The translations under genes were made by a program, and so were the position numbers. The notes under the pieces are model-generated. The model saw only the letters and a program-made list of their open reading frames with translations. It was not told where the DNA came from and made no database searches. A DNA stretch of 64,000 bases from NCBI GenBank assembly GCA_003507655.1, contig DNUZ01000023.1, positions 102,289-166,288 of the forward strand, in the 5' to 3' direction. The stretch is from Lachnospiraceae bacterium. GTDB taxonomy: Bacteria > Bacillota > Clostridia > Lachnospirales > Lachnospiraceae. This document shows, one piece after another, positions 1 to 64,000 of the stretch; positions within the stretch are counted from its first letter, which is position 1; each line of letters begins with the position of its first letter.

Positions 1-93
1 GATACTATGATGCAAACCGGTTTTATGCAGGCGAAGAAGGACGACTCTGTTTCGGTGGAGGAGGCTTTTGAACAACTGAAAGCGGAGATATAG
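1..93 (+). CDS. 3' end of an unidentified gene, possibly an antitoxin
   Basis: Only the last 30 codons lie in the window, ending with TAG at 91-93. The tail is acidic and helical and ends EEAFEQLKAEI. It is followed at once by a decayed RelE/ParE-like toxin reading frame. An antitoxin role is inferred mainly from that neighbour, since the tail alone carries no diagnostic motif. The start lies upstream of the window. Confidence 0.45.
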   Translation, partial: DTMMQTGFMQAKKDDSVSVEEAFEQLKAEI

Positions 94-94
94 T

Positions 95-225
95 AAGAAG
101 AAATATGAAGTAAAAGTTACCAGACAGGCGTTAGAACAGATGGAAGCAATAAAGTACAGGTAATCGCAATTATTTATGGTAAGCGAGATCAGATGAAGCG
201 GCTTGCCAATATGGATATGCAGTAA
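95..225 (+). pseudogene. Decayed RelE/ParE-family toxin gene
   Basis: Codons 95-160 read KKYEVKVTRQALEQMEAIKY, which resembles the first strand and helix of RelE/ParE-type toxins, and then stop at 161-163. A second frame from about 151 to 225 reads VIAIIYGKRDQMKRLANMD, which resembles the last strand and C-terminal helix of the same family. The middle of the fold is missing and the frame changes near 150, so this is an internally deleted, frameshifted remnant. No clear start codon remains for the first part. Toxin family membership is inferred from the two end motifs. Confidence 0.55.
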
Positions 226-252
226 TGAAACAAAATATTGTATCTATATGGA

Positions 253-287
253 ATGGAGCCATTTATATATGGCTTCATTTTTGTTTT
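253..287 (+). terminator. Intrinsic terminator
   Basis: A 10-bp stem (ATGGAGCCAT with ATGGCTTCAT, one G-U pair) is followed by a T-rich run at 279-287. It ends transcription from the upstream toxin-antitoxin-like remnant. Confidence 0.85.
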
Positions 288-417
288 TAATGACAAACAA
301 TTTTGACACAATTCTAAAAAACTCCACGATTCAACCAACGTGATCACAAAAAAATTTCAACAAGACCATTACTAAATTGTTCCAAATACAAAATATTAAA
401 CGAAAAACAATGCTATA

Positions 418-466
418 TTATCAGATAATAAATGTAAAAATAAATAATAGTCAAATTATCAGATAA
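418..466. promoter_or_regulatory. Two identical TTATCAGATAA near-palindromes upstream of gltB
   Basis: TTATCAGATAA occurs at 418-428 and again at 456-466, with centres 38 bp apart. Both lie just upstream of the gltB -35 box. The extended sites resemble the CodY box (AATTTTCWGAAAATT) with three to four mismatches. An operator for nitrogen or amino-acid control is inferred; which protein binds is not shown. Confidence 0.5.
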
Positions 467-483
467 TATAAAGAAAAAAACTG

Positions 484-512
484 TTTACACGCAAAAAAAA
501 TAGGTGTATCCT
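484..512 (+). promoter_or_regulatory. Promoter of gltBD
   Basis: TTTACA at 484-489 and TATCCT at 507-512 are separated by 17 bp. This predicts a leader of about 50 nt before gltB. Confidence 0.7.
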
Positions 513-568
513 AGTTATTAAGAACGACACAGCGTACACGAAGCAGAGGAACGCAGAAAGGATGACGT

Positions 569-3500
569 ATGAGAACACAGGTAAATGAGAGTAACGCCAA
601 AGCACAGGGTTTATATGATCCGAGATTTGAACATGATAACTGCGGAATCGGTTCTGTCGTGAATATCAAAGGTATCAAGACACATGAGACCGTAGAAAAT
701 GCATTGAAGATTGTAGAGAATTTAAAGCACAGAGCAGGTAAAGATGCGGAAGGTAAGACCGGAGACGGTGTAGGAATCCTTCTTCAGATTTCCCATAAGT
801 TTTTCAAAAAAACGTGTGAACCGTTAGGAATCCGCTTAGGAGAAGAGAGAGATTACGGAATCGGAATGTTTTTCTTCCCGCAGGAAGAGCTGAAACGGAA
901 TCAGGCAAAGAAAATGTTTGAGGTCATTGTAGAAAAAGAGGGCATGGAGTTCTTAGGCTGGAGAGAAGTGCCGACGGACCCGACGACATTAGGACAAAAA
1001 GCAATTGACTGTATGCCGTATATCATGCAGGGATTTGTAAAAAGACCCAAGGACTGTCCAAAGGGAATTGATTTTGACAGAAAGCTCTATGTTGCAAGAC
1101 GTGTATTTGAACAGAGTAATGACAACACCTATGTGGTATCATTCTCAAGCAGAACGATTGTTTACAAGGGAATGTTCTTAGTAGAGCAGCTTCGGTTGTT
1201 TTTTAAAGATCTGCAGGATAAAGATTACGAATCTGCAATTGCAACCGTACATTCACGTTTCTCCACGAACACCAATCCAAGCTGGGAGAGAGCGCATCCA
1301 AACCGTTTTATCGTACATAACGGAGAAATCAATACGATCCGCGGAAATGCCGATAAGATGTTAGCCCGTGAGGAGACCATGGAATCCGAGCATTTAAAAG
1401 GAGAGCTGCAAAAAGTCCTTCCGGTAGTCAATACCGCAGGTTCTGACTCCGCGATGTTAGATAATACCTTAGAATTCCTCGTAATGAGTGGAATGGATCT
1501 GCCGCTTGCCGTAATGATCACGATACCGGAGCCATGGGCAAATAACAGTATCATGAGCCAGAAGAAAAAAGATTTTTACCAGTATTATGCGACAATGATG
1601 GAGCCATGGGACGGACCGGCATCCATTCTGTTTTCCGATGGAGATATCATGGGAGCAGTCTTAGACCGTAACGGACTCCGCCCATCGAGATACTATATCA
1701 CGACAGATGACTATCTGATCCTGTCATCTGAGGTTGGTGTCTTAGAGATCGAGCCGGAGCGTATTAAAGTAAAAGAAAGACTTCGTCCGGGAAAAATGCT
1801 TTTAGTGGATACCGTAAAAGGCGAGGTTATCGATGATAACGAATTAAAAGACAGTTATGCAAACATGCAGCCGTATGGTGAATGGTTAGATCGTAACTTA
1901 GTGGAATTAAAAGACTTAAAGATCCCGAATGAGCGTGTGATCGAGCACAGAGGCGAGGATTTGAACCGATTGCAGAAAGCATTTGGATACACCTATGAAT
2001 CTACCAAAGATACGATTTTACCGATGGCAAGAAATGGAGCAGAATCCATTGCGGCAATGGGAATTGATTCACCGATACCGGTATTATCCAAAGACCAGCA
2101 GCCATTGTTCAACTATTTCAAACAGTTGTTTGCACAGGTTACCAACCCGCCGATCGACTGTATCCGTGAGGAAGTGGTAACTTCCACTACCACTTATATC
2201 GGAAAAGACGGCAACCTCTTAGAGGAAAATGCAATCAACTGTCAGGTATTAAAGATACATAACCCAATCCTGACCAATACGGATTTAATGAAGATCCGTT
2301 CCATGAAACGTGAAGGATTTAAGGTCGTAACGCTGCCGATTGTTTACTATAAAAACACCAGCCTGCAAAAAGCCTTAGACCATCTCTTTGTAGAAGCAGA
2401 CCGTGCACATAAAGACGGAGCCAATATCCTGATCCTTTCCGACCGTGGTGTGGATGAGAACCATGTGGCAATCCCGTCATTACTTGCCGTAGCAGGTCTG
2501 AACCAGCATTTAGTTGAGACAAAGAAGAGAACCAGCCTTGCTGTTATCTTAGAGTCCGGCGAACCAAGAGAGGTACACCATTTTGCAACATTGCTTGGAT
2601 ATGGAGCCTGTGCGATCAATCCGTATTTAGTACAGGATACCATTAAAAATCTCATCGATGAGCATATGTTAGATAAAGATTACTATGCAGCAATCGATGA
2701 TTACAACAATGCAGTCATCCACGGAATCGTTAAGATTGCATCGAAGATGGGAATTTCCACGATCCAGTCATATCAGGGTTCTAAAATCTTTGAGGCGATC
2801 GGAATAGATTCAGAGGTTATTGATAAATACTTCACAAATACGGTCAGTCGTATCGGAGGTATTACATTAGAGGATATCGCAAAAGCCGTAGATATCCTGC
2901 ACTCCGAGGCATATGACCCGTTAGGACTTGCAACCGATATGTCCTTAGATTCCAAGGGACGTCATAAGATGAGAAGCGGAGCAGAGGAACATTTGTACAA
3001 TCCGCAGACAATCCATCTGTTACAGGAGTCTACAAGACGTGGAGATTATAACCTGTTTAAACAGTATTCCAAACTGTTAGATGGCGAAAAGAGAGCATTG
3101 AACATCCGTGGACTGATGGATTTCAACTATCCGAAAAAAGGGATTCCGATCGAAGAAGTAGAAAGCGTGGAATCCATTGTCACAAGATTTAAAACAGGTG
3201 CGATGTCCTATGGTTCCATTTCACAGGAGGCACATGAGACACTTGCGATCGCAATGAATACCCTTCATGGAAAATCCAACTCCGGTGAAGGCGGTGAGAG
3301 CCTTGACAGACTTGAGATCGGAAAAGACGGACGCAACCGATGCTCAGCGATCAAACAGGTAGCATCCGGAAGATTCGGAGTTACCAGCCGTTACTTAGTC
3401 AGTGCAAAAGAGATTCAGATAAAAATGGCGCAGGGAGCAAAACCGGGGGAAGGCGGACACCTTCCGGCAGGAAAGGTCTATCCGTGGATTGCAAAAACCA

Positions 3501-5122
3501 GACATTCGACACCGGGTGTAAGTCTGATATCACCGCCGCCACACCATGACATCTATTCTATTGAGGATTTAGAGCAGTTAATTTTTGATTTAAAAAATGC
3601 CAATACGGATGCCCGTATTTCCGTAAAATTAGTATCCGAGGCAGGCGTGGGAACAGTAGCAGCCGGTGTTGCAAAGGCAGGAGCACAGGTGATTCTGATT
3701 TCCGGCTATGATGGAGGTACCGGAGCGGCACCGAGCAGTTCAATTCATAATGCCGGACTTCCTTGGGAGTTAGGACTGGCTGAGACGCATCAGACCTTAA
3801 TCATGAACGGACTGAGAAACAAGGTCAGAATTGAGACAGACGGAAAACTGATGACAGGAAGAGATGTTGCCATTGCAGCACTTCTTGGAGCAGAAGAATT
3901 TGGATTTGCAACCGCACCGCTTGTAACCATGGGATGTGTGATGATGCGTGTCTGCAACTTAGATACCTGTCCGGTCGGAATTGCAACACAGAATCCGGAG
4001 CTTCGCAAACGTTTTAAAGGAAAACCGGAATATGTCATCAACTTCATGCACTTTATTGCAGAAGAACTTCGTGAATATATGGCAAAACTCGGTGTCCGTA
4101 CCGTAGATGAGTTAGTAGGACGTTCTGATCTGCTCAAGGTTCGCGAAGGACTCGATGAAAGAGAGCAGAAAGTAGATTTATCTTCTATATTAAATAACCC
4201 GTTTGCAGGACCAAAACAGAAGGTAACCTTTGACCCGAAACAGGTATATGACTTTGAATTAGAAAAAACAGCCGATGAGCGTATTTTGATGAAGCAGTTA
4301 AAGACAGCACTAGACACCAAACAGAAACGCAGCATTGATGTGGAACTGACCAATACTGACCGTTCCTTTGGTACCATCTTTGGTTCCGAGATCACAAAGA
4401 AGTATCAGGATACCTTGGAGGAAGATAACTTTATTGTAAAATGTAAGGGAGCCGGCGGACAGAGCTTTGGAGCATTTATACCAAAAGGTCTGACCTTAGA
4501 ATTAGTCGGTGACAGCAATGACTACTTTGGAAAAGGACTTTCCGGCGGAAAATTAGTGGTATACCCACCGGCAGGCTCCACCTTTAAACAGGATGAAAAT
4601 ATCATCATTGGTAACGTGGCACTTTATGGAGCGACCAGTGGAAAAGCCTTTATCAACGGTGTAGCAGGAGAACGTTTCTGCGTTCGTAACTCCGGTGCAG
4701 TTGCCGTAGTAGAGGGTGTTGGAGACCATGGCTGTGAGTACATGACCGGAGGCCGTGTTGTGGTACTTGGAAAGACCGGAAAGAACTTTGCGGCAGGAAT
4801 GAGTGGAGGAATCGCCTATGTACTCGATGAGGACAGCGACCTCTATATGAGAACAAATAAAGAAATGGTATCCATGCAGGAGATCACCTCTAAATATGAT
4901 GTTTTAGAATTAAAAGAGATGATCAAAGAGCATGTGGCACTGACCAATTCCGATAAAGGAAAACGGATATTAGACCACTTCAGCGAATATCTGCCGAAGT
5001 TTAAGAAGATCATTCCGTTTGATTACAACCGTATGTTAATGACCATTGTCCAGATGGAGGAAAAAGGTCTGAATGCGGAGCAGGCACAGATAGAAGCATT
5101 TTATGCAAATACGAAGAGATAG
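569..5122 (+). CDS. gltB: Glutamate synthase, large (alpha) subunit
   Basis: This is the large subunit of NAD(P)H-dependent glutamate synthase. It hydrolyses glutamine and transfers the ammonia to 2-oxoglutarate, giving glutamate. The 1517 residues match the usual family length. An N-terminal nucleophile Cys25 (DNCGIGS) follows a 24-residue propeptide typical of class II amidotransferases. The FMN/synthase domain spans roughly residues 830-1190 and carries a 3Fe-4S cysteine set at 1123, 1129 and 1134 (CVMMRVCNLDTC). The C-terminal glycine-rich beta-helix domain (GAGGQSFGAF) is present. The start at 569 follows an AAAGGA site. It is followed after 15 bp by gltD, so the two subunits are probably cotranscribed from the promoter at 484-512. 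Confidence 0.97.
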   Translation: MRTQVNESNAKAQGLYDPRFEHDNCGIGSVVNIKGIKTHETVENALKIVENLKHRAGKDAEGKTGDGVGILLQISHKFFKKTCEPLGIRLGEERDYGIGMFFFPQEELKRNQAKKMFEVIVEKEGMEFLGWREVPTDPTTLGQKAIDCMPYIMQGFVKRPKDCPKGIDFDRKLYVARRVFEQSNDNTYVVSFSSRTIVYKGMFLVEQLRLFFKDLQDKDYESAIATVHSRFSTNTNPSWERAHPNRFIVHNGEINTIRGNADKMLAREETMESEHLKGELQKVLPVVNTAGSDSAMLDNTLEFLVMSGMDLPLAVMITIPEPWANNSIMSQKKKDFYQYYATMMEPWDGPASILFSDGDIMGAVLDRNGLRPSRYYITTDDYLILSSEVGVLEIEPERIKVKERLRPGKMLLVDTVKGEVIDDNELKDSYANMQPYGEWLDRNLVELKDLKIPNERVIEHRGEDLNRLQKAFGYTYESTKDTILPMARNGAESIAAMGIDSPIPVLSKDQQPLFNYFKQLFAQVTNPPIDCIREEVVTSTTTYIGKDGNLLEENAINCQVLKIHNPILTNTDLMKIRSMKREGFKVVTLPIVYYKNTSLQKALDHLFVEADRAHKDGANILILSDRGVDENHVAIPSLLAVAGLNQHLVETKKRTSLAVILESGEPREVHHFATLLGYGACAINPYLVQDTIKNLIDEHMLDKDYYAAIDDYNNAVIHGIVKIASKMGISTIQSYQGSKIFEAIGIDSEVIDKYFTNTVSRIGGITLEDIAKAVDILHSEAYDPLGLATDMSLDSKGRHKMRSGAEEHLYNPQTIHLLQESTRRGDYNLFKQYSKLLDGEKRALNIRGLMDFNYPKKGIPIEEVESVESIVTRFKTGAMSYGSISQEAHETLAIAMNTLHGKSNSGEGGESLDRLEIGKDGRNRCSAIKQVASGRFGVTSRYLVSAKEIQIKMAQGAKPGEGGHLPAGKVYPWIAKTRHSTPGVSLISPPPHHDIYSIEDLEQLIFDLKNANTDARISVKLVSEAGVGTVAAGVAKAGAQVILISGYDGGTGAAPSSSIHNAGLPWELGLAETHQTLIMNGLRNKVRIETDGKLMTGRDVAIAALLGAEEFGFATAPLVTMGCVMMRVCNLDTCPVGIATQNPELRKRFKGKPEYVINFMHFIAEELREYMAKLGVRTVDELVGRSDLLKVREGLDEREQKVDLSSILNNPFAGPKQKVTFDPKQVYDFELEKTADERILMKQLKTALDTKQKRSIDVELTNTDRSFGTIFGSEITKKYQDTLEEDNFIVKCKGAGGQSFGAFIPKGLTLELVGDSNDYFGKGLSGGKLVVYPPAGSTFKQDENIIIGNVALYGATSGKAFINGVAGERFCVRNSGAVAVVEGVGDHGCEYMTGGRVVVLGKTGKNFAAGMSGGIAYVLDEDSDLYMRTNKEMVSMQEITSKYDVLELKEMIKEHVALTNSDKGKRILDHFSEYLPKFKKIIPFDYNRMLMTIVQMEEKGLNAEQAQIEAFYANTKR

Positions 5123-5137
5123 GAGGGAAATGGAACG

Positions 5138-6631
5138 ATGGGAAAACCAACAGGATTTATGGAATACGACAGAGAGGAAACTATAGCCGTTGAGCCAAAG
5201 GAGCGTATCAAGAATTTTAATGAGTTCCATATACCTCTCTCAAAAGAAAAACGCCGTGAACAGGGCGCGAGATGTATGGACTGCGGAGTGCCGTTCTGCC
5301 AGTCCGGCATGGAACTGATGGGCATGACATCCGGCTGCCCGCTTCACAACTTAGTACCGGAGTGGAATGATTTAGTCTATGAAGATAATCTGAAACGTGC
5401 CTATGAGCGCCTGATCAAGACCAACAACTTCCCGGAATTTACTTCCCGTGTATGTCCGGCACTCTGTGAAAAAGCATGTACCTGCGGATTGAACGGAAGC
5501 CCGGTTTCTGTCCGTGAAAATGAGAACAGTATTATTGAGAATGCCTATGAAAAAGGATATGCAAAGGCAAGACCGCCAAAGGTAAGAACGGATAAGAAGA
5601 TTGCAGTCATCGGTTCAGGGCCTGCGGGACTTGCAGCAGCAGACCAGTTGAATAAAAGAGGTCATTCCGTGACAGTATACGAAAGAGATGACCGCATCGG
5701 TGGACTTTTGATGTATGGAATCCCGAATATGAAGTTAGAAAAACGCTTTATCGAGAGAAAAATCGAGATCATGAAAGAAGAAGGCGTGGAATTTATTACG
5801 GGAACAGATGTCGGAAAAGATGTGAAAGCAGCAAAAATCTTAAAAGATTATGACCGTGTCATTTTAGCCTGTGGTGCAAAGAATCCAAGGGATATCAAGG
5901 CAGATGGAAGAGATGCAGAGGGTATTTATTTTGCGGTGGATTTTCTGACATCTACCACAAAGAGTTTGTTAAATTCCGATTTAAAAGACCGGAAATATAT
6001 CTCTGCAAAAGGAAAAAATGTAATTATCATTGGTGGTGGCGATACCGGAAATGACTGTGTCGGAACCTGTATCCGTCATGGAGCAAAGAGCGTGACACAG
6101 CTTGAAATGATGCCAAAAGCACCGGATGAAAGAGCCGAGGACAATCCATGGCCGGAGTGGCCGAAAGTCTGCAAGACAGATTACGGTCAGGAAGAAGCAA
6201 TTGCTGTCTTTGGTCATGACCCGAGAATTTATCAGACGACAGTCAAAGAATTTTTAAAAGATAAAAAAGGTGCAGTCTGCGGAGTCAAGACCGTAAAATT
6301 AGAAAGCAAAAAAGACGAAAAGACCGGACGCATGGTAATGACGGAAGTTGCCGGTTCGGAAAAAGTACTGAATGCGGAACTGGTACTGATCGCAGCAGGA
6401 TTTCTAGGAACACAGAAATATGTGGCAGATGCATTTGGCGTAAAGCTCAATGAAAGAACCAATGTTGCGGCTGATCAGGAAAATTATGCGACCAGTGTGG
6501 AAAGAGTCTATGCAGCAGGCGATGTGCGAAGAGGCCAGTCTTTAGTAGTCTGGGCGATCCGCGAGGGCAGAGAAGTGGCAAGAGCAGTGGATGAAAGTCT
6601 GATGGGATATTCTTATCTGTCCGTACAGTAA
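5138..6631 (+). CDS. gltD: Glutamate synthase, small (beta) subunit
   Basis: The 497-residue flavoprotein passes electrons from NAD(P)H to the GltB subunit. N-terminal cysteines 46, 49, 54 and 67 ([15 protein letters not shown]) and a second set in [12 protein letters not shown] would hold 4Fe-4S clusters. An FAD-binding GSGPAG lies near residue 155, a second nucleotide-binding motif [10 protein letters not shown] further on, and the C-terminal FAD motif [14 protein letters not shown] near the end. It starts 15 bp after gltB behind an AGGAGGG site, which supports a two-gene operon. All expected motifs are intact. Confidence 0.96.
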
Positions 6632-6685
6632 GACTGTATGTATAAAATTGCCCGTTATGGGAAAAAACAATTATAAAATTCAAGG

Positions 6686-6715
6686 TTCACAAATCTATAT
6701 AAAATGTGCTACAAT
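6686..6715 (+). promoter_or_regulatory. Promoter of the HAD phosphatase gene
   Basis: TTCACA at 6686-6691 and TACAAT at 6710-6715 are separated by 18 bp. No convincing terminator was seen between gltD and this site. Confidence 0.5.
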
Positions 6716-6755
6716 AAAATTCAGATATGATAGATTGAAGTAACAGGTGGAAGAT

Positions 6756-7541
6756 ATGGGAACAAAAGCAATCTTTTTTGATATAGACGGAACCTTGTGG
6801 GATGAAAAATTTCAGATACCGGAAAGTACAAAAAAGGCATTTGAGATGTTGAAGAACAACGGACATCTGACCTTTATATGCTCAGGGCGGACGCTCTCCT
6901 ATATACAGGACGAGCGTCTGCTTGCGTTGGGCTTTGATGGGATTGTCGCCGGCTGTGGAACTTATGTGGAAAAAGCCGGCGAGGTTCTTTTTTATAAACG
7001 GATTGAAGAAGAGGTACTGGAACGAACACTGAAGATTTTAAAGCCATATCATTATCCGGTAGTATTAGAAGGAAGAGAGTATCTGTATGTGGATGAAGAT
7101 ACGTTTGCCGATGACCCGTTTTTGAAGGTGTTGCAGGCAACCGTCGCGGACAGGCTGCGTCCGATCACGGGAAATGAGGATCAGTTAGAAGCGAGTAAGC
7201 TCAGTATTGACATACGAGGGCGGGAGTGTAAAGGGGTATTAGACCGATTGTCAAAGGACTATGATATTATTTACCATGGAACAGACTTTGTGGAGCTTGT
7301 GCCCGGAAATTTCTCAAAAGCAACAGGGATTGAAAAGACGTGTGAGTGTTTGCAGATTGCACACGAAGACACCTATGCTTTTGGGGACAGTATGAACGAT
7401 TACGATATGATTCACTATGTGCAGCACGGGATTGTCATGGGCAATGGCTTAGACGAGGTGAAGGCAGTCGCGGACTATGTCACGAGTGATCTCCATAAAG
7501 ACGGCATCTACAACGGATTGCACCATTTTGGGTTGATTTAG
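6756..7541 (+). CDS. Cof-type HAD-IIB family phosphatase
   Basis: A 261-residue cytosolic haloacid-dehalogenase phosphatase of the Cof/YidA type, which usually acts on sugar phosphates or phosphorylated cofactors; the substrate cannot be read from the sequence. The catalytic DIDGT is at residues 9-13, motif II CSGR follows near 40, and motif IV GDSMNDYDMI is near 205. The central cap matches the IIB class. ATG at 6756 is preferred over the in-frame GTG at 6747 because AGGTGG lies 5 bp before it. The gene is close to the downstream corA and may be cotranscribed with it. Confidence 0.85.
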   Translation: MGTKAIFFDIDGTLWDEKFQIPESTKKAFEMLKNNGHLTFICSGRTLSYIQDERLLALGFDGIVAGCGTYVEKAGEVLFYKRIEEEVLERTLKILKPYHYPVVLEGREYLYVDEDTFADDPFLKVLQATVADRLRPITGNEDQLEASKLSIDIRGRECKGVLDRLSKDYDIIYHGTDFVELVPGNFSKATGIEKTCECLQIAHEDTYAFGDSMNDYDMIHYVQHGIVMGNGLDEVKAVADYVTSDLHKDGIYNGLHHFGLI

Positions 7542-7583
7542 TCGGAATTCATGCCGTTTAAGATGCGAAGACAGGAGGATGGC

Positions 7584-8525
7584 ATGATTAAGATATATAA
7601 GACAGAAGAGAGCATTGTAAATGAGATTGAAAAAGTAGAAGACGGATGCTGGATTAATATGATTACACCGACGATGGAGGAGTGTATCAGTATTTCAGAG
7701 TGTTTTGATATTGATATTGCCGATGTCAGAGCTGCACTGGATGATGAGGAAAGCTCCCGTGTGGATTTAGAGGACGGCTACACCCTGATTCTTGTCGACA
7801 TTCCATCCATTGAGATTCGTCATAAACAGGAAGCCTATACAACTATCCCGTTAGGTATTATTTTGGCAGATGGTGTCATTATCACGGTGTGCGGTGAAGA
7901 GACACCGGTATTGCAGGCGTTTGAAAAACGGCGTGTGCGTGATTTTTCCACGAAGAAAAAAATGCGTTTTGTCTATCAGATTCTTTATCGTGCGACCAGT
8001 GTTTACCAGAATTATCTGCGTGTCATTGACAAACGTCGCAGGGAGATTGAAGAACGTATCAGTGACGATACCGAAGATAAGGATCTGATCGATCTTCATG
8101 AATTAGAATCCAACTTAGTATACTTTGCAACGTCCCTTCGGGCAAACGGAGTTGTATTAGACCGTCTGACCCGCTATGAGCGGTTAAAACAGTTCCCGGA
8201 GGACAGAGAAATCTTAGAGGATGTTATTGTCGAGAATAAGCAGGCAATCGAGATGACCGCAATTTATCGTGATATTATCAATGGTACACGCGAACTGTTG
8301 TCTACGATCATCGATAACCGTTTGAACAATGTAATGAAATATCTGACATCCATTACACTTGTTATGGCTATTCCAACGGTTATTTCGGGAATCTACGGAA
8401 TGAATGTCAGTGGAAAATGGATGCCGCTATCGCAGACACCGTATGGCTTTTATATTGTCTGCGGCATTATGGTGCTGATTTGTATTATTGTATTACTGAT
8501 CTTAAGAAAGAGAAAAATGGTATAG
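7584..8525 (+). CDS. corA: CorA-family magnesium/divalent cation transporter
   Basis: The 313-residue protein has the CorA layout: a soluble N-terminal domain, a long helical stalk (about residues 130-240), and two C-terminal membrane helices. The pore signature YGMNV lies at the end of the first helix, and the C-terminus is a basic RKRKMV. CorA proteins are pentameric channels that let in Mg2+, Co2+ or Ni2+. ATG at 7584 is chosen because AGGAGG ends 5 bp upstream; the earlier ATG at 7551 lacks a binding site. It follows the HAD gene by 42 bp and ends before a strong terminator. Confidence 0.88.
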   Translation: MIKIYKTEESIVNEIEKVEDGCWINMITPTMEECISISECFDIDIADVRAALDDEESSRVDLEDGYTLILVDIPSIEIRHKQEAYTTIPLGIILADGVIITVCGEETPVLQAFEKRRVRDFSTKKKMRFVYQILYRATSVYQNYLRVIDKRRREIEERISDDTEDKDLIDLHELESNLVYFATSLRANGVVLDRLTRYERLKQFPEDREILEDVIVENKQAIEMTAIYRDIINGTRELLSTIIDNRLNNVMKYLTSITLVMAIPTVISGIYGMNVSGKWMPLSQTPYGFYIVCGIMVLICIIVLLILRKRKMV

Positions 8526-8533
8526 ATATAAAA

Positions 8534-8568
8534 ATGTCAGGTGGTTTGCGGACTGCCTGGCATTTTTT
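8534..8568 (+). terminator. Terminator after corA
   Basis: A 13-bp stem with four G-U pairs and a 4-nt loop is followed by six T residues. The next 130 bp, up to the groES promoter, hold nothing else recognisable. Confidence 0.88.
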
Positions 8569-8701
8569 ATTGAGCAAGTTGCAGCCACTAAGTTGAGAGG
8601 AGCTTTCTGACACCCTAATCTTTATAGGAGTCACATACTGTCAGTTCCTGGTACGAAATGCCTTGGAAATATAAATAATTTATTAAATCCCCAAATGATT
8701 A

Positions 8702-8772
8702 TTGACAAAGAAAAAACATAGTGCTATCTTATGTAGATGAAAGGGTTAGCACTCAAATTAAATGAGTGCTAA
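8702..8772 (+). promoter_or_regulatory. groESL promoter with CIRCE operator
   Basis: TTGACA at 8702-8707 and TATCTT at 8725-8730 are 17 bp apart. A perfect CIRCE element follows at 8746-8772: TTAGCACTC, 9 bp, GAGTGCTAA. CIRCE is the binding site of the heat-shock repressor HrcA, so groESL should be derepressed when unfolded proteins occupy GroEL. The operator lies in the transcribed leader. hrcA itself is not in the window. Confidence 0.97.
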
Positions 8773-8811
8773 TAATGAAGAAAAAAGTAGAAAGATATAG
8801 GAGGAATTAAA

Positions 8812-9099
8812 ATGAAATTAGTACCATTAAGCGACAGAGTTGTACTGAAACAGTTAGAGGCAGAAGAGACTACAAAGTCAGGAATTATTTTAACAAGTGC
8901 TGCACAGGAAAAACCACAGGACGCAGAAGTAGTAGCAGTCGGACCGGGTGGAGTGGTAGACGGAAAAGAAGTGAAAATGCAGGTCAAAGAAGGACAGAAA
9001 GTTATCTATTCTAAATATGCAGGAACAGAGGTAAAATTAGATGGCGAAGAATACATCATCGTAAGACAGAATGATATTCTTGCAGTAGTAGAAGATTAA
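8812..9099 (+). CDS. groES: Co-chaperonin GroES
   Basis: The 95-residue protein is the heptameric lid of the GroEL folding chamber. It starts MKLVPLSDRVVLKQ as usual, carries the mobile loop around ETTKSGIILTSAAQEKPQ, and ends with the beta-strand motif YIIVRQNDILAVV. An AGGAGG site lies 8 bp before the start. It is controlled by the CIRCE element upstream and is followed by groL after 78 bp. Confidence 0.98.
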   Translation: MKLVPLSDRVVLKQLEAEETTKSGIILTSAAQEKPQDAEVVAVGPGGVVDGKEVKMQVKEGQKVIYSKYAGTEVKLDGEEYIIVRQNDILAVVED

Positions 9100-9162
9100 T
9101 TTCGGGAACATATCTTTTTAAAATTTATAAAGTTAGAAATGATAAGACAGATTATAGATTAA

Positions 9163-10797
<1,635 letters not shown>

Positions 10798-10833
10798 GAT
10801 CAGCCGGTAAAAAATAACCGTAGGAATCAAAAT

Positions 10834-10872
10834 ACCGTGTGTTGACGGAGAACTTCGTCGACACACGGTTTT
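10834..10872 (+). terminator. Terminator after groL
   Basis: A 14-bp stem (ACCGTGTGTTGACG with CGTCGACACACGGT, one G-U pair) has an 8-nt loop and a short T run. Confidence 0.88.
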
Positions 10873-10933
10873 CGTTATATATAGAAGTCTTATATGGAAT
10901 GCTTTATGACTTCATGTGGTATGTATTACTACA

Positions 10934-10962
10934 TTTACATCAAAAAAAAAGTGTGATAAAAT
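10934..10962 (+). promoter_or_regulatory. Promoter of degV
   Basis: TTTACA at 10934-10939 and TAAAAT at 10957-10962 are spaced by 17 bp. Confidence 0.65.
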
Positions 10963-11019
10963 TGCTTTGTTTCAAAAATTAGATATTAGAAGAAAATAAA
11001 AAGAATGAGGTAATAAAAG

Positions 11020-11886
11020 ATGGGAAAGATTGCAATCGTTACAGACAGTAACAGTGGTATTGTCCAGGCGGAGGCAAAAGAACTTGGAATTTATGTCGTT
11101 CCGATGCCGTTTATGATTGACGGTAAGGATTATTTAGAAGAAATCAATCTGACACAGGAAGAATTTTATCAGAAGTTAACAGAGGGAGCAGAGATTTCTA
11201 CTTCCATGCCATCACCGGGCAGTGTGACGGATTTATGGGATGAGTTGTTAAAAGAATATGATGAAGTTGTATACATCCCAATGTCCAGCGGACTCAGCAG
11301 CTCCTGTCAGACAGCGATCATGTTAGCAGAGGACTATGACGGTAAAGTAGTAGTTGTCAATAATCAGCGTATTTCCGTTACCATGCGTCAGTCTGTATTA
11401 GATGCAATCGAGCTTGCAGAAGTCGGAAAGTCAGCAGCAGAGATCCGGACAATTTTAGAAGAGCAGAAAATGGAATCCAGTATCTATATCATGCTCAATA
11501 CGCTGACCTACTTAAAACGGGGAGGACGTATCACTCCGGCAGCAGCGGCATTAGGAACCCTGTTAAAGATTAAACCAGTATTGCAGCTCCAGGGCGAAAA
11601 GTTAGATGCTTTTGCAAAAGCCCGTACAGTGAAGCAGGGCAAAAACATCATGATCGAGGCCATGAAAAAGGATTTCAGGGAACGCTTCCACGATGAGAGT
11701 GGAGAGAGCATCCATTTAGAACTGTCCTATACCCATGACTTAGAAGCGGCAAATGCGTTTAAAGAGGAAGTGCAGGCGGCATTTCCAGGCTGTGAGATTT
11801 TGATGCAGCCATTATCCTTAAGCATCTCCTGTCATATCGGACCGGGTGCATTGGCTATCGCATGTTCAAAGAAGATAGAGTATTAA
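11020..11886 (+). CDS. DegV family fatty-acid-binding protein
   Basis: A 288-residue DegV-fold protein. Members bind a fatty acid in a cleft between two alpha/beta domains, and some (FakB) feed exogenous fatty acids to the FakA kinase for phospholipid synthesis. The N-terminal IVTDSNSGI and the internal TSMPSPGSV are the family signatures, and YLKRGGRI near residue 165 is also typical. It is a single-gene unit with its own promoter and terminator. Which lipid it binds cannot be told. Confidence 0.9.
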   Translation: MGKIAIVTDSNSGIVQAEAKELGIYVVPMPFMIDGKDYLEEINLTQEEFYQKLTEGAEISTSMPSPGSVTDLWDELLKEYDEVVYIPMSSGLSSSCQTAIMLAEDYDGKVVVVNNQRISVTMRQSVLDAIELAEVGKSAAEIRTILEEQKMESSIYIMLNTLTYLKRGGRITPAAAALGTLLKIKPVLQLQGEKLDAFAKARTVKQGKNIMIEAMKKDFRERFHDESGESIHLELSYTHDLEAANAFKEEVQAAFPGCEILMQPLSLSISCHIGPGALAIACSKKIEY

Positions 11887-11900
11887 GTATGAAATAAATA

Positions 11901-11960
11901 CCGGACTTTTTCAGAAGTCAGGACAAGAAGTCTGACGGCTGGAAGAGTCCGGCTATTTTT
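11901..11960 (+). terminator. Terminator after degV
   Basis: CCGGACT pairs with AGTCCGG at the base and GTCAG with CTGAC inside, forming a two-part hairpin followed by a T run at 11955-11959. Confidence 0.75.
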
Positions 11961-12080
11961 ATGTGGAAAGAATGTTTTAGTTGGAACAAAGGAGAAATCT
12001 ATTAAATTAAGAAATAACATGAATAATCAAAGCAAAACATTGGAAGAATATGGAGGAAATGAAAAAAGGAGGAAACCGAC

Positions 12081-13652
12081 ATGGGAGATATGTTTTGCTT
12101 TCAGTGTCAGCAGACGGCACACAATACAGGCTGCGAAGGAAGTGCAGGAGTGTGTGGAAAAAAAGCGGACACTGCAAATTATCAGGATGATTTAGTAAGT
12201 GCATTGATCGGATTAGCGAGAGCAGTGCGAAAGAAAGGTGCAACCGAAAAATCAGATGAGCTGATGCTCAAAGGATTATTCACTACAATTACAAATGTCA
12301 ACTTTTACAATGATACGATATGTGCGCTGATCGATGAGGTTAACAAAGAAAAGGAAGCCATCGCACCACAGACAGATAATTATGATGTGCAGACCATCTG
12401 GGATGGTGACGAGGATATCCGTTCTTTGAAATCCTTAATCCTTTTTGGCTTAAAGGGAATGGCTGCATATGCGTATCATTCTTATGCATTAGGATATACG
12501 GATAAAGAAGTGCAGGAATTTTTCTATGAGGGAATGGAAGCACTCGGTGAAGAGCATACGGCAGAGGAATTGCTGGGGCTGGTATTAAAGACCGGAGATG
12601 TAAACTACAAATGTATGGCAATGTTAGACCATGCAAACACCGAGACCTATGGAACACCGGTTCCGACTACCGTTCCTCTTACAATCGAAAAAGGACCATT
12701 CATTGTGGTCAGCGGACACGATCTGCATGATATGAAGCTGTTGTTAGAGCAGACAAAGGACAAGGGGATCAACATCTATACACACAGTGAGATGCTTCCG
12801 GCACATGGATATCCGAAATTAAAGGCATATCCGCATTTAAAGGGAAATTTTGGAACAGCATGGCAGAGCCAGCAGTCGGAGTTCCACAATATTCCGGCAC
12901 CAATCCTCTTTACGACGAACTGCCTGATGCCGGTACGCCAGAGTTATTCGGACCGTGTCTTTACGACTTCAATCGTGTCCTATCCGGAAATGGTGCATAT
13001 CGGAGAAGATAAAGATTTTACACCGGTCATTGAAAAGGCATTAGACTGCAAGGGATATGACAGAGAAAAACCGTTAAAGGGAATTAACGGCGGTTCTACC
13101 GTGACAACCGGATTTGGTCATGGAGCAGTATTAGAAAATGCAGGAAAAATCGTGGATTTAGTGAAAAAAGGAAAAATTCGACACTTTTTCTTGATCGGAG
13201 GATGTGACGGAGCCGCACCGGGCAGAAGCTATTATACGGAATTTGCCAAAAAGACACCGATGGACACGATTATTTTAACACTTGCCTGTGGAAAATACCG
13301 TCTCAATGATTTAGATTTAGGAGAAATAGAAGGACTGCCAAGGATACTGGATATGGGACAGTGTAATGATGCTTACAGTGCGATCACCGTAGCACTTGCA
13401 CTTGCCGAAGCCTTTGAATGCGATGTCAACGAACTGCCGTTATCCATGGTACTTTCCTGGTATGAACAAAAAGCAGTCTGTATACTGTTGACACTTTTGC
13501 ATCTGGGGATCAAAAATATTTTGCTTGGACCGACCCTGCCGGCATTTATCTCACCAAATGTGTTAGATATTCTGGTGAAAAATCATAACATCATGCCGAC
13601 AAGTACACCGGACGAAGATTTAGAGAAGATTCTTGGTCCTGCGCTTCCATAA
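12081..13652 (+). CDS. hcp: Hybrid-cluster protein (hydroxylamine reductase)
   Basis: The 523-residue protein carries an N-terminal 4Fe-4S ligand set at Cys6, Cys9, Cys18 and Cys25, in the spacing used by anaerobic (class I) Hcps. It also has the C-terminal hybrid Fe-S-O cluster regions (IGGCDG, LACGKYRLN, GQCNDAYSA). Hcp reduces nitric oxide or hydroxylamine and belongs to the nitrosative-stress response of anaerobes. An AAAGGAGG site lies 7-8 bp upstream. The last 33 bp overlap the 3' end of the convergent MATE gene. No separate reductase (Hcr) is nearby. Confidence 0.95.
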   Translation: MGDMFCFQCQQTAHNTGCEGSAGVCGKKADTANYQDDLVSALIGLARAVRKKGATEKSDELMLKGLFTTITNVNFYNDTICALIDEVNKEKEAIAPQTDNYDVQTIWDGDEDIRSLKSLILFGLKGMAAYAYHSYALGYTDKEVQEFFYEGMEALGEEHTAEELLGLVLKTGDVNYKCMAMLDHANTETYGTPVPTTVPLTIEKGPFIVVSGHDLHDMKLLLEQTKDKGINIYTHSEMLPAHGYPKLKAYPHLKGNFGTAWQSQQSEFHNIPAPILFTTNCLMPVRQSYSDRVFTTSIVSYPEMVHIGEDKDFTPVIEKALDCKGYDREKPLKGINGGSTVTTGFGHGAVLENAGKIVDLVKKGKIRHFFLIGGCDGAAPGRSYYTEFAKKTPMDTIILTLACGKYRLNDLDLGEIEGLPRILDMGQCNDAYSAITVALALAEAFECDVNELPLSMVLSWYEQKAVCILLTLLHLGIKNILLGPTLPAFISPNVLDILVKNHNIMPTSTPDEDLEKILGPALP

Positions 13653-14954
13653 CAGATAAGCAGCCATATTTGGAATACCTGCTAAGATCCAGGCAACCGG
13701 GCTGGCAAGGCAGACGGCCGGATAGCCATAGTCTTTTGCAAAAAGCAGAATGACAGCAAGCCGTCCGATCAGTTCTAGGATTCCGCCGATCATCGGAACC
13801 ATACCCTTGCCAAGCCCCTGCAAGGAAGTACGATAGAGGTACAGGATACTTAAGAAGAAGAAAAAGACAGAAATCGTACGCAGGTAAACCATTGCATAAG
13901 AGAATACTTCTTCTGTTGGTGCTGTTAAAAACAGTCCGACAATGGCACGTCCGAAAAAGACGCAGACAACAGCGGCAAAACCGGTCAGAACAAGTGAAAT
14001 GAAAAATGCCTTTCTCATACCGTCATAGATACGATCATATTTGCCGGCACCAAGATTCTGTCCACAGTAAGTGGACATGGTGGTACTAAGGGTCGGCATT
14101 GGCTGGGTAGAAAGCTGTTCTACCTTCATAGCAGCCGTAAAAGATGCCACGACACTAGAACCAAAGGCGTTGACGGCACTCTGTAAGATCATGGTTCCAA
14201 CTGCCGTGATCGAAAAGTTCAAAGCCATCGGAAGTCCGATACGCATCAGATCCCAGACTCCCTGTTTGTCAAAATAGTAATCACTGCGATGTGTCCTCAG
14301 GATCTCAAAACGCCAGAACATATAGGCAAAGCAGAGGATCGCAGAAATACCCTGTGCTAACACCGTAGCATAAGCAGCTCCGTCCGTTCCCATATGGAAA
14401 AAACGGATGAAGCAATAGTCTAAAATAATATTTAAAACCGAAGAGAACACCAAAAAATAAAGAGGTGTCTTGCTGTCACCAATGCCCCTTAAAATGGAAG
14501 AGGCAGAGTTATAAAACATCGTAGCAATAATTCCCAAGAAAATGATCTTTACATAGGAATCCGCCATATCTAAAATATTTGCCGGAGTCTGCATCGCAGT
14601 CAGCATCAAACGTGAAGTCGGAACCGTGATCGTAGTAACGACAACAGAGATGATCAGGGTCAGCAGGATCGATAAGGCAACATAGTGTTTTAATAGGGTT
14701 TCATTTTTTGCCCCATATGCCTGTGCTACCATGACACCAAATCCCTGAGCGATCCCGATCGCAAAATAGAGGACCAAAAACATGATAGAACCGGTGGCAC
14801 CGACCGCGGCAAGGGCATCTTCACCGAGCAATCGTCCAACAATGATCGCATCTGCCATATTATAAAACTGCTGAAATATATTTCCTAAAAGAACGGGGAT
14901 CGAAAACCAGAAGATCAGTTTTAACGGACTGCCCGAAGTCATATCTTTTTCCAT
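13620..14954 (-). CDS. MATE family multidrug efflux protein
   Basis: The 444-residue integral membrane protein has about 12 hydrophobic segments in two similar halves, starting MEKDMTSGSPLKLIFWFSIP, the usual MATE N-terminus. MATE proteins export cationic drugs or metabolites in exchange for Na+ or H+. An AAGGAGG site precedes the start. It is divergent from the LysR regulator, which is a likely controller by position. The 3' end overlaps hcp by 33 bp on the opposite strand. The substrate is unknown. Confidence 0.92.
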   Translation of the reverse strand: MEKDMTSGSPLKLIFWFSIPVLLGNIFQQFYNMADAIIVGRLLGEDALAAVGATGSIMFLVLYFAIGIAQGFGVMVAQAYGAKNETLLKHYVALSILLTLIISVVVTTITVPTSRLMLTAMQTPANILDMADSYVKIIFLGIIATMFYNSASSILRGIGDSKTPLYFLVFSSVLNIILDYCFIRFFHMGTDGAAYATVLAQGISAILCFAYMFWRFEILRTHRSDYYFDKQGVWDLMRIGLPMALNFSITAVGTMILQSAVNAFGSSVVASFTAAMKVEQLSTQPMPTLSTTMSTYCGQNLGAGKYDRIYDGMRKAFFISLVLTGFAAVVCVFFGRAIVGLFLTAPTEEVFSYAMVYLRTISVFFFFLSILYLYRTSLQGLGKGMVPMIGGILELIGRLAVILLFAKDYGYPAVCLASPVAWILAGIPNMAAYLLWKRRTKNLL

Positions 14955-15005
14955 AAAAGCCTCCTTTGTATGATGACACCAAAAAAGGGTGCGTGCTAAA
15001 AATTC

Positions 15006-15034
15006 AGTATAATACGGGAAATTTTAAAATGCAA
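15006..15034 (-). promoter_or_regulatory. Promoter of the MATE gene
   Basis: On the minus strand TTGCAT (15034-15029) and TATACT (15011-15006) are 17 bp apart. The -35 box lies only 16 bp from that of the divergent lysR, so one bound regulator could act on both. Confidence 0.65.
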
Positions 15035-15050
15035 GACTTCTAAATAAGTA

Positions 15051-15079
15051 TTGAAAAAAATGCGAAAAAAAGCTATGCT
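15051..15079 (+). promoter_or_regulatory. Promoter of the lysR-type gene
   Basis: TTGAAA at 15051-15056 and TATGCT at 15074-15079 are 17 bp apart. The expected transcription start, about 7 bp downstream, coincides with the A of the lysR ATG at 15086. Confidence 0.6.
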
Positions 15080-15085
15080 CTTAGC

Positions 15086-15997
15086 ATGGACATCAATTTA
15101 GAATATTATAAAATTTTTTATTATGTAGGGAAACAAAAAAGCATTACATTAGCAGCGGAAGAGCTTGCCATTTCACAGCCGGCGGTCAGCCAGGCAGTCC
15201 GGCATTTAGAAGAGGCACTCGGTTCTCCGCTGTTTGTGCGGACATCTAAGGGTGTGCGCCTGACCACGGAGGGCGAGGTACTCTATTCCTATATTAAGCG
15301 TGGTTATGAGACGATACGTTTAGGAGAGAAAAAATTCCTAGAAATGTTAGATTTAGAAGAAGGAGAGCTCTGCATCGGCGCAAGTGACATGACGCTGCAG
15401 TTCTATCTGCTCGAATACTTAGAACGTTTTCACGAAAAATATCCGAAAATCCGTGTCACGGTAAAAAATGCACCGACACCGGAGACATTAAAAATGTTAC
15501 AGGAGGGTGCCATCGATTTTGGCGTGATCAGTACGCCGATCCAGAGACGGATGGATTTTAAATTCCGCAAGGTGCGGGACATTCAGGATATTTTTGTGGC
15601 AGGAAAAAAATTTGCGTATTTAGCAGACCGTAAACTTAGCTACAAAGACTTAGAGACACTTCCTGTCATGTGCTTAGAGGGAAATACATCCACGCGGGCA
15701 TATGTGGAGGGATTTTTACGGGAAAACAGTGTACATTTACAGCCGGAATTTGAGCTTGCGACCAGCGATATGCTGATACGTTTTGCAATGCGGGGATTTG
15801 GAATAGCCGGAGTGGCAGAGGATTTTGCACTTGAAGCAATGGAAAAAGGCGAGATTTTCAGATTGCATTTTGACAGAGAGATTCCCAAAAGACATTTTTG
15901 TATCGTCACGGACGAAAAGGTTCCGATGACAGCGGCGGCAAGAAGGTTTCTGAATTTGTTAGAGGACAAGTGTACGCATGACAAACACAAGACATAA
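15086..15997 (+). CDS. LysR family transcriptional regulator
   Basis: The 303-residue protein has the N-terminal winged helix-turn-helix (ITLAAEELAISQPAVSQAVR, about residues 18-37) and a C-terminal periplasmic-binding-like effector domain from about residue 90. It is divergent from the MATE exporter, the classic arrangement for a LysR activator and its target, so control of that exporter is likely. There is no Shine-Dalgarno sequence, and the predicted transcript starts at the ATG, so the mRNA may be leaderless. The effector is unknown. Confidence 0.92.
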   Translation: MDINLEYYKIFYYVGKQKSITLAAEELAISQPAVSQAVRHLEEALGSPLFVRTSKGVRLTTEGEVLYSYIKRGYETIRLGEKKFLEMLDLEEGELCIGASDMTLQFYLLEYLERFHEKYPKIRVTVKNAPTPETLKMLQEGAIDFGVISTPIQRRMDFKFRKVRDIQDIFVAGKKFAYLADRKLSYKDLETLPVMCLEGNTSTRAYVEGFLRENSVHLQPEFELATSDMLIRFAMRGFGIAGVAEDFALEAMEKGEIFRLHFDREIPKRHFCIVTDEKVPMTAAARRFLNLLEDKCTHDKHKT

Positions 15998-16030
15998 TAA
16001 AAACTTATGAAGAATATAAAAAATATTGAT

Positions 16031-16059
16031 TTTACTTATGAGGAAGTTTCGTGTATAAT
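16031..16059 (+). promoter_or_regulatory. Promoter of purA
   Basis: TTTACT at 16031-16036 and a perfect TATAAT at 16054-16059 are 17 bp apart. The transcript would start near 16066, about 20 nt before a terminator-like hairpin. Confidence 0.7.
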
Positions 16060-16085
16060 CAGAAAGTAAAAACGGAGAACAATGT

Positions 16086-16114
16086 GAAGCAGGTTTTTAC
16101 ACCTGCTTCTTTTT
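16086..16114 (+). terminator. Terminator-like hairpin in the purA leader
   Basis: GAAGCAGGT and ACCTGCTTC form a perfect 9-bp stem with a 6-nt loop, followed by five T residues. It lies downstream of the purA promoter and 42 bp before the ATG. It could end lysR transcription, attenuate purA, or both. Confidence 0.75.
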
Positions 16115-16155
16115 ATGGGAAACTATTCCGGGATGACTGTTAAAGGAGGATTCAA

Positions 16156-17430
16156 ATGGTAAAAGCAGTAGTTGGAGCAAACTGGGGCGATGAAGGAAAA
16201 GGTAAGATTACTGATATGCTTGCAAAAGAGGCGGATATCATCATCCGTTTTCAGGGTGGAGCAAATGCAGGTCATACCATTGTAAATGACTATGGAAAAT
16301 TTGCACTGCATACCCTGCCGTCAGGAGTATTCTATAACCATACAACCAGTATCATCGGCAATGGAGTGGCATTAAACATTCCTGTATTATTCAAGGAAAT
16401 CAAATCAATCACAGACCGCAATGTGCCGCAGCCGAAGATTTTAGTATCAGACAGAGCACAGATTGTAATGTCTTATCATATTTTATTCGACCAGTATGAG
16501 GAAGAGCGTTTAGGCGGAAAATCCTTTGGTTCCACAAAATCGGGAATTGCACCATTTTATTCTGATAAATATGCAAAAATCGGTTTTCAGGTCAGCGAAA
16601 TTTTTGATGATGAGTTAATCGAAGAAAAAGCAGCAAGAGTCTGCGAGCAGAAAAATGTACTGTTAGAGCATTTATACCATAAACCATTATTAAAACCGGA
16701 GGATATTGTCAAAGAGTTAAAAGAGTACAGAGAGATGGTAGCACCATATGTCTGCGATGTTTCCTCCTATCTGTATGAAGCGATCAAAGAAGGTAAGAAC
16801 ATTTTATTAGAGGGTCAGCTTGGAACCTTAAAAGACCCGGATCACGGAATCTATCCAATGGTTACGTCCTCATCCACGTTAGCAGCTTATGGAGCAATCG
16901 GAGCAGGAATTCCACCATATGAGATCAAACAGGTCATTACCGTATGTAAAGCATATTCTTCCGCTGTCGGAGCAGGAGAGTTTGTCAGCGAAATCTTTGG
17001 TGAAGAAGCCGATGAGTTAAGAAAACGCGGTGGTGACGGCGGTGAGTTCGGAGCAACCACCGGACGTCCGAGAAGAATGGGCTGGTTTGATGCTGTGGCT
17101 TCTAAATATGGCTGCCGTCTTCAGGGTACGACAGATGTAGCCTTTACCGTATTAGATGTATTGGGCTATTTAGATGAGATCCCGGTCTGCATCGGTTATG
17201 AGATTGACGGAAAAGTAACCACCGATTTTCCGACAACAGCCATCTTAAAGAAGGCAAAACCGGTTTATGAGATTCTTCCGGGATGGAAGAGTGACATCCG
17301 CGGCATTAAGAAATACGAAGATCTGCCGGAGAATTGCAGAAACTACATTGAATTTGTAGAACGTCACATCGGTTACCCGATTACCATGGTGTCAAATGGT
17401 CCGGGCCGTGATGACATTATTTATCGTTAA
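16156..17430 (+). CDS. purA: Adenylosuccinate synthetase
   Basis: The 424-residue enzyme joins aspartate to IMP with GTP, the first committed step to AMP. The P-loop GDEGKGK is at residues 11-17, followed by the conserved GGANAGHTIV. The GTP/IMP motifs GEFGATTGRPRRMGWFD and VSNGPGRDD are present. A TAAAGGAGG site precedes the start. Expression starts from the promoter at 16031-16059 and must pass the hairpin at 16086-16114, which suggests attenuation (inference). Confidence 0.97.
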   Translation: MVKAVVGANWGDEGKGKITDMLAKEADIIIRFQGGANAGHTIVNDYGKFALHTLPSGVFYNHTTSIIGNGVALNIPVLFKEIKSITDRNVPQPKILVSDRAQIVMSYHILFDQYEEERLGGKSFGSTKSGIAPFYSDKYAKIGFQVSEIFDDELIEEKAARVCEQKNVLLEHLYHKPLLKPEDIVKELKEYREMVAPYVCDVSSYLYEAIKEGKNILLEGQLGTLKDPDHGIYPMVTSSSTLAAYGAIGAGIPPYEIKQVITVCKAYSSAVGAGEFVSEIFGEEADELRKRGGDGGEFGATTGRPRRMGWFDAVASKYGCRLQGTTDVAFTVLDVLGYLDEIPVCIGYEIDGKVTTDFPTTAILKKAKPVYEILPGWKSDIRGIKKYEDLPENCRNYIEFVERHIGYPITMVSNGPGRDDIIYR

Positions 17431-17501
17431 TCCGAACAGAAAGCCGTTTTATGACTTTCAGGGTCAGAATATTTTCTGTTTTATAGAGATTTATAGAGAA
17501 C

Positions 17502-17547
17502 AAAAAAAGAGAAAGAATGACGCATCCATCATTCTTTCTCTTTTTTT
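17502..17547. terminator. Bidirectional terminator between purA and the small membrane gene
   Basis: A 19-bp perfect stem, A-rich on its left arm and T-rich on its right (17502-17520 with 17529-17547), with an 8-nt loop. It can work on both strands. On the minus strand its arm encodes the last residues of the small membrane protein. Confidence 0.92.
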
Positions 17548-17747
17548 TCGTTATCATCCTTTATCATCTTATAGATAAACCCATATGCCCAGAGCAGGAC
17601 CGGAAGTACAATGGTTGCATAGATAGAAATCTTTAACCAGACCATTGCGCGTTCACTGCCGATGATGGCAAACACCAGTGTGGAGACATAGAGTCCGATC
17701 AGGATGAGGATCAGCAAAATTGCTAAAACCTGTTTTACTTTTTTCAT
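17529..17747 (-). CDS. Small two-helix membrane protein of unknown function
   Basis: I do not recognise this 72-residue protein. It has two hydrophobic segments (about residues 7-28 and 37-59) separated by a short loop, and a charged tail ending NEKKEKE. AAAGGAG lies 6 bp before the ATG, so it is very likely translated. It is divergent from the HD-GYP sensor and convergent with purA. Its last codons and stop fall inside the terminator stem. Confidence 0.72.
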   Translation of the reverse strand: MKKVKQVLAILLILILIGLYVSTLVFAIIGSERAMVWLKISIYATIVLPVLLWAYGFIYKMIKDDNEKKEKE

Positions 17748-17854
17748 GTGCGGCTCCTTTTCACCCCATTTTTTTTTATCATAACATAGGGAAAGGGTTA
17801 TTGCACGGAAAACTTAAACGTAGTACAATAAGTAGCAAAAGGAGAAGCGGGCCG

Positions 17855-19612
17855 ATGTGGAATTTTGAGAGGGTACTGGATGCGATTACCAATGCCGGTA
17901 TTTACATTATTGAGAAGAGAAGTCATACAATTATATACTGCAATAAACGATTCAAAGAACTGGTGCCTGCAGCAGAGGTAAGTCTTGGATGTTATGAAAT
18001 CGGAATGGATATCTGTAACCGGTGTCCCTTGGAATCTTATGATCCGGCGAAAAAAGGAAAAAATGTTTTTTTGCGTGAAAGTCATGTGTTTGGCGGAATG
18101 GTCGAAGTCAGTGTGGATGAGATTTTATGGGAGGATAAGATTCCTGCATACATCGTAACCATTATTCCCCAGATGAAGGCGGAGGAGACAAAGAATTATT
18201 ATCTGTATAACCGCTCGATTGACCGGGTAGTGAAAAAAATCAGTGTAGCGACCGTCAGTCTGAATCTGACAAAAAATATAAGCAGAAGCTATATATGGAA
18301 TGACAAGAACCAGTTCCTCTGCGAGGAAGAGGGCAGTGTGGACGGGATTTTTGCCGATATGCTGAGGAGAATGCACTCTAAAGACCGCGAGAGATGCGGG
18401 AGATTTGATACCTGTGCCAAGATGGAGGCATATTTTAATAAAGGTGGAAAATATTTAGAGGACGAGATGTTAATCAAAGGAGAGGACGGCAGATACCGTT
18501 GGTTTTCCCTGCGTGTGATTCCCTTGGAGTATACGGAATACCGTGATACATTAGCCGTTTTAGTTATTCGTAATATTCATACCAGAAAAGTGCTTCAGGT
18601 TCGTACACAGAATAACTTAGAGGCAACTTATAAGGCAATTCCGGGTGGTGTCTGTACGATGCGTGTGGATAAGAATTTGTCCATTATCAGTGCAAATGAA
18701 GAATTTTACCGGATGATGGGTGAGACACAGGCAGATTATGAGAACGGATATTTAGAGCATATCTATCCAAAGGATGCTGAGCGGGTGTCTGCTTATTTTC
18801 ATCTTCAGGCGGAGCGGAAAGCGGATTTAGAGATTACTTACCGGGTACTCGATATCAACGGAGATGTGCATTGGATGCAGGTCAAGGGAATTCATTGCGG
18901 AAAAGCAGACGGTTATCCGGTCTACATGCTGCTTCGTACGGATATTACGCTGATTATTGAAGCACAGCGCCAGATAGAAGAGGAGCAGGAAAAATACCGG
19001 AAGTATGCGGATAATGTTATTGATACTCTGAGCAATCTGGTGGAATTCAGGGATCTGGATTCCGGAGAGCATATTAAGCGTACGAAGGATCTGACCCGGA
19101 TTATGATTAATACCTATAACAAAAAATATCCGGAACATTTCATCATAGATTCCAGCCGTGAAAAAATCTGCCGTGCGGCAGCATTGCATGATGTTGGAAA
19201 AATTTCCATATCGGACACCATTCTGAACAAAAAGGGACGGCTGACAGATGAGGAAATGGAGATTATGAAAACCCATACGACAAAGGGTTATGAAATTATC
19301 CGGGGATTTAAGTTAAATGATGACGAGGAGCAGGAACGCTACAGTCTTGACATTGCAAAATATCACCATGAGCGCTGGGACGGAAAGGGTTATCCGGAGG
19401 GCTTACAGGGCGATGAGATACCTCTTTGGAGTCAGATTGTAGGTATCGTGGATGTCTATGATGCACTGGTTAGTCCCCGTGTATACAAAAAAGCATTTTC
19501 CCATGAAAAAGCTATGGAAATGATACTTGCAGGAGAGTGCGGTACATTCAATCCGATTCTTTTAGAATGTTTGAAGGATGCGGAGGAACTATTGAAAAAT
19601 GAGTATAAATAG
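17855..19612 (+). CDS. PAS sensor protein with HD-GYP output domain
   Basis: A 585-residue cytosolic signalling protein. Two or three PAS-like modules occupy about residues 1-370, with a CNRC pair near residue 50 in the first. A coiled linker follows, then an HD-GYP domain from about residue 395 with HDVGK near 445, YHHERWDGKGYPEG and DVYDAL. HD-GYP proteins usually hydrolyse cyclic di-GMP, but many act on other targets, so the activity is inferred. ATG at 17855 is chosen because AAAGGAG lies upstream; the frame stays open further upstream but has no binding site. No membrane helices are seen. Confidence 0.88.
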   Translation: MWNFERVLDAITNAGIYIIEKRSHTIIYCNKRFKELVPAAEVSLGCYEIGMDICNRCPLESYDPAKKGKNVFLRESHVFGGMVEVSVDEILWEDKIPAYIVTIIPQMKAEETKNYYLYNRSIDRVVKKISVATVSLNLTKNISRSYIWNDKNQFLCEEEGSVDGIFADMLRRMHSKDRERCGRFDTCAKMEAYFNKGGKYLEDEMLIKGEDGRYRWFSLRVIPLEYTEYRDTLAVLVIRNIHTRKVLQVRTQNNLEATYKAIPGGVCTMRVDKNLSIISANEEFYRMMGETQADYENGYLEHIYPKDAERVSAYFHLQAERKADLEITYRVLDINGDVHWMQVKGIHCGKADGYPVYMLLRTDITLIIEAQRQIEEEQEKYRKYADNVIDTLSNLVEFRDLDSGEHIKRTKDLTRIMINTYNKKYPEHFIIDSSREKICRAAALHDVGKISISDTILNKKGRLTDEEMEIMKTHTTKGYEIIRGFKLNDDEEQERYSLDIAKYHHERWDGKGYPEGLQGDEIPLWSQIVGIVDVYDALVSPRVYKKAFSHEKAMEMILAGECGTFNPILLECLKDAEELLKNEYK

Positions 19613-19620
19613 GTTATACT
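19592..19620 (+). promoter_or_regulatory. Promoter of the SEC-C gene
   Basis: TTGAAA at 19592-19597 and TATACT at 19615-19620 are 17 bp apart. The -35 box lies inside the last codons of the HD-GYP gene. Confidence 0.6.
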
Positions 19621-19666
19621 GTTACGGTGCGAAAGCACAAGAATATGAAGGATAAGGTGAAAATAT

Positions 19667-20173
19667 ATGGCACTATTACAGGAATGGCAAAAAATTGCTT
19701 ATAATGAGCAGGCAGATAGAGCAAAATTACAGAAGTTCTGGCAGGATTATTTTTTAGTGGAAAAAGGAATCTACGAAAAACTGTTAGATCATCCGGACGA
19801 AGAAGTATCAGGAACAGTCAAAGAATTAGCAGACAAGTATCAGGTCAGCCTGATGGAGATGACAGGATTTTTAGATGGGATCGATGAGAGCTTAAAAGAG
19901 CGCAATCCATTAGAGACCATGGAAGAGGATACACCGGTCAACCTGATTTTTGACAAAGAGCTTCTTTACAAAAATATGGTAGATGCAAAGGCAGAGTGGT
20001 TATATGAACTGCCACAGTGGGATGACATTTTCACACCGGAAAGAAAACACGAATTATACTTAGAACAGAAAAAATCAGGAACAGTCGTGAAAGAGGATAA
20101 GGTATATCCAAATGACCCATGTCCATGTGGAAGCGGTAAAAAGTATAAAAAGTGCTGCGGGAAGAACAAATAA
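19667..20173 (+). CDS. SEC-C motif protein of unknown function
   Basis: A 168-residue soluble protein. Residues 1-140 are mostly helical and unrecognised. The last 20 residues form a SEC-C zinc motif ([16 protein letters not shown]), the same metal-binding tail found at the end of SecA. This motif binds Zn2+ and often mediates binding to SecB, ribosomes or other partners. It has its own promoter and stands alone before the thrS T-box. Confidence 0.8.
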
Positions 20174-20206
20174 ATAGAGATATTTTTTAGAATTTGTAAA
20201 AAACTC

Positions 20207-20235
20207 TTTACAGATAAGAAAAAAAGGTCTACAAT
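20207..20235 (+). promoter_or_regulatory. Promoter of the thrS transcription unit
   Basis: TTTACA at 20207-20212 and TACAAT at 20230-20235 are 17 bp apart, placing the transcript start near 20242. Confidence 0.75.
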
Positions 20236-20241
20236 ACAAGG

Positions 20242-20509
20242 CGTAAAAAGAAAGACAACACGTTGAAGAGAAGAGTAATCAGTGCAAATGTGACAGAGAG
20301 AACCGCCAAAGCGTAGGCTTTGAGCTGCAAGCGGTTTGACAGGGAAGCTGACGAAGACCACCTCGGAGTGACTTATCGAAAAGAGTCCGGTGATTCCGTT
20401 ATCATCAAAAGAGAGGCTTTGTATCGACAGAGCAAGCAGGGTGGAACCGCGTTGAAGAATGAAAGAATAAACGTCCATGCATTACAGATTGTAGTGTATG
20501 GATTTTTTT
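20242..20509 (+). promoter_or_regulatory. T-box riboswitch (threonine), with terminator
   Basis: The leader contains the T-box sequence AGGGTGGAACCGCG at 20438-20451, which pairs with the acceptor end of uncharged tRNA. A stem I carries the AGAGA motif near 20296 and an AACCGC/GCGGTT distal stem. The likely specifier codon is ACC at 20357-20359, followed by A, matching tRNA-Thr(GGU). The terminator is a 12-bp stem at 20474-20502 followed by seven T residues. Uncharged tRNA-Thr should allow read-through into thrS. The specifier is a reading of the expected position, not a folded model. Confidence 0.92.
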
Positions 20510-20555
20510 ATTTCCAAAGCGTGAGGTGCGAAGGAGTGTCTTTATAGGTCGCAGG

Positions 20556-20714
20556 GCAGGCTGCACAAATAAATATTTCGGGCTTCCCTGTGCAGACCAT
20601 TCCGATGAACCTCCCACAAAGCAGGAAGCGTGTTCGCCAGTGGGCTCCACGCTTCCGGGAGTTTCATCTCCATAGCACAAAAAGAACCCTTCCATATTCA
20701 TTTGTGCAGCCTGC
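20556..20714 (+). repeat. Structured repeat element, copy 1
   Basis: A 159-bp element whose outermost 15 bp pair perfectly (20556-20570 with 20700-20714). Inside are a CTGTGC/GCACAA stem, the pair GATGAACCTCCC/GGGAGTTTCATC, and an apical hairpin GGAAGCGTG/CACGCTTCC. The core is shared with copies at 39005-39157 and 61002-61160, while the outer arms are unique to this copy. It lies between the T-box terminator and thrS and encodes no plausible protein. Confidence 0.85.
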
Positions 20715-20838
20715 GTGGGGACGCTCAGGAAGAGGGCGTTAACACCTCGGATTCAGCGTGAAATAGATGAGCACGAAGCGCAAGATACCGGATCTTCGCA
20801 TGAAGAGCCGGTCTGGCTTGCTCGAGAATGTAGAATCT

Positions 20839-21059
20839 GTACCAGGGTATGGTGTTCGGGGTGGGATTGTGACGGATGTTAGATTTTCTTGATGTTTTGT
20901 AAGAGACCACAGCAATTTTCGGACAGGATGTCCGAAAAAGGCGAAGTCGAGCCATGGATGGCGAGTCTGAGCCGGTTGCGTCCGTCCCCAACACCCTACC
21001 AAAACATTTAGAAAATCTTATATCCAAAACACGCCACCCCGGACACCATACCCTGATAC
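20839..21059. repeat. Long imperfect palindrome in the thrS leader
   Basis: Arms of about 60 bp (20839-20899 and 21001-21059) match at roughly four of five positions as an inverted repeat. They enclose a 100-bp core with its own perfect hairpin, TTTTCGGACA-GG-TGTCCGAAAA. A smaller hairpin, ACCGG to CCGGT, lies just before it at about 20787-20812. It resembles the neighbouring repeat in architecture but shares no clear core with it. Confidence 0.65.
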
Positions 21060-21139
21060 AGAGCAAGCTACAGAATTACAGAGCCACAGAATCATAGCAC
21101 TATCAAAAAAGAAACAAAAATAGAAGAGGAGAGGATAAA

Positions 21140-23104
21140 ATGAAAATCACATTAAAAGATGGCAGTATCAAAGAATACGCAGAGGCAATGAGTGCTTACG
21201 ACATCGCAAGAGATATCAGTGAAGGACTTGCAAGAGCAGCCTGTGCAGTAGAGATCAATGGAGAAGTCAAAGATTTAAGAACGGTAGTAGACAGTGACTG
21301 CGAAATGAACATTTTAACAGCAAAGGACAGTGAAGGACTTCGTACGGTACGCCATACCTGTTCCCATGTGTTAGCAGAAGCAGTAAAAAGACTGTTCCCA
21401 AATGTAAAGTTAGCAATTGGACCGTCTATTGACGAGGGATTTTATTATGATTTTGAATCCGAGCCGTTTTCGAGAGAAGATTTAGATAACTTAGAAAAAG
21501 AAATGAAAAAAATCATCAAAGAAGGCAATCGTTTGGAAAAATTTACACTTCCAAGAGAAGAAGCCATTGCATTGATGAAAGAAAAAGAGGAACCATATAA
21601 GGTAGAACTGATTGAAGATTTACCGGAAGATGCGGAAATTTCTTTTTATAAACAGGGCGAGGGATTTACCGACCTTTGTGCAGGACCGCATCTGATGAAT
21701 ACCAAGGGAATCAAAGCATACAAACTGATTTCCTCTTCCATGGCATACTGGAGAGGCGATTCCAACAAAGCACAGCTTCAGCGTATCTATGGAACAGCAT
21801 TTGCGACAAAAGATGAACTGAATGCTTATTTAGAGCATTTAGAGGATATCAAAAAACGTGACCACAACAAATTAGGACGCGAGATGGAATTATTTACTAC
21901 TGTCGATGTGATCGGGCAGGGACTTCCACTTATTATGCCAAAAGGTGTCCGTATGATTCAGACATTACAGCGTTGGATTGAAGATTTAGAGGACAATGAG
22001 TGGGGATATATCCGTACAAAGACACCGTTAATGGCAAAATCCGATTTGTATAAAATTTCCGGACACTGGGATCACTACAAAGAGGGAATGTTTGTCTTAG
22101 GTGATGAGAGCAAGGATAAAGAGGTATTTGCGCTCCGTCCGATGACCTGCCCATTCCAGTATTATGTATACAAAAATTCACAGCACTCATACCGTGAGCT
22201 GCCATTGCGTTACAGCGAGACATCCACTCTGTTCCGTAATGAGGATTCCGGCGAGATGCATGGATTGACCAGAGTCCGCCAGTTTACGATTTCAGAAGGA
22301 CATTTAATTGTAAGACCGGATCAGATGGTAGAGGAATTTAAGAATTGTATCGCACTGGCACGTCACTGCTTAAAGACCTTAGGATTAGAAGAAGACGTAA
22401 CCTATCATCTTTCTAAATGGGACCCGGAAAACAGAGAAAAATACATCGGAGAACCGGAAGTCTGGGAAGAGACACAGCAGCATATGCGTGATATGATGCA
22501 TGAGCTTGGCATTGAATTTGTGGAGGATGTTGGAGAAGCTGCATTCTACGGACCAAAGATTGACATTAATGCGAAAAACGTATATGGAAAAGAAGACACC
22601 ATGATTACGATTCAGTGGGATGCACTGTTAGCAGAACAGTTTGATATGTATTATATTGATGCAAACGGTGACAAGGTACGTCCTTACATTATCCACCGTA
22701 CTTCCATGGGATGCTATGAGAGAACCTTAGCATGGCTGATCGAGAAGTATGCCGGAAAATTCCCGACCTGGCTTTGCCCGGAACAGGTACGCGTACTGCC
22801 GATTTCCGATAAATATGAAGCATATGCAAAAAAAGTAGAAGCAGAACTTAAGAAAAACGGTGTCTATGTATCTGTGGATGCACGTTCTGAAAAGATCGGT
22901 TACAAGATCCGTGAAAGCCGTCTTGCAAAAGTACCATACATGTTAGTAGTCGGCGAAAAAGAAGAGGCAGACGGAACAGTTTCCGTCAGAAGCCGTTTTG
23001 CCGGTGATGAAGGTGTCAAACCGATCGCAGAGTTCGTAGAGCAGATCTGCAAAGAAATCCGTACGAAAGAAATCCGTAAGGAAGAAGTGCAGGAACAAAA
23101 ATAG
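21140..23104 (+). CDS. thrS: Threonyl-tRNA synthetase
   Basis: The 654-residue class II synthetase charges tRNA-Thr. It has an N-terminal TGS domain (about 1-60), an editing domain with HTCSHVLAEA (near 77), a catalytic core with the zinc ligand Cys337 in MTCPFQ and motif 3 in GCYERTLAWL, and a C-terminal anticodon-binding domain. An AGGAGAGG site precedes the ATG. Expression should depend on the T-box more than 600 bp upstream, because no closer promoter was recognised. Confidence 0.97.
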   Translation: MKITLKDGSIKEYAEAMSAYDIARDISEGLARAACAVEINGEVKDLRTVVDSDCEMNILTAKDSEGLRTVRHTCSHVLAEAVKRLFPNVKLAIGPSIDEGFYYDFESEPFSREDLDNLEKEMKKIIKEGNRLEKFTLPREEAIALMKEKEEPYKVELIEDLPEDAEISFYKQGEGFTDLCAGPHLMNTKGIKAYKLISSSMAYWRGDSNKAQLQRIYGTAFATKDELNAYLEHLEDIKKRDHNKLGREMELFTTVDVIGQGLPLIMPKGVRMIQTLQRWIEDLEDNEWGYIRTKTPLMAKSDLYKISGHWDHYKEGMFVLGDESKDKEVFALRPMTCPFQYYVYKNSQHSYRELPLRYSETSTLFRNEDSGEMHGLTRVRQFTISEGHLIVRPDQMVEEFKNCIALARHCLKTLGLEEDVTYHLSKWDPENREKYIGEPEVWEETQQHMRDMMHELGIEFVEDVGEAAFYGPKIDINAKNVYGKEDTMITIQWDALLAEQFDMYYIDANGDKVRPYIIHRTSMGCYERTLAWLIEKYAGKFPTWLCPEQVRVLPISDKYEAYAKKVEAELKKNGVYVSVDARSEKIGYKIRESRLAKVPYMLVVGEKEEADGTVSVRSRFAGDEGVKPIAEFVEQICKEIRTKEIRKEEVQEQK

Positions 23105-23130
23105 AAAAAAATTTTTGAAAACTTTTTAAG

Positions 23131-23189
23131 AATAAATCTCCCTCTTCTTACACACCCTAAAGTGGCAGAAAGAAGAAAGGAGATTTATT
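23131..23189 (+). promoter_or_regulatory. Hairpin sequestering the ribosome binding site of the DUF1540 gene
   Basis: AATAAATCTCC at 23131-23141 is the exact complement of GGAGATTTATT at 23179-23189, which contains the AAAGGAG binding site. A further CTTCTT/AAGAAG pair lies inside. The ATG is 3 bp downstream of the stem. There is no T run, so this is not a normal terminator; a translational switch is inferred. Confidence 0.6.
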
Positions 23190-23192
23190 TTT

Positions 23193-23507
23193 ATGACAAA
23201 ATTAGAGTGTTCCGTTAAAAACTGCGTTTACAATGAAGAACCTTACTGCTGTAAGGGGGATATCATGGTAGAAGGAAGAGATGCAAAAAACACAAGCGAG
23301 ACAGCATGTGCAAGTTTTCAGGAGAGAACAAAAGACTGCTGTTCTAACACTGTTGGTCACAAGAGCGAGAATATTGATGTCGCTTGTGAGGCAGTAAAAT
23401 GCGTTTATAACGAAAGCTGTAAATGCAGTGCAAACCGTATCGGAATCGTTGGCGGTAATGCAAAAGACAGTGCAGACACACAGTGTGCCAGCTTTTGTTG
23501 TCAATAA
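23193..23507 (+). CDS. DUF1540 cysteine-rich protein, two repeats
   Basis: The 104-residue protein consists of two copies of the DUF1540 unit (about 1-48 and 62-104). Each begins with a CxxxxCVYNE-type motif and ends with a CASF motif. The many conserved cysteines suggest metal binding. The biochemical role of DUF1540 is not established; such proteins are common in anaerobic Firmicutes. It follows thrS by 88 bp, and its ribosome binding site is buried in a hairpin. Confidence 0.85.
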   Translation: MTKLECSVKNCVYNEEPYCCKGDIMVEGRDAKNTSETACASFQERTKDCCSNTVGHKSENIDVACEAVKCVYNESCKCSANRIGIVGGNAKDSADTQCASFCCQ

Positions 23508-23629
23508 TTAGCGAATAAGGAAGAAACTTCACGAAAAATTCAAAGTAGACACTTGTAAAAAGTCTCTATACGAAGTACAATAACAATGTAATTGCAGTTG
23601 TACAAAAGAATTTTTCGTGGAGGCATTAC

Positions 23630-24226
23630 ATGAGAAAGAAGTCACATATTTCATTAGCTCGCGATATTGTCCGTAATTCAGAGGATGAAGGGCTGAGAAA
23701 GCACAAATGGGCTTTTTATTTAGGAAGTATCCTGCCGGACATCAAACCTTCCTTTTTGTATAAAAAGCATGAAATTGACGGAACTTTTGAACAGGTAAAA
23801 AAAGAAGTAAGAGAATTGTCAGACTCGCACGGAAAGTATAGGGAACATGCGACAAAGTATTACAGGAATCTTGGTCAGATCACCCATTATATAGCGGATT
23901 ATTTTACTTTTCCGCATAACAGAACGTATCCGGGCAATCTAAAGGATCACTGTTCCTATGAAGAAGTACTAAAGCTGAGATTACGAGAGTATTTAAAGAC
24001 AGATAAAAAAGACAGATGGCCTTTTGTACAGTGTCATTTTGGCAGTGCAGAAGCGTTGTGTGACTTTATTAAATTACGACATGAGGAATATTTAAGACGA
24101 AAGATAGATGTCGAGGAAGATATTCGGCATATTGTATCATTAAATTACCAGGTAGTAGAGGGAATCAGGCAGTTAGCAGAGCAGGGAAAGTTGCATCAGT
24201 ACCTGTCAAAGAAGAGGGCTGCATAA
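23630..24226 (+). CDS. Zinc-dependent phospholipase C family protein
   Basis: A 198-residue protein similar to the zinc-dependent phospholipase C/S1-P1 nuclease-like family. It shows HISLA near the N-terminus, GSILPDIKP, and HYIADYFTFPHN with metal-ligand histidines and aspartates. It has no signal peptide, so it probably acts inside the cell, and its substrate is unknown. A GGAGG site overlaps GTGGAGGCATTAC before the ATG. It is 19 bp upstream of lgt and may be cotranscribed with it. Confidence 0.75.
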   Translation: MRKKSHISLARDIVRNSEDEGLRKHKWAFYLGSILPDIKPSFLYKKHEIDGTFEQVKKEVRELSDSHGKYREHATKYYRNLGQITHYIADYFTFPHNRTYPGNLKDHCSYEEVLKLRLREYLKTDKKDRWPFVQCHFGSAEALCDFIKLRHEEYLRRKIDVEEDIRHIVSLNYQVVEGIRQLAEQGKLHQYLSKKRAA

Positions 24227-24245
24227 CTGCAGTAAGGCAAGCAGT

Positions 24246-25112
24246 ATGGATTGGAGTATTCGTTTCCCGCATTTGGGAATCTATTTAGAACATGTGGGGA
24301 AAAATTTTACAGTCTTTGGGATTTCCATAGCATATTACGGCGTGATCATCGCCGTGGGAATGCTGGCAGGAATCCTTCTGGCTACATATGAGGCCAAAAG
24401 AACCGGGCAGAATCCCGATGATTATTTTGACTTGGCGATCATTGCCATTATCTGCTCCGTGATCGGAGCAAGATTGTATTATGTCATATTTTCGTGGGAT
24501 CTGTATAAGGACAACCTGTGGAGTATTTTAAATCTGCGCCAGGGTGGACTGGCGATCTACGGAGGCGTGATTGCTGCAATTATTACAGCAGTTGTCTTTG
24601 CGAAGGTCAAAGGGCTTTCATTTCCGAGATTGGCAGATACGGCAGGTCTGGGTCTGATCTTAGGTCAGATCATCGGAAGATGGGGCAACTTCTTTAACAG
24701 GGAAGCATTTGGCGGTTATACAGACGGACTGTTAGCGATGCAGCTTCCGGTCAGTGCTGTCAGAGACAGTGATATTTCAAAAGAGCTTGCCGAACACATC
24801 GTGGAGATCGGAGGAGTATCTTACATTCAGGTACATCCGACGTTTTTGTACGAATCCCTGTGGAATCTGGTATTGCTGGTGATCCTATTGCTGATCAGAA
24901 AGAGGAAGAAGTTCGAGGGAGAGATTTTTCTGCTGTACTTAGCAGGATATGGGATCGGACGGGCATGGATTGAAGGTCTTAGAACGGACCAGCTCCTGAT
25001 TCCGGGAACTTCCGTTGCAGTTTCGCAGGTATTAGCAGTAGTATTAGCAGTCGTTTCGGTGATGATGCTTATCATACTTAGGAAAAAAGCAGTGAGCAGG
25101 AAACAGCAATAA
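24246..25112 (+). CDS. lgt: Prolipoprotein diacylglyceryl transferase
   Basis: The 288-residue membrane enzyme transfers a diacylglyceryl group from phosphatidylglycerol to the lipobox cysteine of prolipoproteins, such as the two lipoproteins in this window. It has about seven membrane segments and the Lgt signature GRWGNFFNREAFG near residues 144-156. The catalytic-site YxxH-like VHPTFLYES is also present. The ribosome binding site is weak (TAAGG). Confidence 0.95.
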   Translation: MDWSIRFPHLGIYLEHVGKNFTVFGISIAYYGVIIAVGMLAGILLATYEAKRTGQNPDDYFDLAIIAIICSVIGARLYYVIFSWDLYKDNLWSILNLRQGGLAIYGGVIAAIITAVVFAKVKGLSFPRLADTAGLGLILGQIIGRWGNFFNREAFGGYTDGLLAMQLPVSAVRDSDISKELAEHIVEIGGVSYIQVHPTFLYESLWNLVLLVILLLIRKRKKFEGEIFLLYLAGYGIGRAWIEGLRTDQLLIPGTSVAVSQVLAVVLAVVSVMMLIILRKKAVSRKQQ

Positions 25113-25136
25113 CATTTTGACTAAGGAGCGATATGG

Positions 25137-25295
25137 ATGCAGGAAAAAGAAACATTACAGGAACAGATTGAAATAGCAAGAAAAAGACTGGACGAAGCAT
25201 ATGCCTTTGGTAATGATATTGAAGGATGCTACGAACTGAGCAGAGAAGTGGACCGCATGATCGAGCGGTATTTAGACCTCAGTGAGAACAATTAA
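25137..25295 (+). CDS. Spo0E-like sporulation regulatory protein
   Basis: A 52-residue open frame that begins 24 bp after lgt with an AAGGAG site 8 bp before its ATG. It would form two helices. The second, CYELSREVDRMIERYLDL, fits the signature of Spo0E-type aspartyl-phosphate phosphatases (LS..VD..I..Y). These small proteins remove phosphate from Spo0A and delay sporulation; spo0A is also in this window. The start is certain because the ATG 4 bp earlier leads to an early stop. The family call rests on the motif and size. Confidence 0.75.
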   Translation: MQEKETLQEQIEIARKRLDEAYAFGNDIEGCYELSREVDRMIERYLDLSENN

Positions 25296-25349
25296 ATAAT
25301 GTCTGGAAACTAGATACAAGAGAAGAAACATAAAGATGGTAAGAGCAAA

Positions 25350-25386
25350 GGAAAGCATTGTAGAGATACAGTGTTTTCCTTTTTTA
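25350..25386 (+). terminator. Terminator before the dcw cluster
   Basis: A 13-bp stem with two G-U pairs, a GAGA tetraloop and a run of T residues. It insulates mraZ from lgt and the Spo0E-like gene. Confidence 0.9.
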
Positions 25387-25426
25387 TTTTTTACACCCTA
25401 ATCTTTCTTAAAAATACTGGAAACAC

Positions 25427-25499
25427 TTGCTTTTTACCCACTGGTGGAGTAAAATGGATATAAAAGTGGGTGAAAGTGGTAGATAGTGGCACAAAGTGG
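25427..25499 (+). promoter_or_regulatory. mraZ promoter with MraZ operator
   Basis: TTGCTT at 25427-25432 and TAAAAT at 25450-25455 are 17 bp apart. Four GTGG repeats follow at 25466, 25476, 25486 and 25496, exactly 10 bp apart. This is the known MraZ box layout, placed over the transcription start, so MraZ should repress the whole dcw operon. Confidence 0.9.
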
Positions 25500-25564
25500 T
25501 GGATAAGTTGATAACTTTGTGGATAACACGAAAAAAATAGCCACGGTAAGTAGGTGAGTGTCAG

Positions 25565-25996
25565 ATGTTCATGGGAGAATACAATCATACAATCGATGCA
25601 AAAGGCAGAATGATCGTTCCGTCTAAGTTCAGAGAGCAGCTTGGAAACGAGTTTGTTGTAACAAAAGGACTGGATGGATGTCTGTTTGTATATCCAAATG
25701 AAGAATGGCACAATATTGAAGAAAAATTTAGAAATGTCCCACTTACCACAAAAGATGCAAGAAAATTCTCACGTTTCTTCTTCGCCGGAGCAGCCACCTG
25801 TGAGTTAGACAAGCAGGGAAGAATCCTGATACCACCGGTTTTAAGGGAATTTGCTGATTTACAGAAGGATGTCGTATCCGTTGGAGTACTCAACCGGATC
25901 GAGATCTGGAGCAAAGACAACTGGCTGGATTGCAATTCCTATGATGACATGGACGAAATTGCAGAGCATATGGCAGATTTGGGATTGAGTATCTAG
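25565..25996 (+). CDS. mraZ: Transcriptional regulator MraZ
   Basis: The 143-residue protein has two AbrB-like swapped-hairpin repeats, each with the DxKGR-type motif: [13 protein letters not shown] near residue 12 and [14 protein letters not shown] near 85. It forms a ring that binds the GTGG repeats upstream and represses the division and cell-wall cluster. Its binding site is present at 25466-25499. Confidence 0.96.
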
Positions 25997-26032
25997 GATA
26001 AGAAATCAAAAACGACGGGATAGGAGAACGAT

Positions 26033-26971
26033 ATGGAATTTCATCATACATCCGTATTATTAAATGAGACAATTGACAATCTGAACATCAAACCGAATGG
26101 CATCTATGTCGATGGAACCTTAGGTGGAGGCGGACATGCCTTAGAGGTTGCAAAGAGATTAGAGAAAGGTGGCAGACTGATCGGTATCGATCAGGATGAA
26201 GATGCGATTTTAGCAGCAACGGAGAGATTAAAAGACTATCAGGACCGAGTTACGGTTGTACGCAGCAATTACTGCAATATGCGTAAGGAACTGAAAGCTC
26301 TTGGGATTGAAAAGGTAGACGGTATTGTCTTAGATCTTGGTGTATCTTCCTTTCAGTTAGACACACCGGAGCGTGGTTTTACTTATATGGAAGAAAATGC
26401 TCCACTGGATATGCGGATGGATCAAAGGGAAAGCCGTACAGCGAAAGACATTGTCAATACCTACAGTGAAAAAGAACTGTATCGGATCATCCGGGATTTC
26501 GGAGAAGACAAATTTGCAAAAAATATCGCAAAGCACATTGTGGCAGCGAGAGAAAAACAACCCATTGAAACAACCGGAGAGCTGACAGCGATCATCCGTT
26601 CAGCAATTCCGAAAAAAGTACAGATGAGTGGCGGACATCCGGCAAAACGTACCTTTCAGGCGATCAGGATTGAATTGAACCGGGAATTAGAAGTGTTGCA
26701 GGATACACTCGATGATATGATAGAACTTTTAAATGAAGATGGAAGGATCTGCATCATTACTTTCCACTCATTAGAAGATAGAATCGTAAAGACCATATTT
26801 AAAAAGAATGAAAACCCATGCACCTGCCCAAGTGACTTTCCGGTTTGTGTATGTGGCAAGGAATCCAAAGGGAAAGTCATCACAAGAAAACCGATTTTGC
26901 CGGGTGAAGAGGAATTACGGGAAAATTCAAGATCAAAGAGTGCAAAATTGCGTGTGTTCGAGAGAAGGTAA
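26033..26971 (+). CDS. rsmH: 16S rRNA (cytosine(1402)-N4)-methyltransferase
   Basis: The 312-residue enzyme (old name mraW) methylates C1402 of 16S rRNA in the decoding centre. It starts with the typical HHTSVLLNE, has the SAM-binding [10 protein letters not shown] motif near residue 27, and has the conserved [12 protein letters not shown] near 240. An AGGAG site lies 6-7 bp before the ATG. It sits second in the dcw cluster as usual. Confidence 0.97.
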
Positions 26972-26997
26972 AAGACAAAAAAGCGGAGGTGTCTAAA

Positions 26998-27477
26998 ATG
27001 GAGCAGAATCAGTATCGGATGTATGTAGACGGAAATACGGTACGCAAGGCAGAAGCACTGCCGAAAGACGACAGACAGGAAAGAATCAGAAGAGAACGTG
27101 AAGAACAGAGAGCCAGAAACAGAAAAATAGCAAAGAGAAATCAGGCAAGAGAACTGCGTATGAGCCGCAGATATGTGGCATTTTTGGCAGTTGCAGTAAG
27201 TATTACCTGTCTGGTATGTGCAGCATATGTGCATTTACAGGCAGATATTACCACCAGAATGAGTAATATTTCAGCTTTAGAAAAAGAAATTGCAGATTTA
27301 AAGACAGATAATGACACCACATTAAAAAGAGTCAATACCTCCATCAATCTGAATGAGATTAAAGAAAAAGCAATCGCAGAATTGGGGATGGTCTATGCAG
27401 CACCGGATCAGGTTGCTTACTATAGTATTGAGGATTCAGACTACATGACACAGTATGAAGAAATTCCGGGAAAGTAG
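26998..27477 (+). CDS. ftsL: FtsL-like septum protein
   Basis: A 159-residue protein with a highly charged cytoplasmic N-terminus, a single membrane helix near residues 58-78, and an extracellular coiled coil (SALEKEIADLKTDND). This matches FtsL, which pairs with FtsQ/DivIB and DivIC in the divisome. Sequence similarity of FtsL proteins is low, so the call rests on layout and place between rsmH and a PBP gene. ATG at 26998 is favoured over GTG at 26989, which overlaps the GGAGG site. Confidence 0.8.
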   Translation: MEQNQYRMYVDGNTVRKAEALPKDDRQERIRREREEQRARNRKIAKRNQARELRMSRRYVAFLAVAVSITCLVCAAYVHLQADITTRMSNISALEKEIADLKTDNDTTLKRVNTSINLNEIKEKAIAELGMVYAAPDQVAYYSIEDSDYMTQYEEIPGK

Positions 27478-27489
27478 TGTGGTGGAAGA

Positions 27490-29409
27490 TTGAAGGCAAG
27501 ACGGAAAAAGGAACTGGCAAAGTTTCCGCGAAAAATGCGAAAAAAACTGATTGTCACATTTTTAACGATTACAATACTTTTAGTCGCATTAATCGGCAGA
27601 ATTATGTATATTGAAGTGACAAGTGGCGAAAAATATGAAAAAATCGTTTTAACCCAGCAGGAATATGACAGTACCATACTGCCGTATCAGCGTGGGGATA
27701 TTGTCGATGCCAAAGGTACGGTACTTGCAACCAGTGTAGATGTCTATAACGTAATCTTAGATTGCAAGGTGTTAAACAGTAAAGAAGAGTATTTACAGCC
27801 GACCATTGAGGCACTGACCTCCTGCTTTGAGGATTTAAAAGCAGAAGATTTGTACAAGTTAGCAGAAGAAAAACCGAAGAGTCAGTACAACAAGATTTTG
27901 CGCAGACTTCCTTATGATAAAGTGCAGAAATTTGTGGAATTGCAGAATGATACCAAGAACCATCCTTATATCAAAGGTGTATGGATGGAAAAAGAATATC
28001 TCCGTGAATATCCTTACGGTTCCCTTGCGGCTTCCGTCATTGGATATACGACTTCAGGAAACCTTGGAATCGGAGGTCTTGAGGATTCTTATAACGATAC
28101 ATTAAATGGAGTCAACGGAAGAGAGTACGGTTATCTGAATTCAGACAGTAACTTTGAAAAAACCATCAAAGAACCGGTCAACGGAAAGACGGTGGTATCG
28201 ACGATTGATGTCAATATTCAGTCGGTGGTGGAGAAAAAGCTCAAAGAATTTAACGATGCCTGCAAAAATGGTGCGGAGGAAGGCGAGGGCAGTAAAAATA
28301 CGGCTGCCATTGTCATGAATCCGAACAATGGGGAAATTTATGCTATGGCAAATTATCCGACCTTTGATCTGAATGATCCAAGGGATTTAAGTGCTTATTA
28401 CAGTGAAGAAGAGATCAAAGGTATGAGCGAAGATGAGCAGTTGGAGGCTTTGAATAAAATCTGGCAGAATTTCTGCGTGACACAGACTTATGAGCCGGGT
28501 TCTACTGTAAAACCCCTGACCGTGGCAACCGGACTAGAAACGGGAGCATTAACCGGAAATGAGACCTATGTCTGCGACGGAAAAGAGCAGATCGGCGGTC
28601 ATACCATCCACTGTGTCAACCGGAGTGGTCACGGACTCTTAACCATAGAACAGTCTATTATGGAGTCCTGTAACGATGCACTGATGCAGATGTCCTATGC
28701 AATACAAAAAGAGAATTTATTAAAATACCAGAAAATATTCGGTTTTGGTCAAAAGACCGGGATCGACCTTCCGGGAGAAGCAAGAACCGACTCCTTGATG
28801 TATACATTAGAAACGATGGACGATGCATCATTAGCGACGAACTCTTTTGGACAGAACTTCAATGTTACCATGGTACAGATGGCGAGTGCATTTTCCTCTT
28901 TAATTAATGGTGGAAATTATTATAAACCTCATGTGGTAAAAAAAATCACGGATGAGAACGGAAACCTGATTGAAGAGAACAAAGGCGAACTGTTAAAACA
29001 GACATTGTCAAAAGATACCTGTAATATGGTTAAGCAGTATCTGTATAAAACGGTCTCGGAAGGAACCGGAAAGACGGCAAAAGTGCCGGGATATTCCATG
29101 GGTGGTAAAACCGGTACGGCACAGAAATATGAGACCGTCGAGGAAGATGGTGTCAAAAAGACACAGCGTGCACAAGGAAAATATCTGGTATCTTTTATCG
29201 GATATGTGCCGCAGGAGAATCCGCAGGTGGTAATCTATGTCGTAATTGATGAACCGAATGTCGCAGACCAGGCGCACAGTTCCTATGCACAGAATATTAC
29301 AAGAGAAATTTTAAAAGAAATACTTCCATATCTGAATATTTATCAGGATGAAGAGTACGATCCGGAAAAAGTGGTCGACTTAGATATCATGGGAAATCCG
29401 GTACAGTAA
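27490..29409 (+). CDS. Division-type class B penicillin-binding protein (transpeptidase)
   Basis: A 639-residue class B PBP that cross-links septal peptidoglycan. One N-terminal membrane helix (about 20-38) is followed by the dimerisation domain (RGDIVDAKG) and a transpeptidase domain with the active-site STVK, the SCN triad and KTG in GGKTGTAQ. It lacks PASTA repeats. The start appears to be TTG at 27490 behind GGTGGAAG; the next ATG would cut off 15 basic residues. A second class B PBP follows directly, and which of the two is the vegetative FtsI cannot be settled. Confidence 0.9.
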   Translation: MKARRKKELAKFPRKMRKKLIVTFLTITILLVALIGRIMYIEVTSGEKYEKIVLTQQEYDSTILPYQRGDIVDAKGTVLATSVDVYNVILDCKVLNSKEEYLQPTIEALTSCFEDLKAEDLYKLAEEKPKSQYNKILRRLPYDKVQKFVELQNDTKNHPYIKGVWMEKEYLREYPYGSLAASVIGYTTSGNLGIGGLEDSYNDTLNGVNGREYGYLNSDSNFEKTIKEPVNGKTVVSTIDVNIQSVVEKKLKEFNDACKNGAEEGEGSKNTAAIVMNPNNGEIYAMANYPTFDLNDPRDLSAYYSEEEIKGMSEDEQLEALNKIWQNFCVTQTYEPGSTVKPLTVATGLETGALTGNETYVCDGKEQIGGHTIHCVNRSGHGLLTIEQSIMESCNDALMQMSYAIQKENLLKYQKIFGFGQKTGIDLPGEARTDSLMYTLETMDDASLATNSFGQNFNVTMVQMASAFSSLINGGNYYKPHVVKKITDENGNLIEENKGELLKQTLSKDTCNMVKQYLYKTVSEGTGKTAKVPGYSMGGKTGTAQKYETVEEDGVKKTQRAQGKYLVSFIGYVPQENPQVVIYVVIDEPNVADQAHSSYAQNITREILKEILPYLNIYQDEEYDPEKVVDLDIMGNPVQ

Positions 29410-29478
29410 AGCAGAATATCACATAACCTCATCAAAGTTGTAATAGATTATACTAACTTCTTTTATGGGGTTATACCT

Positions 29479-31188
29479 ATGTATCGGAATAAAACTGCAT
29501 ATCGAAAAAAAATCATGGTATTCATGGTGGTGGTTCTGCTGGTGCTGACGTTTTTAGTCGGAAGACTGGTCTATCTGATGATTTTTTGCTCGGAATACTA
29601 TGGAAAAAAAGCAGAGGATCTGCATGAGAGAGAAAGAAACATCAAAGCGGCACGCGGGGAGATCGTAGACTGCAACGGAGTGGTATTAGCGGAAAACAAG
29701 ACCGTCTGTACAATTTCAGTGATACACAGTCAGATCAAAGAACCGGAAAAAGTCATTGCCATGTTAGCAAAAGAACTCGAAATGGATGAGGAGACGATCC
29801 GCAAACGTGTGGAAAAAGTATCTTCCATAGAAAAGATCAAGACCAATGTTCCAAAAGAAACAGGAGATGCCATCCGTGCGCATGGTTTAGCAGGCGTAAA
29901 GATCGATGAGGATTATAAACGGTATTATCCTTACGATACCTTGGCTTCTAAGGTGTTGGGCTTTACCGGAGGCGATAATCAGGGGATCATCGGCTTAGAA
30001 GTAAAATACGATAAATACCTTCAGGGGAAAAATGGAAAAATCCTGACGCTGACAGATGCGCGGGGGATTGAGATTGAAAACGCCGGTGAACGCAGGCAGG
30101 ATCCGATCGACGGAAATGATCTGCATATCAGTCTTGATTATAATATTCAAAAATATGCAGAGCAGGCAGCGAAAAAGGCAATGGAAGAACATGGGGCACA
30201 GAGTGTTTCCGTGTTGATGATGAATCCGCAAAACGGCGAGATCTTAGCAATGGTCAATGTGCCGGAATTTAATCTGAACGAGCCTTTTTCCATAGACGGC
30301 GTAACACAGACGAATCAGGATAAACTCAATCTGATGTGGCGAAACGGCTGTATTAATGATACCTATGAACCGGGGTCGACCTTTAAGATTATTACTACGG
30401 CAGCAGCCTTTGAAGAAGGCGTGGTCAGTTTAAAAGACCGGTTTCACTGTCCGGGATATAAGATCGTAGAGGACCGTAAGATTCGGTGCCACAAAGTCGG
30501 CGGTCATGGAGCCGAGGATTTTGCACAGGGAATCATGAATTCCTGCAATCCGGTGTTTATAGAACTGGGACTGCGTTTAGGAAGTGAAAAATATTATTCC
30601 TATTTTAAACAGTTCGGTTTGCTGCAAAAGACCAATGTGGATTTACCGGGCGAGGCGGCAACGATCATGCACAATCCGAAAAATATCGGGCAGGTGGAGT
30701 TGGCGACCATATCCTTCGGACAGTCTTTTCAGATCACACCGGTCCAGTTAGCGACTACCGTATCCTCTATTATCAATGGCGGCAACCGCGTGACCCCTCA
30801 TTTCGGGGCTTATGTCACGGATGAAAAAGGAAAAAAGGTCAAAACATTTAAATACGAAACGACAGAGGGGATTGTCAGTGAAAAGACGAGCGAGACGGTC
30901 CGTATGCTCTTAGAAAAAGTAGTCAGTGAAGGAACCGGAAAAAATGCCGCGATCAAAGGCTTTTCCATCGGAGGAAAGACAGCGACTTCCCAGACACTGC
31001 CAAGAAGTGCAAATAAGTACATTGCATCCTTTTTAGGATTTGCACCGGCAGATGATCCGAAAGTGCTCGGACTTGTCATTATCAATGACCCCAAAGGTGT
31101 ATATTATGGAGGAACCATAGCAGCACCGGTTATGAAAGAAATATTTGAAAATGTGCTTCCATACCTTGGAATTGAGCAAAAAGAGTGA
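29479..31188 (+). CDS. SpoVD-like class B penicillin-binding protein
   Basis: A 569-residue class B PBP with one N-terminal membrane helix (about 12-32), the RGEIVDCNG motif and a transpeptidase domain with STFK and SCN. The third motif reads KTA instead of the usual KTG (GGKTATSQ). No PASTA domain is present. It probably cross-links peptidoglycan during division or spore cortex formation; the spore role is inferred from gene order. The ribosome binding site is only a GGGG inside a hairpin with the upstream CCTC. Confidence 0.87.
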   Translation: MYRNKTAYRKKIMVFMVVVLLVLTFLVGRLVYLMIFCSEYYGKKAEDLHERERNIKAARGEIVDCNGVVLAENKTVCTISVIHSQIKEPEKVIAMLAKELEMDEETIRKRVEKVSSIEKIKTNVPKETGDAIRAHGLAGVKIDEDYKRYYPYDTLASKVLGFTGGDNQGIIGLEVKYDKYLQGKNGKILTLTDARGIEIENAGERRQDPIDGNDLHISLDYNIQKYAEQAAKKAMEEHGAQSVSVLMMNPQNGEILAMVNVPEFNLNEPFSIDGVTQTNQDKLNLMWRNGCINDTYEPGSTFKIITTAAAFEEGVVSLKDRFHCPGYKIVEDRKIRCHKVGGHGAEDFAQGIMNSCNPVFIELGLRLGSEKYYSYFKQFGLLQKTNVDLPGEAATIMHNPKNIGQVELATISFGQSFQITPVQLATTVSSIINGGNRVTPHFGAYVTDEKGKKVKTFKYETTEGIVSEKTSETVRMLLEKVVSEGTGKNAAIKGFSIGGKTATSQTLPRSANKYIASFLGFAPADDPKVLGLVIINDPKGVYYGGTIAAPVMKEIFENVLPYLGIEQKE

Positions 31189-31219
31189 AGCACCGGGGAA
31201 CAATATTGTGTGGGATATC

Positions 31220-31248
31220 TTGCACAAAAGTAAAAAATAACGTATACT
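31220..31248 (+). promoter_or_regulatory. Internal promoter before mraY
   Basis: TTGCAC at 31220-31225 and TATACT at 31243-31248 are 17 bp apart, giving mraY onward a second promoter within the dcw cluster. Confidence 0.6.
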
Positions 31249-31311
31249 AGAAAAGTTAGAAAAAACGCAACTATCAGCATGGCTGAAAAAAATACATGAG
31301 GTGGAAAACAT

Positions 31312-32265
31312 ATGTCATATCAAGTAGTAATCCCGGTAATTATATCATTTGTTGTCAGTGCAGTTTTAGGCCCTATTGTCATTCCTTTTTTACGAAAATT
31401 AAAAGTGGGGCAGACGGAAAGAGAAGAATTGAAGTCCCATTTAAAAAAGACGGGAACACCGACGATGGGTGGGATTATCATACTTGCGAGTGTGATACTG
31501 ACCTCTCTGATATATGTTAAGGATTATCCGAAGATCATACCGATCTTATTTGTGACCGTGGGCTTTGGAATTGTAGGATTTCTGGATGATTATCTGAAAG
31601 TGGTATTAAAACGTTCCGATGGTCTGTTAGCATGGCAGAAGATGCTTTGTCAGATTGTGATTACGGCAATTTTTGTATTTTATATCTTGAAATTTACAGA
31701 TGTATCACTTACTATGCTGATTCCGTTTTCCGGTGGAAAATATCTGAATCTTGGAGTTCTTGCGATTCCGGTTATGTTTTTAGCGGTAATTGGAACCGTC
31801 AATGGAGTGAATTTTACGGATGGTCTGGACGGTCTGGCATCCAGTGTCACGGTATTGGTAGCAACCTTTTTTACTGTGGTTGCAGTAGGAACACACAGCG
31901 GAATTGAGCCGATTACCTGTGCAGTCGTAGGTGCACTGATGGGATTTTTGCTGTTCAATGTCTACCCTGCAAAAGTGTTTATGGGAGATACCGGTTCTCT
32001 GGCGCTTGGCGGATTTGTGGCGGCGAGTGCCTATATGATGCAGATGCCGATTTTTATTCTGATTGTGGGACTGATTTACTGGATTGAAATTTTATCCGTT
32101 ATGATACAGGTTACTTATTTTAAAAAGACCGGTGGAAAAAGAATCTTTAAGATGGCACCGATCCATCATCATTTTGAATTATGTGGCTGGTCAGAGACGA
32201 GGGTCGTTGCGGTATTTTCCATTGCTACGGCAATTCTCTGCCTGATTGGGCTTCTGGCATTATAG
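31312..32265 (+). CDS. mraY: Phospho-N-acetylmuramoyl-pentapeptide-transferase
   Basis: The 317-residue membrane enzyme moves the UDP-MurNAc-pentapeptide sugar phosphate onto undecaprenyl phosphate to make lipid I. It has about ten membrane helices, the acidic motif GFLDDYLK near residue 87, NFTDGLDG near 167, and the FMGDTGSLALGG and APIHHHFEL signatures. A GAGGTGG site precedes the ATG. Confidence 0.97.
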   Translation: MSYQVVIPVIISFVVSAVLGPIVIPFLRKLKVGQTEREELKSHLKKTGTPTMGGIIILASVILTSLIYVKDYPKIIPILFVTVGFGIVGFLDDYLKVVLKRSDGLLAWQKMLCQIVITAIFVFYILKFTDVSLTMLIPFSGGKYLNLGVLAIPVMFLAVIGTVNGVNFTDGLDGLASSVTVLVATFFTVVAVGTHSGIEPITCAVVGALMGFLLFNVYPAKVFMGDTGSLALGGFVAASAYMMQMPIFILIVGLIYWIEILSVMIQVTYFKKTGGKRIFKMAPIHHHFELCGWSETRVVAVFSIATAILCLIGLLAL

Positions 32266-32276
32266 GAGGAAAGAAA

Positions 32277-33635
32277 ATGGATTTACAGGGAAAGACCGTA
32301 TTGATTGTGGGTGCCGGAAAGAGTGGAATCGCTGCCGGTGAATTACTTAGAAAAAAGGGAATTGCATACAGGCTTTATGATGGAAATAAAGAATTGTCAA
32401 AAGAAGAACTGCAAAAAAATGACATCTGGAAAGATTGCGGGATTATCTTAGGGGAACTGCCGACAGAGATTCTAGCGGATACCGGACTGGCAGTGTTAAG
32501 TCCCGGCGTTCCGACGGATTTGCCGGTCATCGCAGCCATCAGAGAGCAGGGGATTCCAATCTGGGGCGAAATAGAGTTGGCATATCATTTTGCAAAAGGC
32601 AGACTTCTTGCAATTACCGGAACAAATGGAAAGACTACAACAACATCCCTGTTAGGAGAGATTATGCAGGCATATTTTGAGGATGTCAAAGTTGTTGGAA
32701 ATATTGGTATTCCATATACAAGTGTTGCCGCAGATACGACAGACGAGACGGTGACTGTTGCAGAAATCTCAAGTTTCCAGTTAGAGACGGCAGTGGATTT
32801 TCATCCGCAGGTCAGTGCAATTTTAAATATTACACCGGATCATTTAAATCGCCATCATACCATGGAGTGTTATATTGAAACGAAAGAAAGCATTACGAAG
32901 AACCAGCAAAAAGAAGATGTCTGTGTACTGAATTATGAGGATGAGGTGCTTTTGGAATTTGGTAAAAGTATTCCAATTCGGGTGGTATTTTTCAGCAGCA
33001 AAAGACGTTTAGAAGATGGTTTCTTCTACGAAGATGGCGTGATTTACAAATCAACGGGCGGTAAGGCGGAAAAAATCATTGAAACTTCCAGACTACAGAT
33101 ATTGGGATTACATAATTATGAGAATGTCATGGCGGCAGCGGCAATGGCAGACAGTTTTGGTGTACCGATGGAGGTTATTACAAAGGTTTTAGAACAATTT
33201 CAGGCGGTAGAGCATAGAATTGAGTATGTTGTAGAAAAACGCGGTGTAAAATTTTATAACGATTCGAAAGGAACAAATCCGGATGCGGCGATTCAGGGAA
33301 TCCGTGCGATGGAAAGACCGACCTTTTTAATTGGAGGCGGTTATGATAAACAATCCGAATACGATGAATGGATTGAAGCATTTGATGGAAAAGTCAAGCA
33401 GTTGGTCTTAATCGGTCAGACCAGAGAGAAGATTGCAGAATGTGCAAAAAAACATGGATTTACGGAGATTGCCTTTGCAGACAGTTTGGAAGAAGCCATG
33501 GACATCTGCTATCAGAATGCTGTAGAAGGAGATGCGATTTTGCTGTCTCCGGCATGTGCAAGCTGGGGAATGTTTGACAATTACGAACAGCGTGGAGAAA
33601 AATTCAAGGAATATGCAAGAAATCTAAAGGAGTAA
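32277..33635 (+). CDS. murD: UDP-N-acetylmuramoylalanine-D-glutamate ligase
   Basis: The 452-residue cytosolic ligase adds D-glutamate to UDP-MurNAc-L-alanine using ATP. It has the N-terminal Rossmann domain (VLIVGAGKSG), the ATP-binding GTNGKTTTT motif near residue 117, and the C-terminal domain with YNDSKGTNPDA. ATG at 32277 is chosen because TAGGAGG lies just upstream; the frame extends further upstream into mraY but has no binding site there. The gap to mraY is 11 bp. Confidence 0.96.
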   Translation: MDLQGKTVLIVGAGKSGIAAGELLRKKGIAYRLYDGNKELSKEELQKNDIWKDCGIILGELPTEILADTGLAVLSPGVPTDLPVIAAIREQGIPIWGEIELAYHFAKGRLLAITGTNGKTTTTSLLGEIMQAYFEDVKVVGNIGIPYTSVAADTTDETVTVAEISSFQLETAVDFHPQVSAILNITPDHLNRHHTMECYIETKESITKNQQKEDVCVLNYEDEVLLEFGKSIPIRVVFFSSKRRLEDGFFYEDGVIYKSTGGKAEKIIETSRLQILGLHNYENVMAAAAMADSFGVPMEVITKVLEQFQAVEHRIEYVVEKRGVKFYNDSKGTNPDAAIQGIRAMERPTFLIGGGYDKQSEYDEWIEAFDGKVKQLVLIGQTREKIAECAKKHGFTEIAFADSLEEAMDICYQNAVEGDAILLSPACASWGMFDNYEQRGEKFKEYARNLKE

Positions 33636-33638
33636 TGC

Positions 33639-34763
33639 ATGGGTAAGAAGCGGGAACGAACCGGCAGCAAACCGACAAGATATTTTGATTACAGTCTGTT
33701 GTTTATCATTATTTTTCTGGTCTGTTTCGGACTGGTCATGCTCTATTCGACCAGTTCTTACGATGGGCAGTTAAAATTCGACGACAGTGCATATTATGTG
33801 AAAAAGCAGTTGTTTGCAACAAGCCTCGGATTCATGGCAATGTATCTGATATCGAGGATCGATTATCATGTATGGATGCGTTTTGCGGGAGTGGCTTACA
33901 TAGCGGCACTGTTACTGTGTACAGCAGTTATTTTTGTTGGTCAGGAATATAATGGACAAAAGAGGTGGCTGAAATTAGGACCATTGTCTTTTCAGCCGTC
34001 AGAGTTTGCAAAGATAGCGGTCATACTGTTCTTAGCGGTGCTGATCAGCCGCATGCCCAAGCAGATGAAAAAGTTTCAGACGGTGATCAAGGTTCTTCTG
34101 ATCGTAGTGCCGATCGTCGGTGTCATTGCATATAACAACCTAAGTACGGCAATCATTCTGTTGGGGATTGCCGTTGTGATGTCCTTTGTGGCAAGTCCGA
34201 AATATGCACAGTTTTTCGCGTTAGGAGGACTCGGAATCGCGTTTGGAAGTATCTTTATCTATTTAGAGAGATACCGTGCAGAGCGTATCAAGATCTGGCT
34301 GAACCCGGAGGATTACGAAAAGGGTTACCAGACATTACAGGGGCTCTATGCGATCGGTTCCGGTAAACTGTTTGGAAAAGGTCTCGGTGAGAGTATGCAA
34401 AAGCTCGGATTCTTGCCGGAAGCACAGAATGATATGATCTTTTCCATCATTTGCGAAGAGTTAGGACTGTTTGGTGCAGTCTGTGTCATTCTTTTGTTTT
34501 TACTGATGCTGTGGAGATTTATGGTCATTGCCAATAATGCTCCGGATCTGTATGGAGCACTGCTTGTGGTAGGTATCATGGCACATATTTCCATTCAGGT
34601 TATTTTAAATATCGCAGTTGTAACAAATTCTATTCCAAATACAGGTATTACACTGCCGTTTATCAGTTATGGAGGTACATCGGTTCTGTTTCTGCTTTCC
34701 GAGATGGGATTGGCACTTAGTGTGTCAAGAGGAATCCGGTTAGATGGACCGGAGGATTTATGA
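33639..34763 (+). CDS. ftsW: FtsW/RodA/SpoVE family glycosyltransferase
   Basis: The 374-residue SEDS-family polymerase links lipid II units into glycan strands and partners with a class B PBP. About ten membrane helices are present, with the conserved GLVMLYSTSS near the N-terminus, PSEFAK and PFISYGGTS near the end. The position after murD points to FtsW or SpoVE. Its AAAGGAG site lies in the end of murD. The usual next gene, murG, is missing here. Confidence 0.93.
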   Translation: MGKKRERTGSKPTRYFDYSLLFIIIFLVCFGLVMLYSTSSYDGQLKFDDSAYYVKKQLFATSLGFMAMYLISRIDYHVWMRFAGVAYIAALLLCTAVIFVGQEYNGQKRWLKLGPLSFQPSEFAKIAVILFLAVLISRMPKQMKKFQTVIKVLLIVVPIVGVIAYNNLSTAIILLGIAVVMSFVASPKYAQFFALGGLGIAFGSIFIYLERYRAERIKIWLNPEDYEKGYQTLQGLYAIGSGKLFGKGLGESMQKLGFLPEAQNDMIFSIICEELGLFGAVCVILLFLLMLWRFMVIANNAPDLYGALLVVGIMAHISIQVILNIAVVTNSIPNTGITLPFISYGGTSVLFLLSEMGLALSVSRGIRLDGPEDL

Positions 34764-35515
34764 GAAAAAGAGAGAAGAGCGAAAAAGGCGAAAAAAGAAT
34801 AAATTTCCTGCTGATACTGATCATCCTTATATTATTAGCTGCGCTTGGAGTGGTTGCGTATAAGGGTTTTACCGTGAAACAGGTGCAGGTAGAGGGAACG
34901 GATCTGTATCCGGATGAAACCATCCGCCAATGGGTATTAAATGATGACTACTCGTGGAATACCCTGTATGTATTTTTAAAATACAAATTTAAGGATGCGG
35001 AGGAAATGCCATTTTTACAGCAGCCGGAGGTGCGCATCAAAGGTCCGCATAGTTTGAGTATCAAAGTCAGAGAAAAAAAGATTGCCGGTTATCTCTATGT
35101 ACCGGCAATGGGGCAGAATGCCTATTTTAACAAAGACGGTGTAGTGGTGGAGACTTCTTCAAGGAAGTTAGAAGGAATGATGGAAGTGACCGGATTAGAA
35201 TGCAGTAAAGTTTCGGTTGGCGAAAAAATTCCCGTTAAGAAGAAGTCCTTGTTAAAAGCAATGCTCAGTCTGACACAGGGGCTTAGCAAATATAAAATGA
35301 TGCCGCAGACAATCCATTGTGATGAATATTCCAATATTATGTTAGAATATGAAAAAGTTACCGTAAATATGGGAAATAGTCAGAATCTGAGTACAAAAAT
35401 GGAAACACTTTCCGTCATATTTCCACAGTTAAAGGATATGAGCGGTACGCTTCATATGGAAAACTGGTCAGAGGAAAATACGGATGTGCCATTTGAAAAG
35501 AGTAATGGTTCCTAA
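34760..35515 (+). CDS. ftsQ: Cell division protein FtsQ/DivIB
   Basis: A 251-residue bitopic protein with a basic N-terminus, one membrane helix (about 15-34), and an extracellular POTRA domain beginning VKQVQVEGTDLYPDETI, then a beta domain. It stabilises the FtsL-DivIC part of the divisome. The ATG overlaps the ftsW stop codon (ATGA), indicating translational coupling. Confidence 0.9.
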   Translation: MRKREKSEKGEKRINFLLILIILILLAALGVVAYKGFTVKQVQVEGTDLYPDETIRQWVLNDDYSWNTLYVFLKYKFKDAEEMPFLQQPEVRIKGPHSLSIKVREKKIAGYLYVPAMGQNAYFNKDGVVVETSSRKLEGMMEVTGLECSKVSVGEKIPVKKKSLLKAMLSLTQGLSKYKMMPQTIHCDEYSNIMLEYEKVTVNMGNSQNLSTKMETLSVIFPQLKDMSGTLHMENWSEENTDVPFEKSNGS

Positions 35516-35570
35516 AATGGAGAACTGCCAGTGCAGTAAAAAAATAGTAATAAAAAAATAGAATTTGTAG

Positions 35571-35599
35571 TTGATTAATTCAACGAAAAATTATATTAT
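35571..35599 (+). promoter_or_regulatory. Promoter of ftsZ
   Basis: TTGATT at 35571-35576 and TATTAT at 35594-35599 are 17 bp apart, about 95 bp before the ftsZ start. Confidence 0.6.
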
Positions 35600-35698
35600 A
35601 TTTGTATGTGTATATTCCGAATGGGAATCGTTACATACGAAGAGAGATAGTTTCATTTTATTTAGATAAATCCCAGAAAGGAAAAAGGAGGAAGAACC

Positions 35699-36910
35699 TT
35701 GTTAGAGATTATGACGACAGAAGCAGATTCCAGTGCAAAAATTATTGTAATTGGTGTAGGAGGAGCTGGAAATAATGCTGTAAATAGAATGATTGATGAG
35801 AATATCGGTGGGGTAGAGTTCATTGGAGTCAATACGGACAAGCAGGCTTTGATGTTATGTAAAGCACCGACACTGATCCAGATCGGTGAGAAACTGACCA
35901 AAGGTCTCGGAGCCGGAGCACAGCCGGAAATCGGTGAAAAAGCGGCAGAAGAGAGTGTGGAGGATTTAACGAACGCGATCAAAGGTGCGGATATGGTATT
36001 CGTAACCTGTGGCATGGGCGGTGGAACAGGAACCGGAGCAGCTCCTGTTGTAGCGAAGATCGCAAAAGAAATGGACATTCTGACCGTTGGTGTTGTAACA
36101 AAGCCTTTTAAATTTGAGGCAAAAGCGCGTATGGTCAATGCACTTTCCGGAATTGAGAAGTTAAAAGAGGCAGTGGATACACTGATCGTCATTCCGAATG
36201 ATAAATTATTAGAGATCGTAGATCGCAGAACTACAATGCCGGATGCATTGAAGAAGGCGGATGAAGTATTACAGCAGTCCGTACAGGGAATCACAGACCT
36301 GATTAATCTTCCAGCATTGATCAACTTAGATTTCGCGGATGTTCAGACCGTTATGCGAGATAAAGGTATGGCACATATCGGTATCGGTTCTGCTAAAGGC
36401 GATGAAAAAGCCATTGAGGCAGTGAAATTAGCAGTAGCGAGTCCATTATTAGAGACAACTATTACCGGAGCATCCCACGTCATCATCAATATTTCGGGAG
36501 ATATTTCCCTGATGGATGCAAATGACGCAGCAAGCTATGTTCAGGATTTAGCAGGCGATAATGCAAATATCATCTTTGGTGCAAAATATGATGAGACAAT
36601 GACAGATGAGGCAACGATTACAGTTATTGCAACAGGACTTGAGACAAAGCCGACAGGTAATAAGATCATGCCGGATTTAAAATATCAGACAACATCAACA
36701 CCAACCGCAAGACCGACTGCACAGAGTTTTACGGCAAGACCACAGGTAACACCGACACCGGTGCAGAATTCCATGCCAATGCAGAACTCCGTGCCGGTAC
36801 AGAATACAACAAGTACCTTAAGCGGAATCAAGAAGCCGGCAAAACCGGTCAGCAATGTACCGGAAAAAGATATCCAGATTCCGGCATTCTTAAAGAATAC
36901 AAGAAAGTAA
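35699..36910 (+). CDS. ftsZ: Cell division protein FtsZ
   Basis: The 403-residue tubulin-like GTPase polymerises into the Z ring. The nucleotide-binding [13 protein letters not shown] is near residue 19 and the tubulin signature [10 protein letters not shown] near 108. A Pro/Thr/Gln-rich linker is followed by the C-terminal peptide [10 protein letters not shown], which binds FtsA or SepF. Translation probably starts at TTG 35699, since AAAGGAGG lies 7 bp before it and the resulting MLE N-terminus matches other FtsZ proteins. It has its own promoter and terminator. ftsA is not adjacent. Confidence 0.96.
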
Positions 36911-36940
36911 ATGCACTTTCGCGGTAAAGGATCATACAGA

Positions 36941-36971
36941 GCAGTGGATGTGAAAGCGTCTGCTGCTTTTT
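36941..36971 (+). terminator. Terminator after ftsZ
   Basis: A 10-bp stem containing three G-U pairs, with a 6-nt loop and five T residues. Confidence 0.75.
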
Positions 36972-37062
36972 GTTTCCGATAGAGATTAGGGGCAAAGGGC
37001 GGTTTCTTTAGATCGGCAACTTGCACAAAGCCGGATCTGTTTTGTTCCGTTGTACGAAAATA

Positions 37063-37181
37063 AGAAAATTTAAGTCTGTCTGAGTTAGGCTGTGATGGAG
37101 TGACGTGTACGTCTTAAACGCCCCGTCCATGGCAGCAAAACACTATACATGAACAGCCAGACTAAGATTTACTAATTTTCT
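37063..37181. repeat. Palindromic element between ftsZ and larB
   Basis: The flanks pair imperfectly: AGAAAATT at 37063 with AATTTTCT at 37174, and further inward AGTCTG with CAGACT. The inside can form GATGGA/TCCAT around a GACG-TGTA-CGTC hairpin. The rest of the 448-bp gap holds the ftsZ terminator, a short TGTGC-GAA-GCACA hairpin near 37215, and nothing else recognised. Its core shows only short likeness to other elements. Confidence 0.5.
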
Positions 37182-37359
37182 CCCAAAGTCACAAAAGCAG
37201 TCCCGGTTTTGTGCGAAGCACACTTTTGCTCTCTGAATTGAAGTTCTGAAGATAAACGAAATTGCATGAGAAACAGAGTCGTGTGGTTAGAAAAGTCTGG
37301 AATAGAAAACACAGGATTTTTAAAACAGACAGGTAGCATAATAGATATGGAGCAGTGAC

Positions 37360-38112
37360 ATGGAAATACAGGAGTTATTAGAACAGGTAAAAGCAGGAAC
37401 GCTTTCCATAGAGGAAGCAAAACAGTATTTGCGAAAAGAGCCATTTGAAGAATTAGGATATGCGAAGTTAGATACTCATCGGAAACTCAGGACCGGACAT
37501 GCGGAAGTGATTTACTGTGAGGGAAAGTCGACGGAGCATTTTTTAGAGATTTTTACGCACCTTTATCGGGAAAATGGTGAGGTATTTGGAACAAGGGCAT
37601 CGAAGGAACAGTATTTAGCAGCAAAGGAACGGTTTCCACAGACCGTTTATGATGAGACTTCCCGTATCATCCGAATTGAAAAGAATGACAAGCCGCATAT
37701 GGGAAAAATCGTGGTATGCAGTGCGGGAACAGCAGATATTTTCGTAGCAGAGGAAGCGGCACTGACAGCAGAGTATTTTGGAAATTATGTGGAACGTATC
37801 TATGATATAGGAGTCTGTGGGATACACAGGATGCTGGCAAATCTGGATGCGATCCAAAGTGCAAACTGCATTGTTGCGGTGGCAGGAATGGAGGGCGCAT
37901 TAGCAAGCGTTCTTGGCGGCTTGGTGGATAAACCGGTCATTGCAGTTCCGACATCGGTGGGCTATGGTGCAAGTTTTCAAGGGGTTTCGGCACTCCTGAC
38001 CATGATCAATTCCTGCGCGAACGGGGTGGCAGTGGTCAATATCGACAATGGTTATGGTGCCGGCTATATGGCATCACAGATCAACAGGTTAGTAGGAGAA
38101 CAGCATGAGTAA
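37360..38112 (+). CDS. larB: Pyridinium-3,5-biscarboxylic acid mononucleotide synthase (LarB)
   Basis: The 250-residue protein resembles the AIR carboxylase (PurE) fold. LarB carboxylates and hydrolyses nicotinic acid adenine dinucleotide to begin the nickel-pincer cofactor of lactate racemase-like enzymes. The family C-terminal region with PVIAVPTSVGYG and NIDNGYGAG is intact. A GGAG site lies 8 bp before the ATG. It overlaps larC by 8 bp. Neither larE nor larA is in the window. Confidence 0.92.
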   Translation: MEIQELLEQVKAGTLSIEEAKQYLRKEPFEELGYAKLDTHRKLRTGHAEVIYCEGKSTEHFLEIFTHLYRENGEVFGTRASKEQYLAAKERFPQTVYDETSRIIRIEKNDKPHMGKIVVCSAGTADIFVAEEAALTAEYFGNYVERIYDIGVCGIHRMLANLDAIQSANCIVAVAGMEGALASVLGGLVDKPVIAVPTSVGYGASFQGVSALLTMINSCANGVAVVNIDNGYGAGYMASQINRLVGEQHE

Positions 38113-38938
38113 AACATTGTATCTAGAGTGTACGTTTGGGATCAGCGGCGATATGTTTGTGGGATCACTGTTAGATTTAGGAGCAGACGACAAAAAGTTA
38201 GAGCAGGCACTTGCTAGTCTTCCGGTCAAAGGATTTCACACCTGCATTTCCCGTGTGAAAAAATCAGGGCTGGATGCTTGTGATTTTGCAGTGCTTTTAG
38301 ATGAACAACATGAAAATCATGACCATGATATGGAGTATCTGCATGGAGCATATACCAAGGAACACCGGAACGAGATAAAAGAACAGACGCAGGAAGCAGG
38401 ACACGCATATAAACATGAGCATAGAAATTTAAAGCAGATATGCGAAATTATAGAAGCCGCAGACATGAGTGAACATGCAAAACAAATAGCAGAGCGGATA
38501 TTTACCGTGTTAGCAGAGGCAGAAGCGAAGGTGCATGGCGAGAGCATGGAACAGGTGCATTTTCATGAAGTCGGGGCGGTGGATTCAATCGTAGACATCG
38601 TTGCAGCGGCAGTCTGCTTAGACAGCTTGCAGATTGAAGAAGTGATAGTGCCAATGCTCAGTGAAGGGCAGGGAACGGTCTGCTGCCAGCATGGAATCCT
38701 TCCAATTCCGGTACCGGCGGTGACGCAGATCATCCGTACTTATGGAATTGCAATACACCGCCTGCAAGTGCAGGGGGAACTGGTCACACCGACAGGTGCA
38801 GCCATTGTAGCAGCAATCCGTACAGGGGAAGAACTGCCGGAGGCTTATCGGATCCTGCAGATAGGTATGGGAGCAGGAAAACGGGAGTATGAGACACCGG
38901 GGATATTGCGGGCGATGCTGATAGAGGAGAGAAAATAA
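38105..38938 (+). CDS. larC: LarC-type nickel insertion protein, N-terminal half only
   Basis: LarC inserts nickel into the pyridinium cofactor and needs CTP. This 277-residue protein covers the N-terminal part (FGISGDMFVGSLLDLG near the start, HFHEVGAVDSIVD in the middle) and stops right after PGILRAML, where full-length LarC (about 400 residues) continues. A histidine-rich stretch at about 62-103 could bind metal. No matching C-terminal half is found in any frame downstream; a structured repeat begins 66 bp later. It is either a natural LarC1-type protein or a truncation. Confidence 0.85.
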   Translation: MSKTLYLECTFGISGDMFVGSLLDLGADDKKLEQALASLPVKGFHTCISRVKKSGLDACDFAVLLDEQHENHDHDMEYLHGAYTKEHRNEIKEQTQEAGHAYKHEHRNLKQICEIIEAADMSEHAKQIAERIFTVLAEAEAKVHGESMEQVHFHEVGAVDSIVDIVAAAVCLDSLQIEEVIVPMLSEGQGTVCCQHGILPIPVPAVTQIIRTYGIAIHRLQVQGELVTPTGAAIVAAIRTGEELPEAYRILQIGMGAGKREYETPGILRAMLIEERK

Positions 38939-39004
38939 AATTTAAATTTATGATGGGGTAAATATCGTATGATGCCAGTGGAGAGTGTTATGGGGCTATG
39001 GGAC

Positions 39005-39157
39005 GTCGGCACAGATCAGATATTCCGGGTTTCCTTGTGCAGACCATTCCAATGAACCTCTGAAAGCGGAAATCGTGTGCGCCAGAGGGCTTCACGATTC
39101 CCTGAGTTTCATTTCCATTGCACAAAAAGAAACCCGGAATATCTGATCTGTGCCGAC
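39005..39157 (+). repeat. Structured repeat element, copy 2
   Basis: A 153-bp element closed by a perfect 28-bp inverted repeat (39005-39032 with 39130-39157). Inside are TTGTGC/GCACAA, AATGAACCTC/GAGTTTCATT, and an apical hairpin whose arms read GGAAATCGTG and CACGATTCC. Compared with copies 1 and 3, paired bases change together (G-C to A-T and G-C to T-A), which supports the fold. Confidence 0.88.
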
Positions 39158-39272
39158 TGCCAAAACAGTGACAGGATCACAGTATTGTATCAATGAGATA
39201 TCTATTCATACGATGCATTTGATATAAATTTTATTTTGGTCATTTGCGTAGAGCAGGAGGTAAGGTAATGCT

Positions 39273-39403
39273 GTCTGTTGTCGGTGCAACTTTCTGACGT
39301 GCTTTATTGGCTGGGCGGCCTTGTGTCCGCCTCGCTCAGCCGATAAAGCGCCCCACATAAATATCCCCACATCACCTGATACGGGGCGACAATACAGGCA
39401 GAC
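39273..39403. repeat. Palindromic element between larC and asp23
   Basis: The flanks GTCTG-TTGTCG (39273-39283) and CGACAA...CAGAC (39387-39403) pair with a 6-nt bulge. The centre is a strong hairpin: 13 bp (39301-39313 with 39337-39349, one mismatch or G-U) topped by GGCGG/CCGCC. No coding potential was seen. Together with copy 2 of the structured repeat it fills most of the 537-bp gap. Confidence 0.55.
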
Positions 39404-39416
39404 AAATAAAAATTAG

Positions 39417-39445
39417 TTCCCAAAACAGGAATAATCTGCTATAAT
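39417..39445 (+). promoter_or_regulatory. Promoter of asp23
   Basis: TTCCCA at 39417-39422 and a perfect TATAAT at 39440-39445 are 17 bp apart. Confidence 0.6.
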
Positions 39446-39475
39446 AGGTTCATATTAGATATTGGAGGTAGTGTA

Positions 39476-39853
39476 ATGGCAGAAGACAGACAGAGTTTTA
39501 GCATAAAAGAAGATAAATCCGGTACAGTGCATGTTGCCGGCGAAGTTGTAGCGATCATCGCAGGTCTGGCAGCTACGGAAGTAGAAGGCGTCAGCTCTAT
39601 GGCAGGAAATATTACCAATGAATTAGTCAGCAAGCTGGGTATGAAGAACCTTTCAAAAGGAGTCAAGGTTGAGGTGACGGATGACTCTGTCGAGGTAAAT
39701 CTTTCTTTGAACATCGCCTATGGTTATTCCATTCCGGAAGTATCGAACCGGGTTCAGGAGAGAGTGAAGGCTGCGATCGAGAATATGACAGGATTACAGG
39801 TGTTAGAAGTAAATATCCGTATCGCAAGTGTGGATATGGAAAATAGCAAATAA
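39476..39853 (+). CDS. Asp23/Gls24 family envelope stress protein
   Basis: A 125-residue member of the Asp23 family, with the typical VAGEVVAIIAGLAATEVEGV near residue 20 and NIAYGYSIPEVSNRVQ near 80. Asp23 proteins form filaments beneath the membrane and help with cell-wall stress. In Clostridia and bacilli the gene commonly sits just before nusB, as here. A TTGGAGG site precedes the ATG. Confidence 0.93.
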   Translation: MAEDRQSFSIKEDKSGTVHVAGEVVAIIAGLAATEVEGVSSMAGNITNELVSKLGMKNLSKGVKVEVTDDSVEVNLSLNIAYGYSIPEVSNRVQERVKAAIENMTGLQVLEVNIRIASVDMENSK

Positions 39854-39856
39854 TGC

Positions 39857-39913
39857 TTTTTAAATAGCGGCAGGTGTTGTATAATAGGGGGTGTCCAAAA
39901 GGGCATCCCTTTT
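39857..39913 (+). promoter_or_regulatory. nusB promoter overlapped by an asp23 terminator
   Basis: TTTTTA at 39857-39862 and TATAAT at 39880-39885 are 17 bp apart. A hairpin GGGGTGTCC-AAAA-GGGCATCCC followed by TTTT lies at 39887-39913, over the expected start point. It can end asp23 transcripts while new ones begin in its left arm. Confidence 0.65.
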
Positions 39914-39952
39914 CACTGTATAGGAAAACTGGAAGAAGCGAGAGGAAGACAA

Positions 39953-40348
39953 GTGAGCAGAAGAGAATTAAGAGAGCAGATTTTTAAAATGCTGTTTCGT
40001 ATCGAATTCCATGAAGGAATGGAAATGGAAGAACAGATGCAGCTTTTTTTAGAAGAAGAGGAAGAAATCAGTAAGGAAGACAGCGAATATATACGGAATA
40101 AGTATGAGAATATTGTGGAACATTTAGAAGAGATCGATGCTTCCGTCAATGAAAAAGCCAAAGGCTGGAAGACAAGCCGTATGGCAAAGGTGGAGTTATC
40201 GCTGATCCGCTTAGCCGTTTATGAGATTCAGTATGATGAGGATATTCCGGCAGGCGTAGCGATCAATGAGGCAGTAGAATTAGCAAAGAAGTACGGTGCA
40301 GACAGTTCACCGGCATTTATTAATGGAGTATTGGCAAAATTTGTATGA
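39953..40348 (+). CDS. nusB: Transcription antitermination factor NusB
   Basis: The 131-residue all-helical RNA-binding protein joins NusE and boxA RNA to prevent early termination in rRNA operons. It shows the N-terminal REQIFKMLF and the C-terminal [11 protein letters not shown]...PAFINGVL signatures. It begins with GTG behind GAGGAAG. Its stop overlaps the xseA start (ATGA). Confidence 0.95.
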
Positions 40349-41565
40349 GAAGAAATGTGTATTCTGTAGGACAGGTCAATGCCTATATTAAAAATATGTT
40401 TGCACAGGATTTCATGCTGCGGCAGATTTCCGTGTCCGGAGAGATCAGTAATTGCAAGTATCACTCTTCGGGACATATTTATTTTACATTAAAGGATAGC
40501 AGTGGAATAATCCAGGCAGTGATGTTTGCAGGAAATCGAAGAGGTCTGACATTTCATATGAAAGAGGGGGACAACGTTGTTGTTACCGGTTCGATCGAAG
40601 TCTATGAAAGAGATGGTAAATACCAGCTTTATGCAAGGGAGATCACACTTGCAGGAGCAGGAAATCTCTATCTGAAATATGAAGCCTTAAAAAAAGAGTT
40701 AGAAGAGATGGGAATGTTTGCTAAGGAATACAAACAGGATATTCCAAAATATGCAAAGACCATCGGGATCGTAACCGCACCGACAGGAGCGGCAGTGCGG
40801 GATATTAACAATATTGCACAGCGAAGGAATCCCTATGTCCAGCTGATCCTTTATCCGGCACTGGTGCAGGGCGAAGGAGCGGCACAGAGTATTGTAAACG
40901 GTATCCATGCCATGGAGCAGTTACATCCGGATCTCCTGATCGTAGGACGTGGCGGAGGTTCGATCGAAGATCTGTGGGCATTTAATGAAGAAATCGTGGC
41001 AAGGGCAATTTTTGATTGTCCGATTCCTGTGATATCAGCAGTAGGGCATGAGACCGATACCACGATCGCAGATTATGTGGCGGATCTGCGTGCACCGACA
41101 CCATCGGCAGCAGCAGAACTTGCAGTATTTGATATTCAGGATTTTTACGGAAACATAGGACAGTACCGGATGCAGATGAACCGTCTGATGAAGGCAAAAC
41201 TGGATATCCGTAAACAAAAACAGGAGTATTTAAAAAGGCAGCTTTTGCTTTTGAGTCCGCAGAGCAGAATCCATACCCAAAGGCAGTATGCCGCGGATTT
41301 AGAAGAACGTCTGAGACAGCAGATGAAGCAGCAGATCATAGAAGCAAGGCATCAGATGGAGATTTTTGCAGGAACCTTAGACGGACTTTCCCCGGCAAAG
41401 AAGCTGATGCAGGGCTATTCGGTAGCAGTCAATGATGCAGGCAGAAATATCCGCAGTACGAAGGATGTACAGCCCGGAGAAGACATAGTGATCCGGGTAA
41501 CGGATGGAGCGGTACTTGCAAAAGTGACAGGCATAAAGGAGCAGATAAGATGGGAGAAGAACTGA
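40345..41565 (+). CDS. xseA: Exodeoxyribonuclease VII large subunit
   Basis: The 406-residue catalytic subunit degrades single-stranded DNA from both ends. The N-terminal OB fold (about 1-100), the catalytic region with [11 protein letters not shown] and VGHETDTTI, and the C-terminal coiled coil are all present. It overlaps nusB by 4 bp and xseB by 16 bp, showing tight coupling within the operon. Confidence 0.96.
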
Positions 41566-41756
41566 CATTAGAGGAGTGTTTTTCCGGACTCGAAGAAATT
41601 ATTGAAAAGATGCAGGATACAGAAGTGTCGTTAGAAAATTCGTTTGTCCTGTATGAGCAGGGAATGAAAATGTTAAAAAACTGCAATCAGAAAATTGATG
41701 CAGTAGAAAAAAAGATGTTGAAAATGAATGAACAGGGAGAATTGGAGGAGTTTTAA
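41550..41756 (+). CDS. xseB: Exodeoxyribonuclease VII small subunit
   Basis: The 68-residue helical protein binds the coiled-coil arms of XseA. It carries the family pattern FSGLEEIIEKMQDTEVSLE and ends in an acidic tail. It begins inside xseA, and an AAGGAG site lies in the xseA sequence just upstream. Confidence 0.93.
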   Translation: MGEELTLEECFSGLEEIIEKMQDTEVSLENSFVLYEQGMKMLKNCNQKIDAVEKKMLKMNEQGELEEF

Positions 41757-41764
41757 GAGGGACT

Positions 41765-42631
41765 ATGGATAGAAAAAAAGAAGTTGAGCAGATTGTGACA
41801 TCCTTTCTTCCAAAAGAGGAAGGTTATCAGAAAACCGTATTAGAAGCAATGAATTACAGTGTATCCGCAGGAGGAAAACGACTTCGTCCGATGCTGATGC
41901 TTGAGACATATCGTATGTTTGGCGGCACATCAAAGGTCATTGAACCGTTTATGGCAGCCATAGAGATGATCCACACATATTCACTGATTCACGATGATCT
42001 GCCGGCAATGGATAACGATGAATACCGTCGTGGAAGAAAGACGACGCATGTGGTATATGGTGAGGCAATGGCGATCTTAGCAGGCGATGCATTGTTAAAC
42101 TACGCATTTGAAACAGCAGCCTCGGCATTTGTTTTAGACGAGGGAAATCCGGCGATCGGAAAAGCATTTATGATCCTTGCATCCAAAGCAGGGGTCTATG
42201 GAATGATCGGCGGTCAGGTGGTAGATGTGGAATCCGAAGGAAAAGAGATTGATGCAGATACCCTTAAGTTTATCCATATCCATAAGACTTCGGCACTCTT
42301 AGAATCCGCAATGCTGATCGGAGCGGTGTTAGCAGGTGCAAGTGAGCAGCAGCAACGTACCGTGGAATTAGCAGCGCGTGAGTTAGGACTGGCATTCCAG
42401 ATACGGGATGATATTTTAGATGTTACGGGAAATACCGATGAGTTGGGAAAACCGGTAGGATCCGATGAAAAGAATCATAAGAATACTTATGTGGCACTAG
42501 AGGGCCTTGAAAAGGCAAAAGAAGATGTGAAGCGTTATTCAGAATCTGCCATTGACCGTTTAAAGAGCCTTCCGGCACGAAATGAATTCTTATATGAATT
42601 AATCGAAGAGCTGATTGATCGGAGAAGTTAG
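41765..42631 (+). CDS. ispA: Geranyl/farnesyl diphosphate synthase
   Basis: The 288-residue prenyl transferase extends dimethylallyl diphosphate with isopentenyl diphosphate, supplying precursors for undecaprenyl carriers and quinones. The two aspartate-rich motifs are DDLPAMD near residue 78 and DDILD near 218. It sits between xseB and dxs, as in many Firmicutes, linking two steps of isoprenoid synthesis. Confidence 0.94.
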   Translation: MDRKKEVEQIVTSFLPKEEGYQKTVLEAMNYSVSAGGKRLRPMLMLETYRMFGGTSKVIEPFMAAIEMIHTYSLIHDDLPAMDNDEYRRGRKTTHVVYGEAMAILAGDALLNYAFETAASAFVLDEGNPAIGKAFMILASKAGVYGMIGGQVVDVESEGKEIDADTLKFIHIHKTSALLESAMLIGAVLAGASEQQQRTVELAARELGLAFQIRDDILDVTGNTDELGKPVGSDEKNHKNTYVALEGLEKAKEDVKRYSESAIDRLKSLPARNEFLYELIEELIDRRS

Positions 42632-42643
42632 AGGTGCTTATGC

Positions 42644-44512
42644 ATGGTACTAGAGAAGATAGAGCAGGCAAATGATATAAAAAAACTGAATCCACAGGAA
42701 TTAGAAATATTAGCCGGAGAGATCCGGGAATTTTTGATTGAAAAAATATCAAAAACCGGAGGACATCTGGCATCTAATTTAGGTGTGGTGGAACTGACAA
42801 TGGCATTGCATTTAGCGTTTCAACTGCCGGAGGATAAGATCATCTGGGATGTGGGCCATCAGTCTTATACGCATAAGATCCTGACCGGAAGACGGGAAGG
42901 CTTTGAGGGCTTGCGTAAATATGGTGGCATGAGCGGATTTCCCAAAAGACGTGAGAGTGATTGCGATGCGTTTGGAACAGGTCATAGTTCTACCTCTATT
43001 TCCGCAGGACTCGGCTATGCGCATGCAAGGGATATCCGGAAGAAAAACTATAAGGTGGTCTCTGTCATAGGAGATGGAGCGTTGACTGGTGGCATGGCGT
43101 TTGAAGCACTGAACAATGCGACCAGATTAGAGAAGAATTTTATCATTGTATTGAATGATAATAATATGTCCATTTCCGAAAATGTCGGTGGGCTGTCGAA
43201 CCATCTGAACAGACTTCGGACAGCAGAGAGTTACCATGATTTAAAAGAAGGAGTGATGAATTCCTTAGCAAAGATCCCGGTCTATGGCGACTGGATGGTC
43301 GAGCAGGTACGCAGGGCAAAGAGTGGTATCAAGCAGTTAGTGATCCCCGGAATGATCTATGAAAATATGGGAATTACCTATTTAGGTCCTGTGGATGGGC
43401 ATAATATCGAAGAAATGGTAAGAGTCTTTAAGGACGCATCAAAGGTAGACGGACCGGTCATGGTACACTGTCTGACACAAAAGGGCAGAGGGTATCTGCC
43501 GGCAGAGCGTCATCCTGCCAGATTCCACGGTGCAGAGCCTTTTGATATTGAGACAGGACTGCCAAGCAACAAAAAAGAAAAGGCCGCCTATACCGATATC
43601 TTTTCTACCGTCATGCGAAAGTTAGGGGATCGCAATGAAAATGTAGTTGCCATTACAGCAGCCATGGAGACAGGTACGGGACTGAAAAGATTCCACAATA
43701 TGTTCCCGGAGCGTTTTTTTGATGTGGGAATTGCAGAGGAACATGCCATCACGTTTGCGGCAGGGTTAGCAGCAGGAGGCATGATCCCGGTAGTAGCCGT
43801 GTATTCTTCATTTTTACAAAGGGCATATGACCAGATTCTGCACGATGTCTGTATCCAGAATCTGCATGTTATCATAGCGATCGACCGGGCGGGGTTAGTC
43901 GGAAGTGATGGAGAGACACATCAGGGAATTTTTGACATCTCGTTTTTGTGTACGATCCCGAATATGACCTTAATGGCACCGAAGAATAAATGGGAATTTT
44001 CCGATATGGTAAAATTTGCCGTGGATTTTGACGGTCCGATCGCCATCCGTTATCCAAGAGGTGAAGCCTATGACGGACTTGCAAAGATGCGGGCACCGAT
44101 CGTCTTAGGCAAGAGTGAGACACTGTATGACGAAGAAGAAATCTGTCTGATCGCCTTTGGCAGTATGGTAAAGACTGCGGTTAAGGTAAGAGAGATGTTA
44201 AAGGAACGTGGGTATCACTGTTCACTCATCAATGCAAGGTTTGCAAAGCCGTTAGACTATGAAATGCTTACAAGAACGGCAAAAGAGCACCGCCTTTTAG
44301 TAACGTTAGAAGAGAATGTAAAAAGCGGCGGTTTCGGAGAACAGGTCATGGACTATTTAGAGGAATGCAGTCTGGATGTCCGTCTTTTAAATATTGCAAT
44401 TTCGGATGAGTATGTGGAACACGGCAATGTCAATATCCTCTATCAGGAGGTTGGTATTGATGCGGAATCCGTAGTGAAAAGAATTATAGCAGAATATGTG
44501 GGGCTGAAATGA
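42644..44512 (+). CDS. dxs: 1-deoxy-D-xylulose-5-phosphate synthase
   Basis: The 622-residue thiamine-diphosphate enzyme condenses pyruvate with glyceraldehyde 3-phosphate, the first step of the MEP isoprenoid route. The cofactor motif GDGALTGG is near residue 144, and the transketolase-like middle domain has AIDRAGLVGSDGETHQG. It lies directly after ispA, and its stop overlaps tlyA by 4 bp. Confidence 0.97.
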   Translation: MVLEKIEQANDIKKLNPQELEILAGEIREFLIEKISKTGGHLASNLGVVELTMALHLAFQLPEDKIIWDVGHQSYTHKILTGRREGFEGLRKYGGMSGFPKRRESDCDAFGTGHSSTSISAGLGYAHARDIRKKNYKVVSVIGDGALTGGMAFEALNNATRLEKNFIIVLNDNNMSISENVGGLSNHLNRLRTAESYHDLKEGVMNSLAKIPVYGDWMVEQVRRAKSGIKQLVIPGMIYENMGITYLGPVDGHNIEEMVRVFKDASKVDGPVMVHCLTQKGRGYLPAERHPARFHGAEPFDIETGLPSNKKEKAAYTDIFSTVMRKLGDRNENVVAITAAMETGTGLKRFHNMFPERFFDVGIAEEHAITFAAGLAAGGMIPVVAVYSSFLQRAYDQILHDVCIQNLHVIIAIDRAGLVGSDGETHQGIFDISFLCTIPNMTLMAPKNKWEFSDMVKFAVDFDGPIAIRYPRGEAYDGLAKMRAPIVLGKSETLYDEEEICLIAFGSMVKTAVKVREMLKERGYHCSLINARFAKPLDYEMLTRTAKEHRLLVTLEENVKSGGFGEQVMDYLEECSLDVRLLNIAISDEYVEHGNVNILYQEVGIDAESVVKRIIAEYVGLK

Positions 44513-45315
44513 AAGAACGATTAGATATATTACTGGTCAAAAGAGGGCTTGCTCCTTCGAGAGAAAAAGCAAAGGCAATGATCATGGAGGGAAATGTCTT
44601 TGTGGAAAACCAGAGAGAAGATAAAGCAGGCACTTCCATACCGGAAAATGCAAAGATTGAGATCAAAGGAAATACTTTAAAATATGTCAGCAGAGGCGGC
44701 TTGAAATTAGAAAAGGCAATGAACCATTTTGACATTGAGTTACAGAACAAAGTCTGTATGGACATCGGGGCTTCCACCGGCGGTTTTACGGATTGTATGC
44801 TGCAAAACGGTGCAAGCAAAGTCTATGCGGTCGATGTCGGATATGGACAGTTTGCATGGAAACTGCGAACCGATGAACGGGTGGTCTGTATGGAAAAGAC
44901 AAATATCCGTTATGTGACACCGGAGGATATTGGGGAACCACTGGATTTTGCTTCGGTGGATGTATCCTTTATTTCTCTGTCTAAGGTACTGCCTGCGGCA
45001 AGAGAGCTGTTAAAAGACGGTGGCGAGATGGTCTGTCTGATCAAGCCGCAGTTTGAAGCAGGAAGAGAAAAAGTAGGGAAAAAGGGTGTTGTGCGTGACC
45101 CTAAAGTGCATTTAGAAGTCATTCAGACTGTCTTACAAACAGCGATGGATTTAGGATTTTCCATTCTGGATCTGGAATATTCACCGATTAAGGGACCGGA
45201 GGGAAATATTGAATATCTGGTTCACCTGAAAAAAAGTCAGGAAGGGGAAAAGGGTGCAGAAGTAAATGCCGAGGCGGTCGTAGAAGCTGCACATGGAGAA
45301 TTGGATCGGACATGA
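44509..45315 (+). CDS. tlyA: TlyA family rRNA methyltransferase
   Basis: A 268-residue protein with an N-terminal S4 RNA-binding domain (RLDILLVKRGLAPSREKAK) and an FtsJ-like methyltransferase domain with the SAM motif DIGASTGGFTDC near residue 86. TlyA enzymes 2'-O-methylate ribosomal RNA; the hemolysin name is historical. The exact site in this organism is inferred. It overlaps dxs and nadK by 4 bp each. Confidence 0.92.
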   Translation: MKERLDILLVKRGLAPSREKAKAMIMEGNVFVENQREDKAGTSIPENAKIEIKGNTLKYVSRGGLKLEKAMNHFDIELQNKVCMDIGASTGGFTDCMLQNGASKVYAVDVGYGQFAWKLRTDERVVCMEKTNIRYVTPEDIGEPLDFASVDVSFISLSKVLPAARELLKDGGEMVCLIKPQFEAGREKVGKKGVVRDPKVHLEVIQTVLQTAMDLGFSILDLEYSPIKGPEGNIEYLVHLKKSQEGEKGAEVNAEAVVEAAHGELDRT

Positions 45316-46172
45316 AACATTTTTTAACAATTACGAATATTCAAAAAGATGAAAAAAAGAGCTTTACGAAAGAAGTCAAAGACTATATCGAACAAAAAGG
45401 CGGAACCTGTCTTTGCTATTACAGCAGCGGGAATAAAGAGCGGGTGGAGCAGATCGATCCAAAGCAGATACCGGAGGGTGTAGAGTGTATCCTTGTCTTA
45501 GGCGGCGATGGAACGCTGATCCGTGCAGCGAGGGATCTGTATCACTGGAATATTCCGATGTTAGGAGTCAATCTTGGAACACTTGGATATCTCTGTGAGG
45601 TGGAGAGAAGCAACATCCGTGCAGCCATTGATGAGATCATGCAGGAACATTACATGATCGAGCGGCGCATGATGTTAGAGGGTTACTGCGTCATCGATGG
45701 AAAAGAGCAGAAAAGCCGTGCCGCATTCAATGATATTATTATCCACAGAGGCACCAATCCATCGGTTAAGACGCTGATCATCCGTGTCAATGGAGAATAT
45801 CTCAATACATATGTAGGAGACGGGATCATTGTAGCGACACCTTCCGGTTCGACAGCGTACAATATGTCCGCAGGCGGACCGATCGTTGACCCAAAGGCAA
45901 AACTGCTTTTAGTGACACCGATCAATTCCCACAGCCTGAATGCAAAGAGTATTGTGTTGAGCGCCGATGATGAGATTGAGATTGAGATCAGTGCCAGAAA
46001 TCATGAGACCGATGACAGTGCCGAGGTCAGCTTTGACGGAGATTATCCGAGTAATTTAGGCTTTGGCGATAAGATCGTGATCAAAAAAGCGGAGCAGGCT
46101 ACGAATATTTTGAAATTGAGCAAATTGAGCTTTTTAGAGATACTCAGTAAAAAAATGCAGACGTGTATATAG
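45312..46172 (+). CDS. nadK: NAD kinase
   Basis: The 286-residue enzyme phosphorylates NAD to NADP. The diagnostic GGDGTLIRA starts near residue 64, and TPSGSTAYNMSAGGP lies near 178. It is coupled to tlyA by a 4-bp overlap and followed by argR after 18 bp. Confidence 0.96.
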   Translation: MKHFLTITNIQKDEKKSFTKEVKDYIEQKGGTCLCYYSSGNKERVEQIDPKQIPEGVECILVLGGDGTLIRAARDLYHWNIPMLGVNLGTLGYLCEVERSNIRAAIDEIMQEHYMIERRMMLEGYCVIDGKEQKSRAAFNDIIIHRGTNPSVKTLIIRVNGEYLNTYVGDGIIVATPSGSTAYNMSAGGPIVDPKAKLLLVTPINSHSLNAKSIVLSADDEIEIEISARNHETDDSAEVSFDGDYPSNLGFGDKIVIKKAEQATNILKLSKLSFLEILSKKMQTCI

Positions 46173-46190
46173 AATCTTGGAGGAAAAGAA

Positions 46191-46643
46191 GTGAAATCAG
46201 AAAGACATGCAAAAATTCTAGAGATTATCAGAAAAAATGAGGTGGAGACACAGGAAGAACTGTCAGACAGACTTGAGCGGGAGGGCTTTCAGGTAACACA
46301 AGCAACCGTATCGAGAGATATCCGCGAATTGAAACTGACAAAAGTTGCAATGAGCAACGGAAAACAGAAATATGCAGCACTGACAGAGCCGGCTGAGGAT
46401 CTGTCCCAGAAATATATCCGTGTGTTAAAGGATGGATTTGCATCCATGGACATGGCACAGAATATTTTAGTGGTCCGTACGGTGTCCGGAATGGCAATGG
46501 CAGTCGCAGCAGCATTAGATGCATTAAATTTTCACGAGATTGTAGGTACGATTGCCGGAGATGACACGATCATGTGTGCAGTCCGTTCCGTGGAGGAAAA
46601 TATCCAGTTGATGGATCGTTTGAGAAAAATGGTAGGAAAATAG
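46191..46643 (+). CDS. argR: Arginine repressor ArgR/AhrC
   Basis: The 150-residue regulator has an N-terminal winged helix with ATVSRDIRELKL and a C-terminal oligomerisation and arginine-binding domain with GTIAGDDTIM. It controls arginine synthesis and breakdown genes elsewhere. In Firmicutes it commonly sits before recN, as here. It starts with GTG behind TTGGAGG. Confidence 0.95.
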   Translation: MKSERHAKILEIIRKNEVETQEELSDRLEREGFQVTQATVSRDIRELKLTKVAMSNGKQKYAALTEPAEDLSQKYIRVLKDGFASMDMAQNILVVRTVSGMAMAVAAALDALNFHEIVGTIAGDDTIMCAVRSVEENIQLMDRLRKMVGK

Positions 46644-46680
46644 ACAGCTACAGGATCGTGAGGGAGTAGAAGGAGATAGG

Positions 46681-48360
46681 ATGTTACGAAATCTGCATGT
46701 AAAAAATCTCGCCCTGATCGACGAGATGGAAGTAGAATTTGAGGAAGGGTTAAACATTTTAACCGGAGAAACAGGCGCCGGAAAATCATTGATCATCGGT
46801 TCAATTAATATGGCACTTGGTCAGAAGGTGCCAAAGGAGATGATCAAAGAAGGTGCGGATTATGCTTTAGTGGAACTGATCTTTGAGGTAAAGAGCGAAG
46901 ATACCATCCGCAGATTGCAGGAAATGGATATTTTTCCGGAGGACGGTATGGTCATTATGAGCCGTAAGATCACCGGGGGAAGAAGTGTTGCAAAGATCAA
47001 CTCCGAGAGTATATCCGCAGCAAAAGTCAAAGAGGCGGCACAACTTTTAATTGACATTCATGGACAGCATGAGCATCAGTCTCTGACCGGAAAAAAGATG
47101 CAGTTAGCACTGCTTGACGATTATGCAAAAGAAGAAACGCAGGAAGTAAAGGCAGAGGTAAAGAAGCGTTATGAGGAATATTCTTCTATTTTAAAAGAAT
47201 TAGAAGAAAAAGATATTGATAAAGAGCAGCAGCAACGGGAACTCTCATTTTTAGAGTTTGAAATTCAGGAATTAGAGGATGCCTGCCTGCGGGAAGGAGA
47301 GGACGAGGAGTTAGAGAAGACTTACCGCAAAATGCTGAACGGCAAAAAGATTGCGGAAGCATGTGGAGCGGCTTACCGCCTGACCTCAGAGAACGGTGAA
47401 AGTGCATCGGATCAGATCGGAAGAGCGCTCCGAGAGATTTCAGCAGTGACTTCCTGTGACGCTGAGTTGCAGCCGTTAGAAGAGCAGTTAGAGCAGTTAG
47501 ACGGGCTGTTGAATGATTTTAACCGGGATATGTCCTCTTATCTGTCAGGATTAGAGTTTGAGGAAGAGGATTTTTACGAAACAGAGAAGCGTTTAGATGA
47601 ACTGAATCATTTGAAATCCAAGTATGGTGATACGATTGAAAAAGTATTAGAAGTGAAGGAGGAAAAAATCCAACGCAGGGACGAACTTTTAGATTATGAT
47701 GCATACTTAAATCAGTTAAAAGAACAAAAGAAGGCATCCGAAGAGGCGTTAGAAAAGGCAAGTAAAAAGCTTTCTAAGATCCGCAAAAAATATGCGAAAG
47801 AACTGTGCAGGCAGGTCACAGAACACCTTTTGGATCTGAATTTTGAGACTGTGGATCTGTCGATGGAATTTGAACAGACCACACATTTTACATCGAATGG
47901 ATACGATGAAGTGGAGTTCCTGATATCCACAAATCCGGGAGAAACGCCAAAGCCACTCGGTAAGATCGCTTCGGGCGGTGAACTTTCAAGGATCATGCTG
48001 GCATTAAAGACAGTGCTTGCAAACAATGACGAGATCGAGACTTTGATTTTTGACGAAATAGATACCGGGATCAGTGGAAGAACGGCGCAGAAGGTTTCGG
48101 AAAAGATGGATCTGATCGGAAGAAATCATCAGGTCATCTGTATTACACACCTGCCTCAGATAGCAGCTATGGCAGATACGCATTTTCTGATCGAGAAAAC
48201 CGTGGAATCCGGCAGGACAACCTCAAAGATCCACAGGCTGCCGCAGGAAGAGAGCGTTGCGGAGTTAGCAAGGATGCTTGGCGGTGTCAGTATTACGGAA
48301 ACCGTTTTAGAAAATGCAAAAGAAATGAAAGAATTAGCAGCAAAAACAAAAAAATCCTAG
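46681..48360 (+). CDS. recN: DNA repair protein RecN
   Basis: The 559-residue SMC-like ATPase acts early in double-strand break repair. Walker A is GETGAGKSLI near residue 30, a long coiled coil fills about 150-370, and the ABC signature GGELSRIMLAL and Walker B DEIDTGISG are near the end. It is the penultimate gene of the nusB-spoIVB operon. Confidence 0.96.
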   Translation: MLRNLHVKNLALIDEMEVEFEEGLNILTGETGAGKSLIIGSINMALGQKVPKEMIKEGADYALVELIFEVKSEDTIRRLQEMDIFPEDGMVIMSRKITGGRSVAKINSESISAAKVKEAAQLLIDIHGQHEHQSLTGKKMQLALLDDYAKEETQEVKAEVKKRYEEYSSILKELEEKDIDKEQQQRELSFLEFEIQELEDACLREGEDEELEKTYRKMLNGKKIAEACGAAYRLTSENGESASDQIGRALREISAVTSCDAELQPLEEQLEQLDGLLNDFNRDMSSYLSGLEFEEEDFYETEKRLDELNHLKSKYGDTIEKVLEVKEEKIQRRDELLDYDAYLNQLKEQKKASEEALEKASKKLSKIRKKYAKELCRQVTEHLLDLNFETVDLSMEFEQTTHFTSNGYDEVEFLISTNPGETPKPLGKIASGGELSRIMLALKTVLANNDEIETLIFDEIDTGISGRTAQKVSEKMDLIGRNHQVICITHLPQIAAMADTHFLIEKTVESGRTTSKIHRLPQEESVAELARMLGGVSITETVLENAKEMKELAAKTKKS

Positions 48361-48410
48361 TTTGAAACAGAAAAAATCATCACATAATAGAATTTAAGGA
48401 TGTGATGATA

Positions 48411-49631
48411 ATGAAAAAAAAGTTTGGTACGGGAATTCTGGTTTTTGTCCTGTGTTTTGGATATCTGTTTTTACAAAATAAAATTCCCGATGAAGTGAGT
48501 GTGCGTCCGGGTGAGACGCTGCAGCTTCATACGGGAATTCCTTTGTCTATGGAGCAAAAAGAAGAGGAACCGGTCACTCTGGCATCCATGGTGTTTGGAC
48601 GGAGTGGGTTAGGGAACAGTCAAAAAACCGGCAGCTATACGCTAAGCTGCCGGCTCTTTGGTGTGATCCCGATCAAGGATATCTACGTACAGGAGCGTGG
48701 AGAAAAATATCTGATCCCCGGAGGAATGCCTGTAGGCATCTATGTAAAGACTAAAGGAATACTGGTCATAGGGACAAGTCCGGTCAACGGAATGTCAGGA
48801 GAGACGGTAGAACCGGCAAAGTATTTATTAAAAAGCGGAGATTATATCTGTAGTGTGAACGGTGAAAAGGTATCTACAAAAGAAGAGTTATTAGACCGGG
48901 TTCATGAATATGGTGATCAGCCCATGGCATTTGGGATAGAGCGCAATGGAGAACGGATCGAAGTAGCCATGGAGGCCGTGATGACACAGGAAAAAGCCTA
49001 TAAGATCGGCGTATGGGTGCGTGATGATCTAGCAGGAGTCGGTACTTTAACCTATACCGATACGGCAGGGAATTACGGCGCACTTGGTCATGGCGTCAGC
49101 GATGCAGACACCAGTACGCTTATCGATATGGAAAAAGGCCTGTTATATCAGACAGATATCATCGGGATCATCAAAGGAAAACGCGGGACTCCCGGAGAAC
49201 TGACCGGCATCATCAATTACAGCAGTCGTTATTGTTTAGGAGATGTCAAAAAGAATACAAAAGCCGGAGTTTATGGAAAGTTAGACGTTATCCCGGAAGA
49301 ACTGACCTCTGAACAGCAGATCCCTGTGGGATTTAAGCAGGAAGTACAGCTTGGAAAGGCGGAGATCATCTGTACTTTAGAAGGGGAGCGGAAAAGCTAC
49401 GATATTGAGATTACCCAGACAAATTTTAATGCGAGAGAAACGAACAAAGGAATCCGGTTTGTGGTAAAGGATCAGGAACTGTGCGCCCTGACCGGAGGAA
49501 TCGTACAGGGGATGAGCGGCAGCCCGATCGTGCAGAACGGAAAGATCATCGGAGCGGTGACCCATGTGTTTGTGCAGGATGCATCGAAAGGATATGGGAT
49601 CTTTATTGAAGAGATGTTGGAGCAGGGATAA
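48411..49631 (+). CDS. spoIVB: SpoIVB peptidase
   Basis: A serine peptidase of family S55 that is secreted from the forespore and triggers pro-sigma-K processing in the mother cell. From ATG 48411 it has 406 residues: one N-terminal membrane segment, a PDZ domain (about 105-190), and the peptidase with GALGHGVSD (catalytic His) and GMSGSPI (catalytic Ser). ATG 48411 is preferred because AAGGA is well spaced from it; GTG 48402 and ATG 48405 are too close. A perfect 10-bp inverted repeat (48376-48385 with 48400-48409) lies just before the start. Confidence 0.93.
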   Translation: MKKKFGTGILVFVLCFGYLFLQNKIPDEVSVRPGETLQLHTGIPLSMEQKEEEPVTLASMVFGRSGLGNSQKTGSYTLSCRLFGVIPIKDIYVQERGEKYLIPGGMPVGIYVKTKGILVIGTSPVNGMSGETVEPAKYLLKSGDYICSVNGEKVSTKEELLDRVHEYGDQPMAFGIERNGERIEVAMEAVMTQEKAYKIGVWVRDDLAGVGTLTYTDTAGNYGALGHGVSDADTSTLIDMEKGLLYQTDIIGIIKGKRGTPGELTGIINYSSRYCLGDVKKNTKAGVYGKLDVIPEELTSEQQIPVGFKQEVQLGKAEIICTLEGERKSYDIEITQTNFNARETNKGIRFVVKDQELCALTGGIVQGMSGSPIVQNGKIIGAVTHVFVQDASKGYGIFIEEMLEQG

Positions 49632-49639
49632 GAAAATAG

Positions 49640-49736
49640 TTTTTGAAATAAAACGTATTGTTTACTATAGTATATTTCAAAAACCCGATGACTTTTTGAA
49701 ATAAAAGAGATATAATAAGTGTAGTTATTTCAAAAA
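49640..49736. promoter_or_regulatory. Repeated operator of the fic gene
   Basis: The 11-mer TTTTTGAAATA occurs at 49640-49650 and 49693-49703, and its exact complement TATTTCAAAAA at 49673-49683 and 49726-49736. The two inverted pairs have identical spacing (33 bp start to start). TATAAT at 49711-49716 lies within the second pair, and the last half-site reaches the ribosome binding site. Autorepression by the Fic protein's C-terminal winged helix is inferred. Confidence 0.75.
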
Positions 49737-49749
49737 GAGGTGAAAATGT

Positions 49750-50889
49750 ATGAAGCGTGCAGGAATATATGTTGACAATTTAAATGGAGAGGCTATGTAC
49801 CAATCTTTTAAACCAAATCCATTACCACCGATACCTGAAATTGAAATGGACGGGGAGATTGTAAAACTTTTAGTTGATGCAAATAAGCAACTGGTAAAAC
49901 TTGATACTGCATCACAATTGATTTCTAATGCGGATCTGTTTATATCAATGTATGTTAGAAAAGAAGCGTTGATCTCTTCGCAAATAGAGGGAACGCAGTG
50001 TACTCTTGACGATGTATTAGATCCGGAAGTGGAAGCAAATGCAAATCTTGATGTATCTGATGTTATTAATTATGTGAAAGCAACACAGTATGCCTTAAAA
50101 CGTTTAGAAAGATTACCTTTATGCTGCAGATTAATAAGAGAAATACATGAAGTATTAATGGAAAATGTTCGTGGACAGGATAAAACTCCGGGAGAATTTA
50201 GACATTCTCAAAACTGGATCGGACCTGCAAACTGTTCATTAAAAGATGCCAGGTATATTCCTCCTAATGTAGAAGATATGCAAACAGCAATGTCTGATTT
50301 GGAAAAATATATCAATGAGAATGTGGATTATGATCCATTGATCAGAGCGGCATTGATTCACTATCAGTTTGAAACAATACATCCGTTTTTAAATGGCAAC
50401 GGAAGAATTGGAAGACTTTTGATACTCCTCTATTTGATGGAGCAGAAATTGATTGAAAAACCAGTCATTTATATATCCTATTTTTTGAAAAAGAACCAGA
50501 TAGAATATTATGACCGCATTAGTGAAGTCAGGAGAACCGGAAACTTTGAACAATGGATAAGATTTTTTTTAGAGGCAGTGAGTAAAGCAGCATCGGACTC
50601 TTTAGAAGCAATTCGTCAGCTTTCTGTGTTGCATGATACGAATGTAGAAAAACTTCCAAAGACAACTCGGAGCAAAGATAATTTACGAGCAGTTTTTGAC
50701 TATATTGAACAGTATCCGATTATTGATATCAAGAGAACCGCAAAGGAATTAGAGGTTAGCTATAATACGGTAGCTGCTGCTGTGCGGAAACTTGTAGAAC
50801 TTGGGATTTTGCAGGAAACAACCAATGCTGCAAGAAATAGAGTATTTGCCTATGAGGAGTATTTAGCGATACTGAGAAAGGATACTTAA
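49750..50889 (+). CDS. Fic family protein, class II, with C-terminal HTH
   Basis: A 379-residue Fic protein, an enzyme class that usually attaches AMP to a target protein. The catalytic HPFLNGNGRIGR starts at His211. The N-terminal inhibitory helix carries SSQIEG (Ser76, Glu80, Gly81), so it is a self-inhibited class II member. The C-terminus (about 310-379) looks like a winged helix-turn-helix (AKELEVSYNTVAAAVRK). It stands alone without an antitoxin and separates spoIVB from spo0A. Its target is unknown. The leader contains repeated operator half-sites. Confidence 0.92.
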   Translation: MKRAGIYVDNLNGEAMYQSFKPNPLPPIPEIEMDGEIVKLLVDANKQLVKLDTASQLISNADLFISMYVRKEALISSQIEGTQCTLDDVLDPEVEANANLDVSDVINYVKATQYALKRLERLPLCCRLIREIHEVLMENVRGQDKTPGEFRHSQNWIGPANCSLKDARYIPPNVEDMQTAMSDLEKYINENVDYDPLIRAALIHYQFETIHPFLNGNGRIGRLLILLYLMEQKLIEKPVIYISYFLKKNQIEYYDRISEVRRTGNFEQWIRFFLEAVSKAASDSLEAIRQLSVLHDTNVEKLPKTTRSKDNLRAVFDYIEQYPIIDIKRTAKELEVSYNTVAAAVRKLVELGILQETTNAARNRVFAYEEYLAILRKDT

Positions 50890-51055
50890 GAGCTGATTGA
50901 CGATAGAATGATGATCAGAAATGTTCTATACAGATGGTATAAAGAAATAAAACATATGGTATAAGACAAAGCGAGTAAAAATGACAGATAATAAGTATCG
51001 TAATGAGAAACATATTCAAATATCCCATAATTCGACGAAAATGTACTAAAAATTC

Positions 51056-51084
51056 TTGTGGTGATTCCCTGATAGGTGTATAAT
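51056..51084 (+). promoter_or_regulatory. Promoter of the chemoreceptor gene
   Basis: TTGTGG at 51056-51061 and TATAAT at 51079-51084 are 17 bp apart. A perfect 9-bp inverted repeat (TGATTCCCT at 51062-51070, AGGGAATCA at 51105-51113) brackets the -10 region and start point and could be an operator. Confidence 0.6.
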
Positions 51085-51133
51085 TATTCCAATGGTACAC
51101 GTCAAGGGAATCAGGGAAGAGAAGAAAATACAT

Positions 51134-52909
51134 ATGAAGATCAAAAGTATTCGGACAGCATGTATTATTTTATGTACAACCATTATTGTAGCTTGCTCCA
51201 TCGGGGTTAATCTTGTTACCTATACGGGAATGAAGGGAACGATCAAAAAAACCAATTCGGATTATAAAGATGCGGTGATATCAGGTTATAAAGAACAGAT
51301 CAAAGATGAAGTCGGAGCAATGCTGACGGTCGTCAATATGGTTTATGAAAAGAGCCAGTCAGGAGAAATGTCAGAAAAAGATGCGAAAAAAGAGGCAATG
51401 GAAATCCTTCGCAATGCGCGTTATGGAGAAGACGGCGAAGGATACTTTTGGATTGACGGTACGGATTATACCTTGCTGATGCACCCGATCCTCTCTGAAC
51501 AGGAAGGAACGAACCGTTACGATCTGACAGACCAGAATGGTGTAAAGATCATTCAGAACATTATGAAATCGGCAGAAGCCGGCGGCGGATACAATGAGTT
51601 CTACTTTACAAAAGCAGATGGTAAAACGGTTGCACCAAAGATTGCTTATTCAGAAGAATTTGAGCCTTGGGGCTGGGTCATTACCACAGGAAATTATGTA
51701 GATAATTTAGAGAAAAATATTGAGAAGAACCGTGTCACACTGCAGAACAGACAAAAGAGCATGATGATGCAGAATATCTTTATCAGTGTAGTCCTTATGG
51801 TAATATCCCTGATCGCCTGCTTTAAATTCGGAAACGGTATTAAGAAGCAGCTTTTAGAAATGCAGGGAATGGTTGGAAGGATTTCTGAAGGAAATCTGAC
51901 ACAAAATGTTGAGATCCGGAGTGCGAATGAGATCGGAGTGCTGGCAGATTCGCTGAATGTGGCACAGGGAGGCATCAGTGGTCTGGTATCACATGTCGGT
52001 GAGACATCAGAACATCTGAATTTAGCAGAACAGCAGTTTGTCGATAATTTCGGTATTATGAATGAAGCAATTGAAAATCTGACAAATGCGATGGGCGATG
52101 TAGCACAGAACATTTCGCAGCAGGCAGAGTCTACAACGGATGTAGCCGGAAGCGTAGAAAAGATCGCACAGAATATCCAGAGCACCACAGCGGATATCGA
52201 GGATTTATCTGAAAATGCATCTTTTATGAAGAAATGCTCACAGGATTCCTATACCAGCATGGAGAATCTGTTAGAAGTAAATCAGCAGACCATCCGTAAC
52301 ATCGAAGTGATGTATCAGCAGACAGAGTATACGAATGAATCCGTCAATAAGATCAGTGAAGCAGCAACGTTGATCAGTCAGATTGCATCACAGACCAATC
52401 TTCTTTCTCTGAATGCGTCGATCGAGGCAGCGAGAGCCGGAGAGGCAGGAAGAGGATTTGCAGTAGTAGCAGAAGAGATTGGACAATTAGCTTCAGAGTC
52501 GGCAGAAACAGTTCAGGAAATCAATGGTATCATTGAGGAACTGACTGATAATGCAAATAAATGTATGGACATCATGAAAGACATGAATACAACATCCAAG
52601 ACACAGATCGATACCTTAACGGTAACACAGGATACGTTCCAGGAGTTGAAGAATGCATTAGATGTATGTATTGAGACTGTACAGGATATTGCAGCGAAGA
52701 TGCAGGAAATCGATCAACAGAAAGATTATGTGGTTGGTCACATCGAGACATTGAATGCACTTTCTGCAAATAATGCATCCTTTACCGAGGAGACATCAGC
52801 AACATCGGAAGAAATTGACAATGCAGTCAAAGATTCCATGGAAGTTTTGGATACAGTTATGAACCATACACATGAGTTATTAGAAAGTGTAGAACGTTTT
52901 TCCGTATAA
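51134..52909 (+). CDS. Methyl-accepting chemotaxis protein with Cache sensor
   Basis: A 591-residue chemoreceptor. It has an N-terminal membrane helix (about 7-28), an extracellular single-Cache domain (about 40-190, with [19 protein letters not shown]), a second membrane helix (about 212-233), HAMP, and the cytoplasmic signalling hairpin with [20 protein letters not shown]. It would sense a small molecule outside and control CheA; the ligand is unknown. ATG 51134 is chosen because the product then begins with a normal basic MKIKSIR before the helix; ATG 51092 has no binding site. No che genes are adjacent. Confidence 0.9.
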
Positions 52910-52981
52910 CCTATGGAAAAATGACAGAAAAGGGGGGAGAATTGCTTGTTTCTATTGGACTTGAAAAATTAGTTGCTATTT

Positions 52982-53129
52982 TTCGACAAGAGATGTGTCG
53001 AATTGCCTGTATAATACAGTTGATTCAGGAGTATCCGACACGGATATGCAAAAAAGCCGCTAAAATACAGTGGTTGTCGAATTAGAACGTTAGAAAACTA
53101 TTGAATTTAGGGGAACCTAACGATATAAT
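52982..53129 (+). promoter_or_regulatory. spo0A control region with three 0A boxes and promoters
   Basis: 0A boxes (TGTCGAA) occur at 52996-53002 and 53075-53081, with one reversed (TTCGACA) at 52982-52988. TATAAT is found at 53010-53015, and a proximal promoter has TTGAAT at 53101-53106 and TATAAT at 53124-53129 with 17 bp between. A TTAGG-GGAA-CCTAA palindrome lies in that spacer. Direct feedback by phosphorylated Spo0A is likely. Confidence 0.8.
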
Positions 53130-53165
53130 AGCAGCATGTTTGAAAAATTTACCAGGAGGGACAGC

Positions 53166-53966
53166 ATGGAGAAGCTGAACATTGCGATTGCAGATGATAA
53201 CGAAAGAATGGTGCGTCTTTTAGGCGATATTGTACGGAGTGATGAAGAATTACAGGTGATTGGAACAGCGAAAGACGGGGTAGAAGCGTACGAATTGATA
53301 AAAACTGCCGAACCTGACGTTGTACTGTTAGATATTGTTATGCCAAAGATGGACGGCTTAGGAGTTATGGAAAAAGTCAACAAAGATTCTACGATCAAAA
53401 AGCACCCGGCATTTATTATGATCAGTGCGATTGGTCAGGAAAAGATTACAGAGGATGCATTCCGGCTCGGAGCAGATTACTATATTATGAAACCGTTCGA
53501 CAATGATATGGTCATTAGTCGGATCAAGGATGTCAAAAACCGTAACGTAGCACGTCCAAGCGAGGTGCGTAAGGTACAGCCTTATGAGAAACGGGAAGAA
53601 TTAAAAGAACGTAACTTAGAGGCTGATGTGACGGCAATTATCCACGAGATTGGAGTTCCGGCACATATTAAAGGATATCAGTACTTACGGGAAGCAATTA
53701 TCATGTCTGTGAATGACATTGATATGTTAAATTCCATTACGAAGATTCTCTATCCTACGATAGCGAAAAAGTTTCAGACTACGCCAAGTCGTGTAGAGAG
53801 AGCCATCCGTCATGCGATCGAGGTTGCATGGAGCAGAGGAAAAATGGATACGATCGATGCACTGTTTGGGTACACCATTAACAACGGAAAAGGAAAACCG
53901 ACAAATTCAGAGTTTATCGCTCTGATCGCGGACAAAATCAGATTGGAATATCGGAGCAATTCCTGA
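53166..53966 (+). CDS. spo0A: Sporulation master regulator Spo0A
   Basis: The 266-residue response regulator decides entry into sporulation. The receiver domain has the phosphorylation site Asp56 in [10 protein letters not shown], with the acidic pair DD at 10-11. The C-terminal Spo0A DNA-binding domain has [19 protein letters not shown] and the recognition helix region [17 protein letters not shown] at 53166 follows AGGAGGG by 5 bp. Its own promoter region carries 0A boxes. Other regulators in the window, the Spo0E-like protein and SpoIVB, belong to the same process. Confidence 0.97.
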
Positions 53967-53973
53967 GATTAAC

Positions 53974-54028
53974 TTTAAAAATTCCTCCTGGTACGGTATA
54001 ATAAAATTAATTATATTGTACTTGGAGG
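53974..54028 (+). promoter_or_regulatory. glgA promoter and ribosome-site hairpin
   Basis: TTTAAA at 53974-53979 and TATAAT at 53997-54002 are 17 bp apart, so transcripts start near 54009. CCTCC-TG-GTAC at 53984-53994 can pair with GTAC-TT-GGAGG at 54018-54028, which is the glgA ribosome binding site. The CCTCC arm exists only in RNA reading through from spo0A. Confidence 0.55.
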
Positions 54029-54034
54029 TTTTTT

Positions 54035-55483
54035 ATGAAAAAAGTCTTGTTTGTAACATCGGAAGCAGTTCCGTTTATTAAGACCGGAGGGCTTGCGGAT
54101 GTAACCGGTTCTTTACCGAAATATTTTGATAAAAAGAAGTATGATGTACGTATTATGATCCCGAAATATCTGTGCATAGAGGAAAAACTGACAGCAGATT
54201 TGGAAAATCTGGGAAATTTTTCGATATCTCTCGGATGGCGTGAGCAGTATGTCGGAGTATTTCACAAGGTTGTCGAAGGGGTTACTTACTATTTTATAGA
54301 TAATGAATACTATTTTGGCGGAGATCAGCCATATAACCGGATCTATGAAGATGTGGAGAAGTTTGCATTCTTTTCTAAAGCAGCCATTGCCGCAATGAAA
54401 TTTATTGATTTTCAGGCAGATATCATACACTGTCATGACTGGCAGACCGGAATGGTGCCTGTATTTTTAAAATATTTTTATGGAGAGGATCCGTTTTATC
54501 AGAAGATGAAGACCGTCTTTACAATCCACAATCTGAAATTTCAGGGAAGATGGAAGCTCAACGAAGTCAAAGATATTACGGGACTGCCGGCTAAATTCTT
54601 TATGCCGGATCAGTTAGAATCTTACGGCGAAGCAAATTATTTAAAGGGCGGGATTGTCTATTCCGACATGGTAACAACGGTAAGCAGATCCTATGCGCAG
54701 GAAATTACGACACCGGAAGGTGGAGAGGGCTTAGACGGTCTGCTTCGTGCAAAATCAGACCATTTGTATGGAATTGTCAATGGGATTGATTATGATGAGT
54801 ATGATCCGGTCACGGATCAGCGTATCGGGACACATTTTGATAAGATGAATGTGGTAAAAATGAAACCGGCAAATAAGGCAGGCCTTCAGGAAGAGCTGGG
54901 ACTTCCAAAAGAGGAAGATGCATTTTTGATCGGAATTGTATCGAGGATGACAGTGCAAAAGGGTATGGATCTGATTGCCTATGTGATGGATGAACTGTTA
55001 GGGGATAAGAAAATCCAGTTTGCAGTGCTTGGAACAGGAGAAGAACGTTTTGAGAATATGTTCCGCCACTTTGCCTGGAAGTATGAACGGCAGATGGGAG
55101 TCTGTCTTCAGTATTCCGAAGATTTAGCACACCGGATCTACGCTGGAGCGGATGCCTTTTTAATGCCATCCATGTTTGAACCGTGCGGACTCAGCCAGTT
55201 GATGAGTATGCGTTATGGAACCGTTCCAATGGTGCGTGAGACAGGAGGGCTTCGGGATACTGTCTGCCCATATAACGAATACGAGCAGACAGGAAATGGT
55301 TTCTCTTTTGCCAATTACAATGCACATGAGATGTTACATATGATCCGTTATGCAAAAGATACTTATGTCAATCATAGAAACGAGTGGAATGGGATTGTAA
55401 AACGTGCGATGGACTGTGACTATTCCTGGAATGCATCCGCTAAAGATTATGAATCACTCTATGAGGAACTTTTCAAGATGTGA
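54035..55483 (+). CDS. glgA: Glycogen synthase (ADP-glucose)
   Basis: The 482-residue GT5 enzyme extends alpha-1,4-glucan from ADP-glucose. The N-terminal ADP-glucose motif KTGGLADV begins at residue 16, and the C-terminal Rossmann half has the catalytic region FMPSMFEPCGLSQLMSMRYG. A CTTGGAGG site precedes the ATG. Other glycogen genes are not adjacent. The gene ends 3 bp before the convergent DUF5688 gene. Confidence 0.95.
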   Translation: MKKVLFVTSEAVPFIKTGGLADVTGSLPKYFDKKKYDVRIMIPKYLCIEEKLTADLENLGNFSISLGWREQYVGVFHKVVEGVTYYFIDNEYYFGGDQPYNRIYEDVEKFAFFSKAAIAAMKFIDFQADIIHCHDWQTGMVPVFLKYFYGEDPFYQKMKTVFTIHNLKFQGRWKLNEVKDITGLPAKFFMPDQLESYGEANYLKGGIVYSDMVTTVSRSYAQEITTPEGGEGLDGLLRAKSDHLYGIVNGIDYDEYDPVTDQRIGTHFDKMNVVKMKPANKAGLQEELGLPKEEDAFLIGIVSRMTVQKGMDLIAYVMDELLGDKKIQFAVLGTGEERFENMFRHFAWKYERQMGVCLQYSEDLAHRIYAGADAFLMPSMFEPCGLSQLMSMRYGTVPMVRETGGLRDTVCPYNEYEQTGNGFSFANYNAHEMLHMIRYAKDTYVNHRNEWNGIVKRAMDCDYSWNASAKDYESLYEELFKM

Positions 55484-55486
55484 TAA

Positions 55487-56365
55487 TTAGCAAATGGAGT
55501 CTGTCTTTCGGGAATAATAATAGGCATGATCGGAAAGAACTTCTTCCGGTAACAGTTCGGAATGGTTAACTTCCTGAATGATCGGGGCATATTCTTCAAA
55601 TGACTCCCCCTGATCAGCCGGAAGCAGAAGTACTTCATGCAGACTGCTTGGGATAATAATTAAGTCGTGATTTATTTTCTTCGCTATTGAGGATAAAAGA
55701 TTTGGATAGAGTATTACGGCTGCACCAAAGAGTTTTTCGGAATTGGTCAGAACATAGAGTGGGTGGAGCTGGTTTTTGCTAAATTCAGACAAGTCGGAAA
55801 CATTCTGCAAGACGGAAAAAATATCATCGAAATAGTAAGGGAGCAGCTTTGGGGTGTTGATTTTTGCAGACTCAAACAGGGTATCGGTCGAGACATTCCA
55901 GTAAGGCAAATGCCGGTTATAAATGAGGATTGTTGCCTGCTCTCCGGGGGTTAGATGAATCAGATAATAGAAGACGACAGCGAGGTCGAGAAAACGAATA
56001 TGGGGAACTTCTTTTAGAAGTTCTCTGTTTTTTTCGTAGTGAATCAGCTTCATACAGATGCGGTCTTTGGCATTTTCGTAGTCTGTAAAGAAGCGGATGT
56101 CAATGTTCTCGTCGGGATGATGCATGGCATAGGTGTTTTTGATTTCTTCTAAAATGTGAAACATCGGCATGCCGTCCTGAAATTTGGAAAAGTATGGGTT
56201 CAGATAAATCGTAGGAGAAATATTCTGTCCTTTTTTCTGAATGGTCAGTCCATCTAAAATAATTTGATTGTTTTTTGGTATTTTTTGGATAGACAGTGTA
56301 TAGTCGCTGCCATAGTAATTGCTTAATGCAGAAACAATCGTTTCTTTAAAGGTGTCAAATGTCAT
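55487..56365 (-). CDS. DUF5688-like protein of unknown function
   Basis: A 292-residue soluble protein that resembles the DUF5688 family common in Lachnospiraceae. It starts MTFDTFKETIVSAL and contains HPDENIDIRFFTDYENAKDRI and a tail with SSLHEVLLLPADQ. Members have no known function. ATG at 56365 is chosen since TCAGGAGG lies upstream on the minus strand; the longer frame has no binding site. It is convergent with glgA with almost no gap. Confidence 0.75.
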   Translation of the reverse strand: MTFDTFKETIVSALSNYYGSDYTLSIQKIPKNNQIILDGLTIQKKGQNISPTIYLNPYFSKFQDGMPMFHILEEIKNTYAMHHPDENIDIRFFTDYENAKDRICMKLIHYEKNRELLKEVPHIRFLDLAVVFYYLIHLTPGEQATILIYNRHLPYWNVSTDTLFESAKINTPKLLPYYFDDIFSVLQNVSDLSEFSKNQLHPLYVLTNSEKLFGAAVILYPNLLSSIAKKINHDLIIIPSSLHEVLLLPADQGESFEEYAPIIQEVNHSELLPEEVLSDHAYYYSRKTDSIC

Positions 56366-56441
56366 AAAAACCTCCTGAATAAAAAATGTAACAGGCGGGA
56401 TATGAAATAAAATGGGAATATGCACGAAAGTGCAAAGATAA

Positions 56442-56470
56442 AAAATCCACATGAGATTCATGTGGATTTT
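56442..56470 (-). terminator. Terminator of the pot operon
   Basis: AAAATCCACATG and CATGTGGATTTT form a perfect 12-bp stem with a 5-nt loop. On the minus strand it is followed by T residues, 37 bp after the potD stop codon. Confidence 0.85.
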
Positions 56471-56506
56471 AATGTAACACGGAAATTCAAAAAATGCAAG
56501 TAGAAA

Positions 56507-57559
56507 TTATTTGGATTTTAATTCTTTCCAGAGTTTGTTGTAAAGTGCAATGGAATCTTCATCCAGGTAGCGGAAGATCTCACAGTTGTTTAAGGTTTCG
56601 TCATCAGGGAAAATGGTCTTATTTTCCTGGGTTTCTTTGTCTAATTTGTCATAGACCGCTTTATTTGGTGTTGCATAGTATACATATTCAAAGTTCTTCA
56701 TAGCGATGTCCTCGCGGCAGAGGAAGTCTAAGAATTTTTCTGCATTTTCCTGATGTTTACAGGTCTTTGCAATCAGCCAGGAATCAATCCACATATTCGA
56801 GCCTTCCTCCGGGACACTGTAGTCTAAATCTTTGCTCAAAGACTCTGCATAGGCAGCTTCGCCGGAGTATACCAGTGCCATGGATGCATTGCCTGCGACC
56901 ACTTCGTCAGCACTTTCATCTACCAGATAGGAGTAGACCAGCGGTTTCTGCTCAATTAACTGGTCAAGTGCTGTTTCTAACTCTTTTTTATCGGTAGAGT
57001 TTGAGGAATAACCGAGACGTTTGAGTGCCGGTACAAAGGTGTCACGCACACTGTCTTCCATGATAATCTGGTCTTTATATTTTTTATTCCAGAGGATATC
57101 CCAGCTTTTGACGTCATTGGCATCTACTTTATTTTTGTTATAGAGGATTCCGACCGTTCCAAAGAAGTATGGCATGGAATATTTGTTTTCCGGATCGAAA
57201 GCCTTAGAAAATTCAAAATAAGAATCATTTAAATTTTTAGAAAGAGGAATCTTATCAAAGTTAATCTCTTTTGCTTCTCCCTCGTTGATCAGGCGTTCTA
57301 CCATGTAATCAGAGGTGCAGATCACATCGTAGTCGATCGCACCGGATTTGTATTTCGTATACATTTCCTCCGGATTTACATATTCTTCATAGTTGACATG
57401 GATGCCGGTTTCTTCTTCAAAGGCATCTAACACACTCGACTCTATATATTTTCCATAGTTTAATACCGTCAGTGTGTTTCCGTCATCTTTAGAGCCGCAG
57501 GCAGTGAATGCGAACATCGCTCCAAGGCATGCAGCCATCAGCAGTAATTTTTTCTTCAT
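56507..57559 (-). CDS. potD: Spermidine/putrescine-binding lipoprotein PotD
   Basis: A 350-residue extracellular solute-binding protein of the polyamine ABC importer. The signal peptide ends in the lipobox FTAC with Cys21 as the lipid anchor. The mature part has the PotD-type start TLTVLNYGKYIESSVLDAFE. It is the last gene of the regulator-potABCD operon and is followed by a terminator. The polyamine specificity is inferred from family and operon. Confidence 0.93.
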   Translation of the reverse strand: MKKKLLLMAACLGAMFAFTACGSKDDGNTLTVLNYGKYIESSVLDAFEEETGIHVNYEEYVNPEEMYTKYKSGAIDYDVICTSDYMVERLINEGEAKEINFDKIPLSKNLNDSYFEFSKAFDPENKYSMPYFFGTVGILYNKNKVDANDVKSWDILWNKKYKDQIIMEDSVRDTFVPALKRLGYSSNSTDKKELETALDQLIEQKPLVYSYLVDESADEVVAGNASMALVYSGEAAYAESLSKDLDYSVPEEGSNMWIDSWLIAKTCKHQENAEKFLDFLCREDIAMKNFEYVYYATPNKAVYDKLDKETQENKTIFPDDETLNNCEIFRYLDEDSIALYNKLWKELKSK

Positions 57560-57569
57560 AATGTCCTCC

Positions 57570-58352
57570 TTATGTTGTCAGTGCGGTGCTTTTTTTGGAT
57601 GAACGGTAATTCATCAAAAGCAGTAACAGTAGTGCGATCAGGAATAAAATAGTGGAGAGAGCGTACATCTCCGGTTTGATCCCTTTTTTGAGTTCGGTGT
57701 ATATCATGGTTGAGAGTGTATTGACTCCCGGTCCTTTTGTAAAATAGGTAATAGAAAAATCATCTAACGACATGGTCACGGACATCAAAAATCCGCTGAA
57801 TACGCCGCCTTTGATATCAGGCCAGATGATCTTCCAAAATGCATAAGGTCTGGAAGCACCTAAATCCAATGCCGCCTCATAGGTGTTAGGACTTAGGGAA
57901 TTCAGTTTTGGCAGTACGTTTAGAATGACATAGGGGATATTAAAAGTAATATGTGCGATCAAAACGGTGTTCATGCCAAGTCTTGTAAATTTTATCAGTA
58001 ACAGCATTAACGAGATACCGGTTACAATGTCCGCATTTAAAAGCGGGATATTGGTAGCTCCAAGCATCAGTGCTTTCTGTCTTCTTTTCATACTGTGGAT
58101 ACCAATAGCTGCCAGTGTTCCAAGCAGGGTTGCTACAATAGAAGCAACCAGTGTGATGGTAATGGTTGTATAAAAAGCGTTCATAATGGTCCGGCTTTTA
58201 AATACCTCCTGATACCAGCGCAGTGTAAATCCGCCCCACTGGACACGCGATTTTGAGTCATTGAACGAAAGTACGATCAGGACCACGATCGGAAGGTACA
58301 AAAAGAGGAAAATAATGATCAAATACAGGCGTTCGATTCCTTTTTTTACCAT
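57570..58352 (-). CDS. potC: Spermidine/putrescine ABC transporter permease PotC
   Basis: A 260-residue permease with six membrane helices and the cytoplasmic EAA loop (EAALDLGA) that contacts PotA. It pairs with PotB to form the channel. It overlaps potB by 7 bp and is followed by potD after 10 bp. Confidence 0.94.
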   Translation of the reverse strand: MVKKGIERLYLIIIFLFLYLPIVVLIVLSFNDSKSRVQWGGFTLRWYQEVFKSRTIMNAFYTTITITLVASIVATLLGTLAAIGIHSMKRRQKALMLGATNIPLLNADIVTGISLMLLLIKFTRLGMNTVLIAHITFNIPYVILNVLPKLNSLSPNTYEAALDLGASRPYAFWKIIWPDIKGGVFSGFLMSVTMSLDDFSITYFTKGPGVNTLSTMIYTELKKGIKPEMYALSTILFLIALLLLLLMNYRSSKKSTALTT

Positions 58353-59173
58353 ACGGCATTTCCTCCTTCATTTTCTTTATCCTGTCGGTTCATAAATGCC
58401 ATGGAGGCAATGACAAAGATCATCAGTACAATGGAGAGTCCTGAACCAAGATGCCAGTCCATGCCCTGCATAAAGGACTGTTCAATGACATTTCCGATCA
58501 ACAGTACTTTGCCGCCGCCTAAGAGATCCGAAATAACAAACGAGGTCAGTGCAGGTACAAACACCATAATAATCCCGCTGAAAACTCCGGAAAGGGAGAG
58601 CGGCAGAATGATCTTAAAAAAGACCAAGAGGTTTCCGGCACCTAAATCTCTGGCTGCCTCAATCAAATCCTTGCGGATGCGTACTAACGCATTATAGATT
58701 GGCAGGATCATAAATGGAAGGTAGTCATAGACCATACCAAATACGACAGCGGTCGGGGTATTCATCAGGTTGATCCCAGAAAAACCTAACGTTTTTAAAA
58801 GGGAATTGATGATACCGTTATTCGATAAAAGCATCTGCCATGCTAAAATACGAAGCATAAAATTCATCCACATCGGAAGTACAAAGAGAAAGACCACAAA
58901 GCTGTGCTCTTCGATCTTCATATTGTTTAAGATCATTGCCAGTGGATAGGAGAGCAGCAGGCAGATCAGGGTACAGATCACAGCCAGTTTTAATGCTAAA
59001 AACAATGCTTTTAAATGTACCGGCTCTGCGATCGCCGCGATATTTTCCATTGTAAAACTTCCGGCACTGTTTGTCAGTGCATAGTAAAGAACGGCAAAGA
59101 CCGGAAGGATGATAAAGCCGATGATCCAGACCAGGTAAGGACCGGCTAAAAGTTGTTTTCCAAATTTACGCAT
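58346..59173 (-). CDS. potB: Spermidine/putrescine ABC transporter permease PotB
   Basis: A 275-residue permease with six membrane helices and the EAA loop EAARDLGAG near residue 165. It is the partner of PotC. It overlaps potA by 8 bp and potC by 7 bp, indicating coupled translation. Confidence 0.94.
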
Positions 59174-60239
59174 CGACTTCTACTGCCTCCTCATCACTGG
59201 ATTCCGGTTTGTTCATAATCTGAATATTGAACGGAATGACACGGATTCCCACTTTAGAGCCGACCTCATGCATTTTAGTTGTGTGCACCAGCCATTCAAA
59301 TCCGTTTGCAAGGACTTCAATTTCGTAATGAACCCCTTTAAATATGATAGAGATGACGGTTCCGTCGATAATTCCTTCCTCCGGTTCTACCAGTTCCACA
59401 TCTTCCGGACGGATGACAACGTCAACCGGGCAGTTTTGTCCGAAGCCTTCATCAACGCATGGAAATCTGGTATCTAAGATCTCAACCAGATGGTCTTCTA
59501 ACATAACTCCATCAATGATATTGCTTTCTCCGATAAAATCGGCAACAAAGGCGTTGACCGGTTCATTGTAGATATCCTCTGGTGTTCCGATCTGCTGGAT
59601 ATATCCCTGATTCATAACGACAATGGAATCGGACATGGTAAGTGCCTCTTCCTGGTCATGTGTAACATAGAGAAAAGTAATGCCAAGCTCATTTTTTAAA
59701 CGGATCAGCTCGTACTGCATATCCTGACGCAGTTTTAAATCCAGTGCACCGAGAGGTTCATCTAAGAGCAGTACCTTCGGTTCATTTACGATGGCACGGG
59801 CAATCGCGATACGTTGCTGCTGACCGCCGCTTAAGGAATCGACGGAGCGTTTTTCAAAACCGTCTAAATTGACTAATTTTAATGCGTATTTGATCTTATC
59901 GTTGATGTATTCCTTGCTTTTCTTGCTGATCTTTAAACCAAATGCAATATTTTCCGCAATGGTCATATGTGGAAAAAGAGAATATTTCTGGAATACAGTG
60001 TTTAATTTTCTTTCGTTTGGTGCAAGTGAAGTAATGTCCTGACCGTCAAAATAGATTTTTCCAATGTCAGGGGTCTCAAAACCGCCGATCAAACGCAGGG
60101 TGGTGGTTTTACCGCAGCCGGATGGACCAAGCAGGGTCATAAATTCATTTTCTTTAATGGTCAGATTTAAGTCATCTAATACCATCTGAGAGTCGAAAGA
60201 TTTCGTGATGTGTTCTAAAGTAATAAAGTCTTTGCTCAT
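59166..60239 (-). CDS. potA: Spermidine/putrescine ABC transporter ATPase PotA
   Basis: The 357-residue ATPase drives the importer. Walker A is GPSGCGKTT near residue 38, the ABC signature LSGGQQQR near 134, and Walker [12 protein letters not shown] follows. The C-terminal regulatory TOBE domain covers about 240-345. An AGGAGG site lies upstream. It starts 9 bp after the regulator gene. Confidence 0.96.
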
Positions 60240-60248
60240 GGTATCCTC

Positions 60249-60788
60249 CTAAAAATTCGGTGGCGTGGAGACCCAGATAAATACAGCCTCTTTGACACCG
60301 TATGCTTCGATGTGGTGACGTTTCAGTCCTTTTAAGTAAAAAGACTCCCCGGATTTTACAAGATAACTTTTCGTTCCACGGATGATCCGGATCGCTCCTT
60401 TTAAAACATATCCGAATTCTTCTGCCTCACTGGGTTTCAGCTCCATGGAACGGCCCCCGGGCGCAAGCGTTACGCGTAGAGGTTCCATACCGTTTTTCTG
60501 TGCGTTTGGCACGATCCATTCAATTTTTGAATGTTCATTTTCATCTATTTTTGTAAAATAATCTTCCTTTTTAAATACGATCTGTTCCGGTTCATCATCT
60601 GCAAAAAATTCTGCAGGTGTGGTTCCAAGACACTGGATAATGTCAAGAAGCGTTCCAACAGAAGGAGAAGTCAGATTTCGTTCTAATTGAGAGATAAATC
60701 CCTTAGACAGCTCAGAACGATCGGCAAGCTCCTGCTGGGTCAGTCCATAGTGAACCCGAAGCTCTTTCATGCGGTGCCCGATGTCCAT
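60249..60788 (-). CDS. XRE-family regulator with cupin domain
   Basis: A 179-residue regulator with an N-terminal helix-turn-helix (LTQQELADRSELSKGFISQL, about 15-34) and a C-terminal cupin domain (about 105-175) that would sense a small ligand. The PuuR-type layout and its place as first gene of the pot operon suggest it controls polyamine uptake; the ligand is inferred. A perfect 8-bp palindrome at 60831-60852 in its leader is a candidate binding site. Confidence 0.9.
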   Translation of the reverse strand: MDIGHRMKELRVHYGLTQQELADRSELSKGFISQLERNLTSPSVGTLLDIIQCLGTTPAEFFADDEPEQIVFKKEDYFTKIDENEHSKIEWIVPNAQKNGMEPLRVTLAPGGRSMELKPSEAEEFGYVLKGAIRIIRGTKSYLVKSGESFYLKGLKRHHIEAYGVKEAVFIWVSTPPNF

Positions 60789-60830
60789 AATAAACTCCTT
60801 TTTCTATTATTACTGTGATGTATATGTCAA

Positions 60831-60852
60831 GATCATGGGTGTATCCATGATC
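60831..60852. promoter_or_regulatory. Palindrome in the pot operon leader
   Basis: GATCATGG and CCATGATC are perfect complements 6 bp apart. It lies about 43 bp upstream of the regulator start and downstream of its promoter, as expected for an autoregulatory operator or a leader hairpin. Confidence 0.55.
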
Positions 60853-60908
60853 AAAAGTTGCACTATATGTAAATTGTATGTTTAATAATAATAAACAAAC
60901 CGAGAATT

Positions 60909-60936
60909 ATTATACCGCGTTTGTGGGAAAAGTCAA
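60909..60936 (-). promoter_or_regulatory. Promoter of the pot operon
   Basis: On the minus strand TTGACT (60936-60931) and a perfect TATAAT (60914-60909) are 16 bp apart. The leader to the regulator ATG is about 115 nt. Confidence 0.75.
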
Positions 60937-61001
60937 TATTTTCAGATAAATAAAATGAATTTTCCCGAAGGCAGGGGGCGTGTTAGAAAAAAGCATGTGC
61001 T

Positions 61002-61160
61002 CAGCGGGTTCCCGACAATTATTGCAAGTTTCCTTGTGCTAAACATTCCGATGAACCTCCCCAAAAGCAGGAAGCGTGTTCGCCAGAGGGCTCCACGCTT
61101 CCGGGAGTTTCATCTCCATAGCCCAAAAAGAAACTTTTCATAATTGTCGGGAACCCGCTG
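61002..61160 (+). repeat. Structured repeat element, copy 3
   Basis: A 159-bp element whose outer arms (61002-61031 and 61131-61160) pair over 21 bp, then a 3-nt mismatch, then 6 bp more. The core with ATTCCGATGAACCTCCC, the apical hairpin GGAAGCGTG/CACGCTTCC and GGGAGTTTCATCTCCATA is nearly identical to copy 1. An additional TTAGAAAA/TTTTCTAA pair may extend the stem outward to about 60983-61178. Confidence 0.88.
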
Positions 61161-61352
61161 GGATATAGGTTTTCTAATGCGGTTGGGGAGAGCAGTTCTA
61201 TGTTGAGATTTTCGGACGGGTATTACAAGTAGAGTGATGCAGAGTAGGTATTGTATTGGATGTTACTTACATAGTATTGCCAATTTCCTTAACATTTCTA
61301 AAATATCGAATAATTCCATAAATATAATTCTTTTAGAAGTTGTTTTAGGATT

Positions 61353-61448
61353 TTCTATGTAGTACGCGACCTCGGCTATCCCCACGAACAGGAAACGCAG
61401 CATGTCCGTGGGGATAGCCAAGGTCGCTTCCATCATACAAAAGTAGAA
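61353..61448 (+). repeat. Possible divergent copy of the structured repeat
   Basis: A hairpin with 21-nt arms (61366-61386 with 61407-61427) pairs at 20 of 21 positions. Around it TTCTA-TGTA pairs with TACA-AAAG-TAGAA, leaving an AAAG bulge in the same place as in the three clear copies. The 3' flank TTCCATCATACAAAAG also resembles their CTCCATAGCACAAAAAG. The rest of the sequence differs. Confidence 0.55.
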
Positions 61449-61498
61449 GCATACAAAAATAAAAATATCCAAGGACAGCCGTATTGCACAAAATCCGG

Positions 61499-61527
61499 TT
61501 GTAACCCACTTCCCACCATGCTATAAT
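61499..61527 (+). promoter_or_regulatory. Orphan promoter upstream of tRNA-Thr
   Basis: TTGTAA at 61499-61504 and TATAAT at 61522-61527 are 17 bp apart. No protein start follows; the transcript would run about 155 nt to the tRNA and contains a CGGCA-CTTC-TGCCG hairpin. Apart from this promoter and the structured elements, the gap from 60937 to 61632 holds nothing I recognise. Confidence 0.5.
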
Positions 61528-61632
61528 ACCCTCAAAGCATATTTTCTTATATAAGGCGGCACTTCTGCCGTAGTCTATAACAAATCTTATTCAGATCAGA
61601 AAAACAAAAATCTCATAAATTCACAAAAAGCC

Positions 61633-61661
61633 TTGCATTTTTCAAAAGTATTATATATAAT
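61633..61661 (+). promoter_or_regulatory. Promoter of tRNA-Thr
   Basis: TTGCAT at 61633-61638 and TATAAT at 61656-61661 are 17 bp apart. Transcription would start about 22 bp before the tRNA. Confidence 0.75.
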
Positions 61662-61689
61662 AGTAGAGCATGATTTTTGTATAATGCGT

Positions 61690-61762
61690 GCTGGGATGGC
61701 TCAGTTGGTAGAGCAGCTGATTCGTAATCAGCAGGTCGTGGGTTCGAGTCCCATTCTCAGCT
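61690..61762 (+). tRNA. tRNA-Thr (anticodon CGU)
   Basis: A 73-nt cloverleaf: acceptor GCTGGGA pairs with TCTCAGC (one G-U), the D arm has GGCTCAGTTGGTAGAGC, the anticodon stem CTGAT/ATCAG encloses TCGTA, and the T arm has GGTTCGAGTCC. The anticodon CGU reads the threonine codon ACG. The CCA end is not encoded and must be added after transcription. Confidence 0.97.
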
Positions 61763-61797
61763 TTTTAGAATATCTGTGAAGAAGATTCCTGCAAAAG

Positions 61798-61827
61798 TAA
61801 ATCGATGAAAAGTCGATTTATTTTTTT
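61798..61827 (+). terminator. Terminator after tRNA-Thr
   Basis: TAAATCGA and TCGATTTA form an 8-bp stem with a 7-nt loop, followed by seven T residues. Confidence 0.8.
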
Positions 61828-61887
61828 GCAGAAAATGGTAGAAGGATATTATAGAAGCAAAGAAGAGAGAAAGAGGGGAAGGAGTAT

Positions 61888-62469
61888 ATGTCGTATTTTT
61901 GCCACATTTACTATTGTACAAGGAAAAAAGAAGAAAATCAAAAAGAGTTATCGAAGCGGCTTTTAACCTATGGATTTTGGCACAGTTTTGGGATTTCCTA
62001 TGAAGAAAGTATGATAGAGCGGAGAAGTAACGGAAAGCCTTATTATATAGGAAATGAAAATGAGATTTTTTTTAATCTGAGTCATGGGCAGGAGCTGATC
62101 GCAGTTGCATGTGCAGACTGCGAAGTAGGGATAGATGCAGAAAGCATGAGAAAAGTCCGTGAAAATGCCATGCGAAGAACCTGCACACGAAAAGAGTGGG
62201 AATGGCTGCAACAGTCGGAGCAAAAAGAATTGGATTTTTTGCGCCTTTGGACATTGAAAGAAAGTTATATGAAAATGACAGGCAAAGGATTTTCCATTCC
62301 ACCGGAAATGATTGGATTTACACTGGATGAGAAGGGGAAGATACAGAGTGAAAAAGAGGGAGTGTTCAGACAGTATCTCTTAGCGGAAGGAGTAATTTCT
62401 GTCTGTATAAAGGAAAATGCAGAGACAGCAGATTACTTTAAAGTCCGGAAAGTAGAATGGGAATCATAA
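61888..62469 (+). CDS. 4'-phosphopantetheinyl transferase (Sfp/AcpT type)
   Basis: A 193-residue enzyme that attaches the phosphopantetheine arm of coenzyme A to carrier proteins. The magnesium-binding VGIDAES near residue 77 and the WTLKESYMKMTGKG motif near 130 are both present. No carrier-protein or polyketide gene is nearby, so its target, possibly a secondary carrier protein, is not known. A GGGAAGGAG site precedes the ATG. Confidence 0.92.
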   Translation: MSYFCHIYYCTRKKEENQKELSKRLLTYGFWHSFGISYEESMIERRSNGKPYYIGNENEIFFNLSHGQELIAVACADCEVGIDAESMRKVRENAMRRTCTRKEWEWLQQSEQKELDFLRLWTLKESYMKMTGKGFSIPPEMIGFTLDEKGKIQSEKEGVFRQYLLAEGVISVCIKENAETADYFKVRKVEWES

Positions 62470-62587
62470 AAATTTTTAAATCATGTAATCCGAAAGATTT
62501 TCAAAATAGGGATAGCAGTCCAAAGAAAAATATGATAATATAATAAAGGATATTTAATACCAAAAGATAACAAAAAGGAGAGGGAAC

Positions 62588-63334
62588 ATGAAAAAGAAAA
62601 TTGCAGCAATGCTCGTTATTATGTCTTTAGCTTGTATACAGCTTGCCGGATGTGGTCAGGAAGAGAAAAAGACAGAAGATAACAAAAAAACAGAAACTGT
62701 CGAGAGCAAGACAGAAAAGAAGAGCGAAACAAAGAAGGATAACAAAAAAACAGAAAAGAAAGATTCTAATGAGACAGACAAGAAGATCACAGATGTGAAA
62801 CGTGGTACTATTGCAGATGGAATGTATAAGAATGAGAGCTTTGGCGTATCATTCCCGGTTGCATCTAACATGATTGCCTGCACCGATGAGCAGATTGCCC
62901 AGACACTGAATCTTGGAACAGACTTTTTAGAGAATCAGGAGACTTATACCGCTGAAACAATGGAAGATGTTATGGAAGGTGCGTTATATGATACCATCAT
63001 CCTGTTTTCTGATAACAGTTCCAGTGTATCTGTCATCTATGAAGATATGGATAAGGCAGATTCAATCAGTATCACAGAGGAGCAGTATTTAAAGGCAGTT
63101 GGCAATTCACTGACATCTCTTAATATGGGATATGAGGTAGAAGAGCCTACGACTCAGGATATCGGCGGAACGGAGTTTGCGTCAATGACATCAAAAACAA
63201 GTCAGTATCAGCAGACATACTGTATCCATAAAGTTGGCAATTATATGATTGAATTTATCTTTACCTATACAGATGCAACAGAGCAGGAAGTAAACAACTT
63301 TATCTCACAGATTGCATTTGAGAGTCCGTTATAA
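62588..63334 (+). CDS. Lipoprotein of unknown function
   Basis: A 248-residue surface lipoprotein. The signal peptide ends in the lipobox LAGC with Cys22 as anchor. Residues 25-75 form a Lys/Glu/Thr-rich, probably unfolded spacer, and the remaining globular part (about 80-248) begins with MYKNESFGVSFP, a pattern seen in small secreted proteins of Firmicutes. I do not recognise its function. An AAAAGGAGAGG site lies upstream, and a two-way terminator follows. Confidence 0.8.
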   Translation: MKKKIAAMLVIMSLACIQLAGCGQEEKKTEDNKKTETVESKTEKKSETKKDNKKTEKKDSNETDKKITDVKRGTIADGMYKNESFGVSFPVASNMIACTDEQIAQTLNLGTDFLENQETYTAETMEDVMEGALYDTIILFSDNSSSVSVIYEDMDKADSISITEEQYLKAVGNSLTSLNMGYEVEEPTTQDIGGTEFASMTSKTSQYQQTYCIHKVGNYMIEFIFTYTDATEQEVNNFISQIAFESPL

Positions 63335-63349
63335 AAAAATGAGATTGTG

Positions 63350-63379
63350 AAAAGGATGGGAATTATCCCATCCTTTTTT
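63350..63379. terminator. Bidirectional terminator between the lipoprotein and permease genes
   Basis: AAAAGGATGGGA and TCCCATCCTTTT form a perfect 12-bp stem with a 4-nt loop, flanked by T residues on both strands. The last codons and stop of the permease gene lie inside it. Confidence 0.9.
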
Positions 63380-64000
63380 GATACCATTTTTCTGCAAAGC
63401 CAATCAATCCGTAAAGTCCCATGGAAATCATGCAGAGAATCACAATGGACATCAGCATCCAATCCATTTTAAATACCTGGGAGGCATAGATGATGAGGTA
63501 GCCAAGGCCGCATTTAGAGGAAATAAATTCTCCGATGATAACGCCGACTAAACACAGACCGATATTGACTTTTGCCAGACTCAGAAGCCTTGGGACATTA
63601 GCGGGAAGCAGTACTTTTGTGAGTATATGCCATCTGTTTCCGCCAAGTGTCTGTATCAGCTTTATTTTATCCGTATCTACGTCCTCAAATCCCTGATGGA
63701 GGTTAAGGATGGAACCAAAGATAGCAACGGACATGCCAGTCAGAATAATGGTTTTATAGTTTGCTCCCAGCCAGACGATCAGCAGAGGAGCCAAAGCGGA
63801 TTTTGGGAGACTGTTCAGTATTACAAGGTAAGGCTCTAAAGTTTCCGATAATTTTCGGCTGCACCACAGTAAGATTGCAAATAATAATGAAAAGAAGAAA
63901 ACAAATGCAAAACTGACAAAAGTCTCAAAAAGCGTAATCCCTGTATGGAGCAGGATGGAGCCATCTTTTAGCATAGAAATAAAACAGGTTACAATTTTAG
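63363..64000 (-). CDS. ABC transporter permease (SsuC/TauC/ThiX type), 5' end outside the window
   Basis: The visible 212 codons encode the C-terminal part of a permease with about five membrane helices and the loop LIQTLGGNRWHILTKVLLPA, the EAA-like contact site for the ATPase. The type matches importers of sulfonates, nitrate, taurine or thiamine precursors. The frame is open to the window edge, and the ATG at 63974 lies within the coding sequence, so the start is further upstream. The gene ends in a terminator shared with the lipoprotein gene. The substrate cannot be told. Confidence 0.88.
   Translation of the reverse strand, partial: KIVTCFISMLKDGSILLHTGITLFETFVSFAFVFFFSLLFAILLWCSRKLSETLEPYLVILNSLPKSALAPLLIVWLGANYKTIILTGMSVAIFGSILNLHQGFEDVDTDKIKLIQTLGGNRWHILTKVLLPANVPRLLSLAKVNIGLCLVGVIIGEFISSKCGLGYLIIYASQVFKMDWMLMSIVILCMISMGLYGLIGFAEKWYQKRMG

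What the first reader, a model, noticed from the sequence alone, without database searches (positions are those of the whole stretch)
20556..61160. Three-copy structured element with a conserved core and copy-specific, self-complementary outer arms
Seen in sequence: 20556-20714, 39005-39157 and 61002-61160 share a core (ATTCCGATGAACCTC, then an apical hairpin with loop CGCCAGAGGGC, then GAGTTTCATCTCCAT and CACAAAAAGAA). The outer stems, up to a perfect 28 bp in copy 2, differ completely between copies yet pair within each copy. Inside the core, copy 2 changes both partners of at least two base pairs. All three point the same way, lie in intergenic gaps and have no open frame. I do not recognise the family. 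Two ideas: a structured noncoding RNA whose outer stem is kept by pairing alone, or a foldback mobile element whose insertion copies flanking DNA in inverted form.
Basis: partly seen in the sequence, partly recalled or inferred. Interest (0 to 1): 0.8.

Follow-up and report, generated by a model that had tools for sequence, protein, structure and literature searches.

The report
Hairpin mini-transposons with self-matching arms
The three repeats belong to a family of small, gene-less DNA hairpins scattered through the genomes of gut bacteria (Lachnospiraceae), some of which are clearly mobile; the two arms of each copy tend to change in step so that they still match each other, in a way that points to folded DNA rather than folded RNA.

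Summary
The three copies are real: a conserved ~110-nt core inside long hairpins (fold z -6.5, -10.0, -10.5), without an Rfam match. "Differ completely" is overstated: the left arms of copies 1 and 2 are related (0 of 2000 shuffles reach their score); copy 3 is not. Covariance models found the core in 27 of 397 genomes drawn from one Lachnospiraceae family and, in a phylum-wide draw of 398, only in the centre genome itself. Fuller scoring gave 4-49 copies in each of 14 genomes and 51 in another. In two genomes the units look like transposons: a shared 15-bp terminal inverted repeat, with 8-12-bp direct repeats outside it in 21 of 28 and 8 of 11 loci (controls 0.1 and 0.15 loci). Across 107 copies all 34 core pairs show two-sided changes, yet G-T pairs (39) barely exceed A-C mismatches (31) among 3579 cells; tRNAs gave 45 and 0. 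Best reading: MITE-like DNA elements with palindromic arms drifting in concert round a selected, asymmetric core. The window copies show no terminal repeats, so their mobility is inferred; no transposase partner was found.

The parts
20556..20714 (+). copy 1: hairpin element, between a T-box leader and a TwoAYGGAY RNA upstream of thrS
20581..20690 (+). conserved core of copy 1
   Evidence: R1 and R2 matches
39005..39157 (+). copy 2: hairpin element with an arm helix of about 28-29 bp, between a nickel-insertion (PF01969) gene and an Asp23 gene
39028..39135 (+). conserved core of copy 2
   Evidence: R1 and R2 matches
61002..61160 (+). copy 3: hairpin element between an HTH/cupin gene (-) and a tRNA (+)
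61027..61136 (+). conserved core of copy 3
   Evidence: R1 and R2 matches

Best explanation
The copies belong to a family of non-autonomous, MITE-like palindromic DNA elements of Lachnospiraceae. Shown: a dispersed, multi-copy, mostly intergenic family; in two genomes the whole unit (terminal repeat - linker - arm - core - arm - linker - terminal repeat) sits between 8-12-bp direct repeats in most loci examined, so it moves as a unit, presumably by a transposase acting in trans. Shown: core and arms keep Watson-Crick pairing through many two-sided changes with no clear preference for G-T over A-C, and unpaired core bases are on average better conserved than paired ones. Inferred: the palindrome folds as single-stranded DNA or a cruciform; a mutation in one arm is copied into the other by template switching (palindrome correction), so arms drift fast but in concert and become copy-specific; the asymmetric core, including a nearly invariant C-T mismatch that correction should erase, is kept because a protein (transposase, accessory factor or host protein) recognises it folded. 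The window copies are members whose terminal repeats are no longer recognisable.
For: Homology: R1 found 51 copies in one genome, R2 4-49 in each of 14, best E 3.6e-27. Covariation: 34 of 34 pairs; 986 two-sided cells against 272 in shuffles and 104-183 when slid. Wobble: core GT 39, AC 31 of 3579 cells; arms GT 111, AC 99 beside 4453 Watson-Crick; 25 tRNAs GT 45, AC 0 of 547. Unpaired columns 1.1 bits, paired 0.8; C 100% and T 98% at a 1x1 mismatch. Ends with direct repeats: 21 of 28 G002 loci, 8 of 11 G470 loci, control means 0.1 and 0.15 loci. Own arm against swapped arm 102 and 1 of 104. Concerted change at an orthologous locus: L114/L271, 5 two-sided WC-to-WC and 7 one-sided of 87 arm pairs. 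Flanking ORF strands balanced for codirectional neighbours, 31 and 33 of 107, with 28 convergent and 10 divergent.
Against: No terminal repeat or direct repeat at the window copies. Only 18 of 107 aligned copies match one of the two end types on at least one side (few copies from G002 and G470 were in that sample). No transposase with such ends was found; one Pfam family in 5 genomes was tried. The tRNA finder itself demands standard pairs, so its zero A-C is partly built in. Template-switch correction was not separated from selection for pairing. In the three other orthologous pairs two-sided changes do not outnumber one-sided: 1 and 1, 1 and 2, 1 and 11. Core conservation at orthologous sites is mixed: clearly above the flank in two pairs (101/102, 109/109), slightly above in one (104/106 against 241/250) and below in one (101/108 against 239/250). 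The ORF caller is crude: it gave copy 1 of the window (-,-) neighbours although thrS is on +.
Confidence: 0.6

Rival explanations
1. A structured noncoding RNA (trans-acting or cis) whose core is functional as RNA and whose outer stem is kept by pairing only; some copies were carried along by MITEs.
For: Very strong covariation; conserved unpaired bases; core 109/109 identical at one orthologous site whose left flank is 250/305 identical.
Against: G-T 39 against A-C 31 of 3579; no orientation preference relative to neighbouring ORFs (crude); no Rfam match; core-less copies occur.
Confidence: 0.17
2. Foldback element whose insertion copies flanking DNA in inverted form, so that arms record each target.
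For: In G026 and G420 nine copies have arms of about 68-90 bp at 95% pairing or more, and in 26 of 36 within-genome pairs the left 80-nt arms show no detectable similarity at 2 of 500 shuffles; no empty site was available for these.
Against: In 10 of the 36 pairs arms are similar, and blastn aligns arms plus core of several G026 and G420 copies. Arms lie inside the direct repeats and are shared between copies in G002 and G470; window copies 1 and 2 share arm ancestry; orthologous copies keep related arms. Odds lowered from 0.08 to 0.06.
Confidence: 0.06
3. The core is itself a mobile unit that inserts at the centre of pre-existing palindromes or MITEs of different kinds.
For: The same core sits between different kinds of ends; core-less 62-64-bp palindromes recur in G470; in G002 locus L081 the inner unit is flanked by a 9-bp repeat.
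Against: A palindromic 8-mer in an arm is automatically a direct repeat, so slippage deletion explains these; other core-less forms have irregular lengths and junctions. At one site G470 has the full element and G875 a core-less one at the same place, while the more distant G021 has none; I read this as loss in G875.
Confidence: 0.1

Closest known systems
Bacterial MITEs (Correia/NEMIS, ERIC, RUP, RPE, YPAL; reviews PMC2229807 and PMC10969869, passages seen)
   Same: About 100-300 bp, no gene, multi-copy, mostly intergenic, long stem-loop, terminal repeats and flanking direct repeats (in G002 and G470).
   Different: Arms copy-specific and co-varying; a conserved asymmetric core kept in copies whose ends are not recognisable; at least two end types round one core.
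REP/REPIN elements (PMC2817692, PMC3733652, PMC3116915: search listings only)
   Same: Dispersed palindromic DNA; several head-to-head pairs here.
   Different: REPs are 20-40 bp (PMC3733652 listing); these are 150-300 bp. No search for a REP-associated transposase was made.
Integron attC sites (PMC6393395, search listing only)
   Same: Analogy: a folded single-stranded DNA hairpin recognised by a protein.
   Different: No integrase, cassette array or attC boxes were looked for.
Quasi-palindrome correction by template switching (PMC3820800, PMC8604942: search listings only)
   Same: Makes the arms of inverted repeats identical; would explain concerted arm change.
   Different: The two listings concern yeast; not shown directly here.

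Membership tests
bacterial MITE | short non-coding multi-copy element, mostly intergenic | tested here: met
   27 of 107 copies overlap a crude ORF of 70 aa or more, five of these ORFs 291-360 aa, the rest 71-161 aa
bacterial MITE | terminal inverted repeats in relatives | tested here: met
   AGGYAATTGCGAAAC with up to 4 mismatches on both sides in 28 of 28 G002 loci picked by the core and in 5 of 5 G470 loci picked by the core; the other 6 of the 11 G470 loci had been picked for these ends
bacterial MITE | target site duplication in relatives | tested here: met
   21 of 28 G002 loci and 8 of 11 G470 loci (L302 and L342 are one copy; 4 of the 5 picked by the core), control means 0.1 and 0.15 loci
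bacterial MITE | terminal repeats and target duplication at the window copies | tested here: not met
   best matches to the two end types have 5-8 mismatches; the one hit at copy 1 is the palindrome itself
bacterial MITE | parent transposase with the same ends | tested here: inconclusive
   PF01609 in 5 genomes, 9 loci, none with close matches to either end type on both sides; other transposase families not tried
bacterial MITE | filled versus empty site | tested here: inconclusive
   one site: full (G470), core-less (G875), no element in distant G021, where matches are 65-66% identical
structured ncRNA (Rfam) | match to a known family | tested here: not met
structured ncRNA (Rfam) | covariation of paired columns | tested here: met
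structured ncRNA (Rfam) | G-U pairs accepted in preference to A-C | tested here: not met
   39 and 31 of 3579 cells
structured ncRNA (Rfam) | transcript | not testable with these tools
   no RNA-seq at hand
REP/REPIN | 20-40-bp hairpin with a tag and a REP-associated tyrosine transposase | not tested
   size differs; tag and transposase not searched for
integron attC | integrase boxes and cassette context | not tested
   analogy only

The most novel reading that the evidence does not exclude
The core is the folded single-strand recognition site of an undescribed Lachnospiraceae DNA-processing system (recombinase, transposase accessory or host factor). It has been taken up by MITEs with at least two different kinds of ends, and produces DNA-level covariation strong enough to imitate a riboswitch-grade RNA family.
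Probability: 0.25. Interest if true: 0.75.

Novelty: new variant of a known kind. Interest (0 to 1): 0.55.

Why it matters
It gives a natural set of over a hundred copies in which complementarity, more than sequence, is kept, with strong covariation but almost no wobble pairs. If right, that is a warning for RNA discovery by covariation alone, and offers G-T versus A-C counting as a simple discriminator. It also makes the question of how long palindromes survive and self-correct in bacterial genomes testable.

Tried and rejected
Exact-pattern scans for the window core: 0 matches in genome contigs and in viral contigs. blastn in plasmid and phage records: one weak match each, 25% of the query, E 4 and 1. 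A looser pattern in viral contigs gave 31 stretches, none with the neighbouring core motifs within 70 nt. PF01609 transposase with the right ends: not found. Clean empty sites inside G002 and G084: the core-less forms looked like deletions. No core was found in the genome with the closest thrS (G001, 1.9 Mb). Paper searches for a description of this family, of which I saw the listings, showed none; they cover only open PMC text.

Not done: RNA-seq; a test that separates selection from palindrome correction; searches for REP-associated or other single-strand transposases; chromosome-strand bias.
Full report
Observation. Copies 1-3 lie at 20556-20714, 39005-39157 and 61002-61160, all on +. Pairwise core identities are 91/111 (1-2), 98/110 (1-3) and 88/110 (2-3) aligned columns. 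Each folds with z of -6.5, -10.0 and -10.5 against 200 dinucleotide shuffles. Two core pairs change on both sides in copy 2 and a third differs on both sides between copies 2 and 3; 94.2% of 104 pair cells are standard. The claim that arms differ completely is too strong: the 40-nt left arms of copies 1 and 2 align better than all of 2000 shuffles, while their right arms (249 of 2000) and all comparisons with copy 3 do not stand out.

Surroundings. Copy 1 sits between a T-box leader (20254-20481; 75.5 bits, below the Rfam gathering score of 93, E 2.4e-16) and a TwoAYGGAY RNA (20867-21032) in front of thrS. Copy 2 follows a nickel-insertion (PF01969) gene and precedes an Asp23 gene; copy 3 lies between a divergent HTH/cupin gene and a tRNA. 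No Rfam family covers the elements, nor ten loci with relatives.

Relatives. The best 80 thrS matches are mostly titled Lachnospiraceae, 92% identical at best. A covariance model of the three cores (R1) hit 2 of 12 genomes (limit E 0.1; one of the two weak, E 0.013), 3 of 61 and 7 of 50 (18 of the 80 thrS loci were not searched as genomes through their own handle). A second model from 23 sequences (R2) hit 27 of 397 genomes drawn from the family of G084, that genome included. In a phylum-wide draw of 398 it hit only G084 itself. In these two draws only nine candidates per genome were scored, with strict filters, so weak or extra copies were missed. With fuller scoring (150 candidates), copies per genome in 14 genomes chosen for having hits were 28, 7, 49, 4, 8, 4, 10, 9, 8, 14, 30, 15, 9 and 4; G002 had 51. 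No whole genome is held for the window itself.

Structure. R2 aligned 107 copies from 98 sources. Left out were most G002 and G084 copies, the G026 loci L113 and L114, several G399 loci and a few others. All 34 pairs show changes on both sides; 986 cells changed on both sides against 272 in shuffles and 104-183 when partners are slid; 92.2% of 3511 cells are standard pairs. The alignment is fitted to the structure, which favours it. In 62 rows under 85% identical, unpaired columns carry more information (1.1 bits) than paired ones (0.8), and a 1x1 C-T mismatch in the middle stem is almost invariant (C 100%, T 98%).

DNA or RNA. In a helix kept for RNA, G-U is tolerated and A-C is not (established knowledge). 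Here G-T is 39 and A-C 31 of 3579 cells (25 and 17 of 2074 in the 62 non-redundant rows), with 249 and 148 other mismatches. In the arms, G-T is 111 and A-C 99 beside 4453 Watson-Crick, 243 other mismatches and 157 gaps. Twenty-five tRNAs from the window and the 80 thrS loci gave G-T 45 and A-C 0 of 547, with the caveat that the finder itself demands standard pairs. Neighbouring ORFs show no orientation preference: codirectional 31 and 33, convergent 28, divergent 10, the other 5 with one neighbour missing. The ORF calls are crude: copy 1 of the window was given (-,-) neighbours although thrS is on +, and 27 of 107 copies overlap an ORF of at least 70 aa, five of them 291-360 aa, which I did not check one by one. 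With that caution, the pattern fits a DNA element selected against in promoter regions.

Arms. 105 of 107 copies have a paired arm, median aligned length 42, longest 102; 20 have at least 25 bp at 95% or more. An arm matches its own partner in 102 of 104 cases and another copy's arm in 1 of 104. Yet arms are not all unrelated: within G026 and G420, left 80-nt arms are similar in 7 of 21 and 3 of 15 copy pairs (at most 2 of 500 shuffles), which suggests drift from common ancestors. At orthologous loci (judged from alignable flanks): L114/L271, 87 arm pairs, 75 unchanged, 5 changed Watson-Crick to Watson-Crick on both sides, 7 one-sided; L118/L233, 1 two-sided and 1 one-sided of 39; L245/L253, 1 and 2 of 33; L113/L270, 1 and 11 of 38. 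In L113/L270 much of one outer arm is missing from L270. Cores at these loci are 104/106, 101/102, 109/109 and 101/108 identical. The left flank is 250/305 at L245/L253 and 284/305 at L118/L233, 241/250 at L114/L271 and 239/250 at L113/L270. So the core is clearly better kept than its left flank in two pairs, slightly in one, and worse in one. In L114/L271 and L113/L270 it is better kept than the arms (84/95 and 83/94; 72/93 and 37/45).

Mobility. In G002, 28 of 28 loci picked by the core (of 51 copies) carry the end AGGYAATTGCGAAAC (up to 4 mismatches) on both sides. In G470 the 11 loci examined do so too, but six of them had been picked for these ends; the five picked by the core all have them. 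Direct repeats of 8-12 bp flank 21 of 28 and 8 of 11 (4 of the 5 picked by the core; L302 and L342 are the same copy), against means of 0.1 and 0.15 loci when right flanks are swapped. A second end type, GGGTGTCAAAAGCC, occurs with the same core in G084, G073 and G413 and on one side in G113. Of the 107 aligned copies 18 match an end type on at least one side, and 0 of 107 with shuffled flanks. A blind search for any 14-bp end plus direct repeat gave 25 of 113, controls 4, 0 and 1; several of the 25 are the palindrome itself. Core-less palindromes with the same ends occur in G002, G084 and G470. At one site (between what I read as rplI and dnaB, names recalled) G470 has the full 213-bp unit, G875 (flanks 91% identical) a core-less remnant at the same place with recognisable but mismatched direct repeats, and the more distant G021 no element. 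I read this as insertion followed by palindrome deletion. No transposase with these ends was found among 9 PF01609 loci of 5 genomes searched.

Interpretation. The evidence supports a MITE-like family (known kind) with two unusual traits: concerted, largely copy-specific arms, and an asymmetric core that persists where the ends are no longer recognisable. Template-switch correction of quasi-palindromes is a described process (PMC3820800 and PMC8604942, seen as search listings) that would give concerted arms without selection. It should, however, erase the core's mismatch and internal loops, so the core is probably held by selection, most simply because a protein reads it folded. That last step is inference. 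For the window copies mobility is inferred from homology, since no ends were found there. Paper searches (listings) did not show a description of this family; they cover open PMC text only.

Noticed in passing
window 20254-21140: A T-box leader (below gathering score) and a TwoAYGGAY RNA both precede thrS, with copy 1 between them.
   Followed up: partly
window 37049-37187 (-): A second TwoAYGGAY RNA (55.9 bits).
   Followed up: no
L174, L182, L187, L188, L192, L195 (G002); L082 (G007): A longer core form with an extra hairpin of about 48 nt; by eye the hairpin differs between subfamilies but still pairs.
   Followed up: partly
L252, L253, L254, L255, L256, L310, L324: Seven close pairs of copies about 110-440 bp apart, each head-to-head; noticed by eye in lists that were partly cut.
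   Followed up: partly
L126 and L129 (G113): Core sequences identical in the alignment while outer arms differ clearly: core homogenised or replaced separately.
   Followed up: partly
L116, L130, L131, L133 (G084): Contigs end inside or just beyond the element, so such palindromes may break short-read assemblies and be undercounted.
   Followed up: no
L332-L337, L349 (G470): Seven core-less palindromes of 62-64 bp with the same ends; at least L334 has its own direct repeat, by eye.
   Followed up: partly
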